A stretch of DNA of 64,000 nucleotides from Candidatus Woesearchaeota archaeon (GTDB taxonomy: Archaea; Nanobdellota; Nanobdellia; Woesearchaeales; UBA11576), in NCBI GenBank assembly GCA_018675335.1, contig JABGYH010000007.1:1-64000 (forward strand), written 5' to 3'. The notes beneath the pieces were generated by a model. It was not told where the DNA came from, did not search any database, and was given only the letters and a program-made list of their open reading frames with translations. Of this stretch, positions 1 to 64,000 are shown piece after piece. A program made the translations under genes and the position numbers. Each line of letters begins with the position of its first letter. Position 1 is the first letter of the stretch.

Positions 1-1
1 C

Positions 2-831
2 GCGATTAAGAGAAGTTCGGTTTTGAGGCAACCCACAAAACCGAATTTGGATGGAGAAGTCTGCAAGACTTCGGAATCTCTTAATCGCTGTTATAATCCC
101 CGTAGGGCTGAAATTTAGTGCAACGTTCCGAAGGAAAATTTCAGAGTAAATCTGGAGTCCGTACATCAAGCACGAAGTGCCTTAGAGTTAGAGTATTAAA
201 GGCAGGAGTTTTACAAAAATTTATATAATTAGAAAATTTGTATTATTATGATGGAACATGATTTGAAATTAAAGGTGGAAGAGTTTGCAAAAAAGTATTG
301 TAAAAAAGATTCAGAAGATGCAAAACTCTGGGAAAATCATGTTCAATTAGTAAGAAAATTTGCTTTAAAATTAGCAGAGATAGAAAAGGCAGATAAAGAT
401 GTAGTCGAAATTTCTGCATTACTACATGATATTGGAAAAGACAAAGGCAGAAAAGGACATAATGAAAGAAGTTATGAATTATCAACGAAATTTCTTGAAA
501 AAATAAATCTGCCTGAAAAAAAGAAAAAGCTAATTTTAAATTGTATCTTAAAGCATAGTAGCAAATTTTCTGAAGAAGATAATGAAATTGAGGTTAAAGT
601 AATACAATCAGCAGATGCATTAGGAACTTTTTTTGATAATGAATGGCAAAAGTTCAGTAGAGAAACAATGCCGAAACAAGAACTTTTGGATTTGTTTGAT
701 AAGTCCTTCAAAAAAATCAATTTAGCATCTGCACGAAAAATTGCGAAACCTCAAATCGAAAAACTGAAGAAACTATTAGATTAAAACTCCTGCCCATTCT
801 AATTTAGGACTCCAGATTTATTGATTATAAC
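2..831 (+). ncRNA. Structured RNA whose two arms enclose an HD-domain ORF
   Basis: Four nested complementary blocks bracket the ORF at 248-784: 90-98 with 823-831 (9 bp), 147-160 with 807-820 (14 bp), 188-194 with 796-802 (7 bp, one G-U) and 201-213 with 782-794 (13 bp). The left arm also holds local hairpins at 108-116/136-144 (capped by TTCC-GAA-GGAA), 170-173/177-180, 16-25/36-45 and 56-61/67-72, the last two enclosed by a perfect 12-bp helix 2-13/77-88. The right arm overlaps the ORF stop codon. An ORF sitting in the terminal loop of a branched RNA recalls group I/II introns or HEARO-type RNAs, but I see no group I core, no group II domain V, and no RNase P or SRP signature. The strand is assigned from the ORF; the RNA may begin left of the window. 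Confidence 0.5.
248..784 (+). CDS. HD-domain phosphohydrolase inside the structured RNA
   Basis: A 178-residue protein with a compact HD fold. ENHVQLVRKFA supplies the first His, ALLHDIGKDK is the HD pair around residues 57-61, KHSSKF a further His, and QSADALG the distal Asp. HD proteins are metal-dependent phosphohydrolases acting on nucleotides or phosphate esters; the substrate cannot be told. Two ATGs lie in tandem (248, 251) with no ribosome site before them, and the stop codon is inside the helix formed by 201-213 and 782-794, so translation and RNA folding would interfere with each other. No known intron-endonuclease motif (LAGLIDADG, GIY-YIG, HNH) is present. Rich in Lys and Glu, like its neighbours. 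Confidence 0.8.
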   Translation: MMEHDLKLKVEEFAKKYCKKDSEDAKLWENHVQLVRKFALKLAEIEKADKDVVEISALLHDIGKDKGRKGHNERSYELSTKFLEKINLPEKKKKLILNCILKHSSKFSEEDNEIEVKVIQSADALGTFFDNEWQKFSRETMPKQELLDLFDKSFKKINLASARKIAKPQIEKLKKLLD

Positions 832-835
832 AACT

Positions 836-862
836 ATTAAACGTAAAAATATTTCGTTTAAT
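836..862 (+). terminator. Hairpin after the RNA right arm, possible 3' end
   Basis: An 8-bp perfect stem (836-843 with 855-862) with an A/T loop lies just beyond the outermost RNA helix and before the xerA promoter. It could end the upstream transcript. No long T run follows directly, so the call is tentative. Confidence 0.3.
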
Positions 863-888
863 GTTGGATTTTATTATAAAATGCGTAA

Positions 889-898
889 TATTTAAATA
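889..898 (+). promoter_or_regulatory. TATA box of xerA
   Basis: TATTTAAATA centred about 27 nt before the ATG at 921, the archaeal spacing for a leaderless mRNA. Confidence 0.5.
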
Positions 899-920
899 TG
901 CCCTGATTTGATTTTAAATT

Positions 921-1727
921 ATGAATTCAATTAATGAAATTGAAAATTTAATAATACAAGAGTGCAAACTTAGAGGATATTCTCAAAAAACCATAACTAG
1001 TTATTTATATCATACTAAAAAATTTATTGAATCAAAAAAAACACTTAGAAAATATTTACTCTCATTAATTGAAAAAAATAAATCTAATGAAACAATACGA
1101 TCTTCAGGTTTTGCAATAAAATTTTACTTAAAAATAATAAATAAAAATTCATCAAGCACAAATAATATTTTGAGCAATTTACCCAATGTTAAAAGAGAAA
1201 AAAAACTTCCAGTAATTTTATCAAAAGAAGAAATAGAACAACTAATCTTAGCAACAAAAAACATTAATCACAGACTTATAATTCAAATCAGTTATTCTGC
1301 AGGACTTCGCATAAGCGAAATTATTAATCTTAAATGGGAAGATATTGATTTTAGCAGAAATATTATCCACATCAAAAAAGCGAAAGGAAAAAAAGATAGA
1401 ATTGTAATGCTTTCAAAAAAAGTAAAATGTGAATTGCAAAAATTAACTTCAGATAAGACCTGTCATGTTTTTATAACAAATAGAATAAAAAAATATACTT
1501 CAAGAACCATACAAAAAATTATTGAAAACGTAGCGAAGAAAACAAACATAACTAAAAAAATAACTCCCCACACTTTAAGACATAGTTTTGCAACACACCT
1601 TCTAGAACAAGGAACAGACATTAGATACATAAGAGATTTATTAGGACACTCTAATATTAGTACAACATTGATTTATACAAAGGTTTCAAACAAAAATTTA
1701 GCTAAAATTAAAAGTCCATTAGATTAA
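921..1727 (+). CDS. xerA: Tyrosine recombinase, XerA type
   Basis: 268 residues, near the size of archaeal XerA, which acts alone at dif to resolve chromosome dimers. An N-terminal SAM-like core-binding domain covers roughly 1-90 and the catalytic domain 95-265. All catalytic residues are visible: R130 in SAGLRISE, K155 in AKGKKDR, H217 and R220 in PHTLRHSFATHLL, H243 in LGHSN, and the nucleophile Y252 in IYTKVS. A TATA box sits 27 nt upstream, so the mRNA is probably leaderless. The gene stands alone beside the RNA/HD element; an integrase of a mobile element is the alternative, but no attachment-site repeats were found. Sequence and length favour the housekeeping XerA. Confidence 0.88.
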   Translation: MNSINEIENLIIQECKLRGYSQKTITSYLYHTKKFIESKKTLRKYLLSLIEKNKSNETIRSSGFAIKFYLKIINKNSSSTNNILSNLPNVKREKKLPVILSKEEIEQLILATKNINHRLIIQISYSAGLRISEIINLKWEDIDFSRNIIHIKKAKGKKDRIVMLSKKVKCELQKLTSDKTCHVFITNRIKKYTSRTIQKIIENVAKKTNITKKITPHTLRHSFATHLLEQGTDIRYIRDLLGHSNISTTLIYTKVSNKNLAKIKSPLD

Positions 1728-1785
1728 TATAACTTTTTTCAATCAGTAACTTAATTAAATCATAATTTAGAATTAAAGAAAATAT

Positions 1786-2313
1786 TTATTCAGATTTTTC
1801 TTCTGATTTAACGTCTTTTGGTTTTGATTCAGCAACAGGTTCTGGTTTAGCTTCTTTTGGTTTTGGTTCTACAGGTTTGGCTTCTTCTTTTACTTTTGGA
1901 GTTGTTTCTGTTTTAGTTTCTGCAAATTTAGTTTCTGTTTTTGCTTCAACTTCTTTTGCAGGTTCTTCGTCTTTAATACCCATTTTACCCTTAACTTTAT
2001 CCATCAGAGAATTTCCTTCTTCTTTCTTTTCTTTAACAGAAAATGAAGTGAATTTAACTCCAACAAGCTCAACAGTTACAGTACCCTCTTTATCTTTAAT
2101 TGCAGTTACTTCAACTGAACTAGGAGGATGTTGCATACCACGAGCCCAAACCGCTTCATTAAGTTTTGGACCAATAAGAACATTTTCAGATTTCATGTGC
2201 TTAGAAATAAAAATACGCACCGCACTAACTGCACGCTTAGCTCGTCTTTGACGAACAGCTTTTCTCCATTCTTTCCTTAAAGGAATTACGTAGTTTCGTT
2301 CTAAATCTGCCAT
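1786..2313 (-). CDS. rpl31e: 50S ribosomal protein L31e with long charged tail
   Basis: Residues 1-90 match L31e, a large-subunit protein near the peptide exit tunnel found only in archaea and eukaryotes (ERNYVIPLRKEW, KRAVSAVRIFISKHMKSE, NEAVWARGMQHPPSSVEV). L31e is normally about 85-100 residues; this one is 175. The extra 85 residues are low-complexity, made of Lys, Glu, Pro, Ala and Thr, and look disordered. It is the last gene of the S19e-L39e-L31e operon, 24 nt after L39e. In many archaea eIF6 follows; here the next gene is the convergent xerA. Confidence 0.95.
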   Translation of the reverse strand: MADLERNYVIPLRKEWRKAVRQRRAKRAVSAVRIFISKHMKSENVLIGPKLNEAVWARGMQHPPSSVEVTAIKDKEGTVTVELVGVKFTSFSVKEKKEEGNSLMDKVKGKMGIKDEEPAKEVEAKTETKFAETKTETTPKVKEEAKPVEPKPKEAKPEPVAESKPKDVKSEEKSE

Positions 2314-2337
2314 TTTAACTGATCAAATATTATTTGT

Positions 2338-2511
2338 TTATGCGTTAGTTTTTGTGCGTCTCCAATGACGTTTAACTTCAGTATGTCGACCTGGATGAAC
2401 ACGTCTACCAACACCGTAAATTTTAGGCACTGTCCAAAACGGAGCCCATCTTGTTCTTCTACCAAGTTTAATAAGTCTTAATTTTCGACTTTTATGTTTG
2501 TATCTTGCCAT
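2338..2511 (-). CDS. rpl39e: 50S ribosomal protein L39e
   Basis: 57 residues, very basic, matching L39e: begins MARYKHKSRKLRLIKLGRR, then WAPFWTVPKIYG, and ends in HWRRTKTNA. L39e lines the nascent-peptide exit tunnel and is restricted to archaea and eukaryotes. It is a few residues longer than the usual 51. It lies 17 nt after the S19e stop and 24 nt before the L31e start, in the classic archaeal order, so the three are surely co-transcribed. Confidence 0.95.
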   Translation of the reverse strand: MARYKHKSRKLRLIKLGRRTRWAPFWTVPKIYGVGRRVHPGRHTEVKRHWRRTKTNA

Positions 2512-2528
2512 TTTCAATCGCGTTAAAC

Positions 2529-2978
2529 TTAATTAGTTTTTTTTGAATTTTTATTTTTATGAATAGTAACTGCTAATTTGTCCATCATAGAAACACCTTT
2601 AGGCGTAATAATTCTACCTTTATGAACTCCTTTTTCAACATACTTAATAAGTCCTGCTTTTTCAAGTTGTTGAAGTGATTTACGAATAATATTACCAGAT
2701 GCTCTGTAAAAACGCTCAGGTTTGTGACCTCTGTTTTTTACACCACCATATTTTCTTCTAAGTTTAGAAACTCCAACAGGTCCTAAAATACGAATTGATC
2801 TAAGAAGTGCTGCTGAACGAACATACCACCAATCTTTTCTTACTGGAGGACGCTCTCTGTTCATTCCAGTTTTAACCAACGGAGCCCACTCAGGAGCTTC
2901 TATTTCAGGCATATTCTGCAGCTCTTTAGCTACATCCTCAATTAGGTCATTTACTGGAACATCAAACATAGTAGGCAT
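2529..2978 (-). CDS. rps19e: 30S ribosomal protein S19e
   Basis: 149 residues matching archaeal S19e: TMFDVPVNDLIEDVAKEL at the start, DWWYVRSAALLRSI in the centre (the family signature), LRRKYGGVKNRGHKPE and GSGNIIRKSLQQLE-like helices in the second half. S19e is needed for small-subunit maturation. First gene of the S19e-L39e-L31e operon. The 212 nt upstream to the pyrophosphatase gene hold no ORF but several short self-complementary stretches. Confidence 0.95.
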   Translation of the reverse strand: MPTMFDVPVNDLIEDVAKELQNMPEIEAPEWAPLVKTGMNRERPPVRKDWWYVRSAALLRSIRILGPVGVSKLRRKYGGVKNRGHKPERFYRASGNIIRKSLQQLEKAGLIKYVEKGVHKGRIITPKGVSMMDKLAVTIHKNKNSKKTN

Positions 2979-3190
2979 TTTTTAATCCTCATGGTCAAAA
3001 ATAACATATTTTAGTTATTTTCTGGTTATTTGAAGACTTTTCAGTCTTGAATTGGCACATTCAGATGAATGAAACCATCAGAATCCCAAAATAACGATTT
3101 TTTGGAATCTTTTTAATAATGTAGTAAATAATAGAGGTTGTTTAAAAAGGTTGTGGTTGGAAGATAAATGAGTCAAAATTCTTACGCCAG

Positions 3191-3532
3191 TTACGTTCTT
3201 ATAATCTCAGATTCAAAGAATGATTCTTGAAATTCAGTTAAAGCCCTAATTTGTTCATCAGAATATCTTTTATCTTTTGGCACCACAACTAATTTATCAT
3301 CACAATCATTAGTTCTGTGAATTATCGCAATACACATTCCAGTAAATTCTTCTTTGGGTTCAAAAACACCTAAAACATATGCATCCAATTCTTCTCCGTC
3401 CGGCGCTTTAGTATTTGGAATGAATCCATAATTTACAGGATAAATAAAATTCCACTTAGGATGTTTACTTCCCATTGGACGATCCATTTTCACAGTTACT
3501 TCTTGCCCCAAATATTTTTTTGAATAATCCAT
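3191..3532 (-). CDS. Short family I inorganic pyrophosphatase-like protein
   Basis: 113 residues if started at MDYSKKYLGQEV (ATG 3530-3532); a longer reading frame upstream has a hydrophobic, AT-rich, implausible N-terminus. The core matches family I pyrophosphatases: FIYPVNYGFIPNT followed by DGEELDAYVLG (acidic metal-binding residues) and KLVVVPKDKRYSDEQI. Classical enzymes have about 170-200 residues; this belongs to a shorter group that keeps the fold centre. Expected role is hydrolysis of pyrophosphate to drive biosynthesis. Its short length leaves full activity unproven. Confidence 0.78.
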   Translation of the reverse strand: MDYSKKYLGQEVTVKMDRPMGSKHPKWNFIYPVNYGFIPNTKAPDGEELDAYVLGVFEPKEEFTGMCIAIIHRTNDCDDKLVVVPKDKRYSDEQIRALTEFQESFFESEIIRT

Positions 3533-3685
3533 AATGAATATGATTGTTAAATTATTAATAAATTTTTTGATATGAGATGAAAATAACTTAATATGCAGAA
3601 TAAATTCAATAAATCTGGTCAAATAAATCAAAACCAAATAATATTCAGATAAATATAAATAAGTTCAACCGATTATTTTACCATT

Positions 3686-4126
3686 ATGCTTAAGAAAAAA
3701 GTAAAAGAATGGTTTAACAGATATGCATTTGCCGAATTTATAGGCCTTATTCTGGCAATAATATGTTCATATATCTCAATGCAATTAACAGGAAATATCA
3801 TAGTCTCAGGTTTTCTCGCTACATGGGCAGACAATTTAGGATTCTATGGAACAATCATTTATAGAGACTTACGAGAAAAAAGAAAAATGAAAGATAAAGC
3901 GCACACGAAAAACTATTTAATTCAACTAAGAAATATTTTTATTGAATTTGGACCTGCAGAATATTTAGATAGTTTTCTCATTAGACCTTTTTACTTAATT
4001 TTTTTCCCGTATATGATGTCTAACTATTCATTGGCAATTCTTATTGGAACAATTTTAGCAGACATAACTTTTTTTATCCCGACAATTATTTCTTATGAAT
4101 TTCGTAAGAAAATTTTTAAGAATTAG
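3686..4126 (+). CDS. Small integral membrane protein, unknown
   Basis: 146 residues with about four membrane segments (residues 16-35, 38-58, 98-115, 118-138) and a basic loop RDLREKRKMKDKAHTKN between the second and third. FGPAEYLDSFLIRPFYL in the middle looks like a conserved family core, but I do not recognise the family. A cytoplasmic basic N-terminus and C-terminus are suggested by the positive-inside rule. Divergent from the pyrophosphatase gene. Confidence 0.65.
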   Translation: MLKKKVKEWFNRYAFAEFIGLILAIICSYISMQLTGNIIVSGFLATWADNLGFYGTIIYRDLREKRKMKDKAHTKNYLIQLRNIFIEFGPAEYLDSFLIRPFYLIFFPYMMSNYSLAILIGTILADITFFIPTIISYEFRKKIFKN

Positions 4127-4217
4127 TTTTGTATTCTAAATTGGTAGAGTGTTTTCTAAATTGAAATATGCCATCCCTTGCGTAATGCCCCTAATTAATA
4201 AACGAGTTAAGAAAATA

Positions 4218-4727
4218 CTATTTTTTGTTTTTGATATAGTGCCTATAATAACCAATAAAATTACTTAATAAAAAAGCAAGTTCAGCAATAACTCCCAATG
4301 GAGTAAAAATAATTATATTATAAATAAGAATTATTGAAGTTCCAACCATCATTAATTTTCGCATCAATTTATTATCTTTCTGAAAGTTTCCAACAATAAA
4401 AACTATTAGACCAATATATATTATCAAATCATAAATTTCCGAGTAAGTAAAAAATAATGAAATAGTATTTAACCCTATAAATATAAATAAAAATTTCTTA
4501 TTTGTAGTAAAATAACAAGTCATAAATCTTAAAACTGAAATAAAAACAATAACTCCTGCTGCAATTTTATTTAATAAAAAATAATGAGCACTAATTAAGC
4601 TTGCAGAAATAATTAAACATAAAAAAGTATATTCTCGTTTTTTGTACTGCAAACTTAAAAAATCAAATCCCATTGCAATAAACATTAAAATTTGTGAAAT
4701 TACGAAAGCAGCAGTTAATTGAATCAT
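4218..4727 (-). CDS. YgjV-family membrane protein
   Basis: 169 residues with five to six membrane segments. The spacing and the motif ADAYF-like centre, FIVGNFQKDNKLMRKLMM and GVIAELAFLLSNFIGYYRHY agree with the bacterial inner-membrane protein YgjV family, whose function is unknown. The ATG at 4727 overlaps no neighbour. Its upstream region is shared with the divergent gene at 4833. Confidence 0.6.
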   Translation of the reverse strand: MIQLTAAFVISQILMFIAMGFDFLSLQYKKREYTFLCLIISASLISAHYFLLNKIAAGVIVFISVLRFMTCYFTTNKKFLFIFIGLNTISLFFTYSEIYDLIIYIGLIVFIVGNFQKDNKLMRKLMMVGTSIILIYNIIIFTPLGVIAELAFLLSNFIGYYRHYIKNKK

Positions 4728-4832
4728 ATTAGCATTGAATGCTTGTTTTTTTATAAATGTTCATTTCTTGTATTTAGACAATACTTTGGTCAAAAAGAAA
4801 CTTTTTTAAATAAAAACCACCGTAGAAAATCC

Positions 4833-5219
4833 ATGAAAATATATGTGAGTCATTCAAGAGCAAAAGGATATGATTTTAAAACAGAGCTTTATGAACCATT
4901 GAGATCAAGTAGTTTGAATGATTTGCACGAGATCATATTACCCCATGAAACAAGTGATAATGCATTTCCCACAAAAGAATTATTTGAAAGTGGAATTGAT
5001 TTAGTAATTGCAGAAGTAAGCCACAATAAATGCGGCCAAGGCATTGAATTAACCTGGGCTGATGAAACATTTAAAATACCAGTTCTATGTTTTTATAAGA
5101 AAGGACATAAATACTCAGGATCATTACACGCACTAGGCATAGAAAAATTTATTGAGTATGAAAATAAAACTGATTTAATACACCAAATAGAAATTGCAAT
5201 GAGTGACATAACACAATGA
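4833..5219 (+). CDS. Nucleoside 2-deoxyribosyltransferase-like protein
   Basis: 128 residues starting MKIYVSHSRAKGYDF; the longer upstream reading frame is AT-rich noise. The pattern of a first beta strand MKIYVSHS, then DLVIAEVSHNKCGQGIELTWA and IPVLCFYKKG resembles the nucleoside 2-deoxyribosyltransferase/TIR-like Rossmann superfamily, where an acidic residue on the GxGxE helix (here GQGIELTWA) is catalytic. The stop codon overlaps the next ATG (ATGA at 5216-5219), so it is translationally coupled to the membrane protein. The precise substrate is unknown. Confidence 0.6.
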   Translation: MKIYVSHSRAKGYDFKTELYEPLRSSSLNDLHEIILPHETSDNAFPTKELFESGIDLVIAEVSHNKCGQGIELTWADETFKIPVLCFYKKGHKYSGSLHALGIEKFIEYENKTDLIHQIEIAMSDITQ

Positions 5220-5995
5220 AATTTAACATAACAAAAAAAGAAATAATTGAAAACGCACCATTAACAATATCATATTTAATTAGAGCAACTTATCTAGTTG
5301 CAATAATCGTTACTGCACTCCAACAAAAATGGACAATGCTTTTTGTTAGTTTAGCAGGATTGTTGTTAACATTCTTACCCGCAATACTTGAGCGAAACTA
5401 TAAAATATACTTACCATCAGAACTTGAATTAACATTTGGTTTGTTCATATTCACAGCATTATTCTTTGGTGAAGTCAGAGGATTTTACACCAAATTTTGG
5501 TGGTGGGATATGTTTTTACACACACTTAGTGGAGCAGCACTAGGATTTTTAGGATTTTTGTTATTATATTCATTATATCAAGACAGAAAAATATTTGCAA
5601 AGCCCGTCACAATTGCACTCTTCACATTTAGTTTTGCACTTGCAATAGGTGCAGTTTGGGAGATACTTGAATTTAGCCTTGATTCTTTTTTTGGACTGAA
5701 CATGCAAAAGTCAGGTCTTGTTGATACAATGAGTGATTTAATAGTTGATGCAATCGGAGCAATAATTGCTGCAACCATTGGCTACTTTTATGTTAGCGGA
5801 ACAAGACATCACATATTCAAACAAATGGTAGAAAAATTTGTAGAAAAAAATCCAGACATGTTTCCTTTGCATCGTAGACGTAAAAAATGGAAAGATAGGG
5901 TTAGAGAAAAAATCAAAAAGAATAAAGAAAAACTTAAACGTAAAATAAAAGAAAGCAAAAATAAAAAACAAATAAATAAAAACAAAAGAAAATGA
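5216..5995 (+). CDS. YjdF/DUF2238-like membrane protein with Lys-rich tail
   Basis: 259 residues with about six membrane segments between residues 17 and 195, then a soluble tail of 60 residues of which about half are Lys (KIKKNKEKLKRKIKESKNK). The central WWWDMFLHTLSGAALG and WEILEFSLDSFFG followed by DTMSDLIVDAIGAI match the DUF2238/YjdF family pattern (D..xH, WE.xE, D..D). Function unknown. Overlaps the preceding gene by four bases. The basic tail probably contacts lipid headgroups or nucleic acid. Confidence 0.65.
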   Translation: MKFNITKKEIIENAPLTISYLIRATYLVAIIVTALQQKWTMLFVSLAGLLLTFLPAILERNYKIYLPSELELTFGLFIFTALFFGEVRGFYTKFWWWDMFLHTLSGAALGFLGFLLLYSLYQDRKIFAKPVTIALFTFSFALAIGAVWEILEFSLDSFFGLNMQKSGLVDTMSDLIVDAIGAIIAATIGYFYVSGTRHHIFKQMVEKFVEKNPDMFPLHRRRKKWKDRVREKIKKNKEKLKRKIKESKNKKQINKNKRK

Positions 5996-6000
5996 GTTAT

Positions 6001-6684
6001 TTATTTTTGAAGTATTAAATCTAATTCTTCAGGTTTGAGTTTACGAAACTTACCTGTGCTAAGGAATCCCAATTTAAGTCTTCCAATTTTAATTCTTTTA
6101 AGAAATCTAATTTTAAGATCGAGTTTTAACATCATTTTACGAATAACTCGATTCATACCTTCATGAATTGTAATTGCAACCATATCTTTTTCATATAATT
6201 CAACTTTATGAGGTTTAACTTTTTTACCATCAATTTCTAGTCCCTTTTCAAGCATATTAAATTTATTCTCAGGCAATAATTCAGTTAAGCCAACCAAATA
6301 AGTTTTTTTAATTTCATGACTTGGATGAGAAACTTTATTTGCAAAATCACCATCATTAGTTAAAATAAGCATTCCTTCAGTGTTATAATCTAATCTTCCA
6401 ACGGGAAATACTCTTTCTTTAAGTCTGATATAATCCATTATTGTTTTGTAACGAGGATCAGTTAATGCAGTAACACAACCATGAGGTTTGTTAAAAAGAA
6501 TATAGGTCTTACGTACTTTTTTTACTTCAGTACCATCAACAGTTATCTTATCATCTTCTTCTGCTTGATCACCAATAGTGATTTTTTTATCATTAACACT
6601 AACTCTACCATCTTCTATTAGAACTTCAGCTTTTCTTCTAGAACAGTATCCTCTGTTTGATAAAATCTTTTGAACCCTATGCAT
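6001..6684 (-). CDS. RsuA/RluB-family pseudouridine synthase
   Basis: 227 residues: an S4 RNA-binding domain at 1-50 (MHRVQKILSNRGYCSRRKAE) and the catalytic domain after it, with the catalytic Asp at D99 in PVGRLDYNTEGMLILTNDG and KTYLVGL later. Enzymes of this family convert uridine to pseudouridine in rRNA (RsuA in 16S; RluB, RluE, RluF in 23S). They are mainly bacterial; archaea normally use TruB/Cbf5 and Pus10. Convergent with the YjdF-like gene (5-nt gap). Likely acquired from bacteria. Confidence 0.9.
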   Translation of the reverse strand: MHRVQKILSNRGYCSRRKAEVLIEDGRVSVNDKKITIGDQAEEDDKITVDGTEVKKVRKTYILFNKPHGCVTALTDPRYKTIMDYIRLKERVFPVGRLDYNTEGMLILTNDGDFANKVSHPSHEIKKTYLVGLTELLPENKFNMLEKGLEIDGKKVKPHKVELYEKDMVAITIHEGMNRVIRKMMLKLDLKIRFLKRIKIGRLKLGFLSTGKFRKLKPEELDLILQK

Positions 6685-6752
6685 GATTTAAAAAGATGAG
6701 TTAAGTATTATAAAGTTAACTATTTTGTATATTCGAACGCACAGTTTAGATT

Positions 6753-7421
6753 ATGAAAATATTTAAGAAGGGTTTTGCAGATATTGGCACCATAATGGCA
6801 CAAATGATAAACTTTGCAGCACTCGGATATTTTCCAGTAGCAAGATTTTTCAGAAAAGAACTTAGCATACCCCATTTTCAAGTACCTGACATATCATACA
6901 TCAATCCTGAAAGATTAAAACAAGTAGGAATAAAAGGACTGGTTTTTGATAAAGATAATACCTTAACTGCGCCTTACGGCAGAGAAATTTACCCCACAAT
7001 TAGAGATGCGTTTGAAGAATATAAACGAGTCTTTGGATATCGAATTTGTATAATGTCAAACTCGGCTGGAACTCGCGATGATAAAGGATATAGGGACGCT
7101 AGACAAATTGAAGATGATTTGGGAATCAAAGTTTTGCGACATATTCACAAAAAACCAGGAGGGCTTGAAGCAGTCATAGAATTTTTTGATTGTGATCCTT
7201 CAAAACTTGCAATGTTTGGAGATCGAATTTTTACAGACATAGTTTTTGGAAATCGATACGGAATGTTAACTGTTCACACAGCATTTTTAACTGAATCAGG
7301 AGATCTAAAAGCTGCAGCAAGTGTTCGAAGACGAGAAGTTAAATATATTGAAAAATTAACTCGAAAAGGATTTCTTTCACCTAAACATGACCTTTGCGGA
7401 CCCGGAATTAGAAAATATTAA
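6753..7421 (+). CDS. HAD phosphatase of the YqeG/GEP4 (PGP phosphatase) type
   Basis: 222 residues. The HAD catalytic site FDKDNTLTAPYG has the nucleophile D66 and acid D68; MSNSAG is motif II, K134 motif III, and FGDRIFTDIVFGNRYG (D157, D162) motif IV. The sequence resembles GEP4/YqeG, which dephosphorylates phosphatidylglycerophosphate, and DKDNTLTAPY is particularly like the eukaryotic mitochondrial form. In an archaeon the substrate would be an archaeal phosphoglycerol lipid, an inference. Residues 1-30 are hydrophobic and may touch the membrane. Confidence 0.78.
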   Translation: MKIFKKGFADIGTIMAQMINFAALGYFPVARFFRKELSIPHFQVPDISYINPERLKQVGIKGLVFDKDNTLTAPYGREIYPTIRDAFEEYKRVFGYRICIMSNSAGTRDDKGYRDARQIEDDLGIKVLRHIHKKPGGLEAVIEFFDCDPSKLAMFGDRIFTDIVFGNRYGMLTVHTAFLTESGDLKAAASVRRREVKYIEKLTRKGFLSPKHDLCGPGIRKY

Positions 7422-7427
7422 TAAAAA

Positions 7428-8429
7428 TTAATTCGAACCATTAACATACGGTACAACTGTTACAGGATCTGGCTTAACATAAACTTGATAATTCATGCCA
7501 TTTCTTCCTTGAAGCGATCCAACACCTCTAAAAAATTGTTTGACATGCATTCTTTGCCCTTTCATGTTAACAAACTTATCAGAACGAAGTGTTTTCCAAT
7601 AACCCCTCACAGGATGAATTGGCCGAGGAGTTGATGTTCTTGATTTTAAAAAATCAGCAGTATCATTTGTGCTCAGTACGCGATAATGAGGTCTTACTGC
7701 AGTTTTTCTAACTTTACCATTAGCTTTCTTTTTAGGAGATTTTCTTGCTAGTTTTCTTGCAATAGCTAAACTATCATTACTTTCAACTCCAATAATAAAA
7801 TTTTCTGGATCCATAATGTAAACTGTTTGAGCAATATAGGACATAACAGAATTACCAATAGGTTCTTCTGCAGGAAATGATGAAGGCCGCCTAATACCAT
7901 TTTTCCACTCAGAATAATGGATTAATCTAGCATTAATATTAACTGCACCATATTCAACCAGTTCGCCAATTTCAATATCTGCGATTTTTACTGTATCATC
8001 AGGAATTTGTGCTAAGGCCAATGCTTTACTTAACGGATCCATATCTAATTCATCAATACCCCTTTGATCTGAACCAATATGATCACAAATACATTCAACA
8101 AAACGATATTTTTTGCCACCCAATGGTTCAAGAATTACAACTGATTGAGCATCTTCAAGTGCAGTAATTTTAAATGGCCTAACTAAAAAATCACCATTCT
8201 CTGCTGAAAGTGTTAAATAATCCTTAAGATAAACATGAAACTCTTCTAACCCTTGTCCTAATAATACAGGCCTCAAATCGCGAGAATCAACAGGGAAATC
8301 AAATAATGCTGAACGATTAGCCAAACTTGCAAGATACTCATGAACAGAATTTATGCCTGCGGCTGACTCAGTCTTAGAAATTTCAGTTTTATTAATAATC
8401 TCAACTAATCTATCAAAATGTACTCCCAT
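7428..8429 (-). CDS. Unknown protein with basic C-terminal domain
   Basis: 333 residues, family not recognised. Residues 1-200 form a mixed alpha/beta region (ILEPLGGKKYRFVECICDHIG). Residues 230-250 are a basic linker (KLARKSPKKKANGKVRKT). The C-terminal part has RPIHPVRGYWKTLRSDKF and HVKQFFRGVGSL, reminiscent of the VRGHWR...WRG element in some phage and DNA-associated proteins of unknown role. No signal peptide or membrane segment. Convergent with the GEP4-like gene (6-nt gap). Confidence 0.6.
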   Translation of the reverse strand: MGVHFDRLVEIINKTEISKTESAAGINSVHEYLASLANRSALFDFPVDSRDLRPVLLGQGLEEFHVYLKDYLTLSAENGDFLVRPFKITALEDAQSVVILEPLGGKKYRFVECICDHIGSDQRGIDELDMDPLSKALALAQIPDDTVKIADIEIGELVEYGAVNINARLIHYSEWKNGIRRPSSFPAEEPIGNSVMSYIAQTVYIMDPENFIIGVESNDSLAIARKLARKSPKKKANGKVRKTAVRPHYRVLSTNDTADFLKSRTSTPRPIHPVRGYWKTLRSDKFVNMKGQRMHVKQFFRGVGSLQGRNGMNYQVYVKPDPVTVVPYVNGSN

Positions 8430-8507
8430 AAAAATCTCAACCCTTCAAACACTAGAAATAGGTATTCAATTTTTAAAGCTTGTGGGCGCATTTATAAATA
8501 AAAAGAG

Positions 8508-8792
8508 TCACAAATAGCTTTGAAACACTGTTAAACTAGCACTTATTTCAGGAAGATAATTTATTGCAGCTCCAACTCCATAAGGTATAGTGTAAGGACT
8601 TGGCACCCCCCAAATAGAATCCATTGCAGGAGGAATAATTGGAATCCAATGTTCCCCAGTTAATTTTCCTACCAACCCCATAGAAAACCCAAAAATAAAA
8701 CTTATTCCACTAACAACAACAATATCTCTTGAATCATCCCAACTATTAGATACTTTTGATAATATTTTTTCTAACTTTACAGACTTAGCCAT
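8508..8792 (-). CDS. Small membrane protein, unknown
   Basis: 94 residues from MAKSVKLEKILSKV (ATG 8790-8792); the frame is open further upstream but that part overlaps the divergent TrmB gene and its promoter. One clear membrane segment (DIVVVSGISFIFGFSMGLVG) and a second weaker hydrophobic stretch rich in Pro and Gly (PYTIPYGVGAAINYL). No family recognised. Shares its upstream region with the TrmB-type regulator. Confidence 0.5.
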   Translation of the reverse strand: MAKSVKLEKILSKVSNSWDDSRDIVVVSGISFIFGFSMGLVGKLTGEHWIPIIPPAMDSIWGVPSPYTIPYGVGAAINYLPEISASLTVFQSYL

Positions 8793-8860
8793 ATTTTTCA
8801 CACCAATTAGACTTAAATCTGCCAACCAATATAAATCTAAGTTGTTATTTTTAATAACAA

Positions 8861-8870
8861 CATTTAAATA
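8861..8870 (+). promoter_or_regulatory. TATA box of the TrmB-type gene
   Basis: CATTTAAATA centred 27 nt before the ATG at 8893; predicts a leaderless mRNA. Confidence 0.5.
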
Positions 8871-8892
8871 GTTATTTTGATCATAAACAAAT

Positions 8893-9603
8893 ATGGATTT
8901 AATTGAAAAATTAAGAACTGCAGGACTCACAGGAAATGAATCAAAAGTCTATTACGAACTATTATGCAAAGGAACATTATCCGCAAATAATCTTTCCAAA
9001 ATAATAAGCATGGATCGCACACTAACATATTCTATTTTAAATAAATTAATTGACAAAGGACTTGTAAGTTATATTGTCAAAGATAAAAAAAAATATTTTG
9101 ACGCAGCAGATCCAAACAACTTACTAAATTCAATCAAAGAAAAAGAAGCGTATGTTAAAAATTTAATTCCATCATTAAAAAAAATAGAAATATCAAAGGA
9201 ATCAAAACAAGAGATTACTGTTTATGAAGGAAAAGCTGCAGTGCGAATGTTTTTTCGCGAATTTAAAAAACATAAAAAAACTTGTTCATTTGGTGCAACT
9301 GGCAGAGCATACGATATACTATATGAGTCACCTGCACTAGTAAAAGAATTAGAAAAAATTGGATTTAGTTCAAGAATAATAACTCACCCAAAATTTAAAA
9401 ATCATCCTATGACTCAAGTAAAAAATATACAAACAAGATTTTTGAAATTAAAAAGTGAAGCAACTACAACAATTTTTAATGACAACATAGTCATCCACAC
9501 AATTTCAGAAAAACCAAAAATAATACAAATCAAAAATAAAACAATTGCGGAAAGTTACCAAAACCATTTTGAAATATTATGGGATTCATCGAGTAAAAAA
9601 TAA
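8893..9603 (+). CDS. TrmB-family transcriptional regulator
   Basis: 236 residues. The N-terminal winged helix (LRTAGLTGNESKVYYELLCKG, LSKIISMDRTLTYSILNKL) is typical of TrmB, the archaeal regulator family responding to sugars or other metabolites. A long helix follows (105-120) and then a phospholipase-D-like sensory half (YEGKAAVRMFFREFKKH, FGATGRAYDIL). Ligand unknown. TATA box at -27. It ends 57 nt before the secreted Cys-rich gene and could control that gene or the divergent small membrane protein. Confidence 0.85.
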   Translation: MDLIEKLRTAGLTGNESKVYYELLCKGTLSANNLSKIISMDRTLTYSILNKLIDKGLVSYIVKDKKKYFDAADPNNLLNSIKEKEAYVKNLIPSLKKIEISKESKQEITVYEGKAAVRMFFREFKKHKKTCSFGATGRAYDILYESPALVKELEKIGFSSRIITHPKFKNHPMTQVKNIQTRFLKLKSEATTTIFNDNIVIHTISEKPKIIQIKNKTIAESYQNHFEILWDSSSKK

Positions 9604-9630
9604 CAAATACACCCCAATTATTAAGAAAAG

Positions 9631-9640
9631 TATATAAATA
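9631..9640 (+). promoter_or_regulatory. TATA box of the Cys-rich protein gene
   Basis: TATATAAATA centred about 26 nt before ATG 9661. This spacing favours ATG 9661 over the in-frame GTG at 9649. Confidence 0.5.
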
Positions 9641-9660
9641 AAGATTGCGTGAGCGACTAT

Positions 9661-11934
9661 ATGAAAAGAGGTAAATTATTTTTAGGACTAACACTGCTGA
9701 TCATTCTATTTATTTGTTCTATTACTTTTGCAATCGCAAGCATAGGAGATGCAATTGAAAACATAGACAATTATGTTGAACAATACAATTCAGGAAAAAT
9801 AACTGCACCAAAACTTGTGGTATTCATAGACTATGAACTAAATAAAGCATACGAAGATTTAGATGATTCAGGCGAGCGATCATTTTCAGAATCCGACATT
9901 GAAAATGTAATGGACGAACAACCAGACAAAAAAAGAAGTCGAGCAAAATTTGAAAAAATTTGGCACACAAATGATTTTGAAATTGCTTTGATGGCAAACG
10001 AATTCTACCGACACGATCGAGATTATTACGAAAAAAGAGAAAGTGAATCCGAAGCATTTTATGATGTATTTTTTGATGTTCGATCCAGCGAAGGATTTAG
10101 TGATTCCGAAATTGACGAATTTAAAACAGATGTTAAAAATTTTATTAAAGATCTAAAAAAAGAATTAGACTCAGTAGATTCAGATTACCAATATAATTCT
10201 AAACAAATGAAACAATTACGTGAAAGATTTAGTAAATTAAAATTTATAGCATTTCAATTTCAAACTGAACAAGAAAAATGTGTCGAAGTCATGGACGAAT
10301 TATTTGAAGACGAACGACAATACAAAGAAGAAATACAATTTAATACCCGACTAAAAGAACTCAATAGAACGGACTGTCGTTGGGAAAATAGATGTGATCA
10401 CGTATGTGAACCTGAAGAATTTTGTTCTGACAGTTGTTATGTAGAAGAAGTTTGCGACGATAATTGTTGGGATGATTGCCACAGAGAAGAAGTTTGTGAA
10501 AACGTATGTAAAACTGTTGGAACTGGACTTGGAGCAGCAAGTGAACCCTCAAATAATACTGAGGATAATTCAAATGATAATACTACTGAAGATGATTTGG
10601 AAAATGATAATACCAACAACAACACAACTTCTGAAAATAATGATGAACCAGATGATTCTGACGATGCAAATTCAAACAACAATTTAGATGAAAACGAGTT
10701 CCCAAAAATAGAAGAATGCCACAGGGAATGTCGTCAAGAAACTAAATGTGAAAAAAGATGCGATACAAATTGTCACACCGAACCAAGATGTGAAACACAC
10801 TGCGAAACTCGAGATAGATGTTTTGATCAATGTTTTCAAGAAGAACACTGCAATAATTTTACCGAAGGCGAACTATGGATAGAAGGAGTATGTTCACCAC
10901 AATTTACCGATTTAAGAATTAATGGTCATGGACCTGGTCTTGATATGTTTCATGAATTAAATGAATTTGATAATCAAATGGATTGCACAAACCGAATTAA
11001 AAACCATGTCCAAATAAGAAAAGCGTTTCAAGATGATGTTGACTCAGAATTTGTACAATGGTATTTTGAAGAATTTATAGGTGACGATCCAGAAAAACTA
11101 AGTAATGGAGACTCAGGATTTAGACGAGTTTTAGAAACATTAACTAGAAATGAAGAAGAAATTTCTCGCGAAATGCATTGCGGAGAAGAATCAAGCTCAT
11201 GGCCTGAAGGATTTGATCAAATAGATATAGATTACAAAAAGAAAAATACCCACGTAGAAGTATGGGAGAAAAAAATTCCAGTAGAAGGAGATATGAAATA
11301 CTGGACTACACTTTACAAATACACTTGGATGCCTGAAAAAAATCTAGTAAAAACTATGATAGAACATCAAATGGAAAAGAAAAAAGACTTCGGACCAAGC
11401 GCAAAAGAAATCTCAGAAATTAAAGCCGACGAAGGAAAGATGGAATTAATATCTCGCCTTGCCGAAAAACATGGAGGGTCATTTGATGTATTATTACAAC
11501 TTGAAGATTCCAATGGCGCAATTGTAAAAAAATACTTACAAATCAATCCAGATGTTGCCATACAATTTGTTGATAAATTTGAAGGAGATGAAGATATTTC
11601 AGTTTTTATAGACTATGACGTATTATATAATTTCATAAGATATATTAAATTTGAAATAGAAGGAGACGAAATAAGAGGACCTTACTGGGTAAATTTTGAA
11701 AATGATGATGGGGGCCCAGGAAAATTCTTTAGCATCATTGGAGGAATCTCTAAAATGTGGAGAGAAGGAGTAAAAATACGACCAAGATATGCAATCGCGA
11801 AAATGTTTTTTAGTGCAAAAGATATCATGGGAATTATGAAAGAAGGCGATGGAAATAATTTTGATGATAACAACTATGCAAATGAAGGCGGAACAAAAAT
11901 AAGTGGAAATGTTGTTCTTGAGAGGGAAAGATGA
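9661..11934 (+). CDS. Secreted protein with two Cys-rich blocks, unknown
   Basis: 757 residues from ATG 9661, four residues after an in-frame GTG; the TATA spacing favours the ATG. A signal peptide or anchor spans 1-30 (KRGKLFLGLTLLIILF). Residues 40-230 are acidic and helical. Two Cys-rich blocks (about 236-284 and 352-398) carry many Cys in short C-x3-C, C-x5-C spacings (CDHVCEPEEFCSDSC; CETHCETRDRCFDQC) and flank an Asn/Asp/Glu/Thr linker. The rest (420-740) is unrecognised. The paired blocks suggest disulfide-rich domains outside the cell or a metal-binding role. The signal peptide resembles that of the protein at 62067. Confidence 0.72.
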   Translation: MKRGKLFLGLTLLIILFICSITFAIASIGDAIENIDNYVEQYNSGKITAPKLVVFIDYELNKAYEDLDDSGERSFSESDIENVMDEQPDKKRSRAKFEKIWHTNDFEIALMANEFYRHDRDYYEKRESESEAFYDVFFDVRSSEGFSDSEIDEFKTDVKNFIKDLKKELDSVDSDYQYNSKQMKQLRERFSKLKFIAFQFQTEQEKCVEVMDELFEDERQYKEEIQFNTRLKELNRTDCRWENRCDHVCEPEEFCSDSCYVEEVCDDNCWDDCHREEVCENVCKTVGTGLGAASEPSNNTEDNSNDNTTEDDLENDNTNNNTTSENNDEPDDSDDANSNNNLDENEFPKIEECHRECRQETKCEKRCDTNCHTEPRCETHCETRDRCFDQCFQEEHCNNFTEGELWIEGVCSPQFTDLRINGHGPGLDMFHELNEFDNQMDCTNRIKNHVQIRKAFQDDVDSEFVQWYFEEFIGDDPEKLSNGDSGFRRVLETLTRNEEEISREMHCGEESSSWPEGFDQIDIDYKKKNTHVEVWEKKIPVEGDMKYWTTLYKYTWMPEKNLVKTMIEHQMEKKKDFGPSAKEISEIKADEGKMELISRLAEKHGGSFDVLLQLEDSNGAIVKKYLQINPDVAIQFVDKFEGDEDISVFIDYDVLYNFIRYIKFEIEGDEIRGPYWVNFENDDGGPGKFFSIIGGISKMWREGVKIRPRYAIAKMFFSAKDIMGIMKEGDGNNFDDNNYANEGGTKISGNVVLERER

Positions 11935-12341
11935 AACTTAATTTAAAAAATAAAAAACTCAAAAATAACGAGGATGAGATTATAGCATTAAAATCCAAAA
12001 ATAAAAAGAATAATGAAAATTTAAATTTTAACAATAAAAAACATTTATTTGGGACAATACAATTAGGAATAGTCATTGTTGTTTTTTTATTGTGGTTGTC
12101 AGGAGCATTATTTATTGAATCATACATTTTACCATTTTTTATAATTCCGTTTGTGATTGGAAACATAGTATTTCTTTTTATTAACAAAACAAAAGGACTA
12201 CCCGTAAATGTTATTATGATGTTACTCACATTTGTTCAATTCGTGTTTTTACTTGAGTATCTGGCAACAGTCATAGGTGCATTTCTTAGTTTATATCACA
12301 CAATAAGAATTGGAATTTGGTGGTGGAAAACCATTAAGTAG
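11931..12341 (+). CDS. Small membrane protein coupled to the Cys-rich protein
   Basis: 136 residues. A cytoplasmic N-terminal stretch of about 40 residues rich in Lys and Asn is followed by four membrane segments between 45 and 130, ending in IRIGIWWWKTIK. The ATGA overlap at 11931-11934 means it is translated coupled to the secreted protein before it, so the two probably work together. Family not recognised. It meets the next gene tail to tail with an 8-nt overlap. Confidence 0.65.
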   Translation: MKLNLKNKKLKNNEDEIIALKSKNKKNNENLNFNNKKHLFGTIQLGIVIVVFLLWLSGALFIESYILPFFIIPFVIGNIVFLFINKTKGLPVNVIMMLLTFVQFVFLLEYLATVIGAFLSLYHTIRIGIWWWKTIK

Positions 12342-13164
12342 AATAATATTTTTCATAAATTTTTATTAAATCTAAAACTTTTTTTCCACATCCAAAATCA
12401 GTTGCTAAACCAACAATATTTTCTTTTAATTTTGCAGAATAAGACAAAACTTTTTTTTGCGCTGCAACAATTCCAAAACGCTCAGAAGTCTTTGGACTAA
12501 ATAATTGAAATAATAAAACAGTAACTACATCAGGAGAACTTCCAGAGGGAATCCACTTAAGCCTATCTTGCAAACTAGTATCCCCAACATAAAATGGAAC
12601 TCCAATTTCTTGATTATATGCAAGAGTTCTATAAACTGAATTTGGATGAAACCAACCCATTTGATCTGATGCTTGAACGATTTTTCCAACTAATGAACTT
12701 GGAGGATTTAAATGAGGAGTTAACGTAGGACTTTGATAATCATGAGATAAAATTGCAGACGTCATTAATGGATCATATTCTGCTAAATTAAAATAAGTAG
12801 CGAATTGTTTAGCACGAATAGAACTAATCACTTGATGATTATTTTGCTCAGAAGGAACTACTAATCCAAACTCATTAAATCTTCCAGAATCATGAAATAA
12901 TGCCGCAAGTTTCGTTGCAACAGTTGCTGCAATTAGCGGTTGCGCAGGATTTATACTCAGTCCATCCCCCACAAATTCTTCACGCTCAGACTCAGATAAA
13001 TTTTTAATCAAATCAACAGACCTATCTTTAACAACAATCCCATGTTTAAATCCATGATGTTCGCTTTGAAAAAAAGCACCAACCCAAGGAACTGACTCAA
13101 AACATTCTTTTAGAGCTTGCTCTAAAACTGAATCATGCAATTTAACTAAATTTAATGATCTCAT
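12334..13164 (-). CDS. HD-domain phosphohydrolase
   Basis: 276 residues from ATG 13162-13164, one codon after an in-frame TTG. HD features are visible: HHGFKHGIVV supplies the first His, AALFHDSGRF the HD pair, ILSHDY a third His-Asp, and ASDQMG the distal Asp. HD enzymes hydrolyse phosphate esters or nucleotides with metal; substrate unknown. It has no clear similarity to the other HD protein (248-784) beyond the motifs. Tail-to-tail overlap of 8 nt with the membrane protein gene. Confidence 0.7.
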   Translation of the reverse strand: MRSLNLVKLHDSVLEQALKECFESVPWVGAFFQSEHHGFKHGIVVKDRSVDLIKNLSESEREEFVGDGLSINPAQPLIAATVATKLAALFHDSGRFNEFGLVVPSEQNNHQVISSIRAKQFATYFNLAEYDPLMTSAILSHDYQSPTLTPHLNPPSSLVGKIVQASDQMGWFHPNSVYRTLAYNQEIGVPFYVGDTSLQDRLKWIPSGSSPDVVTVLLFQLFSPKTSERFGIVAAQKKVLSYSAKLKENIVGLATDFGCGKKVLDLIKIYEKYYST

Positions 13165-13217
13165 CAATATTGCGTTATTTTAGAACAATTAATAAAAGTT
13201 GGTATACGCCCTAAATA

Positions 13218-13487
13218 CTAATTCTCGAAGATTATAAAACTAATATCAGTCAATGCTTTAATTTTATGATAAGTTTTTGCAGGAAATTGAAAATTTGATG
13301 GTGCGTTAACAATCCAAGTTTTATCTTTAAGAGTTATTTTGGCCGAGCCAGTTATTAAATAAATAGATTCTGAAACATTAATTTCGTTATCTCCTGCAAT
13401 AGAATCTTTTACTCTGTAAAGAATTTTAAACTTATCTGCTTGAAAAGTTTTACCTTTTTCGTTTTCTGCAATAAGTTTTATTTCCAT
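13218..13487 (-). CDS. Small cupin-domain protein
   Basis: 89 residues predicted to be all beta: VNVSESIYLITGSAKITL-like strands, then WIVNAPSNFQFPAKTYHKIKAL, which fits the second cupin motif (G-x5-P-x-G-x2-H) loosely, with P and H kept. Single-domain cupins bind metal and small molecules or act as sensors. The usual His-His-Glu cluster of motif 1 is not obvious, so a catalytic role is doubtful. Separate transcription unit ahead of copA. Confidence 0.6.
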   Translation of the reverse strand: MEIKLIAENEKGKTFQADKFKILYRVKDSIAGDNEINVSESIYLITGSAKITLKDKTWIVNAPSNFQFPAKTYHKIKALTDISFIIFEN

Positions 13488-13595
13488 GAGGGTTTAGATT
13501 AAAATAATATTATATAAAATTATTGTGAATCATATAAATAAAATCAAAAAAAAACAAGAAAAAACCCAAGGGAAAAAAACACACAATAAAAAAAA

Positions 13596-15794
13596 TTATA
13601 ATTTCTTAGACTTTAACAATAATGAGTTTGATACAACACTAATACTACTAAAAGCCATTGCAGCACCTGCAATCATAGGAGATAAAAGCCAACCAGTTAA
13701 TGGATACAATAATCCTGCAGCAATAGGAATTCCTAACGTGTTGTAAAACAATGCCCAAAACATATTCTGACGAATTTTTGTCATAGTTAATTTACTAAGC
13801 TTAATTGCTTTTGGAACATCTAAAAGATCATTTCGCATTAAAACAATATCACCTGATTCCATCGCAACATCAGTTCCAGAACCCATCGCAATACCAACAT
13901 CTGCAATTGCCAATGCAGGAGCATCATTAATACCATCACCAACCATTGCAACTAAACCTTTTCTTTGAAGTTGTTTAACATAATCTGCTTTGTCTTTTGG
14001 AAGAACACCTGCAAAAACATTTTTTGAAGAAAGATTTATTTGTTTTGCAATCGCATTCGCAGTTCGTTCATTATCACCTGTGATCATAAATACTTTAAGT
14101 CCTAATTTGTGAAGTTTTTGAATTGCAAATCTCGATGAAGGTTTAATTGTATCAGCAACTGCAATAACTCCTAATAATTTTGAATTATTTGAAAGAAGCA
14201 TAACTGTTTTACCTTCTAATTCTAAAGAATTGATTGATTCTGTAAATTCCTCTGAAGAAATTTTATTATTAAGTAATAATTGAGCATTACCTAAAAAATA
14301 TTTTGTAGAACCAATTTTTCCAGTCACCCCATTACCAGGAATTGCTTTGAAACCCGAAACTGATTTTAACGCAAACTTAGATTCTTTAGCTTTTTTTACA
14401 ATTGCTTCAGCTAGCGGATGTTCACTAGAATTTTCAAGACTTGCCATAATTTTAAGAATATCTGACTTTGAATGCTTTTTTGAAAAAGAAACAATATCTG
14501 TTACTTTTGGTTTTCCTTGCGTTATTGTTCCAGTCTTATCAAAAATTATGTATTTTAATTTATGCGCAGTTTCTAATGCTTCACCACCTTTAATAAGAAT
14601 TCCTTTTTTTGCACCCTTACCCGTTCCAACCATTATCGCAGTCGGCGTTGCAAGACCAAGTGCACAAGGACATGCAATAACTAAAACAGATACTGCTGCA
14701 ACTAAAGAAAATTTAAAATCGCCATGTGAAAAAAGAAACCAACTAAAAAAAGTTATGATTGCAATACCTAAAACTGCAGGAACAAAATACGCAGCAACAT
14801 TATCTGCAAAACGTTGAATTGGAGCTTTACTTCCTTGAGCATCTTGAATTAATTTGATAATTTGAGCAAGAGTAGTATTAGCACCAACTTTAGTTGCTTT
14901 AAATTTAAAAGATCCATGTTTGTTAATCGTCCCACCAATTACAGATTCTCCTTTGTTTTTTTCCACAGGAATACTTTCTCCTGTAACCATACTTTCATCA
15001 ACTGAAGAAAACCCTTCAACAATAACACCATCAACTGGAACTTTTTCCCCAGGTCTTACAAAAATTATATCATTTAATTTAACTTGATCAACAGGGATTT
15101 TAAATTCAGTTTTATCCCTAATAACTGTTGCAAGTTTTGGTTGAAGATTCATAAGTTGTTTTATTGCATCAGAAGTTTTACCTTTTGCTCTTGCTTCTAA
15201 AAAACGCCCAAACACAACAATAGTTATCAAAACTGCACTTGCTTCAAAAAATTGATGACCTGAATTTGTAACTGTTGCATACACACTGAAAAAATATGCA
15301 GAACTAGTTCCAAGAACAATCAAACTATCCATGTTTGCAGAAAAAGATTTTAAAGATTGCCATGCACTTTTATACATTGGCAACGCAACATAAAACTGAA
15401 TTGGAGTTGCTAAAACCCACATAATATAATTTTGATAAGGAATGGGTGATTTCATAAAAAACATGCCCAAAATAAAAGTAGGAATTGCAAATAATAAACT
15501 TAAAAATAAATAATTTTTTAATTCATTTAATTCTGATTTCTTTTTTTGAAAAGATTTAGATAAAGATTCCGATCCACTTAATTTTGCACCAAATCCTTTT
15601 GAGTTTATAATTTTCATTAACTCTACAGGAGAAGTTTTTGTATTTGTTGTTATTGTCGCACTATTAGTTGTTAAATTAACTGTTGCTTGTGCTACTTTAG
15701 AATTTTTTTCTAAAGCTTTAGTAATTATTGCCGAACAACTAGCACAATGCATTCCTGAAATATCCAAGTTAATTTTGTTATTATCTTTTTTCAT
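13596..15794 (-). CDS. copA: Copper-exporting P1B-type ATPase CopA
   Basis: 732 residues from [13 protein letters not shown] (ATG 15792-15794, GGTGA just upstream). An N-terminal HMA domain binds Cu(I) through GMHCASC. Then the P1B ATPase: eight membrane helices, the CPC ion-binding motif in [24 protein letters not shown] in the actuator domain, the phosphorylated Asp in [19 protein letters not shown] (the HP motif) and [10 protein letters not shown]. It pumps Cu(I) out of the cytoplasm. It lies in a row of minus-strand metal genes with the DUF2318 lipoprotein and HMA membrane protein upstream. Confidence 0.95.
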
Positions 15795-15858
15795 ATGAAT
15801 CACCAAACACAAATAATATATGCTATTATCTAAATAATATGCTCACTTATCTTTTCAT

Positions 15859-16308
15859 CTAAACAAACCTGAATTTATTTTGTTCTAGATCCGCCCCATT
15901 AATTAAAACAAAATCATCTTCAATTGCGTGTGCTAAAAAACTAGGCCAACATCCTCCAGGCTTATTCTTTGTTCCAATGTCATCAATTTCAAAAGAAGTT
16001 CCACATTTATTACATTTCATCTTTGAACCTACTTGAACATAACCTTGACTTCCTCCGCAAACATCACAAGCATCAAATGCAGTGTGAACTTGATTGTCAG
16101 AACCAAGCACTGCAAAATACCTAACTTTTGTTCCTGCAGAATCATATTCATAAAAGGATGCGCTGTTTGAAAGTTCGGAAAGTGGTATTTTAACCATATT
16201 TGAGTTTGTGTTTGCAACTACATTTCCTGTTGGAGAAGTTGAACTACCACACCCAACTAAAAAAATACTTATTGAAAACAATGCCAATATTAATAATAAT
16301 TTTTTCAT
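15859..16308 (-). CDS. DUF2318 lipoprotein, metal-binding
   Basis: 149 residues with a lipoprotein signal peptide (LLLILALFSISIFLVGCGSS) whose Cys would be lipidated. The mature part is a DUF2318 domain: SELSNSASFYEY, FAVLGSDNQVHTAFDAC, and the pairs CDVCGG and CNKCG with GGCWPS later. DUF2318 proteins accompany iron or copper uptake and export systems. The ATG overlaps the stop of the 56-residue gene upstream, so the two are coupled. Anchored on the outer face of the membrane. Confidence 0.85.
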   Translation of the reverse strand: MKKLLLILALFSISIFLVGCGSSTSPTGNVVANTNSNMVKIPLSELSNSASFYEYDSAGTKVRYFAVLGSDNQVHTAFDACDVCGGSQGYVQVGSKMKCNKCGTSFEIDDIGTKNKPGGCWPSFLAHAIEDDFVLINGADLEQNKFRFV

Positions 16309-16475
16309 TTCTGACCACCTTTACGCTTATTTTGTTGAATAAGATCTTTAAAAATAAAATAATACACACTCCAAAAAATAAGAGCGAATAAAAAAATAAA
16401 CAAAAGCCAGCTTAATATTGCTGATCCTGTACCAAAACCTAAACTGCCAAACATAGGGCATGTTGAGTAAGTCAT
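16305..16475 (-). CDS. 56-residue single-span membrane protein
   Basis: Starts MTYSTCPMFGSLGFG, has one membrane span (AILSWLLFIFLFALIFWS) and a basic end (QQNKRKGGQK). The stop codon overlaps the DUF2318 ATG (ATGA), and its start is 7 nt after the HMA membrane gene, so all three are one operon. The N-terminal CPMF motif could bind metal. It is too short for most gene callers. Function unknown, presumably an accessory subunit of the metal system. Confidence 0.65.
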   Translation of the reverse strand: MTYSTCPMFGSLGFGTGSAILSWLLFIFLFALIFWSVYYFIFKDLIQQNKRKGGQK

Positions 16476-16481
16476 TAAAAC

Positions 16482-17447
16482 TTAACCTCCACAAGATCCA
16501 CCACACGAACCTGTGCAAGATGGAGTTCCACAACCACCACAACTTCCTTCAGCTGCCCCTGTTGTTGCTGTTGTTGGTGCTACTTTAGTTGCTTGAGTTG
16601 AAGGTAATGATTCACTAACAACAGTTGATTCGCTAATAACAGTTGCGGGATACTCATTAAAAACTTCCAACTTAAGAATTTCTTCTTTTGATGTTTGTTT
16701 CGAACTAAACGTTACTTCAAAATCATTAGGAAAACTAAAATGAATATTTGAAACTCCGTTAATTGTTTTTAACTCTTCTGAAATTAGCGGTGCGTGACCA
16801 GGACACGGAATATCGACACTTAATGTGAGTGCCGCATCTCCAAACTGGGCAGTTTGCGAGGGAGATGCGACAGACACATTTGCAAGTAGCGGAAAAATCA
16901 ACATAAATAATATTAAATTAATACCAATTGTCGAACCATACATGATAGATAGATACTGCCATTTCTTTTTAGCACCTTTCCAAGATAAAAGCGCATTATT
17001 TTTAAGATAAATAAAAGAAGATAACGTTGCAAATCCCAAAGAGATTAATATTAACACATGGAAAAAATATCTATTCATAAGCATTGGTTTAAAAAAATTC
17101 ATCAGAACAGTGACACCTAAAATTGAACCAATAATAAATGCAATGCAACCAATATGTGGAATTAATCCATACATCACGCCTTTCCAAAAAGTATTTTTTG
17201 AAGTTGAATGTTTTGATGTTTTATGTTTAGAAGTATGATTTGCACCTTCAGGCGAAAATCCTAAATGTGCAATCTTATCTTTAATTTTTGTTAAACTTAT
17301 TTTTTTGCTGTCAAAATCAACTGATACTGAATCATCTGCTAAATCCACATTAATAGATTTAATTCCTTTAATATCCGAAAGTTCAGATTCAATCAATTTA
17401 GAACAACTACCACAAGTCATTCCAGACACTTTAATTGTCTTTTTCAT
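16482..17447 (-). CDS. HMA-domain membrane fusion protein with Cys-rich tail
   Basis: 321 residues from MKKTIKVSGMTCGSC (ATG 17445-17447), fixed by GAGGTGG just upstream. Order: HMA domain with GMTCGSC (1-65), a His/Lys/Ser linker, four membrane segments (about 88-110, 120-140, 150-165, 170-190), a second HMA-like domain whose metal loop has become VDIPCPGHAPL (about 205-265), a Ser/Thr linker, and a tail with nine Cys in Gly-rich context (GGCGTPSCTGSCGGSCGG). It looks like a copper or mercury carrier passing metal from a chaperone domain through the membrane to the tail. Head of the metal operon. Confidence 0.75.
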   Translation of the reverse strand: MKKTIKVSGMTCGSCSKLIESELSDIKGIKSINVDLADDSVSVDFDSKKISLTKIKDKIAHLGFSPEGANHTSKHKTSKHSTSKNTFWKGVMYGLIPHIGCIAFIIGSILGVTVLMNFFKPMLMNRYFFHVLILISLGFATLSSFIYLKNNALLSWKGAKKKWQYLSIMYGSTIGINLILFMLIFPLLANVSVASPSQTAQFGDAALTLSVDIPCPGHAPLISEELKTINGVSNIHFSFPNDFEVTFSSKQTSKEEILKLEVFNEYPATVISESTVVSESLPSTQATKVAPTTATTGAAEGSCGGCGTPSCTGSCGGSCGG

Positions 17448-17584
17448 ATATACCACCTCATAATCCTCGTGAATGTCATAAGGTTTAGTAATTGAGGGTC
17501 TTATTAAATACATTCTAGACTGATTAAGCAAGTTTATCGTTTAGAACTACAACATATGAGGGTTAGAACGTTTATGGACGTATT

Positions 17585-18115
17585 TTAATACTTTTTTCTT
17601 AAGAATACTTTATTAGTTTTACCAGAGGGTTTTTTAGTAATAAAATTACGTTCTTCAAGGGATTTTAAAATTAAAGACAGCGTTGATTTTGAAATTCCTG
17701 TTCGATATCTTAAAGTAGATTGTTGAATCCCATCTTGTTCATGAATTGCTTTTAGAACATTTTGTTCATCAACCTCAAACCCTGCAACAAACGCTTCAAA
17801 CTTTTCTTTTTTAGATGAGTCTTTTACTGCAGTTGCAATTTTTGATTGAGTTTGAATTAAGATTTCTTGAGTCTTATCAATAAATGTTAAGTAAATACCG
17901 AATAAAAATAAAGCAATTGCCATTGCGTAGCCTGCAATGTAAACCGGACTAGTTTTGAGATCATGCAAACAAGTTCCATCTTCTAAAAAACAAGAATTGC
18001 GTTCTTCAATAATTTGATTAACATAAAAATCTTCTCGAGATTTATTAAATAAAACTAAGGAAAAAACTAATATCCCAACAATTATTAATACAATTCCAAT
18101 ATGTTTTTGATTCAT
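17585..18115 (-). CDS. Membrane-anchored winged-helix regulator of the metal block
   Basis: 176 residues from MNQKHIGIVLI (ATG 18113-18115); an in-frame ATG at 18133 is possible. Two membrane segments (about 4-24 and 60-80) enclose an outside loop of 35 residues with two Cys (NSCFLEDGTCLHD). The cytoplasmic part has a winged helix (EQNVLKAIHEQDGIQQSTLRYRTGISK, TLSLILKSLEERNFITKKPSG). This arrangement suits a one-component receptor that senses something outside, perhaps metal through the loop Cys pair, and acts directly on DNA. The next operon downstream is the metal operon. Confidence 0.75.
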   Translation of the reverse strand: MNQKHIGIVLIIVGILVFSLVLFNKSREDFYVNQIIEERNSCFLEDGTCLHDLKTSPVYIAGYAMAIALFLFGIYLTFIDKTQEILIQTQSKIATAVKDSSKKEKFEAFVAGFEVDEQNVLKAIHEQDGIQQSTLRYRTGISKSTLSLILKSLEERNFITKKPSGKTNKVFLRKKY

Positions 18116-18222
18116 AAATAAGAATACATTCACATTTTATTTATAAAATATTGGTTTTAAAACAATAGTCCCCCAGTAATGAGTGAGAAAACTATTTAAT
18201 TCAACAGCGTTTTTTATAGATT

Positions 18223-18891
18223 ATGAAATTATTTGTATGGGATTTTCACGGAGTATTAGAACAAGGAACCGAACGCGCAGTAATGTCAGTTAGCAATGCA
18301 GTACTTGAAAACTCAGGCTATAGTGAAAGATTTACAATCGAGGACTGCCAAAGAATGTTTGGCCTGAAATGGCACGAATATTTCGAATTTCTTTTGCCTG
18401 GTACTAACAGATCAATTCATTTAGAATTAGAAGAAGCAAGTTATGCATATTCGCTCGCAAATCCTGGAATTACTGCAAAAGTAATATCCCCTGCACCTCA
18501 TTCCCAAGAAGTTTTAGAAACAATCGCTCAAAGCGAACATGATCAAATAGTAATCTCAAACACACTTGATTCCGGGCTTGCATGGTTTTTAGGGCTGGTT
18601 GATTTAACAAGATATTTTCCAAATGGCAATTCTTTTGCAACCCAAAATCCAGGCAATTCAAAATCTAAATTAGAATTATTAACCGAGTATGTTATCCAAC
18701 AAAAACTTTTGGGAAAAACATATGATCAAATAATTGGAGTTGGAGATTCTCCCCCCGACGTTGAATTTATCACACAAAGTGGTGGTCGCGCATACCAATA
18801 TTCTCACCCTTGGGTTGATGTTCGCAATGGAGGCACTAAACCTTACAAATTAATACAGGATTTAAGAGAAGTTTTAGTTGAGTTGAATTAA
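18223..18891 (+). CDS. HAD-superfamily hydrolase with variant catalytic motif
   Basis: 222 residues. Motif I is VWDFHGVLEQGT: the nucleophile Asp (D6) is kept but the second Asp of DxD is His. Motif II is IVISNT, and motif IV GVGDSPPDVEF. The DFHG form occurs in some HAD phosphatases; the missing second Asp would weaken acid-base catalysis. Substrate unknown. A TATA-like CTATTTAATT lies about 30 nt before the ATG. Confidence 0.78.
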   Translation: MKLFVWDFHGVLEQGTERAVMSVSNAVLENSGYSERFTIEDCQRMFGLKWHEYFEFLLPGTNRSIHLELEEASYAYSLANPGITAKVISPAPHSQEVLETIAQSEHDQIVISNTLDSGLAWFLGLVDLTRYFPNGNSFATQNPGNSKSKLELLTEYVIQQKLLGKTYDQIIGVGDSPPDVEFITQSGGRAYQYSHPWVDVRNGGTKPYKLIQDLREVLVELN

Positions 18892-18959
18892 GTATTTGGT
18901 AAATAGAAATTAAATTAATTATTAATGAAAAAACTGAAATAAAAAAAATATTTAAAAAA

Positions 18960-20213
18960 TTAAAAAGATTTTGATGCGCCAACATATAACATAGGAGTCA
19001 TTGCACCTGTTTCTAAATTAATCGGCAAATCAATCCAAGCTTCTAAAGGCCCATAAATTTTTGCATAAAGTTCTGCTCTCGCAATAGGACTATGATCTCC
19101 AGTTACTTTATCAAATGAATCTCCCGCACCAATACCAACAAAAACTGACGAGTTCGGTCTAAAGTAAAACATCCCACTCGCAGATACTGCATCATCACTA
19201 TTTGCCCAATTAACTGCAAAAGATATGTTCTCAGTATGATGCGCACTAAAAGGAGCCCATCCGTCGAGAATATGTCCCGTTGCAACCATTCTCATGCCAG
19301 TTCCATTAAAAACATGTTGCTTAAAATCATAACTTCCTTTTTTGTATGTTGACTGATCTGCAATCATAAAACAACCACTTTGAACATGATCATCAAAATC
19401 AACACTCACCTTGTTAAATATCCCAACACTACCAGGATTTATCCAACCAGTTAAAGTGTTAAGTGTTCTTTGCTCGATGTCTCCTCCAGCACTCAAGTAT
19501 AAATGACCTGAATTCGCTAAAGGGATCGCACCACTAACAAAACCATGTCCGTTAAATTGAGTTCCATCGTACCAAACATCAGCATCAAGAGTTAAAAAAT
19601 CCATTGCAAACTTTGCTCCGATAAATCCACCCAAAATATCAGTACTCGAATCACTTCCTGCTTGAAATGCACCACTTCTCAAAGTAAGACCTTTGGTCGG
19701 GAATGCTTCTAAAAATGCAGTATATCCCCAACTACTAAGATCATGAGCTAAATCTGTTGCTGTTGCAACTCTAAATAAATCATTTCCAAAGGTAGGCGAT
19801 TTTAATCCTAAGCTAAACAAATGAATTGGTGCTTCATCCCAAATAGGATTTTTTGATTCTGCATTAATTACCGCGCCATTTTCATGACCATACATAACTA
19901 ATGTATCCACACCACCAGATTTGCTAACTAAAGTTCCACCAAATACATCATTTGGTTTTGGTGCTTCTTCGGCAACCATTTCAACTTGCGCAGCATCATC
20001 AGTCGGCACACCTTGATCAGGCACAGGTTGATCTGCCAATACAGGCGTTGCAGTTGCAAGCACGATTGTTGCCAAACCTAATGCCAAAGTATTTTTTCCC
20101 AGATTTACTGCTTTACTTAACACAGGATGTTCTAATTCAAAATGATACTCTTTTGGCACGTAAATGCCACTTTTTAATTGTTTGAATGTTTCTCCCTCAA
20201 ATTCTGCTTTCAT
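18960..20213 (-). CDS. Exported beta-barrel-like protein
   Basis: 417 residues, unrecognised family. A 40-residue soluble N-terminus (MKAEFEGETFKQLKSGIYV) precedes the export signal LALGLATIVLATATPVLADQ, with PVLA-DQ a likely cleavage site; the long lead is unusual. The mature part has no helix-like stretches but repeated amphipathic strands (LTLDADVWYDG, LYLSAGGDIEQRT, SASGMFYFRPNSSVFVGIG, ARAELYAKIYGPLEAWI) with Gly/Asn turns, and it ends in LYVGASKSF, a terminal Phe as in bacterial outer-membrane barrels. Archaea normally lack porins. A GGGAGGGCG ribosome site precedes the ATG. Confidence 0.65.
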   Translation of the reverse strand: MKAEFEGETFKQLKSGIYVPKEYHFELEHPVLSKAVNLGKNTLALGLATIVLATATPVLADQPVPDQGVPTDDAAQVEMVAEEAPKPNDVFGGTLVSKSGGVDTLVMYGHENGAVINAESKNPIWDEAPIHLFSLGLKSPTFGNDLFRVATATDLAHDLSSWGYTAFLEAFPTKGLTLRSGAFQAGSDSSTDILGGFIGAKFAMDFLTLDADVWYDGTQFNGHGFVSGAIPLANSGHLYLSAGGDIEQRTLNTLTGWINPGSVGIFNKVSVDFDDHVQSGCFMIADQSTYKKGSYDFKQHVFNGTGMRMVATGHILDGWAPFSAHHTENISFAVNWANSDDAVSASGMFYFRPNSSVFVGIGAGDSFDKVTGDHSPIARAELYAKIYGPLEAWIDLPINLETGAMTPMLYVGASKSF

Positions 20214-20396
20214 TTTTTCGCCCTCCCAAAAAACAAGTTTTCTTGTCGTTATTACGCAATAGTTACAAAGTTTAAGTTTCGGGAAGCAAATATAAACATT
20301 TTGATTAAACTATATATACCAGTATAAATGTATAAATATTAAAAAAAGTATAAATTTTTAGAAAGGTTTAAATATCCCGCACAGCTTACAAATCCC

Positions 20397-21314
20397 ATGA
20401 AACGAAAAGTAGTCAAACAAGGTGCTGCAACACTCATGGTTAGTTTACCAAGTAAATGGGCCAAAGAAAATAAAATTAAAAAAGGCTCAGAAATAAATAT
20501 AGACATAACAAAAAATAATCTTTTACAAATTTCTTCAGATGAAATCGAAGTAGAATATAATGAAACAACAATAGAATTAACAAAACAAATAGAAACGTCA
20601 ATAAGAACTTTAATAGTTAACACATATAGAAGCGGATATGATAAAATACTCGTAAAATTTGAAACAGAAAAACAATTTCACAAACTAAATGAAATAATTA
20701 AAACTCATTTAATAGGATTCGATATATCCCATAAAGCAAAAAACAGTTGTTTAATTGAAAATATAACTGAACCAGCACCAGATCAATTTGAAAAAATACT
20801 GCGAAAAGTTTTTTTTAATATTTCAGAATTAATTGAAGTTACAAGATCAAGAATTAATGGAGAAGAAACGGATTATTATATAGAAATACAACAAAGAATA
20901 CAAAAATATGATAATTTCTGTCGACGAATGATTTCTAAAAAAGGTTTAGAGTTCGAAGAAGCAAATCTTTTTTGGGCATTTTTAAACACAATAATACATG
21001 GCCAAAGAGAATTATATCACCTAAATAAATATCTCGATAAAAACAAAACTAATTTCAAAGATTTTAAATTTGTAAACAGATTAAAAAATCTATTTAATTT
21101 GTTAAAAGAAGCATATTTGTACAAAGACATTTCAAAAGCAGAACTCGTACATGAGAAAGAAAAAATAATAATTTATAAAGATTTTTATTCCGAAATTAAA
21201 AAGAAAAATGCAGAGAATATTGTTTATTTTCATTTAGCTTCATCAGCCAAACATTTTTATTTATCAACAAGCCCACTCATCGGCATGTTATTATCACCCA
21301 ACAATTCTGTGTGA
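20397..21314 (+). CDS. AbrB-PhoU fusion regulator
   Basis: 305 residues. Residues 1-55 are a SpoVT/AbrB-type DNA-binding domain (MKRKVVKQGAATLMVSLPSKW, KKGSEINIDITKNN), and the rest is helical and PhoU-like with charged helices. Archaeal proteins of this form are annotated as phosphate-uptake regulators; the target is unknown. A close-order homologue is at 34078-34995. A TATA-like TTTAAATAT lies about 28 nt before the start, so it is probably leaderless. The 3' end overlaps the convergent kinase gene by 58 bp. Confidence 0.8.
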   Translation: MKRKVVKQGAATLMVSLPSKWAKENKIKKGSEINIDITKNNLLQISSDEIEVEYNETTIELTKQIETSIRTLIVNTYRSGYDKILVKFETEKQFHKLNEIIKTHLIGFDISHKAKNSCLIENITEPAPDQFEKILRKVFFNISELIEVTRSRINGEETDYYIEIQQRIQKYDNFCRRMISKKGLEFEEANLFWAFLNTIIHGQRELYHLNKYLDKNKTNFKDFKFVNRLKNLFNLLKEAYLYKDISKAELVHEKEKIIIYKDFYSEIKKKNAENIVYFHLASSAKHFYLSTSPLIGMLLSPNNSV

Positions 21315-23140
21315 ACAACACCAGTTTCATCAGTAATTGAATATAATGCAATAGCCCTCATAATAAGATCTTTTTTTGTGGTTGAAAGAAATGAACCATA
21401 GCCAGGACCATTCTTTGTTGTGTAAAAACTATGATTATTCGCTTTAGCTCGTGCGTGAAAAATATCCAGCACAGGATCTTCATCGTCAGCAAAATAACAA
21501 GCATAAACATCCGCAACAGAACCATTAGTTCCAAGACACTGTTTCAAATAATTCATACCAAACCCTATTTTTTGCCCAAGATGTAAATTAGGAGATGCCG
21601 AACCCACACCATATCTTCTTTGAAATCTCATTGAAAAAACATACGGCACTAAAGAAATATCAAATCGTTTTTTTCCATACTCTGTTTTAATTTCTTCTTT
21701 CGGAGTTAACATAATACTCATCAACATTGCTTGAGTCATTCTAACACTAAATTTACGCATTCTAACGTCCAGTTGAACTGCATCACCATATTGCTCATAT
21801 TCTTTTTCCAACCAACCAATATTTTCTTTAATCTCCGCATAATATGGTTGAAGATCAGCCATTTCATATTTTTCTTCATTTTGGAAAAAATAAGATTGAG
21901 ATTCTAAAAAATTACCACCGAACAACATGCGCTCAACAGTAGGTTCTAGTCTTTGCGCATACTCATTAGTTAAATTCATGAAATGACCTCCAACTATAAT
22001 TCCCATAATAACTCCCGTTGCAGCACCCCACATTTTAACTTGATGTCCAAATTTCTTAGCAAGTTTCCAAGAGGTCGAATTAGTTGCTTTTTTAAAATGT
22101 CCATCCAACAATTCATGCGCTATTTTTGGATTCACATACTGATCAGGATCATTTTCTAAACTCAAACAAAATTTTAGTAGTGGGCGATACGCACGAGGAA
22201 CTTCTTTAAGTCTTTTCTTTATTGCTAATTCATGCTCTGCAGTTCCAATGCCATCAATAATTTTTCCATCTTCTCTAAGAACAATATCAATGTATTTATC
22301 CCCTGCTTTAATTCTCGTCCCACCTTCTCCCACAACTAATTCCCTATCAAATAAATGTGATCCAGTAAGTGCAAAAAACATTGTTGCACCCAAAGAATAA
22401 AACTCAGTTCGTACACCTGATTTAGTAGGCTTTCCCTCCATAAGACAATTCAACAAATCAGGATACGAATATGCAGTTCCACCCCTAGTTTGAGCCAAAG
22501 AATCTTCAACAGAACCCATACTCGTCGCATTTTGAAAATCAGTTAATTTAAGATGTGGCATTGAAGAAGAATTTCTAGTTGAAGCAAGAATATTATTTGG
22601 TTTAATATCCCTATGAAGAATCTTTTTTTCACAATGAAGATATTTTAGCGCAGAAAGAACTTGTCCAAAAATACTTCCAAATCTTCGAGGGTCATCCGCC
22701 AAAGGACTCCACCTGATAAGTTCTTCTAAAGAAGTTGAGTCGTAATAATCCTCAACAGTCATAGTTTTACCTTCAAACTCAAATGTATCTAATATTTGAA
22801 CTATATTTGGATGTGATAAGTTATTAGATGCCGCAATTTCTCTTTGATTAAGATCTCTTCCACCTCGCCAATTAATCACAGTAGTTGCAGAATTGGAATC
22901 AAATACTGATTTTGGAACTTTAAGAACCCTTTTTGTTTTAATTAGTCCTTGTTGATACTCAACAACATAAACATCACGAGTATTTCCTTCCCCAATTTTG
23001 TCAATAACTCTGTAACCCCGTTTTTGAAGGATTAGTTCTAGTTCAGAATTAGATTTAACATCACTTCGCACACCAGGCCAAAATCTACTAAAACCTAATT
23101 GATCAGGCTCAGATGTTACGTGCATAGGATCAGCAGTCAT
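21257..23140 (-). CDS. Eukaryotic-type Ser/Thr protein kinase with membrane anchor
   Basis: 627 residues. The kinase domain at 40-330 has a Gly loop (IGEGNTRDVYVVE), K74 in RVLKVPK, LSHPNIVQIL with a long alphaC region, and the catalytic loop HRDIKPNNIL (D178). The metal motif reads DFQ (D201) not DFG, with Asp intact. A membrane span (AATGVIMGIIVGGHFMNL) lies near 380-398, and 230 helical residues follow, perhaps outside the cell as a sensor. It begins within the last codons of an AbrB-like microgene, so both are one operon. It should phosphorylate Ser/Thr; the FHA proteins at 39-54 kb are plausible downstream partners (inference). Confidence 0.85.
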   Translation of the reverse strand: MTADPMHVTSEPDQLGFSRFWPGVRSDVKSNSELELILQKRGYRVIDKIGEGNTRDVYVVEYQQGLIKTKRVLKVPKSVFDSNSATTVINWRGGRDLNQREIAASNNLSHPNIVQILDTFEFEGKTMTVEDYYDSTSLEELIRWSPLADDPRRFGSIFGQVLSALKYLHCEKKILHRDIKPNNILASTRNSSSMPHLKLTDFQNATSMGSVEDSLAQTRGGTAYSYPDLLNCLMEGKPTKSGVRTEFYSLGATMFFALTGSHLFDRELVVGEGGTRIKAGDKYIDIVLREDGKIIDGIGTAEHELAIKKRLKEVPRAYRPLLKFCLSLENDPDQYVNPKIAHELLDGHFKKATNSTSWKLAKKFGHQVKMWGAATGVIMGIIVGGHFMNLTNEYAQRLEPTVERMLFGGNFLESQSYFFQNEEKYEMADLQPYYAEIKENIGWLEKEYEQYGDAVQLDVRMRKFSVRMTQAMLMSIMLTPKEEIKTEYGKKRFDISLVPYVFSMRFQRRYGVGSASPNLHLGQKIGFGMNYLKQCLGTNGSVADVYACYFADDEDPVLDIFHARAKANNHSFYTTKNGPGYGSFLSTTKKDLIMRAIALYSITDETGVVHTELLGDNNMPMSGLVDK

Positions 23141-23288
23141 CTTTTACCTCTTTGATAACGATGAGCTTGACTTCCACAATTGTTCCTGGCGGAAGTTGAT
23201 CTTCTAGGAGCTTAGGAACTACAATAATTGCTTGTTTACCGTGTTTTGCAACCTTTTTTGTGATTGTGAATTGTTTAAGTTCAACCAT
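23130..23288 (-). CDS. 52-residue AbrB-like protein ahead of the kinase
   Basis: Starts MVELKQFTITKKVAKHGKQ and continues AIIVVPKLLEDQLPPG, TIVEVKLIVIKE, the strand-helix-strand pattern of SpoVT/AbrB swapped-hairpin DNA-binding domains. Its last four codons overlap the kinase start in another frame (kinase ATG at 23140), so they are translationally coupled. Such small AbrB proteins are autoregulators or antitoxins. It may bind the palindrome TACTTAGTA upstream (23372-23380). Too short for most gene callers. Confidence 0.75.
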   Translation of the reverse strand: MVELKQFTITKKVAKHGKQAIIVVPKLLEDQLPPGTIVEVKLIVIKEVKDDC

Positions 23289-23345
23289 AATTTTACCCAA
23301 TTTATACATAAGATATGTATTTATTGCACAGTAACGAAAGAAGTA

Positions 23346-23380
23346 GTATATAAATGTTTGGTTTTTTTAGTTACTTAGTA
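23346..23380 (-). promoter_or_regulatory. Promoter of the AbrB-like/kinase operon with palindromic element
   Basis: On the minus strand, CATTTATATAC (TATA) at 23346-23359 is preceded by TACTAAGTA (23372-23380), a perfect inverted repeat of TACT with one central base. The same TATA-to-palindrome layout (26-27 bp) recurs at the promoter of the gene at 31388. Confidence 0.45.
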
Positions 23381-23417
23381 GTAGTTAATTAATTTGAATT
23401 AAAATATTTAAAAAACA

Positions 23418-23427
23418 CTTATAAATC
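23418..23427 (+). promoter_or_regulatory. TATA box of the PH-domain gene
   Basis: CTTATAAATC centred about 27 nt before ATG 23450. Confidence 0.45.
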
Positions 23428-23449
23428 CCAACCAATTCAATTTGATAAA

Positions 23450-23911
23450 ATGATTGAAAAACCATTATTTACATTAAGACCAAATATTGCAGTTGCAATA
23501 ATTCCAATAATACTTGTTGCACTATTCATGGGCTTTTGGGCAAGTTTTTTTTCAATAAGTCTAGGAATAGGAGTTTCAGTAATAATTGGAGTATCAATTG
23601 CGATGATTATAACAATTTTTAGATTGTTAAACTTAAATGCGAGAAAATATATTTTTTACCCACAAAAAGCGGAATTCTATGAAGGATTTTTAAACATAAT
23701 TCAAAGAACAGTACATTACAACAAAGTAACTGACTGTATTCTTACGAAATCTGTTTGGGATAGACTTTTTGGAACTGGAACTATAAGTTTAGCAACTGCA
23801 GGACATCAAACAACTGCAAGAGGTGCTTTGGGAGGAGGAATAAATCTACAATATTTAGATAAACCTGATAAACTTTACAAAGAACTTCAAAGATTGTTAA
23901 ATAAACATTAA
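23450..23911 (+). CDS. Membrane protein with bacterial PH domain (YdbS/DUF304 type)
   Basis: 153 residues: two membrane spans close together (about 13-60) followed by a PH-like beta domain (ARKYIFYPQKAEFYEGFL, VHYNKVTDCIL, TGTISLATAG, LGGGINLQYL). DUF304/bPH2 proteins have this two-helix plus PH form; their role is unknown, though some act in envelope quality control. Leaderless promoter. Confidence 0.75.
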   Translation: MIEKPLFTLRPNIAVAIIPIILVALFMGFWASFFSISLGIGVSVIIGVSIAMIITIFRLLNLNARKYIFYPQKAEFYEGFLNIIQRTVHYNKVTDCILTKSVWDRLFGTGTISLATAGHQTTARGALGGGINLQYLDKPDKLYKELQRLLNKH

Positions 23912-23931
23912 ATTTTTTTATTAACTTTTTC

Positions 23932-24264
23932 TTAAAAAATTAACAAACCAATAACAACAATTGATTGCATTATCAACCACAATAAATTTAGAATAAGAAT
24001 TGGTTTTTCTTTGTGAACAACACCATAAATAAACAAAGGTATTGAGAGAAAGAAAAGAAGTAACCACATTAGTAAAGAAACACCTTCGGTTTGTTTAAGA
24101 AAATAAATTTTATGAATTTGAGGTAATGCTGACAAAGGCATAATAACTGCAACCCAAGTACAAATACCATCAAGAAGTTTAATTTTTTTATCAGAAATAA
24201 AATGTTTCTGATTATTTTTATGAACTGCCTTTCTTTTATGAATATGATGTTGCGTATGTTGCAT
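23932..24264 (-). CDS. PQ-loop (SemiSWEET-type) membrane protein
   Basis: 110 residues with three membrane helices, half of a PQ-loop transporter. The motif LSALPQIHKIYFLKQTEGVSLLMW carries the PQ, and IYGVVHKEKPILILN and the last helix follow. SemiSWEETs dimerise to move sugars. A His-rich N-terminal 20 residues (QHTQHHIHKRKAVHKNN) is unusual and may bind metal or be a cloning-independent tag-like stretch. Convergent with the PH-domain gene. Confidence 0.78.
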   Translation of the reverse strand: MQHTQHHIHKRKAVHKNNQKHFISDKKIKLLDGICTWVAVIMPLSALPQIHKIYFLKQTEGVSLLMWLLLFFLSIPLFIYGVVHKEKPILILNLLWLIMQSIVVIGLLIF

Positions 24265-24322
24265 AAAAATAATTGATTAAGAATAGTATATAAAATTATT
24301 GTTTGAATCTTAAATTTATTTA

Positions 24323-25702
24323 TTATTTTTTTGACGTTGCACTATTCGTTTTTAAAAAAGAATTAATTGTTTTATACGCCCAACCAAATGCTATTACTGA
24401 ACCCAATCCGTTGCCAATTACAACACCTAACCAAACTCCAAACTCTCCGAAAGAAAAAACAAAAGTAAATAAAAGACAAAATAATAAAACAAAAACTAAT
24501 GTTCTTAACAAAGTAATTATGAGCGATCTAATCCCTAATCCAACTCCTTGAAAAAAAGATGAAGAAAACATACCTAATGGAGTGAATGGATAAAACCAAC
24601 AAATAGTTCTTAAAAATGCGATAAGTTGAGGTGCGATATGAGCAGAATTTTTTGAAAAAGTAAATAGAAATGCTATTTGAGGTGCAAATACAAACGTTAG
24701 TACTCCTCCAACCACAGCAATTATTAAACCTAGTTTAGTTGAAAATAAAAAAGCAATTTTAAGATTGTTAAATTTCTTTGCACCAAATGCTGCTCCTGAA
24801 ACTGACACAACTGCCGTTGCCACACCAACTAAAGGTAAAATTGCAAAAGTTACAACTCTCCAACCAGTAGAAAAAACAGCCACTGCATCTGTTCCACCAA
24901 CAAACACCAAAAAATAATTTAAAAAAAGCATCATCACCGCCATCGAAAATTGTTGCAGCGCAGTTGGAATTCCAACACTAAAAATTTGTTTTACAATAAA
25001 CCAATCAAACTTAAAACTTCTAAAATTAATATTAAGATATGAATCACTCTTAAAAAATAACCAATACGCAATAATTAATGACGCTACAAAAACAGAAATT
25101 ACTGTTGCAATCGCAGCACCTGAAACACCAAAACCAAAAGTGTAAATAAATAATGGATCAAGAACAATATTGAGTCCCGCGCCAACCATTAAAGCATACA
25201 TTGAACGTTTAGCATCACCTTCTGCACGAAGAACTGCATTTGCAACCATCGAGAAAAAAATAAAAAAAGATCCTCCAAAAATAATTTTAGCATAAGGCCC
25301 CAATAAATGAATAATTGACCCCGCACCCAATGCAACAAAAATATGTTCTGAAAAAAACATAAGAGGAATACAAATAATAATAAAAACAACAATTGTTAAA
25401 ACAAAAGTGTGTGTTGCAACTGAATCTGCAAGTTTTTTATTTTTAGCACCAATGTATTGAGAAATAAATGCGCCGCCACCAACACCAAGACCGGTTGCTA
25501 TTGCAATTAATGCAAAGAAAAATGGAAAGAAAAAACCAACAGCAGATAATGCATCAGAACCAAGACCTGACACCCAAATTGCATCAACAACATTATACAC
25601 TGTCTGCAAAGACATCGCAATCATCATAGGCCAAGCTAGTTTAAGAATTGCTTTTTTTGGATCTGCCAAAAGCGTTTTGACCCCCATAGTTTTATGTTCC
25701 AT
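24323..25702 (-). CDS. MATE-family multidrug/cation efflux transporter
   Basis: 459 residues from the ATG at 25700-25702, next to an in-frame TTG. Twelve membrane helices, opening with LAWPMMIAMSLQTVYNVVDAIWVSGLG, and GVGGGAFISQYIGAKN in the second repeat, both MATE signatures. These antiporters export drugs or organic cations using H+ or Na+ gradients. Monocistronic, between the PQ-loop and ASCH genes. Confidence 0.9.
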   Translation of the reverse strand: MEHKTMGVKTLLADPKKAILKLAWPMMIAMSLQTVYNVVDAIWVSGLGSDALSAVGFFFPFFFALIAIATGLGVGGGAFISQYIGAKNKKLADSVATHTFVLTIVVFIIICIPLMFFSEHIFVALGAGSIIHLLGPYAKIIFGGSFFIFFSMVANAVLRAEGDAKRSMYALMVGAGLNIVLDPLFIYTFGFGVSGAAIATVISVFVASLIIAYWLFFKSDSYLNINFRSFKFDWFIVKQIFSVGIPTALQQFSMAVMMLFLNYFLVFVGGTDAVAVFSTGWRVVTFAILPLVGVATAVVSVSGAAFGAKKFNNLKIAFLFSTKLGLIIAVVGGVLTFVFAPQIAFLFTFSKNSAHIAPQLIAFLRTICWFYPFTPLGMFSSSFFQGVGLGIRSLIITLLRTLVFVLLFCLLFTFVFSFGEFGVWLGVVIGNGLGSVIAFGWAYKTINSFLKTNSATSKK

Positions 25703-25776
25703 CAACTCAATAGAAAAATGAGTTAGTTTAAAACATTTTGGATAAATTTAATAAGAATAAATGAGTATGTCTTGTT

Positions 25777-26208
25777 ATGGACCATGTTGCGATACTAAAA
25801 AAGAAATGGAAACTGACTTCAAAGATTTTATCAGGTGAAAAAACAATAGAATCTAGATGGTACAAAACAAAAAGAGATCCTTGGAATAAAATAAAAAAAG
25901 GAGAAACAGTTTATTTGAAAGATTCAGGAGATCCAGTCATTGCAAAAGCGGAAGTTTTGCGAGTTATTCAAGTACCAGATTTAAATAATTCTAAACTAAT
26001 TAAGTTATTAGAAAAACATCACCAATCACTTGGAATTGAAACTGATAAAATATCTGAATATGCTAAGCAGTTTTCTGATAAAAATTATTGCATATTAATT
26101 TATTTAAAAAATCCAGTAAGAATTGAACCATTTTTTATTGATAAAACAGGATATGGACTTATGTCTGCATGGCTATGTGTTGAGAATATAACCGAGGTGA
26201 AAAAATGA
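25777..26208 (+). CDS. ASCH-domain-like RNA-binding protein
   Basis: 143 residues with an ASCH/PUA-like pattern: IKKWKLTSKILSGEKTIESRW near the start, KIKKGETVYLKDSGDPVIAKAEV for the beta core, then a helix pair. ASCH domains bind RNA or modified nucleosides and can hydrolyse N4-acetylcytidine (YqfB). Its stop overlaps the peptidase E ATG (ATGA at 26205-26208), so both are co-translated. Confidence 0.68.
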   Translation: MDHVAILKKKWKLTSKILSGEKTIESRWYKTKRDPWNKIKKGETVYLKDSGDPVIAKAEVLRVIQVPDLNNSKLIKLLEKHHQSLGIETDKISEYAKQFSDKNYCILIYLKNPVRIEPFFIDKTGYGLMSAWLCVENITEVKK

Positions 26209-26954
26209 ATCGAATAATTGCAATTGGTGGTGGAGAAATAGGAAGACCTGGACAACCCATCCAAACCACAAAAATAGACAAAGAAATAATTAAATTAACT
26301 GGAAAGAAAAAACCAAAAATTTTGTTCATTCCAACTGCAAGCAATGATTCTGAAGGATATTTTAATGTTGTAACAAAACATTTTGGTAAACGACTTGGAT
26401 GCAGCGTTGATGTTTTAAACTTACTAGATAATAAAATATCAAAAAAAGAAATTGAACAAAAAATATTTAGGAGTGATGCACTATATGTCGGCGGAGGCAA
26501 CACACTAAAACTTATGATTGCATGGCGAAAAAAAGGAATTGATAAAATAATAAAAAAAGCAATTTCAAAAGGAATAGTTCTGTCAGGCATTAGTGCAGGT
26601 GCAATATGCTGGTTTAAACAGGGAAACTCAGATTCTAGAAGAATTACAAATCCATCTGCAGACTTGATAAAAGTTAAAGGATTAAATCTAGTGAATGCAC
26701 TTTTTTGCCCACACTATGATTTTGAAAAAAACAGAAAAAAAGATCTAAAAAAAATGATGAAAAAAACAAGCGGAATTGCAATTGCAATTGATAACTGCTG
26801 TGCAATTGAAATTGTGGGCAAATGGTATAGAATAATTTCTTCAAAAAAAGACGCTAATGCTTACAAAGTTTATTGGAAAGCAGGAAAATATTACCAAAAC
26901 CTCATTGAAAAGAAAAAAGAATTTTATCCACTACCTGAATTATTAAAAAAATAA
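26205..26954 (+). CDS. pepE: Peptidase E-like serine peptidase, family S51
   Basis: 249 residues matching family S51 (PepE/cyanophycinase). The catalytic Ser (S130) is in SGISAGAICW; AIGGGEIG, FIPTASND and LYVGGGNTLKLM are the other family marks, and HYDFEKNRKKD supplies a His. Family members cleave dipeptides with N-terminal Asp. Short spacer and start/stop overlap couple it to the ASCH gene. Confidence 0.88.
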   Translation: MNRIIAIGGGEIGRPGQPIQTTKIDKEIIKLTGKKKPKILFIPTASNDSEGYFNVVTKHFGKRLGCSVDVLNLLDNKISKKEIEQKIFRSDALYVGGGNTLKLMIAWRKKGIDKIIKKAISKGIVLSGISAGAICWFKQGNSDSRRITNPSADLIKVKGLNLVNALFCPHYDFEKNRKKDLKKMMKKTSGIAIAIDNCCAIEIVGKWYRIISSKKDANAYKVYWKAGKYYQNLIEKKKEFYPLPELLKK

Positions 26955-26989
26955 AGAAAAAAAATTGAGATGCTAATTAATCTTTTTTT

Positions 26990-27574
26990 CTAATAAATAA
27001 AAATCCACCTACAACTGTGTTTTTTTAATGCTTTTGCAACCCCAATTAAAGTTCCTCCCGTTCCAAACCCTGCGACAAATGCATCAATTGTTGGAAGTTG
27101 ACTTACCAATTCTTTTCCCAAACCAAATTCATGGGCTTCAAAATTATGTTTGTTTTCAAACTGCATAGGCCGCCAAGCGTCAGAATGAGTTTTTATCAGT
27201 TCGCCATATTTATTTATTGCACCCATTATGTCTTCTTCTTTTGGCGTTTGAACTAAGTTTGCACCAAATTGTCTCATAATTTGTTTTCTTTGTTTGCTCA
27301 TGTGTTCAGGCATAACTGCAGTAAACTTAAAATTAAGATTTGCAGAAAACATTGCTAACGAAATTCCAGTATTGCCTGTCGTTGCTTCAATAATTTTAGA
27401 ATTTGTTTTGAGTTTGTTGCTTCGTATTGCTTTTTGAATCATGTAAGAAACCATGCGATCTTTGATGCTTCCACTCGGATTATAAGTTTCTAACTTTGCA
27501 AAAATATTTTCAACTTCAACTAGTGGAGTATTACCAACTAGTTCGAACAAATTTGTTGCTACAGGAGGAATCAC
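26990..27574 (-). pseudogene. Decayed cysteine synthase-type PLP enzyme
   Basis: 194 residues of a protein normally about 300 long. It keeps FELVGNTPLVEV, the PLP Lys in NPSGSIKDRM, TTGNTGIS and the phosphate loop GFGTGGTLIG, then stops after KALKK at a run of seven A. No C-terminal half appears in any frame before the next gene. At the 5' end the best ribosome site (GGAGGT) fits an ATG at 27597-27599 in another frame from the body, whose only start is GTG 27574. Two faults suggest a dead gene. Confidence 0.8.
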
Positions 27575-27770
27575 CCTTTATAGTTTTTATTTTTTTCATT
27601 TTTTTATACCTCCAAATAGATTTTATTTATTAGAAAAAATTTTGATAATAAAACTAGAACAATGCAATTAGAATTAACAACAACATACAATAATTTGATT
27701 AATAATTGTTTTCATATTTTTAGTAATATGTTATTTATTTATAAAATTTTTGTTTAAATAAACGGAAATT

Positions 27771-27780
27771 ATATATAAAT
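27771..27780 (+). promoter_or_regulatory. TATA box of the MazG-like gene
   Basis: ATATATAAAT centred 25 nt before ATG 27800. Confidence 0.5.
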
Positions 27781-27799
27781 CAAAAACAAGTTAACTAAT

Positions 27800-28102
27800 A
27801 TGAAACCAAAATTAGTTCGGGATAAAATACCAGAAATAATAAAAGCAGATGGTCGAATTCCACTCACCAGAATAGCCGAGCCAGATGAATATTGGATTAA
27901 ACTTCGCGAAAAACTAGTTGAGGAAGTAGATGAATTCTTAGAAAGTGAAAAAAAAGAAGAACTGGCAGATATTGTGGAAGTAATAAAAGCCATTTGCGAT
28001 TACAAAAATCTAGGTTTTGATCAATTACGAGTAATACGAAAAAAGAAAGTAGAAGAACGAGGCAAATTTGAAAAAAGAATAATTCTTGAACGAATAGATT
28101 GA
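27800..28102 (+). CDS. MazG-like nucleotide pyrophosphohydrolase
   Basis: 100 residues. KLVRDKIPEIIK opens the protein as in short phosphoribosyl-ATP/MazG-type proteins; LREKLVEEVDEFLE (the EExxE metal site) and ELADIVEVIKAIC (ExxD) complete the four-helix core. These enzymes clear non-canonical or excess NTPs. Substrate not determinable. Leaderless promoter. Confidence 0.85.
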   Translation: MKPKLVRDKIPEIIKADGRIPLTRIAEPDEYWIKLREKLVEEVDEFLESEKKEELADIVEVIKAICDYKNLGFDQLRVIRKKKVEERGKFEKRIILERID

Positions 28103-28198
28103 GTTCTTAGAAGTTTTAATCAATGTTATTTTTTTCCATATTGAAAATAATTATTTCTATAATCATTAATTAAATGTTTTAAACTTTTTAGTAAGATA

Positions 28199-28210
28199 AT
28201 ATTTATAAAC
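28199..28210 (+). promoter_or_regulatory. TATA box of the MFS gene
   Basis: ATATTTATAAAC centred about 28 nt before ATG 28232. Confidence 0.45.
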
Positions 28211-28231
28211 AACACACCAATAAAAACAGTC

Positions 28232-29407
28232 ATGAAGCAAAACATTCCACTAATATATACCATTGGAAGCCTGATGTGGGCAAGATTTTTTATTCCAGTT
28301 CTAGCACTATTTTATATCGCATCAAAAGTAACAATAGAAGAATTCGCATTAATCATGGGAGTATTTGCACTCGCAACACTACTTCTTGAAATCCCATCAG
28401 GAGTAATTGCAGACTTACTTGGAAAAAAGAAAACACTAATTATCTCAAGATCATTGTATTTAGTAGAACTATTTATGATTGCGTTTTATGATGGATTTTG
28501 GATTTTTTTAATTGCAAAAATAATAAGTGGAATCGGAGTTAGTTTATCTTCAGGAACAGATCAAGCACTGCTTTATGACACACTTAAAAAATTAAAACGA
28601 GTTTCCGAACATAAAAAAATAAGTGGAAACTTACAAACCATAACAAGTATCTCCATGGCCCTAGTGTTTATTATTGGAGCCTACCTATTTAGTTTAAATC
28701 CCAAACTACCCGCAATACTTTCAATACCTTTTGTTGGAATAGGATTTATATTAACATTTTTCTTAGAAGAACCTTATTTGAGTTCTAAAAAATTAAGTTT
28801 TAAAAATTCAATCACTCATTTAAAAGAAGGGCTGAGTTATTTTAAAAATCACAACTACATCAAATATCTTGCATTTTATTCAGTCCCCCTCGTCGCAACA
28901 ATATCCATTTGCTTATCCATATCATCAGCATATCTCGAAGCAATATTAATTCCAATCTCACTCATAGGAGTAGTTGCATTTGTCGGATCTTTACTTGCTA
29001 GCTTTGCATCAAAGCAAACTTACAAATGGGAAGCAATAATTGGAGAGAGAAAATCTTTTTTTATTACCCAAATGGGAATTTTACTCGGTGTCGCTCTTAT
29101 GAGTTTAATGATCCCAAAAATTGGATTTATATTTTTATTAATCATACAGTTTGTTTCAGGTTATTTTTACGTTTTTGTAAATCATTACACGAATCACCAC
29201 ATTGAAACATCACACAGAGCAACAATGCTTTCAATAAAAAACATGTTTAACAATTTAGGAATTTTTATTATGTTCCCCACAATAGGATACATCACCAAAA
29301 CACATACGATGCAAAAAGGATTCATATTTTTAGGAGGAGTTTTAATTATTTATTTTGTCGTTTTGTATTTTTATTCTAAAAAATTAAATTTAAACTTAGT
29401 GAGATAG
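28232..29407 (+). CDS. Major facilitator superfamily transporter
   Basis: 391 residues, twelve membrane helices. The A-loop motif GVIADLLGKKKTLIISR between helices 2 and 3 is the MFS signature; LEIPSGVIADLLG is typical of drug-export members. Substrate unknown. The next ORF starts right after the stop. Confidence 0.88.
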   Translation: MKQNIPLIYTIGSLMWARFFIPVLALFYIASKVTIEEFALIMGVFALATLLLEIPSGVIADLLGKKKTLIISRSLYLVELFMIAFYDGFWIFLIAKIISGIGVSLSSGTDQALLYDTLKKLKRVSEHKKISGNLQTITSISMALVFIIGAYLFSLNPKLPAILSIPFVGIGFILTFFLEEPYLSSKKLSFKNSITHLKEGLSYFKNHNYIKYLAFYSVPLVATISICLSISSAYLEAILIPISLIGVVAFVGSLLASFASKQTYKWEAIIGERKSFFITQMGILLGVALMSLMIPKIGFIFLLIIQFVSGYFYVFVNHYTNHHIETSHRATMLSIKNMFNNLGIFIMFPTIGYITKTHTMQKGFIFLGGVLIIYFVVLYFYSKKLNLNLVR

Positions 29408-29779
29408 ATGAGACAATTAAATGTAATAGTTCATGAGGAAATAATTATTGAAAATTCATTCTTAACCTGCGATTTAGGTGAAAAAGCAACAACAACACTC
29501 GCAGAAATTAATTCTTTAAGACAAACTGCAACAACTCCCCCCTTAGAACTCATGGGTCCCGCATACGAACTTCACCCTTTGATGCCTCAACCAACTGACG
29601 ATTTAGAAGTAATTGTATCAGGAGGTTTGAAAAGAGCATGTTGTATCACCCAAGTTTATACATTACTAGAAGCAGGCTATCGTGCAAAACTACACCCAAC
29701 TGCATGTCTTGATTTTGGAAGTTTACCAAAAGACACAATAGCTAGAATGATCTCAAAATACCCCTCAATTCTTAATTAA
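29408..29779 (+). CDS. Short protein, possibly a cysteine-hydrolase remnant
   Basis: 123 residues directly abutting the MFS stop. VIVSGGLKRACCITQVYTLLEAGY resembles the C-terminal GV..T..CV..TA..A...GY element of isochorismatase-like cysteine hydrolases, with the catalytic Cys. The N-terminal Asp and Lys of the triad are not evident, so it may be truncated or a different fold. No signal peptide. Likely co-transcribed with the transporter. Confidence 0.45.
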   Translation: MRQLNVIVHEEIIIENSFLTCDLGEKATTTLAEINSLRQTATTPPLELMGPAYELHPLMPQPTDDLEVIVSGGLKRACCITQVYTLLEAGYRAKLHPTACLDFGSLPKDTIARMISKYPSILN

Positions 29780-29893
29780 CTTTTTCTCTTAACATATTCA
29801 TTAATTTTTAGTGTTTGATAAAAAAATCTCCAATTAATATTATAATTATCTAAACCAATATTCTAAGCAATGAAAATTAGAGGTTTTAGAAAA

Positions 29894-30649
29894 ATGAAAC
29901 TCATTGCTTTATCAGATTTACACTTAGACAAAGAAGAACACAGGGAAACTGGACTTGAAACAATTGATCAAGTCGCACAAATCCCAGGAGATGTTTTAGT
30001 TGTCGGAGGAGATGTTTCTCAAACAAAAGAATATTTAGAATTGGGTCTTGAAGGATTAAGTAAATTTGAAGGAACAAAGTTAGCTTATCTTGGAAATCAC
30101 GAATTAAGAATCAACGGATTTATTGGCGAGAACTATTCTCGTTTGAAAGATGTTTTTGAAAAATACGGATTCCAATTACTTGATGATTCCCCTGCAGTTG
30201 TTAGAAATATAGGATTTGTTGGAAACGTTGGATGGTATGATTTAAGTTTATACTCAGGATCCAGACTCGAAGAATACAGAGAAATTTCAACTGATTTTTA
30301 CAAAAAAGAATTTGATACTAGAGGAATTAATCAAACACAATTTAATCAAATATGTTTTCGCAGAGTAAAAGAACATATTGAACAAGTTTCAGATAGTGTA
30401 GATAAAATAGTTTTAGGAATACACCACGTTGCATTCAAAGAATTTTTAAAGTACGGACACACAGAATATTTTGATTTTAAAAATTTATTTATGGGAAGCA
30501 CCGAATTTCAAGAAGCATATTCGCACCCAAAAGTTGCCATCGGACTTTGCGGACACACACATAGATCAGGAAGAATTAATTATTCAGGAAAACCAATTTA
30601 TAATATTAGCAGCGATAAGAAACAAAAATTTCTAGAAATTGAAATTTAA
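29894..30649 (+). CDS. Calcineurin-like metallophosphoesterase
   Basis: 251 residues from MKLIALSDLHLDKE, chosen because GAGGT lies 10 nt before this ATG; an in-frame ATG at 29870 adds eight residues. The metal motifs are all present: SDLHLD, GGDVSQ, LGNHELR, GIHHVAF and CGHTHRS. Members cleave phosphate diesters or monoesters with two metals; substrate unknown. Convergent with the next gene (4-nt gap). Confidence 0.85.
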   Translation: MKLIALSDLHLDKEEHRETGLETIDQVAQIPGDVLVVGGDVSQTKEYLELGLEGLSKFEGTKLAYLGNHELRINGFIGENYSRLKDVFEKYGFQLLDDSPAVVRNIGFVGNVGWYDLSLYSGSRLEEYREISTDFYKKEFDTRGINQTQFNQICFRRVKEHIEQVSDSVDKIVLGIHHVAFKEFLKYGHTEYFDFKNLFMGSTEFQEAYSHPKVAIGLCGHTHRSGRINYSGKPIYNISSDKKQKFLEIEI

Positions 30650-30653
30650 AATA

Positions 30654-31388
30654 TTAAAATAATTTTAATTGAACTGGCCCTTCCGCTTTAGGAGGAACTG
30701 GATCTTCTTTTTTAACAGGAGCCGGAATTGTTGAAGGATTAACATGAGTTGGATCATAACTTCTCAAAACAGTACTGATTGAAGAAACATATGCTTGCAC
30801 GATTCGTCTAGTATCGTAACCCGCTGCAGGAAACGGACGAGGTAAAACACGCACGCGTTTTCCAGAATCATGATGACTTCTTGGATCCCTATGAAAATCA
30901 GTTTCAAATAAAAATAAACTAGGTTCGACAACCAACCTTTCTCTTAATGTTCCCACATCACCTTCAGAAACTAAAGATAATCTTTCTTTCAAATTTCTTG
31001 TTTTGCCGAATGGATTTAACTTACCATAAGTTTTAGAATCACTTTCAGAAGGACGTTGACCCCTACATCTCCCAATAAATTTATTATATTTTACTAATTT
31101 AGGAAATGCCCCCGAATAATTAGGAAACACCCCATCAGATGCATTATAAACTTCCCTAAATAATTCATAAATAGTTGCATGATCAACAAAATCTTTAAAA
31201 AATACAGGGTGCTGATTTCTAAGCTCAGTTACTCCAAGTTCAAACGCTAAAACATCATCTAAATTAAGAACAGGATAAAATTCCCTCACAGGAGTGTCAA
31301 TTAAACCTTCATAAATAGGTCGCACAATTGCTACCACTCCACCAGTAGCGCCTTCAATTACCGTCTTTGTAGATTTAGGACGTTTCAT
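30654..31388 (-). CDS. Unknown soluble protein
   Basis: 244 residues, family unrecognised, basic, no membrane segment or signal peptide. It ends in a Pro/Lys/Glu-rich tail (PVKKEDPVPPKAEGPVQLKLF); a C-terminal QLKLF-type peptide resembles the clamp-binding PIP-box ending (QxxLxxFF) only loosely. Its promoter (TATA 31411-31424, palindrome 31438-31446) resembles that of the kinase operon. Confidence 0.55.
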   Translation of the reverse strand: MKRPKSTKTVIEGATGGVVAIVRPIYEGLIDTPVREFYPVLNLDDVLAFELGVTELRNQHPVFFKDFVDHATIYELFREVYNASDGVFPNYSGAFPKLVKYNKFIGRCRGQRPSESDSKTYGKLNPFGKTRNLKERLSLVSEGDVGTLRERLVVEPSLFLFETDFHRDPRSHHDSGKRVRVLPRPFPAAGYDTRRIVQAYVSSISTVLRSYDPTHVNPSTIPAPVKKEDPVPPKAEGPVQLKLF

Positions 31389-31410
31389 ACGATTGCCTGC
31401 TTACGAAGAA

Positions 31411-31446
31411 GTATATAAATGTTTCTATTTTTACCACTACTTAGTA
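31411..31446 (-). promoter_or_regulatory. Promoter with the shared TACTAAGTA palindrome
   Basis: Minus-strand CATTTATATAC lies about 27 nt before ATG 31388, so the mRNA is leaderless. TACTAAGTA (31438-31446) sits 27 bp upstream of the TATA start, as in the kinase operon promoter. Confidence 0.5.
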
Positions 31447-31545
31447 ACCACGTAAAGAAAAACTTATAAACTAACTAAAAAACCAACCAAAAACTAACTA
31501 AAATACATTAAAATAAAACAAACAAAATAAAACAAAATACCAAAA

Positions 31546-31869
31546 ATGGATGCATTAGAAACAATACTAACTTCAACCATAACAGGAATCGGAATCTATC
31601 AAGCAGCAACCATTCCCGATCCAGTTTCAGTGGGCTTTAATGTATTTACTGCCGGAACCACCCCAATGGGCAAATACTTAAGATACATTTCATCCCCATC
31701 AGGAATATTTGCAGGACTATACTCAGCAGTAATTTCTGCAGGAGAAAATAAACCACTAAATGTTGCACTAGGAATTGTTATGGCTGCAAGTTCATTAACA
31801 TTATTAATTTACTCAGCAACTAAAACAAACGAACAAACATCAGATTCAACAAATCAAAAAAAGCCATAA
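31546..31869 (+). CDS. Small membrane protein, unknown
   Basis: 107 residues with hydrophobic segments near 7-22, 55-65 and 72-92 (ALGIVMAASSLTLLIYS). No family recognised. A TATA element (ACTTATAAAC, about 31462-31470) lies 80 nt upstream, giving a leader of about 55 nt that is free of G from roughly 31459 to the ATG, hence unstructured. Confidence 0.5.
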   Translation: MDALETILTSTITGIGIYQAATIPDPVSVGFNVFTAGTTPMGKYLRYISSPSGIFAGLYSAVISAGENKPLNVALGIVMAASSLTLLIYSATKTNEQTSDSTNQKKP

Positions 31870-31939
31870 ATAAAAATAATCAAACATACAAATACTTAAA
31901 ACAAAATAAATATTAAAAAAACATGAGGCCCAGAAATAT

Positions 31940-32233
31940 ATGAACGACGAATATTCGCACTTACAATTAGGAGAAGATTTAATCTGGCTCGCAGTTTTTC
32001 AACGAAAAGAGGGAACTACCCTATCAAGAGGATATTTAACACCCGAAGTAGTAATTAGCAAAGTTGGAAGCATAGATACTTTCGTTACAAAATACATGAG
32101 CGCACTTAATTGGCATACCCATCGCAACGAGCATAACTGGGCCAAATTAGTTCAAAAAGGAGCAGACTACGTATTAAACGAATATGCGCGACAAGAACAA
32201 AAATTAGAACCTGCATACCAACCACAAGCTTAA
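31940..32233 (+). CDS. Small soluble protein, unknown
   Basis: 97 residues, acidic to neutral, no signal peptide. It has a His-rich middle (NWHTHRNEHNW) that could bind metal. No family recognised. GAGG lies about 14 nt before the ATG, and the gene may be in an operon with the membrane protein before it. Confidence 0.5.
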   Translation: MNDEYSHLQLGEDLIWLAVFQRKEGTTLSRGYLTPEVVISKVGSIDTFVTKYMSALNWHTHRNEHNWAKLVQKGADYVLNEYARQEQKLEPAYQPQA

Positions 32234-32307
32234 GCTAATTAGAATAAATAAAACAAATAAATTAGAATCAATAAAATAAATTTTTAGAAAAAATATTGTA
32301 AAAAAAA

Positions 32308-32517
32308 TTAAATATTTCTAAGTTCTTGAATTTGTGAAGATCCAAGTTTAGCTTCTAGTTTTGCAACTTTTTTTTCAAGTGCTACAAGTTGTAACTTCAT
32401 AGTCCTTTGATTAGAATTTAAGAACAAAATCCACTCATTAACTGAAGTTTTAAGACTTAAAACATCTTCTTTAACACGTTTAAACGCTTTTTTAACCATA
32501 TTTTCATTTAAAAACAC
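32308..32517 (-). CDS. Short coiled-coil protein
   Basis: 69 residues. The C-terminal half is a heptad coil (MKLQLVALEKKVAKLEAKLG). GTG at 32515-32517 is taken as the start because GGAGGC lies seven bases upstream; ATG 32499 is the alternative. Small coiled coils like this are common in archaeal genomes; function unknown. TATA (TTTATATACTGG, minus strand) near 32603-32616 predicts a 60-nt leader. Confidence 0.6.
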   Translation of the reverse strand: MFLNENMVKKAFKRVKEDVLSLKTSVNEWILFLNSNQRTMKLQLVALEKKVAKLEAKLGSSQIQELRNI

Positions 32518-32602
32518 TTTGAATGCCTCCGATCGAGTTTAATAGTATGAAATAAACTTAATTAAAATTAATTAGTTCGTACTCAATAGGTTGCGAAGTC
32601 CA

Positions 32603-32642
32603 GTATATAAAGTTTTCTATCTACCAGTAGTGAATATTACTT
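32603..32642 (-). promoter_or_regulatory. Promoter of the coiled-coil gene with TACT/AGTA element
   Basis: Minus-strand ACTTTATATACT at 32603-32616 with AGTA...TACT half sites at 32627-32641. It is a weaker relative of the promoters at 23346 and 31411. Confidence 0.35.
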
Positions 32643-32682
32643 GAGAATTAATAAAAAAAAGAAATAATTTAATCAATTCAAA

Positions 32683-33228
32683 CTAAATTTTATGAACTTG
32701 ATCATACACAATTCTAGCTGCAGGAATTAAACGCATATTTTCCTCATCAACAGTTTCAGGTTTTAATTCATACCCCATATGAACAAACTGTTCCCTTGCA
32801 ACTTTACCGTCGTGGATTATTTCAAATCTAGGCGCAACACCATACACCCTAAATCCTAGTTTTTCAAAAGTACGCTGCATCGCAGGTTGGTCTCCCCGAG
32901 CAAATGCTTCAACAAACCCCAATTTGCGCCCTCGCGCTTCATCCAGCAAATAATCACACATACTATGTGCAACACCATTTCCCCTATGAGGCTTCGAAGT
33001 ACAAACACGTTCAATTTCTCCAAGGCCAATTGGTCCAACAACACATAATGCTGCAACACCCGCAATTTGTCCGTCTTTTTCTGCAACAACCCAAACCTCG
33101 TCAGGATTGTGAATATGATCTTTAATATAATCTGGATTATTTAACAAACCACGATCAACCATTATATGTTCGGGAAACTCTGTTTCGTATAACTTTGCAA
33201 TTATATCAACATCCCGATCTTTAGCCAC
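32683..33228 (-). CDS. GNAT N-acetyltransferase, 5' end uncertain
   Basis: 181 residues from GTG 33228. The GNAT core is clear: WVVAEKDGQIAGVAAL, IGEIERV-like strand 4, and the acetyl-CoA loop RGNGVAHSMCDYLLDEA, then AFARGDQPAMQRTFEKLGFR. The frame stays open upstream of the GTG and encodes TIVRVAKDRD, the expected first beta strand, so the true start is probably upstream; but no usable start codon is there before a stop. The nearest good ribosome site (33287-33293) serves a short ORF in another frame. Confidence 0.8.
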   Translation of the reverse strand: MAKDRDVDIIAKLYETEFPEHIMVDRGLLNNPDYIKDHIHNPDEVWVVAEKDGQIAGVAALCVVGPIGLGEIERVCTSKPHRGNGVAHSMCDYLLDEARGRKLGFVEAFARGDQPAMQRTFEKLGFRVYGVAPRFEIIHDGKVAREQFVHMGYELKPETVDEENMRLIPAARIVYDQVHKI

Positions 33229-33247
33229 CCTTACAATAGTCTGGCTC

Positions 33248-33280
33248 TCAATAAACTAAATCTGCAATTTCTGCTGGCAT
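33248..33280 (-). other. Ten-codon upstream ORF ahead of the GNAT gene
   Basis: ATG 33278-33280 with GGAGGTG seven bases upstream (33287-33293) encodes MPAEIADLVY and stops at 33248. It is either a leader peptide or the true N-terminus of the acetyltransferase broken by a frameshift. Confidence 0.35.
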
Positions 33281-33417
33281 TCCTGCCACCTCCATAAAAA
33301 CTTTTACATCGCCCTTCAACTGATTTTTGAATCTCGTTCTCCAATCTAAGCTATATACTACTAAACAGATTTAACTTAAATATTTAATTGCCAATTATTC
33401 GAAAAATAAGCAAAAAA

Positions 33418-33426
33418 CTTATAAAT
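33418..33426 (+). promoter_or_regulatory. TATA box of the Lrp-family gene
   Basis: CTTATAAAT centred about 28 nt before ATG 33450. Confidence 0.45.
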
Positions 33427-33449
33427 TATCGAATGTTATTCAATTTTGT

Positions 33450-33899
33450 ATGAAAGACATCAAATCTAAACTAATCCAACTATTCAAAACAGGCCACGCA
33501 ACACCTCAAATCGCACAAATAGCACGCAAAATAAAAGAGCCAGCCACCACAATACATTACAACATAAAAAAATTAGAAAAGATAGGTGCAATAAAAACTT
33601 ACAAAGCAGTATTTAATCATAAAAAAATCAATTGCGGATTCACTGCATTTGTACTTTTGAATTTATCACCTGACGAATATGGCGATCCAGAAAGAATTGG
33701 AAAGGACCTTGCCAAACACGACGAGATAGAAAGCGTAGATGTAATAACTGGCGATTGGGAATTAATAGTAAAACTTAGAGTAAAAGACCAAGATGAATAT
33801 TATAATTTAATTAAAAATGTTATTTCTAGAAAAGGAGTTGTAAAAATAAAAACACTTACGTCACTTAAAGAAGTAAAAACAGAATTTGTTGAAATGTAA
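33450..33899 (+). CDS. Lrp/AsnC-family transcriptional regulator
   Basis: 149 residues. An N-terminal winged helix (PQIAQIARKIKEPATTIHYNIKKLEKIGAI is one helix-turn-helix plus wing) and a C-terminal RAM ligand domain (GFTAFVLLNLS, VDVITGDWELIVKLR). Lrp proteins respond to amino acids or other metabolites. Leaderless promoter. A C/A-rich block follows the gene (33905-33973). Confidence 0.9.
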   Translation: MKDIKSKLIQLFKTGHATPQIAQIARKIKEPATTIHYNIKKLEKIGAIKTYKAVFNHKKINCGFTAFVLLNLSPDEYGDPERIGKDLAKHDEIESVDVITGDWELIVKLRVKDQDEYYNLIKNVISRKGVVKIKTLTSLKEVKTEFVEM

Positions 33900-34044
33900 C
33901 TATTAACCTTGCACCAACCACACAATCACTACACCCTCCACACGACCAACACCCCCAACTCACACAATCCAATAGATCTTTGCTCAAAAATAGTACTCAT
34001 AGTATTAAAGAATAAAATACTAGTATTTCTATAAATCAGCAACA

Positions 34045-34056
34045 TTTATATATAAA
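34045..34056 (+). promoter_or_regulatory. TATA box of the second AbrB-PhoU gene
   Basis: TTTATATATAAA centred about 28 nt before ATG 34078; leaderless. Confidence 0.5.
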
Positions 34057-34077
34057 CAGGGCAAAGCTAGAAATAAG

Positions 34078-34995
34078 ATGAAACGAAAACTAGTAACCCA
34101 AGGAAAAAAAGCACTCACCGTAACACTTCCAATCAATTGGATACGAGACCATAACCTTAATTCAGGCGATGAAATAGAAATAAGTCCACTAGATAACGAT
34201 TTACGCATTTCAACATTCTCAAATAAAACAACAATAAAAAGCACAACAATAAACATATCAACCGAAAATGCTAGAAATTGCAGCTACCAAATAAGATACG
34301 CACTCGCACAAGCATACGATGCAGGCTACAATGAAATAATTATAAAATCAGAACTATTACCAAATCTTAGCACAATACAAAAAGAAATAACTACATTTAC
34401 AGGACTAGAAATAGTATCGGCAGAAAAAGAAAAACTAATCATACGTTGTTTTCTAAATGATCATGACACACCAGTAGATTTACTAATTACTAAAATGATT
34501 CAAGTTTCAAAAACAATTGCTGAAACGTTAAAAAAAGAATGGAATCAAACAAAGTTAAAAGAAATAACCGAATTATTTAATATGAATTTGCGTTTAAGCA
34601 ATCATTGCAGAAGAACAATACACCAAAATAAATATGGAGATCATAAAACTTACGCATACTATTATCTTGCATCAAGACTTGAAAGATTAAGTGCAAACTT
34701 ATTTTATCTAGGTAAAAAAATAATTAAACTTAACCCAAAAAAGTCAGACTTACTCGAAGAATTATTTGAAATCCAAAATAAAATTTATGAATGCTTTTTG
34801 AAAAAAGATTTTAATGAAATAATGAAATTACAAAACAAACTATATGATCTGTCAAGAAATACAGTAGAAGCAGATGCAATAAAAGAAACAACCAAAAAAA
34901 TTGATCCAGTAATACTAATTCATTATTATTCCGCAATCATGAATTTATTATCAATAACCAAATCATTACAACGAATAACCTTAGAACTAAAATAA
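34078..34995 (+). CDS. AbrB-PhoU fusion regulator, second copy
   Basis: 305 residues, the same length and order as the protein at 20397: an AbrB-type N-terminus (MKRKLVTQGKKALTVTLPINW, NSGDEIEISPLDND) and a helical PhoU-like body. The two copies differ widely outside the DNA-binding part, so they should have different targets. Probably a transcription regulator of phosphate or another uptake system. Confidence 0.8.
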   Translation: MKRKLVTQGKKALTVTLPINWIRDHNLNSGDEIEISPLDNDLRISTFSNKTTIKSTTINISTENARNCSYQIRYALAQAYDAGYNEIIIKSELLPNLSTIQKEITTFTGLEIVSAEKEKLIIRCFLNDHDTPVDLLITKMIQVSKTIAETLKKEWNQTKLKEITELFNMNLRLSNHCRRTIHQNKYGDHKTYAYYYLASRLERLSANLFYLGKKIIKLNPKKSDLLEELFEIQNKIYECFLKKDFNEIMKLQNKLYDLSRNTVEADAIKETTKKIDPVILIHYYSAIMNLLSITKSLQRITLELK

Positions 34996-35059
34996 CAAAA
35001 ATACCAAATAAAAATAAGATAAAATAAAAATTAAAAAAAGTTAAAAATTAAAAAAAATC

Positions 35060-35773
35060 TTAACCAAGATAACTTAAATTCTTTTTTTGACTTTCTTCTT
35101 GTGCAACCATACCTTTTTCCATCACACCCTTAATTTTTTCTTCAAACTTATGAGCTTGTTCAAGTAAAGGTTTATAGTCAATCTTTAAGCCATAATATTT
35201 ATCTATAACTTCAACTGCTTTTGCTGCAGCCTTACTATCCGGCAAGTTTGAATGAGTCTCAACAAAAATACAAGATAGACTAGGTTTTGATTCTGCTTGT
35301 AACAATAATGTTGACGTCACACCCAAAATAATACCTTCTTTTAATGGTTTCATACCAATCTTTTGAAATTTATTAGCATTCTTCTTTTGATTAGCATAAA
35401 AGTACGCATTAGTAGAATCTTGCATTGCCTGTGTTCCCACACCCTCTAAAGATAAAATTTCGGTAGCACCTAAATCTTTTGCGAGTTTCATTAACACTTG
35501 CGAAATTTCCCATTCAAGACCTTTAATATTAGTCATAATATGTAAAATCACAAAATTTTGTTTTTCCGCATAATAAATTCCTATTGGTTGAACTAACTCA
35601 CCATCATGAATCGCAACTAATGGAGGAAGTTCATTTGCATGAATTGCTCCAATTTGTTTAGCTTTTAATTCATGAATAAGAAATTCAGTAGTAATAGTAC
35701 CTACAAGACCAAATCCTGGAAATCCTTCAATAATCACCGGATTCTTTGGCTTTTTTTTAAGAACAATATTCAT
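35060..35773 (-). CDS. PAC2-family protein (proteasome assembly chaperone-like)
   Basis: 237 residues from MNIVLKKKPKNPVIIEGFPGFGLVG (ATG 35771-35773), fixed by GAGGTGA five bases upstream. PNPVIIEGFPGFGLVGTITTEFL and GATEILSLEGVGTQ are PAC2 (PF09754) marks. Archaeal PAC2 proteins form trimers and are thought to be proteasome-assembly factors by homology with eukaryotic PAC2. The gene sits at the edge of the large minus-strand cluster. Confidence 0.88.
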   Translation of the reverse strand: MNIVLKKKPKNPVIIEGFPGFGLVGTITTEFLIHELKAKQIGAIHANELPPLVAIHDGELVQPIGIYYAEKQNFVILHIMTNIKGLEWEISQVLMKLAKDLGATEILSLEGVGTQAMQDSTNAYFYANQKKNANKFQKIGMKPLKEGIILGVTSTLLLQAESKPSLSCIFVETHSNLPDSKAAAKAVEVIDKYYGLKIDYKPLLEQAHKFEEKIKGVMEKGMVAQEESQKKNLSYLG

Positions 35774-35848
35774 TAACATCACCTCGTTTAAAAATTTTAA
35801 CAAATTATACTTTATAAAACTTTTTAATCTAAAATATAATTAAGATAT

Positions 35849-37072
35849 TTATTTTTTTGTTTTCTTTTTTACAGTAGATCTTACTTTAGATTTCTTTTTA
35901 GGTTTTGGTTTAGATTTAGGTTTAGATTTAGGTTTAGATTTAAGTTTAGATTTAAGTTTAGATTTAGACTTAGGTTGCAATTTAGATTTCGTGTTTGGTT
36001 TAGATTTAAGACTATTTTTTGAAGTTATCCCTTTTTTTTGCTTTGCTGTTGTCTTTTTCTTAACAACTTTCTTAGGTGCTTTTTTCTTAACCAATTTCTT
36101 TTTAACTATCTTAGTCTTAGTTATTTTTTTAGTCGGAGAAATATGTTTTGATACCATCGTCTTCTTTTTTTCTAAATGCTTAGATCTAACCTTATGTTCA
36201 TACATCAATTCAATACGATTCTTTGAATTGTGATGTGGTTTAATTTTCCAAATACCAATTAAACACCCAAGACTTGTTGGAATTGTAAAAATCCAAGATG
36301 CGAAAAGTACCACCAAAGTAAATGCTCCAAAATCTTCTAAAGTAAAAAATTTCCAACCAATCTTATTTGTAACGAAAAACAAAAATGAAACTAAAGTTAC
36401 AATAAATGAAATTAAAAATCCAAACAAAAAACCTTCTCTATACAACTTAATATACTTACTAGCCCAACGATCATATACCCAAACAAAATAATAACCGCCA
36501 ACAACTAACAAAATAACAAATAAACCTAAAAATATCTTATTTAACACAGCAATTGTTGACTCAGACACAGCAAGTAAGAAAAATAATCGAACAACCCCTG
36601 CAATGATTAAAACTGCACCACCAACAATTCCTGAAGACACAAAAGCTTTTTTGAAATCAACAGAGTGCGCGATCTTGTGAATAAATCTTGCTTTCAAACC
36701 ATAAAGCATACCTAATAATCCGCCCAGGGCAAAACCCACACCTAAAACTTGAAAAAACAAATCAGGACTAGAAAATAATTGAAGATTAAATAATCTAATT
36801 ACAGGAGAGAATGGAACAACAAACCAATCACCTAACGCCCAAACAAGAACTGTCATAACCACTCCAAAAATTCCAGTCAATGCACCCATAAACAAAGATT
36901 GTTCAGCAGTCACATGCTCACCATGCTTTTTATGATACACATGCGAGGCTATAAGTGAACCAAAAAATAACCAAAACAAAAAGAATCCATTAACGTAATA
37001 CAATCCAGGAATTATTGAAACTAAAGTAAAAAATAAAGCTCCAATAAATGCAGGTAAAAAAGTTCGTTCCAT
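35849..37072 (-). CDS. Polytopic membrane protein with Lys/Ser/Pro-repeat tail
   Basis: 407 residues. Eight membrane segments cover residues 5-290. The soluble tail of about 110 residues is low complexity: Lys, Thr, Ser with a KSKPKSKPKSKP-type repeat near the end. Such tails bind acidic partners (nucleic acid, acidic proteins, lipids). Family unrecognised. Last gene of the minus-strand run; likely a membrane partner of the coiled-coil proteins upstream. Confidence 0.65.
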   Translation of the reverse strand: MERTFLPAFIGALFFTLVSIIPGLYYVNGFFLFWLFFGSLIASHVYHKKHGEHVTAEQSLFMGALTGIFGVVMTVLVWALGDWFVVPFSPVIRLFNLQLFSSPDLFFQVLGVGFALGGLLGMLYGLKARFIHKIAHSVDFKKAFVSSGIVGGAVLIIAGVVRLFFLLAVSESTIAVLNKIFLGLFVILLVVGGYYFVWVYDRWASKYIKLYREGFLFGFLISFIVTLVSFLFFVTNKIGWKFFTLEDFGAFTLVVLFASWIFTIPTSLGCLIGIWKIKPHHNSKNRIELMYEHKVRSKHLEKKKTMVSKHISPTKKITKTKIVKKKLVKKKAPKKVVKKKTTAKQKKGITSKNSLKSKPNTKSKLQPKSKSKLKSKLKSKPKSKPKSKPKPKKKSKVRSTVKKKTKK

Positions 37073-37158
37073 AATTATTACACCCTTTTTTTAATTTTTA
37101 TAATAAAAACATATAATTTGCAAATTCACAGATAATGTTTTATACACACAAATTTATT

Positions 37159-38127
37159 TTATGCAGCCCTATCACGAATTTGTTTTTGTTCATCAATAAA
37201 CTCATGACGTTCTTGAGCGCGTGTTTTAATATGTTCTAAATCCATATATTCTCGAAGAGCTTGTTGTTGAATAGATTTTAATACCTTGCCAAATTTTTTG
37301 TGAACTGCACCAATACTTTTTTTCAAATGAAGCATATTATTTGATTTCGCCTCCCCTGAAATTTCTTTAAATAATTTTTCAGAGGTGTGAATAAGAACAT
37401 GCCCTTCATGCATGATATGTTCCAAATCTTCAAATTCTTCATGATATAATGCAATTAACTCTTCAAGTTTCCTATGTAACTCAACATGATTTTTAACCTC
37501 ATCTAATGAGTTTTGTAATTCATCAATTTTAGTAATAACTGTTCTTACTTCAACCGCATTATGTCTTAACCGACGCTTATGAGACCTGGGCCCCCTCAAA
37601 GATAAAAGTTCAATTTTAGTAAACCCTCGAGCTTCTGCTTTTGATATAATCCAAAAATGATGTTGTGCTTCAACCATTCTTTCAATTAAATGATCAATTT
37701 TATGAACAAGCGCTCTTTTTTCATTAATAGGAACAATAAACGCAGGATGAGAAACTAAATCCGCTGCTTTTTCTAACGAGTTTGCTTCACGAAATAATAA
37801 AGTATCATCATCTAAAACTACACCCTCTAAATCAGTTAAAGCATCACCTAAATACCTAAATGCAGTTTCAAAGTCTTTTTGTGTTTGAAGAACTTGTTTT
37901 TTATGTTGTTTTACAATATGATGTCTTTTTTTTGCAGACTCAATTTTATTTAATTCAACTAACAAATGATTTAATTCGGAAACTTCAGATTCAGACTTTG
38001 CATGCAAAAGAAGAAAATCTTTGTAAACCTCATAGAATTCAACAACTAATCTAATAATCTCAACTACCAAACCAGATGTTTGAATGAGTCGATACCCATG
38101 TTTTCTAAACGGATTTAAACTAATCAT
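37159..38127 (-). CDS. Helical coiled-coil protein, unknown
   Basis: 322 residues, almost all helix, rich in His, Glu, Lys and Leu with heptad stretches (LVVEFYEVYKDFLLLHAK; ALREYMDLEHIKTRAQERHE). No signal peptide or membrane span. No family recognised. Size and composition are like the 310-residue protein two genes upstream. Confidence 0.6.
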   Translation of the reverse strand: MISLNPFRKHGYRLIQTSGLVVEIIRLVVEFYEVYKDFLLLHAKSESEVSELNHLLVELNKIESAKKRHHIVKQHKKQVLQTQKDFETAFRYLGDALTDLEGVVLDDDTLLFREANSLEKAADLVSHPAFIVPINEKRALVHKIDHLIERMVEAQHHFWIISKAEARGFTKIELLSLRGPRSHKRRLRHNAVEVRTVITKIDELQNSLDEVKNHVELHRKLEELIALYHEEFEDLEHIMHEGHVLIHTSEKLFKEISGEAKSNNMLHLKKSIGAVHKKFGKVLKSIQQQALREYMDLEHIKTRAQERHEFIDEQKQIRDRAA

Positions 38128-38185
38128 TTTTATTTTATAAGAATCAAACCTTAAATTTAATGAAAAAAAAATTAAAAAAATTAAA

Positions 38186-38584
38186 TTACATCTCCATTAA
38201 GAATCCAGATATCAATAAAAAGAATCCTTCAACAATAAAGATAATATGGAATAAATAATCTCCAAGACCTGCTAAAAAACTTAAACTAAAAAATGCAGGA
38301 CCAATGCCAAATCCATTAAGTATTGGAAGTAATCCAATTGATAATAATACCAAAGCAACAATGATGGAAATACTACCCATACCATTACTATTAGTAATTT
38401 CAATAATTGATGCATACACAAGAAATAACGCTCCTGCAGCAATAACATAACTTAGAATATTTGTAGGCAATGATAGTGCAAACCAAGATGGACCAACACC
38501 CAACTTACTCAGTAAGGGAAGTAGCCCTAATGCAATAATTGCAATACCAACAAACATAGCAACAAAATCACGAGTCTCAAGCAT
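38186..38584 (-). CDS. Four-helix membrane protein with internal duplication
   Basis: 132 residues made of two copies of a two-helix unit: LGLLPLLSKLGVGPSWFALSL in the first and IGLLPILNGFGIGPAFFSLSF in the second. The pattern predicts four spans and a pseudo-twofold. Family unrecognised. It lies between the two coiled-coil genes. A CACCTC (GAGGTG on the mRNA) precedes the ATG. Confidence 0.65.
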   Translation of the reverse strand: MLETRDFVAMFVGIAIIALGLLPLLSKLGVGPSWFALSLPTNILSYVIAAGALFLVYASIIEITNSNGMGSISIIVALVLLSIGLLPILNGFGIGPAFFSLSFLAGLGDYLFHIIFIVEGFFLLISGFLMEM

Positions 38585-38867
38585 TTCAAAACACCTCTTT
38601 TAAAAAAATAAAGAACTCAATACTAAAATATTGTGTCCTATAGTGCTAAAAGTTTTTATAACTTTTAACAATGAATAATACCCCATAATTATTAAATTAA
38701 ATAAACTGTATATCTAATAATATATTATTTATAAAACAGGATTAATTGGTATATAATACTTTCGGTAAAATAAAATCAGAATATTAAAACAAAAAAATGT
38801 TTAATATATGTCATAAGTATATGAATAAAAAAAAAAGAAACAGAAAGAAATAAAAAAATTAAAAAAA

Positions 38868-39791
38868 TTAACCAAGACGTTTAGCTAAAGCCGCAGTTTG
38901 TTTAATCTCTCCTTCAAGTTGAACATCAACAATTCTTAAATTATGAAGATATGCAACTTCAAGACGCTGAACAATTTCATGAGTTAAATCTTTAACATCT
39001 TTATCATCTTGTGCTGGCAATTCATGAATTCCAACTGCACGCGCAATAATTTGTAAAAACTCATAGATTTTTTTGTTTAATGCATCCCAACTTGTAAAAA
39101 CAAGTTTATCAAATTTCGCAAAATCTTTATGCAGTTTATCTTCTAAAACTTGAAGTCGTTCTAATAATTTTTTTAGATCTGGATGTTTTTTTATCTCAGC
39201 AACCATATGTTCTACACTAGAATCAGTTTTTCTAATATCACGAACAAGACGGTACTCTCCAAAATATTTCATATAACCTTCAGTTTTAACTACATCAGTC
39301 ATAACATTTCTGAAACCATGACCTCCTTCTGCACGAGCATAAGTTGCATTAATGGTTTCTCTTTGTTGTTTAACATCTGCTTTCCAAGCATTAACAATCC
39401 CTTCAAAGAATTTTCTGATTTTTGGATCTTTAACTTTCAACTTAATTAATGCAGCTTCAATTGCTTGAATTTCTTCCAAATCATGCTTTTTGTAAAGCGC
39501 AGTTGAATGAATTAAACTATACATCATCTCAAAAGCATGAACTAACTCAGTAATGATGTGTTTTTCATCATCTTGTGCATGCCTAATTAAATGTCCTTTA
39601 ATTGCTTCCTCAAGATGTGCCATATCTGCATCAATATGTTTTTCATCATTATGTGCATGTTTTGATTCTAACTTTGTTGCCATATATCTAATTATGCCGT
39701 GGAGTTTTTCTCCTTTAACTCCCGCAATATGTACTCTAGAAAGCCCATGATGAATTTGCTCGAGTAATTTTCTTTTATCTTCAGGTTTCAT
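38868..39791 (-). CDS. Helical protein with tandem H-x-x-DEKH segment
   Basis: 307 residues from MKPEDKRKLLEQIHH (ATG 39789-39791); GAGGTG lies six bases upstream. A short internal repeat, HAHNDEKHIDADMAHLEEA and HAQDDEKHIITELVHAFEM, is in the N-terminal third. The rest is helical with no membrane segment. Function unknown; membership of the cluster suggests a structural role. Confidence 0.6.
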   Translation of the reverse strand: MKPEDKRKLLEQIHHGLSRVHIAGVKGEKLHGIIRYMATKLESKHAHNDEKHIDADMAHLEEAIKGHLIRHAQDDEKHIITELVHAFEMMYSLIHSTALYKKHDLEEIQAIEAALIKLKVKDPKIRKFFEGIVNAWKADVKQQRETINATYARAEGGHGFRNVMTDVVKTEGYMKYFGEYRLVRDIRKTDSSVEHMVAEIKKHPDLKKLLERLQVLEDKLHKDFAKFDKLVFTSWDALNKKIYEFLQIIARAVGIHELPAQDDKDVKDLTHEIVQRLEVAYLHNLRIVDVQLEGEIKQTAALAKRLG

Positions 39792-39940
39792 AATAAACAC
39801 CTCGTTCTTTTATATAATAATGATTAATGACCAACCGAATATGAGTTTATATAATCAGCTGATATTTAATATTTTCTACATTTTAATTTTTAATTTAAAA
39901 AATTTAAGGTAATAATAAAATAATCCTTGAATATGACTGT

Positions 39941-42379
39941 TTAGTTACTTTTATTTAAAATATTAATATCTTTAAAAGACATCTTTCTAAGTTTTGCAGG
40001 AGTTACACTTTTTAACTCAGCCCATTTTTCTACAGAGTTAGTTGAAATCCATAACTCTTTCAAACCACCAGTAGTTAAATCAAATTTTTTCTGAAGTTGT
40101 CCAATTAATTTATCCCCTGTAATGTTTAAATGTTCACAAAGTCCATTAATAAATTCTAGCCAACCAGATTTTAATTCAATATCTCCTGAATGAAACGTTT
40201 TATCATCCCAAGCACGAACTGCTTTATCTAATTCGTCAGCTAATTTAGCGCGAGCTTCACGTTCTGAATCAGACACGGGTTTTCCAAATGTTAACATTTC
40301 CCATAAATAATCAAAACCTTGACGAAGAATGTTATAATGCGCACATAAATGATCTAAATCATTAAACTTAAGCTCTTCAGGAAGTTTAAATGCAATGTAC
40401 ACATATCTTTTTTTACGTGCAATTTTTTTGTATGTTTCATTGTATCTTAACATATGATCTTTAAGTTCTCTAAATGAATTTTCAAGTGCCATTAATTCTT
40501 CAAATTTGTATTCAGGCAAACCATCTTTATTGGTTTTTTGAGGTTTTGCAATACTTAACGCAATAAGTTCTTTTTTACCTGCTAGAGTATACATCCAAAA
40601 ATCAATTAAATCAGACTTATCAATACTTGCTTTTTTACAAATATCCTCAATATTTCCCCCGAGTTTTTTGTTATTTACTAAGAAATTAATTAAATCATTA
40701 AACCCACAATTAGCTAGTGCAGGTTTTGAATTTTTAGACTCATTATCCCACTCAGTAATTGCATCCAATAAATTATCCTCATAATCTTGTTCTTTCTTTT
40801 TCTCTTTAACTTTTTCTGTTTCAACGTCTAGAGGATTTTGCTTAACAACTTTTCCGCTTTCATCGCGCACTTCAAATTTAAATGTGTCTAGAGTGCCGCA
40901 CTGAATGATATCACCATCTGCTAAAACAAATTCTTCTTTAACTGGATTTATCATATAGACTTTTTGATTTTTAGGAATTTTTAATTGGGATTTGAAAGTT
41001 TTATCTTCTAAAAGTTTTAGTAAAGGTAAATCCTCTAACGATAAATAGAACCAACCATCAGATCTTTTAACAACTACTGGCGCGAATGCTAGTTTTCCCG
41101 GGTCATCAACTGTAGGAGTATTTCTTTTGAATACTGAAATCTTCCAGTCTTTTGAAATTGAGAACATCTTTGGAATAACATTTTTTTTATCACTCACTAC
41201 AACCCAATTACCTAATACTTTTGAACTACCAACTAATACTTCTGGTGATTCGCAATCTTCTAATCGAATCTCAGTATTCTCAACATACTCGTGCTTGCCT
41301 TCAAATACATGACTAACACTTACCTTAACATTTTTTAAAGGAATTAAAAAATGACCTTTTTTACGAGCAGTAATTACTTTATTTAACTCTTCAAGTTTAA
41401 TTTTAAGTTGTTGAACATAACCAAATATTTTATCAATTAAAAACTTCTCATGATAAATATCAATACGTTGAAACTGATTAGGATTTGGATCTGAAACTAA
41501 AAGCTCTTTTTCTTTAAGCATCTCTTCAAAATATTTTAGTAAAGCATCTTCTTTACCATTTATTGAAAGAATTTTATCAATAAGTTTAACTTCATTACCC
41601 AGTTGAACATCTTGTTCTTTTAAAATCCATAAAAATCTAAGTGAAGATATATGTAAAAAATGTAATGTAACTGCTAAAAATTTAATAAGTAATAATTCTT
41701 GATCTTCCAATGATTTAGGATTTTTAGTAATTTCAATACGTCCAGTCTTTTGATTAAGCACAATTCGTTTGTCATCAATCATTTTTTGAACTTCTGCTGA
41801 TACTTCCGATAAATTATCATTTTCAAGAAGCTTTTCTTTTGCATCTGCTTCTTTTTCTTCTTTTTGCACTTCTTGTTTAGCGCCTTTACCTAAAACATTA
41901 ATTTCAATTTTAGTTAAGTGAGCCAAAATATCTTCTTCAAGTGCTCTCATGTCTTTAACAAGTTTTGACTCTTTATTTGAAATTTCAACAATATGTTTAC
42001 ACAATATTTTTAATTTATTTAAAACTTGAATTTTATCAGTTTCACTATAAATTGCAATATAAATTGCTGCGATTGATCCTGCATTTATTTCTTTTAAACC
42101 AAACTTAGACATAACTTTTTTTAATCCTGACTCAGGAGTTTTATAAACACCCAAATGTTCTTTTAAGAACCTAATCTCAACTTGAGCATGCACAGGTTTT
42201 AACGCCTGACTCTCAACTGCAACTCTAATATGTTCATCAAGTTGAACTTGATTTAATTGTAAAAACTTCATAAATTGTTCTTTACCAAACTCTTGATCTC
42301 TAGGATAATTAAGAACTGCATTAATATTTGCAATAATATCATCATGTTCCAAAATCCGTTTAACGTGTGCTTCAACCAT
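39941..42379 (-). CDS. 812-residue helical protein with a FHA-like domain
   Basis: Mostly helical at both ends, with a beta-rich middle (about 360-510) matching a FHA-like order: ISKDWKISVFKRN, TVDDPGKLAFAPVVVKRSDGWFYLSLED, KVYMINPVKEEFVLADGDIIQCG, TFKFEV. FHA domains bind phosphothreonine. The canonical GR and SxxH residues are only partly kept, so binding is not assured. No signal peptide or span: cytoplasmic. Probably reads phosphorylation on cluster proteins. Confidence 0.6.
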   Translation of the reverse strand: MVEAHVKRILEHDDIIANINAVLNYPRDQEFGKEQFMKFLQLNQVQLDEHIRVAVESQALKPVHAQVEIRFLKEHLGVYKTPESGLKKVMSKFGLKEINAGSIAAIYIAIYSETDKIQVLNKLKILCKHIVEISNKESKLVKDMRALEEDILAHLTKIEINVLGKGAKQEVQKEEKEADAKEKLLENDNLSEVSAEVQKMIDDKRIVLNQKTGRIEITKNPKSLEDQELLLIKFLAVTLHFLHISSLRFLWILKEQDVQLGNEVKLIDKILSINGKEDALLKYFEEMLKEKELLVSDPNPNQFQRIDIYHEKFLIDKIFGYVQQLKIKLEELNKVITARKKGHFLIPLKNVKVSVSHVFEGKHEYVENTEIRLEDCESPEVLVGSSKVLGNWVVVSDKKNVIPKMFSISKDWKISVFKRNTPTVDDPGKLAFAPVVVKRSDGWFYLSLEDLPLLKLLEDKTFKSQLKIPKNQKVYMINPVKEEFVLADGDIIQCGTLDTFKFEVRDESGKVVKQNPLDVETEKVKEKKKEQDYEDNLLDAITEWDNESKNSKPALANCGFNDLINFLVNNKKLGGNIEDICKKASIDKSDLIDFWMYTLAGKKELIALSIAKPQKTNKDGLPEYKFEELMALENSFRELKDHMLRYNETYKKIARKKRYVYIAFKLPEELKFNDLDHLCAHYNILRQGFDYLWEMLTFGKPVSDSEREARAKLADELDKAVRAWDDKTFHSGDIELKSGWLEFINGLCEHLNITGDKLIGQLQKKFDLTTGGLKELWISTNSVEKWAELKSVTPAKLRKMSFKDINILNKSN

Positions 42380-42448
42380 TTTTATTAAATTTATTTTTTT
42401 AAATATTATGTTCTAAATATCATATTATAATTAAATATTAGTAAACTA

Positions 42449-43339
42449 TTAATTTTGATCATATTTTTTATGAACTAACTCTACAAACTTACCCCTAATG
42501 CCTTCTGATTGAGTTAACTTAATTGCCAATCTATCCAATGCCATAAATGCTTCAGGCATCCCTTGTTTTTTACCAATTTTATAAAAATCACTCAATACTC
42601 CATCAATAATAGTTACAATTTGATCTCCCGAAAATTGATTTTTAGATCCTTGAATAACTTTATGTTTTTTAATTCTAGATTTCAAATCTGCTAAATCTTT
42701 TGCATCAGAAATTTTATCTTTATTTCTTAATCCGCTTAAAGCTGAACTTAAACTTCGCTTCGGTTCTTTTTGAACTTGAGATTTATGTTTTTCTTCTTCT
42801 GTTAAATGACGAACTTCTTCAAGATTTTTTTTAATAAGACTTTCTTTAATCTTCCAAAGTTTTAATAATTCATTTTCTAAATGTTCCAGTTTAGATTCAT
42901 CTTTTTCAGACTCTTTTTCTTGTTTCTCAGTGTTTTCATTAGACTTTCGTCTAATTCTAATCCATAACCAAATCAATAATAAAATCGCTATTGCTGCAAT
43001 CCACCAATACCAAGGCAAAATAGAATCAGACTCTCCCTCGTTCACAACTGAAGTAGGATCATCCCCACTAAGTTCAAGATACTTGGAATTCCAAAGTGCC
43101 ATTAAATCAGAAGATCCAAAAACTGCTCCATTATCAGAATCTGCAGTCTCAACAAAAGACTTAATGTCATCTAATTCCTCAACAGAAATGCTTGAACTAA
43201 TAAGTGCTTTAATAAGATCATTAGACTCGCCAATTGTAGTTGTTACTTGAGCTTGATCTAGTGCTAAAACAAATGAAGAACTAACTAGTAATATAATCAA
43301 AAAAGGTACAAGTTTTAATAAATTAAATTTTTGTTTCAT
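42449..43339 (-). CDS. Signal-anchored protein with long cytoplasmic coil
   Basis: 296 residues. Signal peptide to about residue 26 (LLKLVPFLIILLVSSSFVLA), a 75-residue outside part, a membrane span (YWWIAAIAILLLIWLWIRIRR) near 107-125, then a charged helix (ENTEKQEKESEKDESKLEHL) and a small folded end. Type I topology. Function unknown; the external part could contact the 703-residue OmpA protein encoded just upstream (18-nt gap). Confidence 0.65.
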   Translation of the reverse strand: MKQKFNLLKLVPFLIILLVSSSFVLALDQAQVTTTIGESNDLIKALISSSISVEELDDIKSFVETADSDNGAVFGSSDLMALWNSKYLELSGDDPTSVVNEGESDSILPWYWWIAAIAILLLIWLWIRIRRKSNENTEKQEKESEKDESKLEHLENELLKLWKIKESLIKKNLEEVRHLTEEEKHKSQVQKEPKRSLSSALSGLRNKDKISDAKDLADLKSRIKKHKVIQGSKNQFSGDQIVTIIDGVLSDFYKIGKKQGMPEAFMALDRLAIKLTQSEGIRGKFVELVHKKYDQN

Positions 43340-43357
43340 CTTTTTTTAGTTTATTTT

Positions 43358-45469
43358 TTATTCAACCTTGAATTTATTATGTAATTCAAATAAAATCTTA
43401 CGAGCTTTCGATATTTTATCAACTGCTGCATTTCTTAAATCTCTTCTTTGATTTAAGTTAATTTCATTCTCTTCACAATTTAATAAACATAAACCCGGAT
43501 CTGCATCAAGCTTATTTGAGTCTTCAATTAATTTTTTAGCATCAATAAGTAACTTTTTAGCATTATCAAAATTTTCTTTATCAGTTTTAGATAATTCTGT
43601 GTGACCTTCTAAAAGATAAATAATACGTTTATCTTCAGGATTGTTTGGATTTAATTTAGTTTTTTGTACACACTGAGGATCTAAACATTTGTACCAGTCA
43701 GCACCTTGTTTTACAAAACAACCCAGATCATCAATGCACTTAACACCCTCAGGAACTTTTGACTCATCAAAAGGAGGAGGCATACATGCATCAACAGTAA
43801 AACTACCCAAAGAAGGCGCAGGCAAAAAACTAGAATAATCAGATCCAGTAAATGAAATAGATTCAGTTGATATTACTGCTCGCCTATCAGAACCAAAACC
43901 ATTATTTGAAAAAGTTTTTGGAATTTCACCAATAGGATGAATTTGAACCATAGGATTTGCGAAAGTTCCCATTGCAATTGCAATATCGGCAATTTTATGT
44001 TCAATTGATTGAGCACGCTTCTCTGCTAGAACCAAGTTCTTTTTAACTGATCCTTCAGGAGATGCGAACGTATAAATATGAATTCCAGTGCCTTGTGCTA
44101 ATGCACCACGAAGATAATCTTGAAGATCTGTGTCTGAGATTTTTGGCTCAGCCTTATTATAATCAAATTCTACGTCCAATCTACAAACACCATTGATTGT
44201 TTTTCCAACTTCTATTTTTTTAGGTTTTGTTTTAGTAGTTTTTTTTGGTGTTGATTTTTTATTTTGATCATTAATACAAATAACTTTGTCATTCATAATA
44301 GTATATGGATAATTCGTTCCTTCAAACTCTGCAGTACCCAGAACTTTAATTTTACTTTCGTAATCATCCCCTTTTTCAGTTAGGGTTTCTTTAGAATTAA
44401 AAATTGACTTAACATCATTAATCCACCAGTCACGAACTTCAACACATATTTTTTCATGCGCGCCTTCAATACAATGACATTCGGAACCTACATTAATATA
44501 TTGAGTGTAGTTTTTATTTTCACACTGAACTTTTCCTTGCTTTAATTCATACTCCACATTATTATACATTATATGAGTATCTTTGCCAGGAATTTTTGAA
44601 ACAACTCTACTAGGAATTTTAGAATGACAAGTTTTTGTGTCAGGAAGTTTATCGCCGTATTGACAAACAAACATGGCGCCAGAAATAAAACTATCAACTA
44701 AATAATCTCCAGCTAGTTCAGACTCACACATAAATTCAGGCAAATCTTTAGGTATACAAGCTTTTTTATCTCCTTGACCAAGATATCTAGAATAAGAAAC
44801 ACCATTAAAAAATAGATTATTTTGAGATCTATATTCCAAAGCAGTGTAAGTTAGTTGTTTTTTTTCTAAATTTACTCCTTTAGTTTCTTTAAGTACTAAA
44901 TGTTTACCTCTTAACGCATACTCTTCAGGATTTGTAACACCTATACATTGTTCAGATTTTTTATCGACTAAATCAACTGTTCTATCTTTAATAGCACCAA
45001 GATAATGCACTCTTAATTTAATTTTTCCATTAAACGGAGGGGAAACACCTAAACTTTTAAGTTTAGCATAAGTAATAATAATTTTTGAAAACCCTTTTTC
45101 ACCAGAATAAAAATATTCTTGAGTTTTATCATAACTAGCAAAATTAGAATTAATTGTTTGATACAAATAATTTTGATACGTTTTTTTAACAGGATCATTA
45201 TGAACATAAGTAACTTCTAATTTAAAGGGGGCGCTTTTAGGAGGGCAATTATCAGTTCCAACAGTGCGTTTACCATCAATTACAACTTTAAATGGAATTT
45301 CAACAGAATCAACTAAATTAAAATCATTACCACTACCTGGCTCGCCCCAATCAAGATCAAAATCACCACTAACAGAACTAATTTCGCAATCTAAACCAAA
45401 AGCAAATGAACTAGAAATTAGAAAGGTAATTACTACTAATAATGTTAATAAAAATTTTCGCTCACTCAT
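43358..45469 (-). CDS. Secreted protein with OmpA-like domain
   Basis: 703 residues. Signal peptide (LLTLLVVITFLISSSFAFG), a Cys-containing beta-rich extracellular part (27-420), then an OmpA-like domain about 428-537: CRLDVEFDYNKAEP, IYTFASPEGSVKKNLVLAEKRAQSI, PIGEIP, DRRAVISTES. A PAPSLGS linker and a charged helical end with further Cys follow. No membrane span, so secreted or lipid-free. The murein-contacting Asp is replaced (FAS-x-EG), fitting an organism without peptidoglycan. The mRNA site GAGG is adjacent to ATG 45469. Confidence 0.75.
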   Translation of the reverse strand: MSERKFLLTLLVVITFLISSSFAFGLDCEISSVSGDFDLDWGEPGSGNDFNLVDSVEIPFKVVIDGKRTVGTDNCPPKSAPFKLEVTYVHNDPVKKTYQNYLYQTINSNFASYDKTQEYFYSGEKGFSKIIITYAKLKSLGVSPPFNGKIKLRVHYLGAIKDRTVDLVDKKSEQCIGVTNPEEYALRGKHLVLKETKGVNLEKKQLTYTALEYRSQNNLFFNGVSYSRYLGQGDKKACIPKDLPEFMCESELAGDYLVDSFISGAMFVCQYGDKLPDTKTCHSKIPSRVVSKIPGKDTHIMYNNVEYELKQGKVQCENKNYTQYINVGSECHCIEGAHEKICVEVRDWWINDVKSIFNSKETLTEKGDDYESKIKVLGTAEFEGTNYPYTIMNDKVICINDQNKKSTPKKTTKTKPKKIEVGKTINGVCRLDVEFDYNKAEPKISDTDLQDYLRGALAQGTGIHIYTFASPEGSVKKNLVLAEKRAQSIEHKIADIAIAMGTFANPMVQIHPIGEIPKTFSNNGFGSDRRAVISTESISFTGSDYSSFLPAPSLGSFTVDACMPPPFDESKVPEGVKCIDDLGCFVKQGADWYKCLDPQCVQKTKLNPNNPEDKRIIYLLEGHTELSKTDKENFDNAKKLLIDAKKLIEDSNKLDADPGLCLLNCEENEINLNQRRDLRNAAVDKISKARKILFELHNKFKVE

Positions 45470-45760
45470 CCTCTTTTTTCACCAATTTTTGATTCAACGA
45501 ACCAAACGTAATTTGTTAATATACATTAAATATTAAAATAATATATTAAAATATACTAAAAATATACGATTAGTATACATTTGTTGTTTTATATTATATA
45601 AACATTTCGTTTTTAAAAATATTTTTTGAAAAATAATTTCTCGAATGTGAATTTATAAATAAAATTTAACAATTTTATATTTATTCCTGCCAATCGCAGT
45701 TTAACCCTGTCAATTGCAATCACAATTTTTTAAGATCCAAAAACTAACCCTAACAAAAAA
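45470..45760. other. AT-rich intergenic region, no ORF
   Basis: 291 bases, very AT-rich, with several TATAC/TATACT and TATTAAAATA stretches (45520-45590) and TATA-like sites for the 703-residue gene. A short near-repeat, CTGCCAATCGCAG then CTGTCAATTGCAA, lies at about 45688-45721. I see no RNA gene or ORF. Confidence 0.5.
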
Positions 45761-46750
45761 TTAAAAACTTACAAAATAAGTTCTAATTCTTACTAAATCC
45801 TCCACTATGTCAGGAGAAAAGGCTTTATCAAATTCTCTAAATGATCTAATTAAATGGTCATTAATTAAAGCATCAGAAGGACTGCTTCTTTTCATAAATT
45901 GAACAAGATTGGCAATTTTATACGGTGCTTTTTTATGAAGTAATAATTCAATTTGTTTTAAATTACGAGTTACAATAACTGCATCATTAACCGCAGTGGG
46001 ATTTAATGGAATCCAAATGTGCTTTGGATACTCATGAAAATGAATAAAATCTTTGCCATTTTTGTGATGATAATCGTCAACAATAGCATAATGACTACCA
46101 TGCCGGACTTTATGTTTAAGAACATGCTCTTTAATCACAGAATCATTTGAACCTTGAGCACGAATAAAAATAATATAGCGACAAAGTTCAGCTGCACTAA
46201 CTTCAGGCTGCATTTTTTCAACAACAGGGTTTGTTGCAATTGTTAAAACTTTTTCTAAAACATGTTTTGTGCAAGGAATCCACCCTGCAGGAATACCAGG
46301 AATGTGTTCTACTTCATGTAATCCTGCTAACATAACATGTTTTTGATGATAATTTAAAATTTGGAATTTTTTATTTCTAAACTTAATAAATTTTTGAACA
46401 AGCAATGTATGAACATTATTACTTGGTTCTGCCACATTAAATTCAAGAATTCTTAAAAACTCATCAACAGTAAGTTCATCTTTTTCTTCTAATTCTCCAC
46501 GAGCCGCACGTTCTTTTTTAATATCTCTAAATTTCGGCACTTCACGTCTTCTATCTGCGAGTTCATGTTCTTCTCGCTCAAACGCGTTTTCTTCACCCGC
46601 TACAGTTTGTTCTTTAGCTAAAGCATGATCAAGAGCTACCATTGCACCTTTAAAATCTATATTTTCAAACGCAGATCTAGCTTGAGCTATTTGTGCTGCC
46701 AAAGATTTAACATCCACAGGTTCGTTTTTGGGTAAAGGGACTGCAACCAT
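45761..46750 (-). CDS. Unknown soluble protein of the envelope cluster
   Basis: 329 residues, family not recognised, no signal peptide or span. N-terminal third helical (ARSAFENIDFKGAMVALDHALAKEQ resembles a single TPR-like helix pair). The rest is alpha/beta with several His (KHKVRHGSHYAIVDDYHHK, FHEYPKHIWIPL). Its upstream region holds a 35-bp direct repeat (46808-46870). Confidence 0.55.
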   Translation of the reverse strand: MVAVPLPKNEPVDVKSLAAQIAQARSAFENIDFKGAMVALDHALAKEQTVAGEENAFEREEHELADRRREVPKFRDIKKERAARGELEEKDELTVDEFLRILEFNVAEPSNNVHTLLVQKFIKFRNKKFQILNYHQKHVMLAGLHEVEHIPGIPAGWIPCTKHVLEKVLTIATNPVVEKMQPEVSAAELCRYIIFIRAQGSNDSVIKEHVLKHKVRHGSHYAIVDDYHHKNGKDFIHFHEYPKHIWIPLNPTAVNDAVIVTRNLKQIELLLHKKAPYKIANLVQFMKRSSPSDALINDHLIRSFREFDKAFSPDIVEDLVRIRTYFVSF

Positions 46751-46807
46751 TTTTTATAACACCTATTTTGAAATTTATTTTGTAAATATAACCTTACTTT
46801 TTGATAA

Positions 46808-46870
46808 AACATTTATTTGGACATAATATTTATTTTTCATGTAACATTTATTTGGATATAACATTTATTT
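46808..46870. repeat. Tandem 28-base direct repeat, 35-bp period
   Basis: 46808-46835 and 46843-46870 agree in 26 of 28 bases (both begin AACATTTATTTGGA). The second copy runs into the stop codon of the OmpA-like gene at 46865. Possibly promoter duplication for the 329-residue gene. Confidence 0.6.
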
Positions 46871-49006
46871 TGTAAAAGTAGACCATTGCCCACTAGCATC
46901 TTTATAACCATGAAGTTCATCAGACTCTAGACGAGTAAGATTGCCTGCAGGATTTCTATAAGTAATCGCATACCTATAATGATATTGACCATCAGGTTGG
47001 CCTGCAGGAGTTTGAAAATCCCAAATATGATTATGTTTTGCAACTAAATCATGAGTTGTTGGACTTACTGCACCAGGAGTTCTAATTTGAACTTTTGCAC
47101 TTAAAACATCAGTTGAATCATTATGATAAATAAATAAAACACTACCATCAGGATTTACAATTGGCGACACTGTTAATTTTTCTAAACGATTAATTAATCT
47201 TGTTGCGCGATTATATCTTGAATGAAATAAATGATAAAATTTTTCATTAACTAATCTTTCAGCTTTCCTTAACACATAACCAGTTTCGATAAAATCATCT
47301 CTTAATCTAACACGATCAGCACCAGTCAATCCAGGAATAAACGAAGCATCATCAAATAATTTTTTAACTGCTCTTTTCATCCCAGTAATAGATTTTGTTT
47401 GAAGTGCTTTTTTTAATTTAGCCATTTCTTGATTATAAGCAGGACTTGCTAAATACCCTCGAGGAAGATTATGCATGGTGTGCGATAGAACATGAATCTT
47501 TTTTTGTGCGAGTAAAAGTAACCGCCTTATTTGATCCAGTTCAGTATTAAGAGTTCTATTCCTATCAGTAAACTTACGAAAACCAAAAGCTCCGCCAAGT
47601 ACTAGTAATAATATCCCTCCAATTATTAATGCCCAAGCCCACCAAGGCAAACTTGATCCAGAATTGTTTGATGCAATACACGAACCATCAACACATTCTT
47701 CTCCTGAAGCACAATCTGAATCATCAAGACAAGTTTTTTTCGGAGGAGTTGGAATTACACAAGCACCATTAACACATTTTTCTCCCGCTTTACACTCGCT
47801 ATCTTTTGTACAAACTGGAGGAGGAATAGGCATAGGAATACATTTTCCATCATCACACTTCTCTCCCGCCTTACAATCTTTATCAACTTTACAAACAGGA
47901 ACTGGTGGAACTTCTTTTTCACAATCAAAAATTGAAGATCCTAAACTTGGAGCAGGAGTAAACACGCCCAATGATTGAGTTGAAATAATAAATCTACGAT
48001 TAGGAGGATATGTACCATCAAATAGATCAGTTTCACCTTCACCACTAACAGAAACACTTAATCCAACACCCACTGAATTAATTTCAGACTCAACAGTTTT
48101 TGCTCGCCTAGTACTTAAACCAGCATTATGGGATTCACCACCTTCTTTTGATGCGAACCCATAAACATAAACTTGATTTATACCTGCAGCTTTAACTCTT
48201 CTAGAAAAATCTGCGATATTACCTTTAGTAACAAAATCAATTGTATCATATTTAAAATTACCATCTAAACGACAAATGCCTTTTTTTACAGGAGTTGTAC
48301 CACCTGAGCCTTTGCCATCATCCGAACCAGTTCCACCTAACCCCGCACCAGATGCTCCACCTGAAGTACCAGATCCAGAATCTCCAGATCCACTAGAACT
48401 ACCGTCAAACCAACTCGGATTAATCCACTTAGCAAGACCTCTCATTCCTGGAACAAGACCTTCCATACATTGAGGATCATTACGATTAGGTTCCATTAAG
48501 CAAACGTAATTAATTGCAATATTGAATAATACAAATGCAAGAATACCTGCAAGAACACCTGCAACTATTTTAGAAGTCCAAGACTCACCACCAATAAGTG
48601 CATCATTACTCAGAATACCATATAATACAAGCCAGAATATAACCAGCATAAAATTCTTTGCGATAGGAAATAAATTAGTAACAGAAAAATTAGTAACAGT
48701 CACAATTGCAAATGAAAGTAAACAACCAATAGCAAAAGATAACCCTATAACTGCACCTTTTGCAGAACCAGCATTACCAAATCCACCACCAAACCATTTT
48801 GAAAAAGCAAGAAATGCTGCTGCGAAGAATAACGTGAAAAATAAAAAGAAATCAATCATCTTACTATAATTTTGATATTTTCCTTGCGAAAAAAAACTAT
48901 TAATTGAATCAAGTGGACCCGCACTAACTGAAGATGCGAAAATACCAATTAACGAAATAACTAAAACTAGTAATAAAATTGCCTTTAATGCTCCCTTTTT
49001 ATTCAT
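46865..49006 (-). CDS. Membrane protein with OmpA-like domain and Cys motifs
   Basis: 713 residues. Signal or first span (1-30), four to five spans (50-170), a Gly/Ser linker, an OmpA-like domain at 243-345 (CRLDGNFKYDTI, YGFASKEGGESHNAGLSTRRAK, GEGETDLF, NRRFIISTQS), the PAPSLGS linker, three copies of C-x5-C-x5-C-x4-C (372-442), a span (WWAWALIIGGILLLVLGGAF) at 455-474, and a cytoplasmic helical and beta end. The span-to-outside-to-span layout puts the OmpA and Cys parts outside. TATA box near 49040. Confidence 0.75.
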   Translation of the reverse strand: MNKKGALKAILLLVLVISLIGIFASSVSAGPLDSINSFFSQGKYQNYSKMIDFFLFFTLFFAAAFLAFSKWFGGGFGNAGSAKGAVIGLSFAIGCLLSFAIVTVTNFSVTNLFPIAKNFMLVIFWLVLYGILSNDALIGGESWTSKIVAGVLAGILAFVLFNIAINYVCLMEPNRNDPQCMEGLVPGMRGLAKWINPSWFDGSSSGSGDSGSGTSGGASGAGLGGTGSDDGKGSGGTTPVKKGICRLDGNFKYDTIDFVTKGNIADFSRRVKAAGINQVYVYGFASKEGGESHNAGLSTRRAKTVESEINSVGVGLSVSVSGEGETDLFDGTYPPNRRFIISTQSLGVFTPAPSLGSSIFDCEKEVPPVPVCKVDKDCKAGEKCDDGKCIPMPIPPPVCTKDSECKAGEKCVNGACVIPTPPKKTCLDDSDCASGEECVDGSCIASNNSGSSLPWWAWALIIGGILLLVLGGAFGFRKFTDRNRTLNTELDQIRRLLLLAQKKIHVLSHTMHNLPRGYLASPAYNQEMAKLKKALQTKSITGMKRAVKKLFDDASFIPGLTGADRVRLRDDFIETGYVLRKAERLVNEKFYHLFHSRYNRATRLINRLEKLTVSPIVNPDGSVLFIYHNDSTDVLSAKVQIRTPGAVSPTTHDLVAKHNHIWDFQTPAGQPDGQYHYRYAITYRNPAGNLTRLESDELHGYKDASGQWSTFTK

Positions 49007-49170
49007 TTTAACAGCTCTTTTTAAATTCTAATTAATTATGGTATATAAATATTTTTATTTTATAATGTAATATCATAATTTTTTATTTTAAATTTTTAAA
49101 TTTGTATTTTATTTTAATTTAAGTTTTATTTTTTTATTTGATAAATTATTCAACTTTATTATGAATTAAA

Positions 49171-52100
49171 TTAGTTCGAATCTGCTTCGGATTTGGGTTT
49201 TGATCTTTTTAACCTTGCCCACTTTGGCCAAAATGAAGGAGACTCCAATACCTGCTCTTCTTTTGCTTTTCTACCCACAACATAATCTAATGCGTCAAGA
49301 TTTGATTTATTTTCTGAATCAGACGAGGTACTTGCACGATGAATTTGAAATTTACCTTCAGTTGAAATTGCAAGCCACCCCCCATAACTCCTATTATAGA
49401 AATTAGACATTCCAAAATCAATATTATAACGAGCAGTATCTTTTTGTTTGAATTGCCGATTTGCAAGCGCAATACTTTGAGGCTCAGTATGCCCGTGAAC
49501 TAATGCAACATAACCTAATTTCTTAATTGGATTTTGCTCATCAAATAAAGTATTCTTTGTTTTTTTATTTTCAATATTATACCATTCCCACACACGACCA
49601 TTTTCATCACCTGCAAATAACGGAGTTTGTGGTCCAAATACATCACTTACTTGAATATTATCAGCACGTATTCTTGATTGTAATTGCATACAACAATCTA
49701 AAAATTCCCGTCTATCAAAAAATCTTTTTTCTTTTTTAATAACTGGAATTCCCGCATGAACAAATAAAATATTTGAATCAACATGCATAACTTGAATTGA
49801 TTCTTTTAAAAATTTAAAATAATCATTAACAAACAATCCAGAGTACCAAACTTTTGCGTGAAGCAATGCAGGATTTAACCTACTCAAAAATGAAGCATAT
49901 GTTCCATCTAATTCTGCAAGAACTGATTGAATCGCAACATATTCTTTTAACCTTACACCATACAAATAATTAAACATCTTTTTACTGCCATTATCTTCTG
50001 ATCTTCTATCATTGACAAACCACTGAGACATCAATTCAATATTATGTGCAGCCATACCACTTAAACCACCTAAAAACATACCTTCATGATTACCACACAA
50101 CATTACAAATTCATCAGCAGGTGCTTGAGATTTTAAATGCTTAAGCAAATCAAGAACCATAAAGGTTTGCCCTCCACGATCAACATAGTCCCCAATAAAA
50201 ACTACTTTTTTACCACCAATCCAGTCGAGATTATTATTAATTATTTTTGCTTGCTTTAAAACATTAGCTAGACGGAAAAAATCGCCATGAATATCCCCAA
50301 TTGCAACTATTGGTTTTTTAGGAGTTTTATTTTTTATTTCAGATTTAAAATTAATATGAAATTGCTCCCACTCAAAAATATTTGATTTTTTAACTAAATT
50401 AAATACGAACCCAAATTCTCTTTCTGAATCTAACCAAATAACATCTCCATCATTAAGTATGCATTCAGTTTTAACCGAATCAGTATTAATTATCATCCCA
50501 GTTCCTGATTTGTTTTCTAAACAATACCCGTTAGCAGAATGAGTTATACAAAATTGACTAGGAACTAACCCCCTAATAGTTGAAGGTTCTAACTCCTCAT
50601 GATAACGCAGATCTACAAATCTAATAACAACATCAGATTCATTAGATGTTCCAAATGAAATTTCTTTTTTATTTAACAAAATTTCTCGATTTGTTATAAG
50701 TTCAGAATCATCACATAAAAATTCAACATCCTCAACACTACCAATAATAGAATCAGGATGTTTATGAACTGCAACATGCGGGGTCAAAACTCCCACTAAC
50801 ACAGGAATTTTCTCAGATTTTAATTTCCTAATATGCACAATAAACTCTTTAATCTGAGTTATTTTTTCATCAGGATACGCAATTTCTTGAGCTAACACAA
50901 ATGCTCTCTCCATTAATACTAATGCAGCATCATATCGCTCATTAAAATACAAACTAACTGCTTGATTTTCAATACCCACTTGCAAAATTTCTTTTTCAGT
51001 TCTTTCTCGTTCATTTTTTAAATTATTCAATTCTAATTCGGTTTGTTTAAATAAAGTTTCTGACATCAATAACTTCCTAGACAAATCACTAATTTGCCCA
51101 TTTAAACGTTCAACATCTGCCTCAATTCTTAGTTTATCAGATTGTTCTTGTGCTAATTTTTCTCGCATACCTCTAAGTTTTGCAACCATCAAAAGACCTA
51201 GCCTGTTTAACCTTATATTCTCTTGACTTGCCATTGCTGCTGTTTGTTGAGACTCAGCTAATTCTCGCCCCATATCGCCAGCAGCAGAATTTGCAACTTG
51301 TGCTTGTCGTTTCAACTCAGCAACAACAACTGCATGAGCCTGCCCTAATTCAGCAATTCTTTGACCTTGCCTAATTTGTAAATCTTCAATCTGCCTCACA
51401 TGATGCTCAGTTAATTTTGTAATTCTTGTTGCAACCGAATCAGATCCATCTGCACTTTGTTCATTTGACTGAGTTAATGCCGCAACACTCAATTCATGTT
51501 GTTGATTCATTCTTGCAATTTCCCCTGCATGAGCCGCAGTTAAATCTGCAAGTTTTGTTTCGTGTTGTTGAGTTAGTGAAGCAATTTTAGATTTATGATC
51601 TTCATTTTGATTATCCAATAATGAAACATAATTATCAATCCCTTCTGATAATTCTTGGATTGTAAGATCACTACTTGCCAAATCACCCCTCAATATAGAT
51701 ACATTTTCTCTTAAAAATTTAATTGCTTGACTTTGTTCTAACACCAGTAAACTTACTGAAGACAAAACACTTTGTGCACTTACTTGAGATTTTCTAACTG
51801 CAGATTTCAATTTAGTTCCCATTTGAACTGCATGATCAGACGCTAATTTCATGGAGCGTGCTAAGCGAGATGAATGATCTGATCCTGAACCTAAAGAATT
51901 ATGTGACCCAATTACTTCTGCGCGCAAAAGATCAATCTGTCTAACAACTTCCCCATAATCTTTTTGTGATTTTGCAACTTCACCTTTAGACACGTCAAAT
52001 TTGGAATGTTCTTCTTGTAATTGACCCGTCAGTGACGCAATACGCAACATCAATTCACTAATTAAAGATTCATATTCTGAAACTCGTCTTAAAAGCATAA

Positions 52101-54174
52101 TCCTAGTTTTTGTAAATGCTTCAGAAATACTTTTTGTCTCATCGACCAAGCTATCAATTTTTTCTTCGCAAGCACTAATTAACTTAAGCACTCTTTTAAT
52201 TTCAGATTTTACAAACGAGATATCATCATTAATTCTCGCTGTTTCTTCCTTAAGAAGATTAGGATCTGAAATTAACTGAGGAAGTTCAACTAATTTTTTA
52301 AAATATAATTTTTCAAAAGAATTTAATTCAGTTAATTGAGAATCTAATTCTTCAAGCAATTCTAATGATGATTTAATTTGAGCAGCAATAGAATTATCTA
52401 AAAAAGATAAATCAAGAACTGCTTCTGAACGCGAAGAAATATCTTGAACTAAAGAAATAAGTTCTCTGTGAATTTGAGCTAATGCAAACTCATAATTTTC
52501 TTTTTCTTCTTTGTGTTTAGCAACAAGTTTTTGAAATGCTTCCACCCAGAAAATATTAGAGTCCTCAGTTTCTGATCTGTTTTGTGCGTAGGCTAACTCT
52601 TTTTCTAATTCAACTTTTTCTTTTTGTAACTCACTAAATCTTTGGTCAAGTTCTGCAAGACGCGCCTTCGCATCTTTTGTTTCTACCCAAAATTTTTCTG
52701 ATGCTCGAGCTAAAATATCAATTAATTCTTTTAATTCTCCCGTAATTTTTGATTGAACTTGTTTTTGTTCGACTAATGTTTTGGATGTTTTACCCTTATT
52801 TTCTTTAATTTTTTGATGCTGCTGTTCCGCTTCCAATCTTTGCTTTGCAAAAAGACCTGATTCAGATTCTAATTGTTCAATAGTTCTTGTAGTAACACTT
52901 AATTTAGATTTGATAATTCCCAGTTCAATACTTAACTCTCTAATTTTATCTTCATTAGTTTGAGATTTTAAGTTTTCTTTTTTCAACAATTCTTCAACAT
53001 GTTTTTCAGATAAATCTAAAACTTCAAAATGAAGATACAATAATTCAGTTAATTTTCTACAAATAAAATCCAAATCAGTTAAAACATAAGTTTTATGCTG
53101 ATACCTAGAATTAACTCTACCCAAAACAGATTCTAATTCAGACAATAAATCAATTAAATTAACAGTTGCGTCAAATTTTGCCTTAATTTTTTTAGATGTA
53201 ATTGATTTGGACTTCAAAGACTTAACAGTTTTTTTAGCTGCAGCAAATAAAGATTTTAATTTATGATCTAACTCGGATTGAGCAGTTAACTCTTCTGCAA
53301 GACGAGCATTTAAGAATGTAAGTTCATTTTTTTTGAATAACAATAAATCTTCCAACGCATGAATACTTTTTTCTGCTTGTTGATCTAATAACTTATTGCG
53401 TCCACGTTCAAATTCTAAATCTTCTTTTTGAACTTTTAATGATTTAGCAGCTACTGCTTGAACATGCACAATAATTCCACGTAACAACTCTTTCTTTTTT
53501 TCAAATAATGCACTCATTCGAATAGCATTTTCCTTAATTGATCTAAGCTCTGCTGCTCTACTTTTATACGCTGCAGGTTTTTTTGCCTGAGATAAATGTT
53601 TATTATACGCAACTGAAACATCCTCAACTTGTTTACACAACTCAGTTAGATAACCAAATTGTTGTTCAGTAACAGATAATTCCCCAATTAAATTTATTAG
53701 ATCGTGATCTTCTTGACTTGCCAAATAAACTAATGCTTCTAAGTTGCCATCAAACGAATCAAATGCGACTTTTGACTGATTAAGCTTAGCAATTGTTTCT
53801 TCAAGTTCGGATTTTTTTGCAGAAACTTTTTTTACATCTGCTTGAAGTCTTTTAAAAATTTCCTCTGCAAGTTTTAATTCAACCCTATTGTGCCGCCTAA
53901 GATCTGAAACATCAGGAGATACTTTTTGTTCTACTTTTGCCACAACCCCTAACTGGTCACCAACAGTTTCAGCAGCTTCTAAATTAGCAGGAACTGCAGT
54001 TAATAAATCATCCACACTAATTTGTTCCGCTGCAGTTTCACGACTAAACTCAGCAGTTTTTCTAGCAATATCCTCTTGATCTAAACTAAGTGGAGGAATA
54101 ACAGTATCGCTTCCACTAGTTTTGCGAGCCTTTTTACCTTTCCCAGGCAATAAATTTTTTAGCCACCTACTCAT
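49171..54174 (-). CDS. Giant coiled-coil protein with FHA and PPP phosphatase domains
   Basis: 1667 residues. About 80-1080 is long coiled coil, with Glu, Lys, Leu and Gln heptads. A TPR-like helix pair lies near 1080-1100 (NERYDAALVLMERAFVLAQEI). A FHA domain covers roughly 1145-1265 (IGSVEDVEF, ISFGTSNESDVVI, GYCLENKSGTGMII, LNDGDVIWL). A PP1/PP2A-type phosphatase covers 1285-1600 with GDIHGDF, GDYVDRGG, GNHEGMF, HAGIP and HGHTEP. No membrane span. It could be a scaffold that binds phosphothreonine and removes phosphate. Overlaps the next gene by 8 nt. Confidence 0.8.
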   Translation of the reverse strand: MSRWLKNLLPGKGKKARKTSGSDTVIPPLSLDQEDIARKTAEFSRETAAEQISVDDLLTAVPANLEAAETVGDQLGVVAKVEQKVSPDVSDLRRHNRVELKLAEEIFKRLQADVKKVSAKKSELEETIAKLNQSKVAFDSFDGNLEALVYLASQEDHDLINLIGELSVTEQQFGYLTELCKQVEDVSVAYNKHLSQAKKPAAYKSRAAELRSIKENAIRMSALFEKKKELLRGIIVHVQAVAAKSLKVQKEDLEFERGRNKLLDQQAEKSIHALEDLLLFKKNELTFLNARLAEELTAQSELDHKLKSLFAAAKKTVKSLKSKSITSKKIKAKFDATVNLIDLLSELESVLGRVNSRYQHKTYVLTDLDFICRKLTELLYLHFEVLDLSEKHVEELLKKENLKSQTNEDKIRELSIELGIIKSKLSVTTRTIEQLESESGLFAKQRLEAEQQHQKIKENKGKTSKTLVEQKQVQSKITGELKELIDILARASEKFWVETKDAKARLAELDQRFSELQKEKVELEKELAYAQNRSETEDSNIFWVEAFQKLVAKHKEEKENYEFALAQIHRELISLVQDISSRSEAVLDLSFLDNSIAAQIKSSLELLEELDSQLTELNSFEKLYFKKLVELPQLISDPNLLKEETARINDDISFVKSEIKRVLKLISACEEKIDSLVDETKSISEAFTKTRIMLLRRVSEYESLISELMLRIASLTGQLQEEHSKFDVSKGEVAKSQKDYGEVVRQIDLLRAEVIGSHNSLGSGSDHSSRLARSMKLASDHAVQMGTKLKSAVRKSQVSAQSVLSSVSLLVLEQSQAIKFLRENVSILRGDLASSDLTIQELSEGIDNYVSLLDNQNEDHKSKIASLTQQHETKLADLTAAHAGEIARMNQQHELSVAALTQSNEQSADGSDSVATRITKLTEHHVRQIEDLQIRQGQRIAELGQAHAVVVAELKRQAQVANSAAGDMGRELAESQQTAAMASQENIRLNRLGLLMVAKLRGMREKLAQEQSDKLRIEADVERLNGQISDLSRKLLMSETLFKQTELELNNLKNERERTEKEILQVGIENQAVSLYFNERYDAALVLMERAFVLAQEIAYPDEKITQIKEFIVHIRKLKSEKIPVLVGVLTPHVAVHKHPDSIIGSVEDVEFLCDDSELITNREILLNKKEISFGTSNESDVVIRFVDLRYHEELEPSTIRGLVPSQFCITHSANGYCLENKSGTGMIINTDSVKTECILNDGDVIWLDSEREFGFVFNLVKKSNIFEWEQFHINFKSEIKNKTPKKPIVAIGDIHGDFFRLANVLKQAKIINNNLDWIGGKKVVFIGDYVDRGGQTFMVLDLLKHLKSQAPADEFVMLCGNHEGMFLGGLSGMAAHNIELMSQWFVNDRRSEDNGSKKMFNYLYGVRLKEYVAIQSVLAELDGTYASFLSRLNPALLHAKVWYSGLFVNDYFKFLKESIQVMHVDSNILFVHAGIPVIKKEKRFFDRREFLDCCMQLQSRIRADNIQVSDVFGPQTPLFAGDENGRVWEWYNIENKKTKNTLFDEQNPIKKLGYVALVHGHTEPQSIALANRQFKQKDTARYNIDFGMSNFYNRSYGGWLAISTEGKFQIHRASTSSDSENKSNLDALDYVVGRKAKEEQVLESPSFWPKWARLKRSKPKSEADSN

Positions 54175-56023
54175 TTGTCACCTTCGATTCTCCACCTATT
54201 TTTGGAGTTGGAACTATTGAATCTGAACTAACTGGATTAGAACTTACATTACTAGAATCATCAGGAGTTTCAGATGTACTTGGAAGGAGTTGAGATGGAT
54301 CTGTTGATTTTTTGAACTCTGCCTCGCATGCGTTAATCTTATTTGTGCAAAATTCTATCTCCCCAGTACAAAGTTGAATTAAATTATCTAATCGGACAAT
54401 TACTTTTTTTAATTCATTACGACGAACATCAGGATGAATAATTTTATTTGCGACTTCTGCAAAAGATTTGCTATCTTCAAACTGTTTTTTTGCAGTTGAA
54501 AAATACTTAAATGCATCAGCATAAGTTTTTTCTGCGAATTTGGTTTCACCAATTTCTTTTGCTTCAATTGCTGAGTTTTTTAGAGTTACAGATAAACCTT
54601 CAAATGCAATTGCTTTTTCCCCTTCTAAACTTCTTAAATCTAAAATTTTAGAATCCAACTCATTACTTAAACTAACGATTAATTGGAAATAACCATACTT
54701 AATTCTAAATCTTTGTTCTACATCCAAAGAAGTTGAAACTAAATTTGCAATACCACTCTTTAAATTGACCCAACCCTCGACTTTTTTTAACCCTTCAAAT
54801 AAATCTCTAACTTCACTATAAACTTTCTTTAGTCGTTCTTGATTATTAATCCGCTCAGAATGAATAACTTCAAAACTCAGTTCATCAGTAAATTGATCAT
54901 ATTTTCTCTTTTTAAAATCTAGAAGTAACTTTAACTGATCAGCATTTATTGCTATTAATTTATATGATTTGTCTAAAGTTCCAAACGCATTTTCAACTTG
55001 TTTTTTTTCTAATAAATCAATTTTTTCAAAAATTTGACTCATCGCAGGAATCCTAGATACTAAAGTATTAATAACATCTTTAATTGCGTTAAAATAGTCT
55101 TTTTCGTCACCACACTTAGTTGGAAGATGTTTAAGTTTAGTGCTAATATTTCTTGATAAATCAAATTCTTTAATTTTTTCTATTACTTTACCAACAACAG
55201 AAAGATCCTCCCGATCAGTTCTTTTATCTTTGACATGTTGGTTTAGCCATTCAAAAGTAACTTTACATCCTGCATCCTTACTAAAAAAATCAGTTTCTTC
55301 TAAAGATAATTGTTCTTTTAATTTTTTTAATTTTGTTTTCAAAACTAAATTTTGATCTTCCAAATATTTAATGAAATCACGAACTCGTTTAAACTCAACT
55401 TCTTCTTCAGCTTTAATTGGATCTGGATCTGACTCGTTTTCGTCCACACCGGTCTTTTTTGAAGAACCATCATTTTCTTTATGTGGTGCACTATCCGCAG
55501 CAGCATTTTCATCATCTTCATTTTCTGAAGCCTTTTTAGAATACCGATTCCTAACTTTACCTGCAATTGCAAGAACAACTAATAACACTAAACATATTGC
55601 AACACCAATAAAAATCCATTTAATTATATTCCAACCACTCCACGAACTAGAACTTTCTGAGTTAGACGATTCACAATTATTATCTTCACAAGTTTCAGTT
55701 GAAAGACAATCAGAATCAGAATTACACTTAAGATTTTTTGAATTAGATAAAGCTCTTGCTTTATTAATAAATGCATTTTTAACAAGTGCAGTATCTTTTG
55801 CAGCCAAATATGCTGGAGATGATTTTATTTCAATTAATTGATCTCTACTCGCATCTTCAATTGAATTAAATAAAGCAGTATTTCTAAAAGTTTCTAACGA
55901 TTTAATTTTTGAACTAACTTCTTTTGAGGATAACGCAAAAACAAATACTGCAGATGAGATTAACAAAATAGTTAAAACTAGTAAAACCAAACTACCATAT
56001 TTTAACATTTTATTTGAAGTCAT
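54167..56023 (-). CDS. Signal-anchored coiled-coil protein with Cys motif
   Basis: 618 residues. Signal peptide (GSLVLLVLTILLISSAVFVFA), an outside part of about 90 residues ending in the motif CNSDSDCLSTETCEDNNC (C-x5-C-x5-C-x4-C), a span (WIFIGVAICLVLLVVLAIAG) near 135-160, a charged linker and about 400 residues of cytoplasmic coiled coil. The tail is Ser/Thr/Pro-rich. Its Cys motif matches the three in the 713-residue protein. Start overlaps the 286-residue gene by four bases. Confidence 0.7.
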   Translation of the reverse strand: MTSNKMLKYGSLVLLVLTILLISSAVFVFALSSKEVSSKIKSLETFRNTALFNSIEDASRDQLIEIKSSPAYLAAKDTALVKNAFINKARALSNSKNLKCNSDSDCLSTETCEDNNCESSNSESSSSWSGWNIIKWIFIGVAICLVLLVVLAIAGKVRNRYSKKASENEDDENAAADSAPHKENDGSSKKTGVDENESDPDPIKAEEEVEFKRVRDFIKYLEDQNLVLKTKLKKLKEQLSLEETDFFSKDAGCKVTFEWLNQHVKDKRTDREDLSVVGKVIEKIKEFDLSRNISTKLKHLPTKCGDEKDYFNAIKDVINTLVSRIPAMSQIFEKIDLLEKKQVENAFGTLDKSYKLIAINADQLKLLLDFKKRKYDQFTDELSFEVIHSERINNQERLKKVYSEVRDLFEGLKKVEGWVNLKSGIANLVSTSLDVEQRFRIKYGYFQLIVSLSNELDSKILDLRSLEGEKAIAFEGLSVTLKNSAIEAKEIGETKFAEKTYADAFKYFSTAKKQFEDSKSFAEVANKIIHPDVRRNELKKVIVRLDNLIQLCTGEIEFCTNKINACEAEFKKSTDPSQLLPSTSETPDDSSNVSSNPVSSDSIVPTPKIGGESKVTNE

Positions 56024-56880
56024 TTTTTTGATTGAGTGTTTTGAGCAGGAGTTACCTGAGAGGACGTTTTAGCTTTTAATTCGGATTTTAATTGATTAAG
56101 AGATACAATATGACCTTGCGCTAAATTTGCATCTTCAAGATTTTCAGGAGATGTATCTGACAAAAACTTAGTTGCGGCAACTAATCGAGGATCATTATCA
56201 GACCCAGGTTCACCAACTTTTGAAGAATCATCTGATTTTGATTTATCATCAGAATTTGAAGAACTAATATCTCCAAGACCTAAATGGCCTAAAATTGAAT
56301 CCGATCCAAACATTTTTTTCAAAACTGAATTTGAATTACATGAATTATCATTACAAACAGTGACTATCAGAAAATAAAATATCACACAAGAAAGTATTAG
56401 TGCAAGAACTAATGCAATAATTGCTTTACCCGCACCTTCACCCAGAACTTTTCTAATAACCCAAAATAGCCCCCCCATTAATGCAAAGAATAAAATAATC
56501 ACACTAATTGGAAGAAGTTTAGTCACAGTAATTTTTCCTCCAAAAACAAGTCCACCAGTAAGGGCCGCACCAATTGCTAAAACTGCTAAATAAACTGCAG
56601 CGTTATTTCCCTCTCCCCTAAATTTTTGAAGTCCCATAAATGCTATGAAGCAATAAATAATCATAAAAATAAGAAAATCACCAAATGACGGAGTATCATC
56701 AAATGCGAATAATTTTTTCATTGAATTTCCAACTGCAGCCAAAGGTGCTGCTTCAGCCACTTCTGCAAACAAAGAAAATGCAAATAAACCAATAAGTAAA
56801 ACTAACAAAAACTTCAAACAATTATTTGAACTCAATATTGTATTTATTGAATTTCGTTTTTTTGTTGTTTTTTTATTCAT
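56020..56880 (-). CDS. Polytopic membrane protein of the envelope cluster
   Basis: 286 residues. A signal-like segment (FLLVLLIGLFAFSLFAEVAEAA) is followed by four to five spans to about residue 180 (AIGAALTGGLVFGGKITVTKLLPI, then VIRKVLGEGAGKAIIALVLALILSCVIFYFL). KITVTKLLPI aligns with NFSVTNLFPI in the 713-residue protein, so the membrane parts look paralogous. The end is charged and Ser-rich. Four-base overlap with the downstream gene. Confidence 0.68.
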   Translation of the reverse strand: MNKKTTKKRNSINTILSSNNCLKFLLVLLIGLFAFSLFAEVAEAAPLAAVGNSMKKLFAFDDTPSFGDFLIFMIIYCFIAFMGLQKFRGEGNNAAVYLAVLAIGAALTGGLVFGGKITVTKLLPISVIILFFALMGGLFWVIRKVLGEGAGKAIIALVLALILSCVIFYFLIVTVCNDNSCNSNSVLKKMFGSDSILGHLGLGDISSSNSDDKSKSDDSSKVGEPGSDNDPRLVAATKFLSDTSPENLEDANLAQGHIVSLNQLKSELKAKTSSQVTPAQNTQSKK

Positions 56881-56942
56881 TTTTTATGGTTTATTTTTTT
56901 GATTTTGATTATTTTTGATTTTATTTTTTGAACTTTAGCCGA

Positions 56943-58799
56943 TCATGCTGCTTTTTGATTTTGTACTAAACTTAACTCAGGTTTTGAGTTTGAATCTGAC
57001 GAACTATTTTGAGATTTATCTGACGAGCGTGAAACTACATTTGCAGATTTTGCATGTTTTTTTGTAGCAATATCTTTTGCAGAAAAAATACGACTCAATC
57101 CAAATGGCAATCTAAGATAATGTTTTTCTAATGGAGGTTCGCCAAGTTTAACTCTTATTTGCTCATCTTTTAATTTTCTATAAAATGCAATTTTTTGTTT
57201 TAAATTATGAATATCATTCAATAATTGTTTAATTTTAGCATCCCGTTTAGAAACATTCGATTTTATTCTTTTGTCTAATGTAACTATAAAACCAGAATTA
57301 TCATTTGCAGCAGTAAATAACTCAACAACCCGTTCTGGATCTGCCCCTTTAAAATTAGATGTTGCAACACTCCCAATAAAGTCTTCTCGTTTTGATTTTT
57401 CTTGTTGCGCTACAACCGCCAAACTATGATAATGCATAATAACTGATTTCGCAATTGCAAAATTACGATACAACTCACTTTCATCAGTTTGAATTTTTTT
57501 TAATGAATTAAGTTCATGACTCAACCCCTTTGAAAGTTTATGCGCTCTATCACTAATTGATTCAATAAATGCAACTTGTACTTTTTGAGATTTTTTCTTT
57601 AACTCTTCAAAGTATAATTTAACAATAACCTTAACTTGAGCTACTGCTTCATGCTCAACTTTACTCAACCTATCCCCTGATTTAAGATTTGAAATTAAAG
57701 AATTTAATAATTCAACAGGATTTCTTTTTGAAAACTGAGTTCTAAAAATAGTTGCATAAGCTTTATCTTTATACCTGCTTTCTAAAATTTGAGCAGTATT
57801 TTCAATTAAATGCGCTAAAACAATATCGGACAATATTGCAATCATGTTATTATCATTATAATTATTATCAAACTTACTCAAATAACTCACAATTGCTTTT
57901 GCAATAATTGTTGACGGTGAATCTTTTAAGTTCAATTGAGCCCAATAATCTGGAACGTTTTCATCAATTCCAAACGCAACTAAATAATCTATAATTTTTT
58001 GCCCATCTTTTTTTGAAAAATCTTGCAATAACTGAGCCAACGGTTTGGAGTTAACACTTGCAAGAATTTTTTTTACTGCAAATAACACAGTTACAAAAGT
58101 ACTTTTCTTATTTGTCAATAAGTCTTTGAAATGTTCTAATGCTTTTACTTCTTCAAACAACTTACCCAAAAATACAATTTTGTCAGATTGAGCTAGTTTT
58201 TTTTCTAACTTACTTTTTGGAAAATGTTTTTCAACATAATCAACAAATTGTTCAAAATACGAAACAAAATGAACAACATCTAAATGAAATACTTCTCCAC
58301 TAGCAAGATTGTTTTTTACAGAAGTAAAAAAACCAACATCTTGTTGAGGGGGAATTAACTTTTTAGCTACAAATTTTTTCATTAGTTTCGTTAACTTTGT
58401 TGCCAGCTCAGAATCATGAAAATTTGTGGTCAACCATTTACAATACTCATCTAAATGAGGTAAAAACGTATGGAAAAAGAATTCTGAAACTCTTAAACTT
58501 TTACCTGAATCTGCAAGTAGAGTTTCTAAATGCTCAAGTTCTCTACCCATCAAAGTATGAGCAAATCTTTTTCTAAACCTGCCATATAATTCGAATGTAT
58601 CTGAAAATTCAACAAATAAATCATCTAATTCTTTTGCTGCAAGTTTGAAATCAGCAGGAAGATTAGATCTGTTCACCGCAGGAGTATTTTGAGTAACTAC
58701 TCTTAAATTCGTTTTGTTACTAGCTGCATTTACTGCACTCGCAGGGTTTATGTTTGATCCAGCTACAGGACATTGATTTGAAATATTTGGTACAACCAT
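56943..58799 (-). CDS. Helical cytoplasmic protein, 618 residues
   Basis: 618 residues, nearly all helical, with heptad stretches near the end (RDAKIKQLLNDIHNLKQKIAFYRKL). No signal peptide or span; Ser/Asn-rich tail. No family recognised. A scaffold role alongside the other coiled-coil proteins is likely. Confidence 0.62.
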   Translation of the reverse strand: MVVPNISNQCPVAGSNINPASAVNAASNKTNLRVVTQNTPAVNRSNLPADFKLAAKELDDLFVEFSDTFELYGRFRKRFAHTLMGRELEHLETLLADSGKSLRVSEFFFHTFLPHLDEYCKWLTTNFHDSELATKLTKLMKKFVAKKLIPPQQDVGFFTSVKNNLASGEVFHLDVVHFVSYFEQFVDYVEKHFPKSKLEKKLAQSDKIVFLGKLFEEVKALEHFKDLLTNKKSTFVTVLFAVKKILASVNSKPLAQLLQDFSKKDGQKIIDYLVAFGIDENVPDYWAQLNLKDSPSTIIAKAIVSYLSKFDNNYNDNNMIAILSDIVLAHLIENTAQILESRYKDKAYATIFRTQFSKRNPVELLNSLISNLKSGDRLSKVEHEAVAQVKVIVKLYFEELKKKSQKVQVAFIESISDRAHKLSKGLSHELNSLKKIQTDESELYRNFAIAKSVIMHYHSLAVVAQQEKSKREDFIGSVATSNFKGADPERVVELFTAANDNSGFIVTLDKRIKSNVSKRDAKIKQLLNDIHNLKQKIAFYRKLKDEQIRVKLGEPPLEKHYLRLPFGLSRIFSAKDIATKKHAKSANVVSRSSDKSQNSSSDSNSKPELSLVQNQKAA

Positions 58800-58835
58800 T
58801 TTTTTATTTTTTTTAACTTATGTTCTAACTTAATT

Positions 58836-60332
58836 TTAAGATGAAAAAGCAGGATCTAACTGACCTCCTGAGTTTTTATCATCTTTTGATTCCGAACTTG
58901 TTCCTTCTTTTTTTGCAGGAGTGCTAGGATTTGGTGAATCTGACTTGGCGTTGTTTTTACTACCAAATAAATTTCCAATACCACTTCCGATAAATCCAAA
59001 ACTCCTACGCCAAAGAGGGGGTTTATCAACTAAACCAATAGTATCTTTCATAGAAGTTTTAGTTCGTTTCCAATTATCCATAGAATCTTGAAGATCTTTA
59101 ATCGCTTCAGGATCTTTCATATGCAACTCTCGGAAATATTTTTTAAAATCTCCTTTAACCTTAGATTTAGGAATTCCAAGTTTTTGAGCAACTTGCCCAA
59201 TAATTCCATCTTGAAGTTCTGCATCTAATTTTTCTTCATCAGAATCAAAATTAAGAAGTGGAATTGCCCCAGATAATCTTGCTTTTAGAGGATGACCTTC
59301 TTCAATTAATTGATCAACTCTAGTACGCTCTTTTTCTGATAGATTCTGATAAGTTTCAGACCAATTCTTCCCCACATTTGAAAGAATATTTTTTACATGC
59401 CCAATTAAAATCCCAACAATAATCCAAGTAAGAATTGCCTCTGCTGATCCAGGACCAGGATTTGTTTTGAAGGGATTCCACACAATTAAACTTGAATTCA
59501 CATCAACATTAGTTATAATAATTTGAACAAATGCGAAAGCTAAACCAAAAATAAATCCACTAGGTTTATCACTATTCATATTTTGGTGAAGATTAAAACT
59601 TAAAGCCATAAGAGCTGCCCACCCACCAATTAAAACTGCAATTGCCCTAGTCATCCCATCATTAGCAAATGAAAATGCAATAAATGCAGGAATAATAAAT
59701 TCCATATAAAAACCGTCAGGCAATCCAAGTTTATCTTTAAAAATAACAAACACAAATATTAAACTAACAAATGCTGCGATAAATGCAGGTAACCCTTCAC
59801 CATTCGTTCCAGTCTTTAATACTCCTTGATCAACATCTTTTGGAAAATCGCTTAACACATAAGCTCCAGGACTATTATTAACTTGAGTACAACCAATCTT
59901 TGACTCTCCATTATCACAACCCCAACCCATTACTTTGTATTCGAGGAAAGTTTTTTGCTCCCAAATATATTCTTGAGGCTCAACTAACATTGACTTTGTT
60001 ATCAAAACTGCTACGACAAATACCATTGCCCAAGCAACATACTTACTTGAGTTATCAGAAAATTTACTTCCCAAAAATACCATAAATAACACGAATAAAA
60101 CACCACAAGTTGCAAGTGTTGAAAGTATGAACTGTTTTGTCAAATAATTTAATTTAAACTCCTTAAACTTAACTTTATACTCTCCAAACTTAGATTTTGC
60201 GCCTGAGAATTTACTTTTGAATGTATCTTTAAAACCTGCTTCAACCGCAAGAGAACAAACGAACATAAATAATACTAATGAGATTAACAAAAACACAATT
60301 TTTCTTTTTTTGTTTTTATTTAGTTTATTCAT
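58836..60332 (-). CDS. Polytopic membrane protein, 498 residues
   Basis: 498 residues with a signal-like start (VFLLISLVLFMFVCSLAVEAG), two further early spans, a Cys-containing outside loop (GWGCDNGESKIGCTQV), six or so later spans to about residue 325, then a soluble tail of 170 residues ending in a Ser/Lys/Asn-rich segment. No family recognised. It starts 43 nt after the AAA-ATPase gene. A possible channel or assembly platform of the cluster. Confidence 0.65.
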   Translation of the reverse strand: MNKLNKNKKRKIVFLLISLVLFMFVCSLAVEAGFKDTFKSKFSGAKSKFGEYKVKFKEFKLNYLTKQFILSTLATCGVLFVLFMVFLGSKFSDNSSKYVAWAMVFVVAVLITKSMLVEPQEYIWEQKTFLEYKVMGWGCDNGESKIGCTQVNNSPGAYVLSDFPKDVDQGVLKTGTNGEGLPAFIAAFVSLIFVFVIFKDKLGLPDGFYMEFIIPAFIAFSFANDGMTRAIAVLIGGWAALMALSFNLHQNMNSDKPSGFIFGLAFAFVQIIITNVDVNSSLIVWNPFKTNPGPGSAEAILTWIIVGILIGHVKNILSNVGKNWSETYQNLSEKERTRVDQLIEEGHPLKARLSGAIPLLNFDSDEEKLDAELQDGIIGQVAQKLGIPKSKVKGDFKKYFRELHMKDPEAIKDLQDSMDNWKRTKTSMKDTIGLVDKPPLWRRSFGFIGSGIGNLFGSKNNAKSDSPNPSTPAKKEGTSSESKDDKNSGGQLDPAFSS

Positions 60333-60374
60333 TTTTGTTAGTTAATAGAGTAATTGAATTTATTTTATCGAGAG

Positions 60375-61577
60375 TTATCTCAAAAAATCCTCCAGCTCTG
60401 CGAGGCTTGCCAATGAAATTATATCTGAATCCTTAATTGAAATATTATTAAACATCAATTTACACCATATCTTTAGAAGAGGTGTTGCAAAAACAAAGAC
60501 TTTACCTTCCTTTTTGATAATATCAACCTCCATTAAACGCTCCAGAAGACTTTTGGTAACTGGCCCCGAACGATAAACTTGACGTGCAATTTCAGTCAAT
60601 CTTAAATCAGGATTATGAGTCATAACTTTTAGAACTACTTTTAACAAGGTTGCACCCCTAGCATTAGTTAATGCAGTAGAGTAAGTTTTATTACAAAATG
60701 AATAAAGAGGCGAAAATTTAGAAGATAAATTTTGAACGAAAAATGCAAATAAATTCTCATTAGAAATTTTAAAAGAGTCTTGTTTTGTTGATTGTTCTTC
60801 TTTAAACTTCAAATATAAAGATTTTGAAAGAGTTCTTACTAAAAAAGGAATCCCTCCCGAAAAATTATAAATTTGAGAAATTACATGCCTATCAAAATTA
60901 TACTTTAAAACTTTTTCAATATAATGAATAGTTGCATCTTTATCCCAATACTTCATTTCTAATAAATCAACTCTATATTTCAAAAGTCCAGTTAGTTTAT
61001 TTGTGAAACTTGATGAAAAAATGTAATTGACATGTTTATGAGAATTCATTCGCGTAAAAAATAAATCAAGTATATCTCTAATCTGCGAATAATTATTAAA
61101 ATCCAGTAAATTTTCAAAATTAAGAAATGCAATAGACATTTTTTGTTTAATATGTTTTGCAAAATATTCCGAAAAATCAAATGCGGACTCTAATAATAAG
61201 GTTTGATCTGGCTTTATTTTTTGTAATTCATTTTGAATTACTCCAATTATTTCTTTACATTGTTTTGATAATGCTTGCTCAATCAAAAAATCTGCATCAT
61301 AATACTTTGAACGCTCAACAGAATTATTTGAAAAATAAGACCAAACAATTGTTCCAACAAATTCAATAGAAAACTGTTCTGGAGAAATACTTAACCTGTT
61401 TAAATCACAAATTAGCGCATGTTTTGGCTTAAGACTTGCAAAATGAGTTTTTATTAATGTCTCCTTACCACAAGAATTAGGCCCTAAAACAGCAATATTT
61501 GAATTTTTCCTAAGTGCATCTAAAAAAATAGAATTATCCCAATACAACACCTCTTTTTCTGACAAAAATTTATGCAT
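60375..61577 (-). CDS. AAA-type ATPase with C-terminal winged helix
   Basis: 400 residues from ATG 61575-61577; a TTG seven codons earlier is possible, but the TATA position (about 61614-61624) fits the ATG. The P-loop is AVLGPNSCGKETLI, Walker B IAFLNFENLL, and GGIPFLVRTLSKSLY is the sensor-2 helix. A winged helix ends the protein (LRLTEIARQVYRSGPVTKSLLERL). It belongs to the archaeal-ATPase (PF01637) kind, distant kin of Orc1/Cdc6. First gene of the minus-strand operon; regulator or motor of the cluster. Confidence 0.75.
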   Translation of the reverse strand: MHKFLSEKEVLYWDNSIFLDALRKNSNIAVLGPNSCGKETLIKTHFASLKPKHALICDLNRLSISPEQFSIEFVGTIVWSYFSNNSVERSKYYDADFLIEQALSKQCKEIIGVIQNELQKIKPDQTLLLESAFDFSEYFAKHIKQKMSIAFLNFENLLDFNNYSQIRDILDLFFTRMNSHKHVNYIFSSSFTNKLTGLLKYRVDLLEMKYWDKDATIHYIEKVLKYNFDRHVISQIYNFSGGIPFLVRTLSKSLYLKFKEEQSTKQDSFKISNENLFAFFVQNLSSKFSPLYSFCNKTYSTALTNARGATLLKVVLKVMTHNPDLRLTEIARQVYRSGPVTKSLLERLMEVDIIKKEGKVFVFATPLLKIWCKLMFNNISIKDSDIISLASLAELEDFLR

Positions 61578-61598
61578 CTTTGTTCTCGCAAAACTCAA

Positions 61599-62066
61599 AA
61601 TTATTGTTTTTTTACTATATTTTACTCAAGTCAAGTATTTTTTATACCAATCGGAATATATTCAGAATTGAATACTATTTAAATCTTACTAAAATTTTTA
61701 TACAAAACCGAATATAAACAAGCTACAAAATATACCGTTCAGCATAATCATATATAAATGTTTTGAAAGTCTAATTCAGATGAATTACAAATCGGAATAT
61801 ATACCAAACTGAATAATAAAATAATTAATTAGAAAAAAAATTATTAATTAAAGAATAAAAAAAATGATTAAAAAAATAATAAATAAGTAAGAATTCCCAA
61901 TTATCCTGCGAAAGATTTAAATAATAAAAAAGAAAACAATTTCTAAATATACAATTAAAATATTTTAGTTGTATATATTATGTTTAAATTAAAAAATATT
62001 GTTTTTATTATTCAATAACAAAAATAAATAAATTTAAGCAATTATTTTCAAAAAAAAATTAAAAGG
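61599..62066. other. AT-rich divergent region with repeated CGGAATATAT
   Basis: About 470 bases between the divergent AAA-ATPase gene and the OmpA-like gene. A near-direct repeat of about 29 bases occurs at 61646-61674 and 61787-61815 (common core AATCGGAATATAT, ending in TGAATA). A weaker copy, AACCGAATATAA, is at about 61705-61718. No ORF, tRNA or terminator seen. The rest is runs of A and T. Confidence 0.5.
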
Positions 62067-64000
62067 GTGATTAACATAAAAAGGGGAAAATTAGTTCTAG
62101 CAACACTATTAATAACAATATTTATTCTATGTTCATTTGGAGCGTACGCATTAACCAACGCACAAATAAAAACAGAATTAAACAAATTAACTCCACCTGC
62201 AGCAGCTGACGTTGATGCGTTACCAGGAAAGATTTGTGAAGTACATGGATTATTTAACTTTAACGAACCCCCTCCAGTTACAGCCCAAAGTAAATTAACT
62301 GATTACGTATTAGGTAATTCTGAAACATCATTATTAGAATACTTAAACTATTTACACACATTACATTATACTGGCCCAATATACATAAGCGCTTATTCTA
62401 GTATTGATGGATCATCAACTTATAATGTTAAACTCGCACAATCACGACAAGACGCAATTGTAGAATTAATGGTAGACCTCTATATTAGTTCAGGACAATA
62501 CCAATTCCAATCAATAGGATTTGGACCAACACAAGAAACAGACATGTTTTGGCCACTTGCTGAACCACTACGAAGTGAAGTTGACAAAGCAAAAGGACTA
62601 GATAATTACAAACCATTAGTTGCTAACAGAAGATTTGTTGTTTCAACTTATGAACAACCCCTACTTACAACTGGCGCACAAGAATATGTCCAATACACAG
62701 AAGGATGTGGATTTTATGTTGAAGAAGAAGACATACCAAAACCAGATCCAGTTATTGAAAATCACCCTCCTGAAATTTTTATGATAGGAGAACAAACTAC
62801 ATTCCCTGCAAAATTCGAATTTGTAAATAATGCAGCAATTGGTTTAACAATCACAACCAATGATGCAGATTTTCCAAATGAAAGTATTTCTTATAGCCTT
62901 TCTGGTGCCCCTGCTGGAATGACCATCGCAGGATTTAATGATGGAAAACGTGCAGAACTTGATTGGACCCCTCCCGAAGAACCTACCGCAGTAACTTTTA
63001 AAATTATTGCAATCGATTCTGATGGAGAAATTGATGAAGAAGAAGTTCAATTTACATTTAAAATTGATACAGTTCCAGCAGTAATTGATCCAGCCTGCGA
63101 TAAAACAGTTGATGCATATGTTAGCAAAGGTAAAGCATATGTTCCAAATGGCGAAGGACTAACTGCAGAACAAAAAGCAAAAATTGAATCAGGAGAATCC
63201 AATGTTGATGGTTTTGATGTTTATACCCTTGCATCAGGCAAATCAAAAAATGGAAAACAATATTATAAAGAGGGCAAGGCAGTTGTTTGTATTACTGCAC
63301 TCCCATTAAAAGTTACAGAAGATGGAGATGGCACAACAACTCCTGGAACTACTGCAGATGATTGCATCTGCCCAACAAGAACAGTTCTTAATTGGTTTAC
63401 AAGCGATGAATTAGCTTCATGGTGCGGACAACCCTTCTGGTTAAAAATATTTACTTGTTGGTTAATTTTATGGATTTGGTTAATATTCCCAATTTGGTGG
63501 TTTAAACGAAAAACATTTAGAAGACTAATCAGAGAGCATAAAAAAGAAGAAGTAGCTGAAATGAAAAATTGCAAAGATGTAATAGGATTTATCAAACTAG
63601 TAAATGATAAAAAAACTAAAACTATCAAAAAAATAGAAGAAATAAATGCAAAAATTTCAAAGCTATCTGAAGAAGAAAAACAAAAATTTGGAGAACTTGT
63701 AAAACAAATAGATAATGCAAATACTTCAAAAATAATATCTCCAGAACAAGTTAAATCCAATTTAGAAGCATTAGATTTAAAACTTAAAAAAGGAAAATCA
63801 TTGAAAGAGTTAATTGAAGACAAAACATTTACCGCAGAAACATTAAAAGAATATTTAACTTCAATGAAAGAACAAACTGGCCTTACAGATTCTGAAATTG
63901 CAATAGTTCTTGAGATTGTTCTAAAACATAAAAAGGATCATGGAAACAAATTTGAAGCAAAACTCGTAATGGAAACAGCATATCATGTGCTACAAAAAAA
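62067..64000 (+). CDS. Membrane-anchored OmpA-like protein, partial at window end
   Basis: Open from GTG 62067 to the window end (over 644 residues). Signal peptide KLVLATLLITIFILCSFGAYA, then an OmpA-like domain at about 55-195 (CEVHGLFNFNEP, ISAYSSIDGSSTYNVKLAQSR, NRRFVVSTYE). A He_PIG/cadherin-like beta domain follows at about 231-334 (NDADFPNESISYSLSGAPAG). A Trp-rich span (CWLILWIWLIFPIWWF) lies near 460-480, with a cytoplasmic Lys/Glu coil after it. The GTG is preceded only by weak AGGG; ATA and ATT follow, so the exact start is uncertain. Confidence 0.75.
   Translation, partial: MINIKRGKLVLATLLITIFILCSFGAYALTNAQIKTELNKLTPPAAADVDALPGKICEVHGLFNFNEPPPVTAQSKLTDYVLGNSETSLLEYLNYLHTLHYTGPIYISAYSSIDGSSTYNVKLAQSRQDAIVELMVDLYISSGQYQFQSIGFGPTQETDMFWPLAEPLRSEVDKAKGLDNYKPLVANRRFVVSTYEQPLLTTGAQEYVQYTEGCGFYVEEEDIPKPDPVIENHPPEIFMIGEQTTFPAKFEFVNNAAIGLTITTNDADFPNESISYSLSGAPAGMTIAGFNDGKRAELDWTPPEEPTAVTFKIIAIDSDGEIDEEEVQFTFKIDTVPAVIDPACDKTVDAYVSKGKAYVPNGEGLTAEQKAKIESGESNVDGFDVYTLASGKSKNGKQYYKEGKAVVCITALPLKVTEDGDGTTTPGTTADDCICPTRTVLNWFTSDELASWCGQPFWLKIFTCWLILWIWLIFPIWWFKRKTFRRLIREHKKEEVAEMKNCKDVIGFIKLVNDKKTKTIKKIEEINAKISKLSEEEKQKFGELVKQIDNANTSKIISPEQVKSNLEALDLKLKKGKSLKELIEDKTFTAETLKEYLTSMKEQTGLTDSEIAIVLEIVLKHKKDHGNKFEAKLVMETAYHVLQK

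Follow-up and report, generated by a model that had tools for sequence, protein, structure and literature searches.

A conserved cluster of polytopic, OmpA-like and coiled-coil proteins in Woesearchaeales, possibly a membrane-anchored surface complex

Sixteen genes on one strand and a divergent seventeenth form one unit in the genome of a Candidatus Woesearchaeota archaeon, and the order of these genes is shared by four genera of one Woesearchaeales family. The window that we analysed is the whole stretch of 64,000 nucleotides, the first 64 kb of contig C7 (564,275 bases) in a genome of 1.71 Mb that is 97% complete. Fifteen genes occupy positions 35849-61598 of its minus strand and a PAC2 gene follows as the sixteenth on the same strand, with intergenic distances of -8 to 291 bp in the block and two overlaps; the divergent gene, omp1611, encodes a protein of 1,611 aa and runs out of the window (Table 1). 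The products of the cluster may assemble into one membrane-anchored supramolecular complex of Woesearchaeales, for which surface contact or attachment, or anchoring of the envelope, is the likeliest role; we give this reading an even chance of being right. Woesearchaeota rank with the most diverse archaea that have yet to be cultured, and very little is known of how they meet partners or organize their envelope. The cluster may offer a hint of how archaea this small construct or use their surface, and a conserved membrane system that has a defined core and is present or absent by species offers a concrete target for correlation with lifestyle.

Table 1. Genes of the cluster, in window coordinates
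Gene	Coordinates	Strand	Features
PAC2-family protein	35060..35803	-	terminal gene of the cluster in several families
mem407	35849..37072	-	polytopic; Lys-rich tail
cc322	37159..38127	-	coiled coil, soluble; slot-conserved
tm132	38186..38584	-	small, 4-TM; slot-conserved; also in the G091 cluster of another family
h310	38868..39800	-	helical, soluble; family-wide conservation
812-aa protein	39941..42379	-	soluble, mostly helical, beta-rich middle
sp296	42449..43339	-	signal peptide, short ectodomain, one TM, cytoplasmic tail
omp703	43358..45469	-	Cys-rich; signal peptide; OmpA-like domain
s329	45761..46750	-	soluble; slot conserved in G001, G003, G007, G008
omp713	46865..49006	-	signal peptide, 4-TM paralogous domain, OmpA-like/Cys-rich ectodomain, TM, cytoplasmic tail
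giant coiled coil, 1,667 aa	49171..54174	-	degenerate FHA (aa ~1121-1284); PPP phosphatase (aa ~1285-1640)
sp618	54167..56023	-	signal peptide, ectodomain with Cys motif, one TM, cytoplasmic coiled-coil tail
tm286	56020..56880	-	4 TM and signal peptide; domain paralogous to tm498 and omp713
s618	56943..58799	-	helical, soluble; distantly homologous to Y, a protein of other families
tm498	58836..60332	-	core gene; ~6 TM and signal peptide
aaa407	60375..61598	-	core gene; P-loop ATPase, ATPase_2/STAND-like, with winged helix
omp1611	62067..64000 (on to C7:66902)	+	signal peptide, OmpA-like/Ig-like ectodomain, TM, ~1,130-aa cytoplasmic tail

Evidence for the unit comes from the relatives. We searched 59 of them with omp713, which gave matches throughout the window's family, and the matched contigs were then read for gene order. 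The same order was found in the four genera (the window with G001; G002, G006 and G008; G003; G005 and G007) and is maintained despite low identity, running from PAC2 through cc322, tm132, h310, the 812-aa slot, sp296, omp703 and s329 to omp713, the giant coiled coil, sp618/tm286, s618, tm498 and aaa407. No single relative displays every slot because several contigs are broken, and only a diverged ATPase-tm498 pair was seen on the short contig of a fifth genus (G004). The divergent omp1611 adjoins aaa407 in G001 and G008 too. When cluster genes of at least 130 aa were counted, 15 of the 17 had homologues in the cluster loci of family relatives, compared with 8 of 58 flanking genes (4 of 36 on the left and 4 of 22 on the right, where all matches came from a same-genus genome). 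The cluster of neighbouring envelope and coiled-coil genes described in an earlier note on this sequence is thus real, and its genes keep their order in family relatives rather than being scattered. The joint occurrence of OmpA, FHA and PPP members, the lack of which that note would have taken as refutation, was borne out for OmpA and FHA, which stand in the same slots of relatives, but not for PPP, which is limited to the window's genus. Homologues of mem407 were not found in the cluster loci of relatives; the gene occurs only in the window and probably lies outside the system. A papain-like protease takes one of the cluster slots in the genus of G002 and G006 (L034:8532-10472, L037:7679-10291).

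We examined domain content with Pfam, NCBIfam and PADLOC and predicted topology by a simple hydropathy scan. The scan assigns a signal or TM segment to nine proteins of the block, omp1611 among them, where eight had been claimed. Cys motifs, claimed for two proteins, are present in omp713 and sp618. A single paralogous signal-peptide/TM domain is common to tm498, tm286 and omp713 (profile match of 98.6% between tm498 and tm286), and it matched no known family or fold. The AlphaFold model of tm498, made from 23 sequences, is all helical and of middling confidence (pLDDT 71.6, pTM 0.48); neither this model (best E 0.87, that is, no match) nor the tm498 profile matched any structure in the PDB. 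In omp713, the OmpA-like/Cys-rich part is predicted to lie between the signal peptide with four TM segments and the later single TM segment, and the cytoplasmic tail carries an Ig/E-set-like domain, while the predicted layout of sp618, sp296 and omp1611 is a signal peptide followed by an ectodomain, a single TM segment and a lengthy tail. In several members, a short Cys-rich/OmpA-like region is joined to a TM segment and to a long stretch of helix or coiled coil. The predicted coiled coils come after the TM segment, SMC-like coiled-coil matches occur among the cluster proteins, and the bulk of the protein mass is helical or coiled coil and predicted to be on the cytoplasmic side.

The ATPase and tm498 form a near-invariant core that extends beyond the family. 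The ATPase profile (A4) matched 32 of 288 sampled Woesearchaeales genomes, and the 15 ATPase matches in a sample of 279 genomes from the phylum all fell within Woesearchaeales. Most of the named carrier records are Candidatus Woesearchaeota MAGs, chiefly of groundwater origin, and one is an Omnitrophica bin; the order name is one that we infer. A tm498 homologue adjoins the ATPase wherever the contig continues, with G213 as the exception. Other families have, after the pair, a soluble domain (fused or separate), a helical Y protein and a Z protein, which resembles the fused soluble domain. The Y protein and s618 are distantly homologous (profile match 95%, E 3.7e-8), and sp618 matched the slot family g725 (profile match 96.4%). 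Profile comparison gave no significant match between h310 or cc322 and the small helical proteins of other families (T334, T341, T367), and none between the Z protein and either s618 or s329. In a tree of 31 ATPases, the window's family groups together with modest support (85/65), and the deep backbone is unresolved. The ATPase-tm498 pair also occurs in the Omnitrophica-labelled bin (L066), where it groups 100/100 with a woesearchaeal sequence and is therefore a misassigned contig or a transfer.

The AAA-ATPase of the earlier note, aaa407, is a P-loop ATPase of ATPase_2/STAND-like type, with winged-helix matches at the C-terminus; the ATPase_2 profile was matched by 7 of 13 members. Walker A is present in most members, including that of the window, with Lys replaced by Arg in G002 and G008. 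As the Asp of Walker B is missing in the window, G002 and G008, we regard the protein as a possible nucleotide switch and not as an established motor.

Of the three OmpA-like domains that had been claimed, that of omp713 passes the Pfam cut-off for OmpA (PF00691) at 31-35 bits; those of omp703 and omp1611 score below it, yet an iterated profile search places all three in one family. Fusions of OmpA to this membrane domain occur in three families (f1, f76 and f79), the two further families being represented by G084 and G087. Of the 32 ATPase carriers among the 288 genomes, 11 have OmpA, versus 11 of the 256 non-carriers (Fisher p 1.7e-6); without the window's family, the figures are 4 of 23 versus 11 of 255 (p 0.026), both comparisons being uncorrected for shared ancestry. 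In two of the four carriers outside the family (G132 and G153), the OmpA gene lies off the cluster contig. Because the Z architecture of other families is mostly without OmpA, the core does not require the domain. OmpA domains of the usual peptidoglycan-binding kind have an Asp in the motif GHTD. Among the residues for peptidoglycan (DAP) binding, Ser replaces this Asp (GFASKEG) in the cluster copies that were read, and the Arg of LSxRRA is kept. An S-layer protein gene (S_layer_C, 40 bits) lies ~19 kb beyond the cluster (L004:5528-8011), and the organism therefore probably has an S-layer.

The phosphorylation-related domains had been read as a sign that assembly or signalling depends on Thr phosphorylation. 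The PPP domain of the giant protein is clear (50 bits; GDIHG, GDYVDRG, GNHE and HGH all intact), with PDB matches to Rhizobiales-like phosphatase 2 (E 4.5e-10), and within the family it was found in the window's genus only. The FHA domain of the 1,667-aa protein was not detected by Pfam, and stands by homology to the FHA domains of relatives (profile-profile 97%, E 1.1e-10; shuffled controls below 1%), which are Pfam-positive (PF00498) in the giant slot of G006, G007 and G008. A second FHA domain that had been placed in the window's 812-aa protein was unconfirmed (AlphaFold pLDDT 46, profile-profile 3.6%); the same slot in G007 does carry a Pfam FHA of 39 bits. In the window and G001, GTSNES stands where GR is expected and SxxH is absent, so that the pThr-contact Arg and Ser/His are missing; Lys replaces the contact Arg in the aligned FHA domains of G002, G006, G007 and G008, and another FHA of G007 retains GR. 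The kinase at 21257-23140, proposed as a partner, lies 12 kb from the cluster and had no orthologue in nine family genomes, sister species included, where only generic kinase-domain matches were obtained; we rejected it as a partner. Kinase matches occur in nearly all sampled genomes of the order. The case for dependence on Thr phosphorylation is therefore weak, given an FHA without pThr-contact residues and a PPP confined to one genus.

Elsewhere in the order, a cluster of another family (G066) has a different metallophosphoesterase fused to a signal-peptide/TM coiled-coil protein (L117:17277-20000). In another Woesearchaeales family, a single ~12,000-aa open frame (G033:C21:1799-37696; L126/L127) has kinase, FHA and PPP matches. 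Kinase-domain matches were also obtained in a ~17,300-aa open frame (G016:C36; L138). In the window's own genome, genes for a ThiF-like E1, a JAB-domain protein and a transglutaminase-core protein adjoin among unknown proteins (L004:9798-17698, equivalent to G000:C7:89798-97698), possibly a ubiquitin-like modification cluster. The window further encodes a secreted 761-aa protein that is densely packed with Cys/His repeats and belongs to no Pfam family (9649-11934); a 417-aa protein without a Pfam match, with a hydrophobic N-terminal segment, beta-rich by eye and ending in Phe (18960-20213); two proteins of equal length (305 aa) and similar N-terminus, which are probably paralogous regulators (20397-21314 and 34078-34995); and a cysteine-synthase-like frame of only 194 aa that appears shortened (26990-27574).

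How the products might work together can be sketched from their domains. The paralogous polytopic proteins tm498, tm286 and omp713 would form a membrane core, with the OmpA-like/Cys-rich domains directed outward, where they may grip the envelope, the wall polymer of a partner cell or another subunit. Beneath the membrane, a scaffold would be formed by the coiled-coil tails together with the soluble helical proteins, and FHA domains may serve in it as adaptor modules. The STAND-like ATPase could act as an assembly or nucleotide-state switch, maybe a catalytically weak one in the window's lineage, and in the window's genus members of the complex could be dephosphorylation substrates of the PPP domain carried by the giant protein of the scaffold. 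The conserved unit and its envelope and membrane character agree with the single supramolecular envelope structure suggested in the earlier note; that the products form a complex, and what it does, we infer from sequence, and it is the types of domain present that point to a contact apparatus. More specifically, the cluster may encode an archaeal surface organelle of a new class, restricted to Woesearchaeales: a dedicated STAND-like ATPase and polytopic paralogues would assemble, with a giant coiled-coil scaffold as base, into a trans-envelope complex for partner-cell contact, a proposal that we make tentatively and regard as doubtful.

Other explanations account for parts of these data. Three multi-TM paralogues beside an ATPase would also suit a machine for secretion or for DNA or protein translocation, with the paralogues as channel and the ATPase as power, and the FHA, OmpA and phosphatase parts recall the threonine phosphorylation set of the type VI secretion system (T6SS; PMC5995506). 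Such a machine is nevertheless unlikely: the VipB sheath gene is missing in nine family genomes, the cluster holds no T2SSE/CpaF ATPase and no secretion-family Pfam match above cut-off, and its own ATPase is of the STAND/ATPase_2 type with a degenerate Walker B in several members. Still less probable is an envelope sensor or assembly system under Thr-phosphorylation control through kinase, FHA and PPP, as the earlier note had it. The intact catalytic motifs of PPP, the giant-slot FHA of several genera (one, in G007, with the GR motif) and the kinase, FHA and PPP matches within one frame of the distant relative G033 speak for it, but it has to contend with the degenerate FHA of the window, the restriction of PPP to a single genus of the family, and a kinase that is unlinked and orthologue-less in an order where kinase matches are near-universal.

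The predominance of helical and coiled-coil mass predicted to be cytoplasmic, with its SMC-like matches, could instead indicate a membrane-attached scaffold that is cytoskeletal or serves division or cell shape, the surface domains being no more than anchors; occurrence in 32 of 288 genomes is too patchy to fit an essential division role well, and we consider this scaffold about as improbable as the translocation machine. That unrelated envelope genes have become neighbours by chance is largely refuted and retains only a very slight probability: some slots do swap (the papain-like protease in G002 and G006, mem407 in the window only), but conservation of 15 of 17 genes together, against about one-seventh of the flanks, and an order retained across genera at low identity contradict it.

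By its parts list, the nearest analogy is the T6SS with a threonine phosphorylation pathway (TssL/TagL OmpA, Fha, PpkA, PppA). Both have OmpA-like, FHA and Ser/Thr phosphatase domains, polytopic membrane proteins and an ATPase; the cluster, however, is archaeal, its FHA in the window is degenerate and its phosphatase is of the PPP type, whereas PppA of the T6SS is a PP2C-type phosphatase. No sequence relation between T6SS core parts and the cluster genes was found: the sheath TssC/VipB was absent from all nine family genomes (with a positive E. coli control), Tss core families gave nothing above the Pfam cut-off in the cluster genes, TssN being only weak (E 0.63 and 0.025), and neither a cluster-linked Ser/Thr kinase nor a pThr-competent FHA was found in the window. 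Identity with the T6SS, whose OmpA, FHA and phosphatase set is described with its threonine phosphorylation pathway (PMC5995506), was rejected on the absence of the sheath gene. A defence system was also rejected, as PADLOC gave weak matches only (mad8, ZorB).

Among single components, OmpA-like anchors of the YfiB, PA1041 and MotB type likewise place the domain after a membrane segment, but the cluster joins it to a polytopic domain that is itself novel and to a Cys-rich module, and the GHTD Asp is replaced. Profile matches relate aaa407 to ATPase_2/nSTAND P-loop ATPases with a winged helix, from which its subfamily differs in being dedicated, with an invariant NELxKIKP motif and a tie to a single membrane partner. 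The type-IV-pilus/coiled-coil-protein loci of DPANN Cluster 2, which were proposed for cell-cell interaction and are defined by CpaF/TadC (PMC11291902), resemble the cluster in their coiled-coil proteins and differ from it in that CpaF/TadC genes are absent from its Pfam matches; as the pilus-type (T2SSE) ATPases of the genome lie only outside the cluster (C9:103 kb, C7:204 kb and C1:53 kb), identity with such a locus was rejected. A search of openly accessible journal papers found no description of a Woesearchaeota or DPANN system with OmpA(-like) and FHA domains, in agreement with the earlier view that no archaeal system of this make-up had been described. Because the hallmarks of the T6SS and of the DPANN pilus loci were not found, we call the system new in kind, with its complex and function as proposed here; as a contact apparatus, should it prove to be one, it would stand beside the type-IV-pilus loci that have already been put forward for DPANN archaea (PMC11291902).

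Follow-up and report, generated by a model that had tools for sequence, protein, structure and literature searches.

A long coiled coil, a degenerate FHA fold and a PPP phosphatase in one chain, encoded in a putatively envelope-associated operon of Woesearchaeota

Abstract

We have found, in a Candidatus Woesearchaeota archaeon, a 1,667-aa protein that joins a long coiled coil, a degenerate FHA domain and a PPP phosphatase domain in a single chain (49171..54174 (-) of the window, the 64,000-nucleotide stretch of DNA that was analysed). We propose, with a probability of roughly 0.55, that it is a PPP phosphatase tethered by its scaffold within an envelope-associated Woesearchaeota complex, acting on the phosphoproteins of that complex, with the FHA domain as a docking or structural module. 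FHA domains paired with a phosphatase are already known; what appears to be new, and was not found elsewhere in our searches, is a single chain that carries both FHA and PPP on a coil of 1,000 residues. The most interesting part is that one operon scaffold occurs in two forms, one with three FHA units and one with FHA and PPP.

Results

Reading frame and coil

In the ORF scan of the window, 49171-54174 (-) is a single uninterrupted frame of 1,667 codons that opens with ATG, and its coding-frame GC pattern is uniform over the whole length (third-position GC 0.16-0.21). The original prediction had placed coil, FHA and phosphatase in one chain and had named the join of two adjacent ORFs by a sequence error as the finding that would overturn it. 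Such a join is ruled out, because a genome of the same genus (G001) has the identical order of parts in one 1,610-aa ORF, syntenic and within the equivalent operon; the frame is real. When genome contigs were scanned with the single 1,667-aa protein no relative was found, and the scan with an alignment returned one contig, that of the same-genus Candidatus Woesearchaeota archaeon isolate SI073_bin58 (G001). Identity between the two orthologues is 45% in the PPP region, 32% in the FHA domain and 26% in a BLAST segment over coil residues 35-834; G001 retains the predicted architecture and all of the PPP motifs, its coil having diverged.

The coiled-coil region covers residues 1-1070 (50965..54174 (-)). 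Its heptad periodicity exceeds that of shuffled sequences at z of at least 2.4, and up to 5.1, in nine of the first eleven 100-aa blocks; the weaker blocks are residues 201-300 (z 2.1) and 901-1000 (z 0.8), and past residue 1100 z is 1.6 or less. The coil has a weak match to SMC_prok_B, and hydropathy predicts no membrane segment in it or elsewhere in the protein. The long scaffold of about 1000 residues that had been expected is real, at about 1,070 aa by heptad periodicity. Ahead of the FHA domain, residues 1064-1124 (50803..50985 (-)) form a helical segment, tentatively a TPR-like hairpin, as judged by sequence inspection and by a low-confidence first structure model (pLDDT 52-65 there). 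That model, built from two alignment rows, had a pLDDT of 32 and was set aside for fold assignment.

The phosphatase domain

The PPP phosphatase domain occupies residues 1283-1622 (49309..50328 (-)) and was recognised by Pfam Metallophos (E 5.9e-13), by PDB sequence matches and by structure alignment. It combines the PPP fold with every motif of the superfamily (GDxHG, GDxxDRG, GNH(E/D), HxG and GH), here GDIHG (residues 1293-1297, 50284..50298 (-)), GDYVDRG (1328-1334, 50173..50193 (-)), GNHE (1361-1364, 50083..50094 (-)), VHAG (1472-1475, 49750..49761 (-)) and HGHT (1560-1563, 49486..49497 (-)), the last being of the bacterial type. The full catalytic site that had been described is indeed present, with all motifs intact. 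The label "PP2A-type" that came with it was rejected: the last motif of PP1 and PP2A is of the R-A-H-Q type, that of the present protein contains GHT, and the nearest structures are the Shewanella cold-active protein-tyrosine phosphatase (PTP), ApaH and Arabidopsis RLPH2.

By sequence, the nearest PDB chains among the best 60 of 101 matches were the Shewanella PTP and RLPH2 (E ~5e-10), followed more weakly by BSU1 (4e-6), PP1 (6e-5 to 1e-4) and PP2A (6e-4 at best); a PDB search with a two-orthologue profile gave an agreeing order. Structure alignment ranked the Shewanella enzyme first (1v73, Z 22.8), then the integrative model 9a7j (22.2), ApaH (20.9 and 20.3), and PPZ1, PP5, PP1 and PP2A (18.5 to 19.5). 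In Foldseek the Shewanella enzyme was again the best structure match, with an Ap4A hydrolase at rank 4 and RLPH2 at rank 5. In both sequence and structure the domain is closest to the tyrosine-type, bacterial-like PPP enzymes. It scores 26.1 bits against the NCBIfam ApaH model, for which the family equivalog cut-off is 176, and so falls outside ApaH; Pfam finds Metallophos alone and the fold is PPP, which sets it apart from a KAPP-type PP2C. Because of these relatives, and because RLPH2 prefers phosphotyrosine according to the accessible portion of PMC12817480, we lean to protein phosphotyrosine as the putative substrate. A nucleotide might also serve, since the structural match to ApaH is almost as good (Z 20.9 vs 22.8). 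A stretch of about 70 residues between GNHE and VHAG is of low confidence (residues 250-323 of the AlphaFold2 model).

The FHA domain

Residues 1125-1263 (50386..50802 (-)) adopt an FHA beta-sandwich in the AlphaFold2 model of residues 1125-1640 (mean pLDDT 76, pTM 0.68), with Foldseek TMt values of 0.73 to 3hx1, 0.71 to 3poa, 0.69 to 6i2p and 0.64 to 1gxc. The 14 alignment rows behind this model included some of FHA only and some of PPP only, and its FHA part leaned on FHA relatives because some rows covered FHA alone. The call rests on homologues and fold, since Pfam FHA (PF00498) gave no match in the 1,667-aa protein at E<=1, nor at E<=0.1 in a search of its own genome (G000). The two-orthologue profile matched FHA stretches in three genomes of a sister genus (G002, G006 and G008; E 1.2e-6 to 3.0e-8), and the G006 homologue lies above the Pfam FHA cut-off (49.7 bits, residues 1392-1476). 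A profile of eight FHA units run against the PDB gave weak matches to FHA chains (CHFR at E 0.0027, EmbR, Rad53 and ArnA) and also to the non-FHA chains Exo70 and vicilin.

Five residues are conserved in FHA domains, Gly, Arg, Ser, His and Asn, and the phosphopeptide is touched by the Arg, the Ser and the Asn, as stated in the accessible text of PMC4037201. Both orthologues keep only the Gly (Gly1175 in the 1,667-aa protein). The pocket Arg is replaced by Thr1176, and by Thr1130 in G001; S-x-x-H is absent from both, with Ser1206 changed to Glu in G001; and the Asn is Thr or Glu. With Arg, Ser, His and Asn lost, we take this to be an FHA fold that lacks the phosphothreonine pocket, and the designation "phosphothreonine-reading" falls for both orthologues. 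The FHA units of the sister genus and of a further genus (G007) retain more of the pocket, with G-R and S-R-N-H in the first G006 unit and S-R-H-H in one G007 unit.

The PF00498 search of the own genome matched a different protein, on contig C5. At about 50108-51184 (-) on that contig there is a 358-aa protein in which a canonical FHA domain (PF00498) precedes what is by eye a caspase-like domain. In the window, the neighbouring 812-aa operon protein (39941-42379 (-)) has a weak FHA-like stretch; with an hhalign probability of 29.6, we do not claim an FHA domain there.

Occurrence of FHA and PPP in one chain

The domain order had been called unfamiliar, and the database search that had been suggested bears this out. 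Among 352 genomes of the order, the two-orthologue FHA-PPP profile matched 13, of which eight had PPP only, three FHA only, and two, the window's own genome and G001, both domains in one match. Among 371 genomes of the phylum, a draw from which G001 is absent, it matched three, and both domains were present in the window's own genome only. Our literature searches, insofar as the sources were accessible, found no FHA-PPP fusion, and a viral fold search returned ordinary phosphatases and some FHA-RING proteins. An FHA profile matched six of the ten genomes of the family (G000, G001, G002, G006, G007 and G008) and 1 of 342 other genomes of the order; the misses in G003, G004, G005 and G009 may reflect absence or incomplete assemblies.

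The closest PPP domain outside the window's genus lies within a 10,066-aa ORF of G153. This frame (contig C7, 8938-39137 (+)) is open at the contig end and has TPR, GGDEF (E 2.5e-18), PPP and HEAT matches. Frames of 12,045 and 7,993 codons on contig C21 of G033 and contig C18 of G093, respectively, also contain a PPP-like domain each.

Genomic context

The genes from 38868 to 61598 (-) are co-directional. Around the phosphatase gene they overlap, by 8 and 4 nt, and elsewhere they are separated by gaps of 18 to 291 nt. A gene for a 618-aa protein with two predicted membrane segments (54167..56023 (-)) runs over the start of the phosphatase gene by 8 nt, and next to it is that for a 286-aa protein with five (56020..56880 (-)); the two correspond to one fused 962-aa gene in G001. 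On the other side lies a 713-aa membrane protein with an OmpA domain (Pfam OmpA 2.4e-7) and Cys-rich repeats (46865..49006 (-)), a conserved operon member by an order-wide search, with 47% identity in G001. Beyond it are genes for proteins of 310, 812, 296, 703 and 329 aa (38868..46750 (-)), whose order is kept in G001, and at the far end are those for a second 618-aa protein, a 498-aa protein with seven predicted membrane segments and a 407-aa ATPase-like protein (56943..61598 (-)). The operon also encodes further proteins without a known family. In the G001 segment, each of the ten genes looked at has its counterpart in the window, in unchanged order. The operon is common to several genera of one Woesearchaeota family. 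No described function for it was found in the literature searches, within the accessible text of the sources.

The window encodes three OmpA-like proteins of this archaeal genome, at 43358-45469 (-), 46865-49006 (-) and 62067-63998 (+). The third is 1,611 aa long and continues past the window; its match in G008 is a divergent gene next to the operon. Elsewhere in the window (18960-20213 (-)), the C-terminal part of a 417-aa protein resembles outer-membrane beta-barrel repeats by eye, with no Pfam match at E<=0.01.

Protein-kinase domains occur in all ten family genomes, nine of them above the cut-off. The window itself encodes a 627-aa Ser/Thr kinase (21257-23140 (-); Pkinase E 4e-29). Searching the other nine family genomes at E<=1e-10 gave no homologue of it; we do not claim it as a partner, and for this reason assign no writer kinase.

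The three-FHA form of the sister genus

In G002, G006 and G008, the operon counterpart of the phosphatase gene encodes a protein of 1,668-1,687 aa with a coil and three tandem FHA-like units, and no PPP. These counterparts carry two N-terminal membrane segments, whereas the 1,667-aa protein has none. They are flanked by homologues of the 310-, 713-, 286- and 498-aa proteins and of the ATPase, the 310-aa match in G006 sitting at a contig end. In G007 the frame ends at the contig end, and the FHA-like units adjoin operon homologues. The sister operon also includes a papain-family protease-like protein (G002, L044:8532-10472 (-), Peptidase_C1 E 6.9e-9), with a like gene on contig C74 of G006.

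How the single FHA domain corresponds to the three units was compared pairwise, and most pairs favoured unit 2. That of the 1,667-aa protein gave z of 13.0 with G008 unit 2, 8.2 with G002 unit 2, 5.2 with G006 unit 2 and 10.1 with G006 unit 3, and that of G001 favoured sister unit 2 (z 10.6, 10.2 and 6.4). For the linker after the FHA domain as a swap junction, shuffles reached the observed score in fractions from 0.002 to 0.44 over six pairs. Since the pairwise z do not all point to one unit and the linker test is mixed, we dropped the notion that PPP replaced the third FHA unit; judged from sequence, the relation that we claim between the forms is fewer FHA plus a PPP.

Discussion

In the mechanism that we favour, the coil of about 1,070 residues would hold the catalytic domain inside an operon-encoded complex of membrane proteins, OmpA-domain proteins, the ATPase-like protein and others that belong to no known family. 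Beside the enzyme, the FHA domain would be a docking or structural module and not a phosphothreonine reader, and the PPP domain would strip phosphate from proteins of that complex, counteracting at least one protein kinase of the genome. We infer an active protein whose substrates are proteins of the complex, and a complex that assembles at the envelope. The envelope location is read from the neighbouring genes only, and is less sure because the 1,667-aa protein, unlike the sister-genus forms, is without a membrane segment.

The original prediction held that the protein could sense and erase the same mark, the FHA domain binding a partner's phosphothreonine for removal by the fused PPP in a feedback switch. 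An FHA fold does adjoin an intact PPP, and NIPP1-PP1 and Sulfolobus PP2A with ArnA/ArnB, as far as the accessible source text describes them, are precedents in trans. The sequence nonetheless gives the idea no support, because a working phosphothreonine pocket is needed and its residues are lost in both orthologues, where only the Gly of the five is kept and Arg is Thr; the nearest PPP relatives, moreover, are tyrosine-type. Such a switch would be possible only with non-standard binding by the FHA domain, and we consider it quite unlikely. Another possibility is a PPP domain that cleaves nucleotides (diadenosine tetraphosphate or capped RNA ends), as ApaH and ApaH-like enzymes do, and that the scaffold concentrates at the envelope for stress sensing. 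The ApaH structures (Z 20.9 and 20.3), the Ap4A hydrolase at Foldseek rank 4 and the 26.1 bits from the ApaH model speak for this; that score is far below the cut-off of 176, however, and by sequence the PDB search points to the Shewanella PTP and RLPH2 (E ~5e-10), with no ApaH chain in the best 60 of 101; we regard it as unlikely.

That the PPP is active in what is mainly a structural coil, part of an envelope or cytoskeletal filament in which phosphatase output matters only for assembly or disassembly, is suggested by the weak SMC-like match and by the sister-genus forms. These have the coil and the FHA array but lack PPP, so that within this small sample a scaffold role is the more common. 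Heptads alone, however, do not reveal the oligomer state of a coil, and this explanation, too, seems unlikely. Finally, the PPP domain might keep its motifs as a pseudo-enzyme that serves as a phospho-dependent docking module, its site covered by the low-confidence stretch between GNHE and VHAG. Since neither orthologue has lost a metal-ligand motif, and the PPP domain is the best-kept part of the protein, this is very improbable. A tethered phosphatase acting on its own complex stays our preferred reading.

The sister-genus form provides a natural comparison, as readers stand there where the eraser is in the window's genus. A further reading, which we put forward as doubtful, is a reader-to-eraser swap on one scaffold. 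The array of at least three phospho-reader FHA domains on the envelope-operon coil of the family would in one genus have been reduced to one FHA, its pocket dead, and a tyrosine-type PPP would have moved into the space left. A hub for phospho-dependent assembly would in this way have become one with its own phosphatase, in an uncharacterised surface machine of Woesearchaeota. Almost no signalling has been studied in the host lineage. Should the complex be a surface or contact machine, its phosphatase would offer a handle on how these tiny archaea control it.

Comparison with known systems

The PPP fold and motifs are shared with the Shewanella cold-active PTP (1v73, 2z72 and 2zbm) and with Arabidopsis RLPH2 (5vjv); in the searches made, neither turned up with an FHA domain or with a long coil. 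Plant KAPP has an FHA domain and a phosphatase in one chain and a membrane receptor as partner. It differs from the 1,667-aa protein in that its phosphatase is PP2C and not PPP, and in domain order and coil. PP2C is also the class of PppA, the phosphatase of the type VI secretion (T6SS) threonine-phosphorylation pathway (PpkA, Fha and PppA). In that pathway, as far as the sources available in part describe it, an FHA protein lies in the gene cluster of an envelope machine, with a kinase and a phosphatase, which recalls the present case; PppA, however, is a separate chain.

Two further systems pair separate proteins. ArnA (FHA) and ArnB act with PP2A in the archaellum control of Sulfolobus, and are not known to have a long coil. 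The pair is like ours in setting an archaeal FHA protein beside a PPP phosphatase and unlike it in that the chains are separate, the accessible portion of PMC7472852 describing PP2A as binding ArnA and ArnB. In eukaryotes, the FHA domain of NIPP1 recruits phosphoproteins to PP1, according to the available text of PMC5645368, and so likewise brings an FHA domain beside a PPP phosphatase for substrate choice. NIPP1 and PP1 are two chains, and the recruiting FHA of NIPP1 stands against a degenerate pocket in the archaeal protein. The woesearchaeotal protein is a covalent version of this FHA and PPP pairing known from separate proteins.
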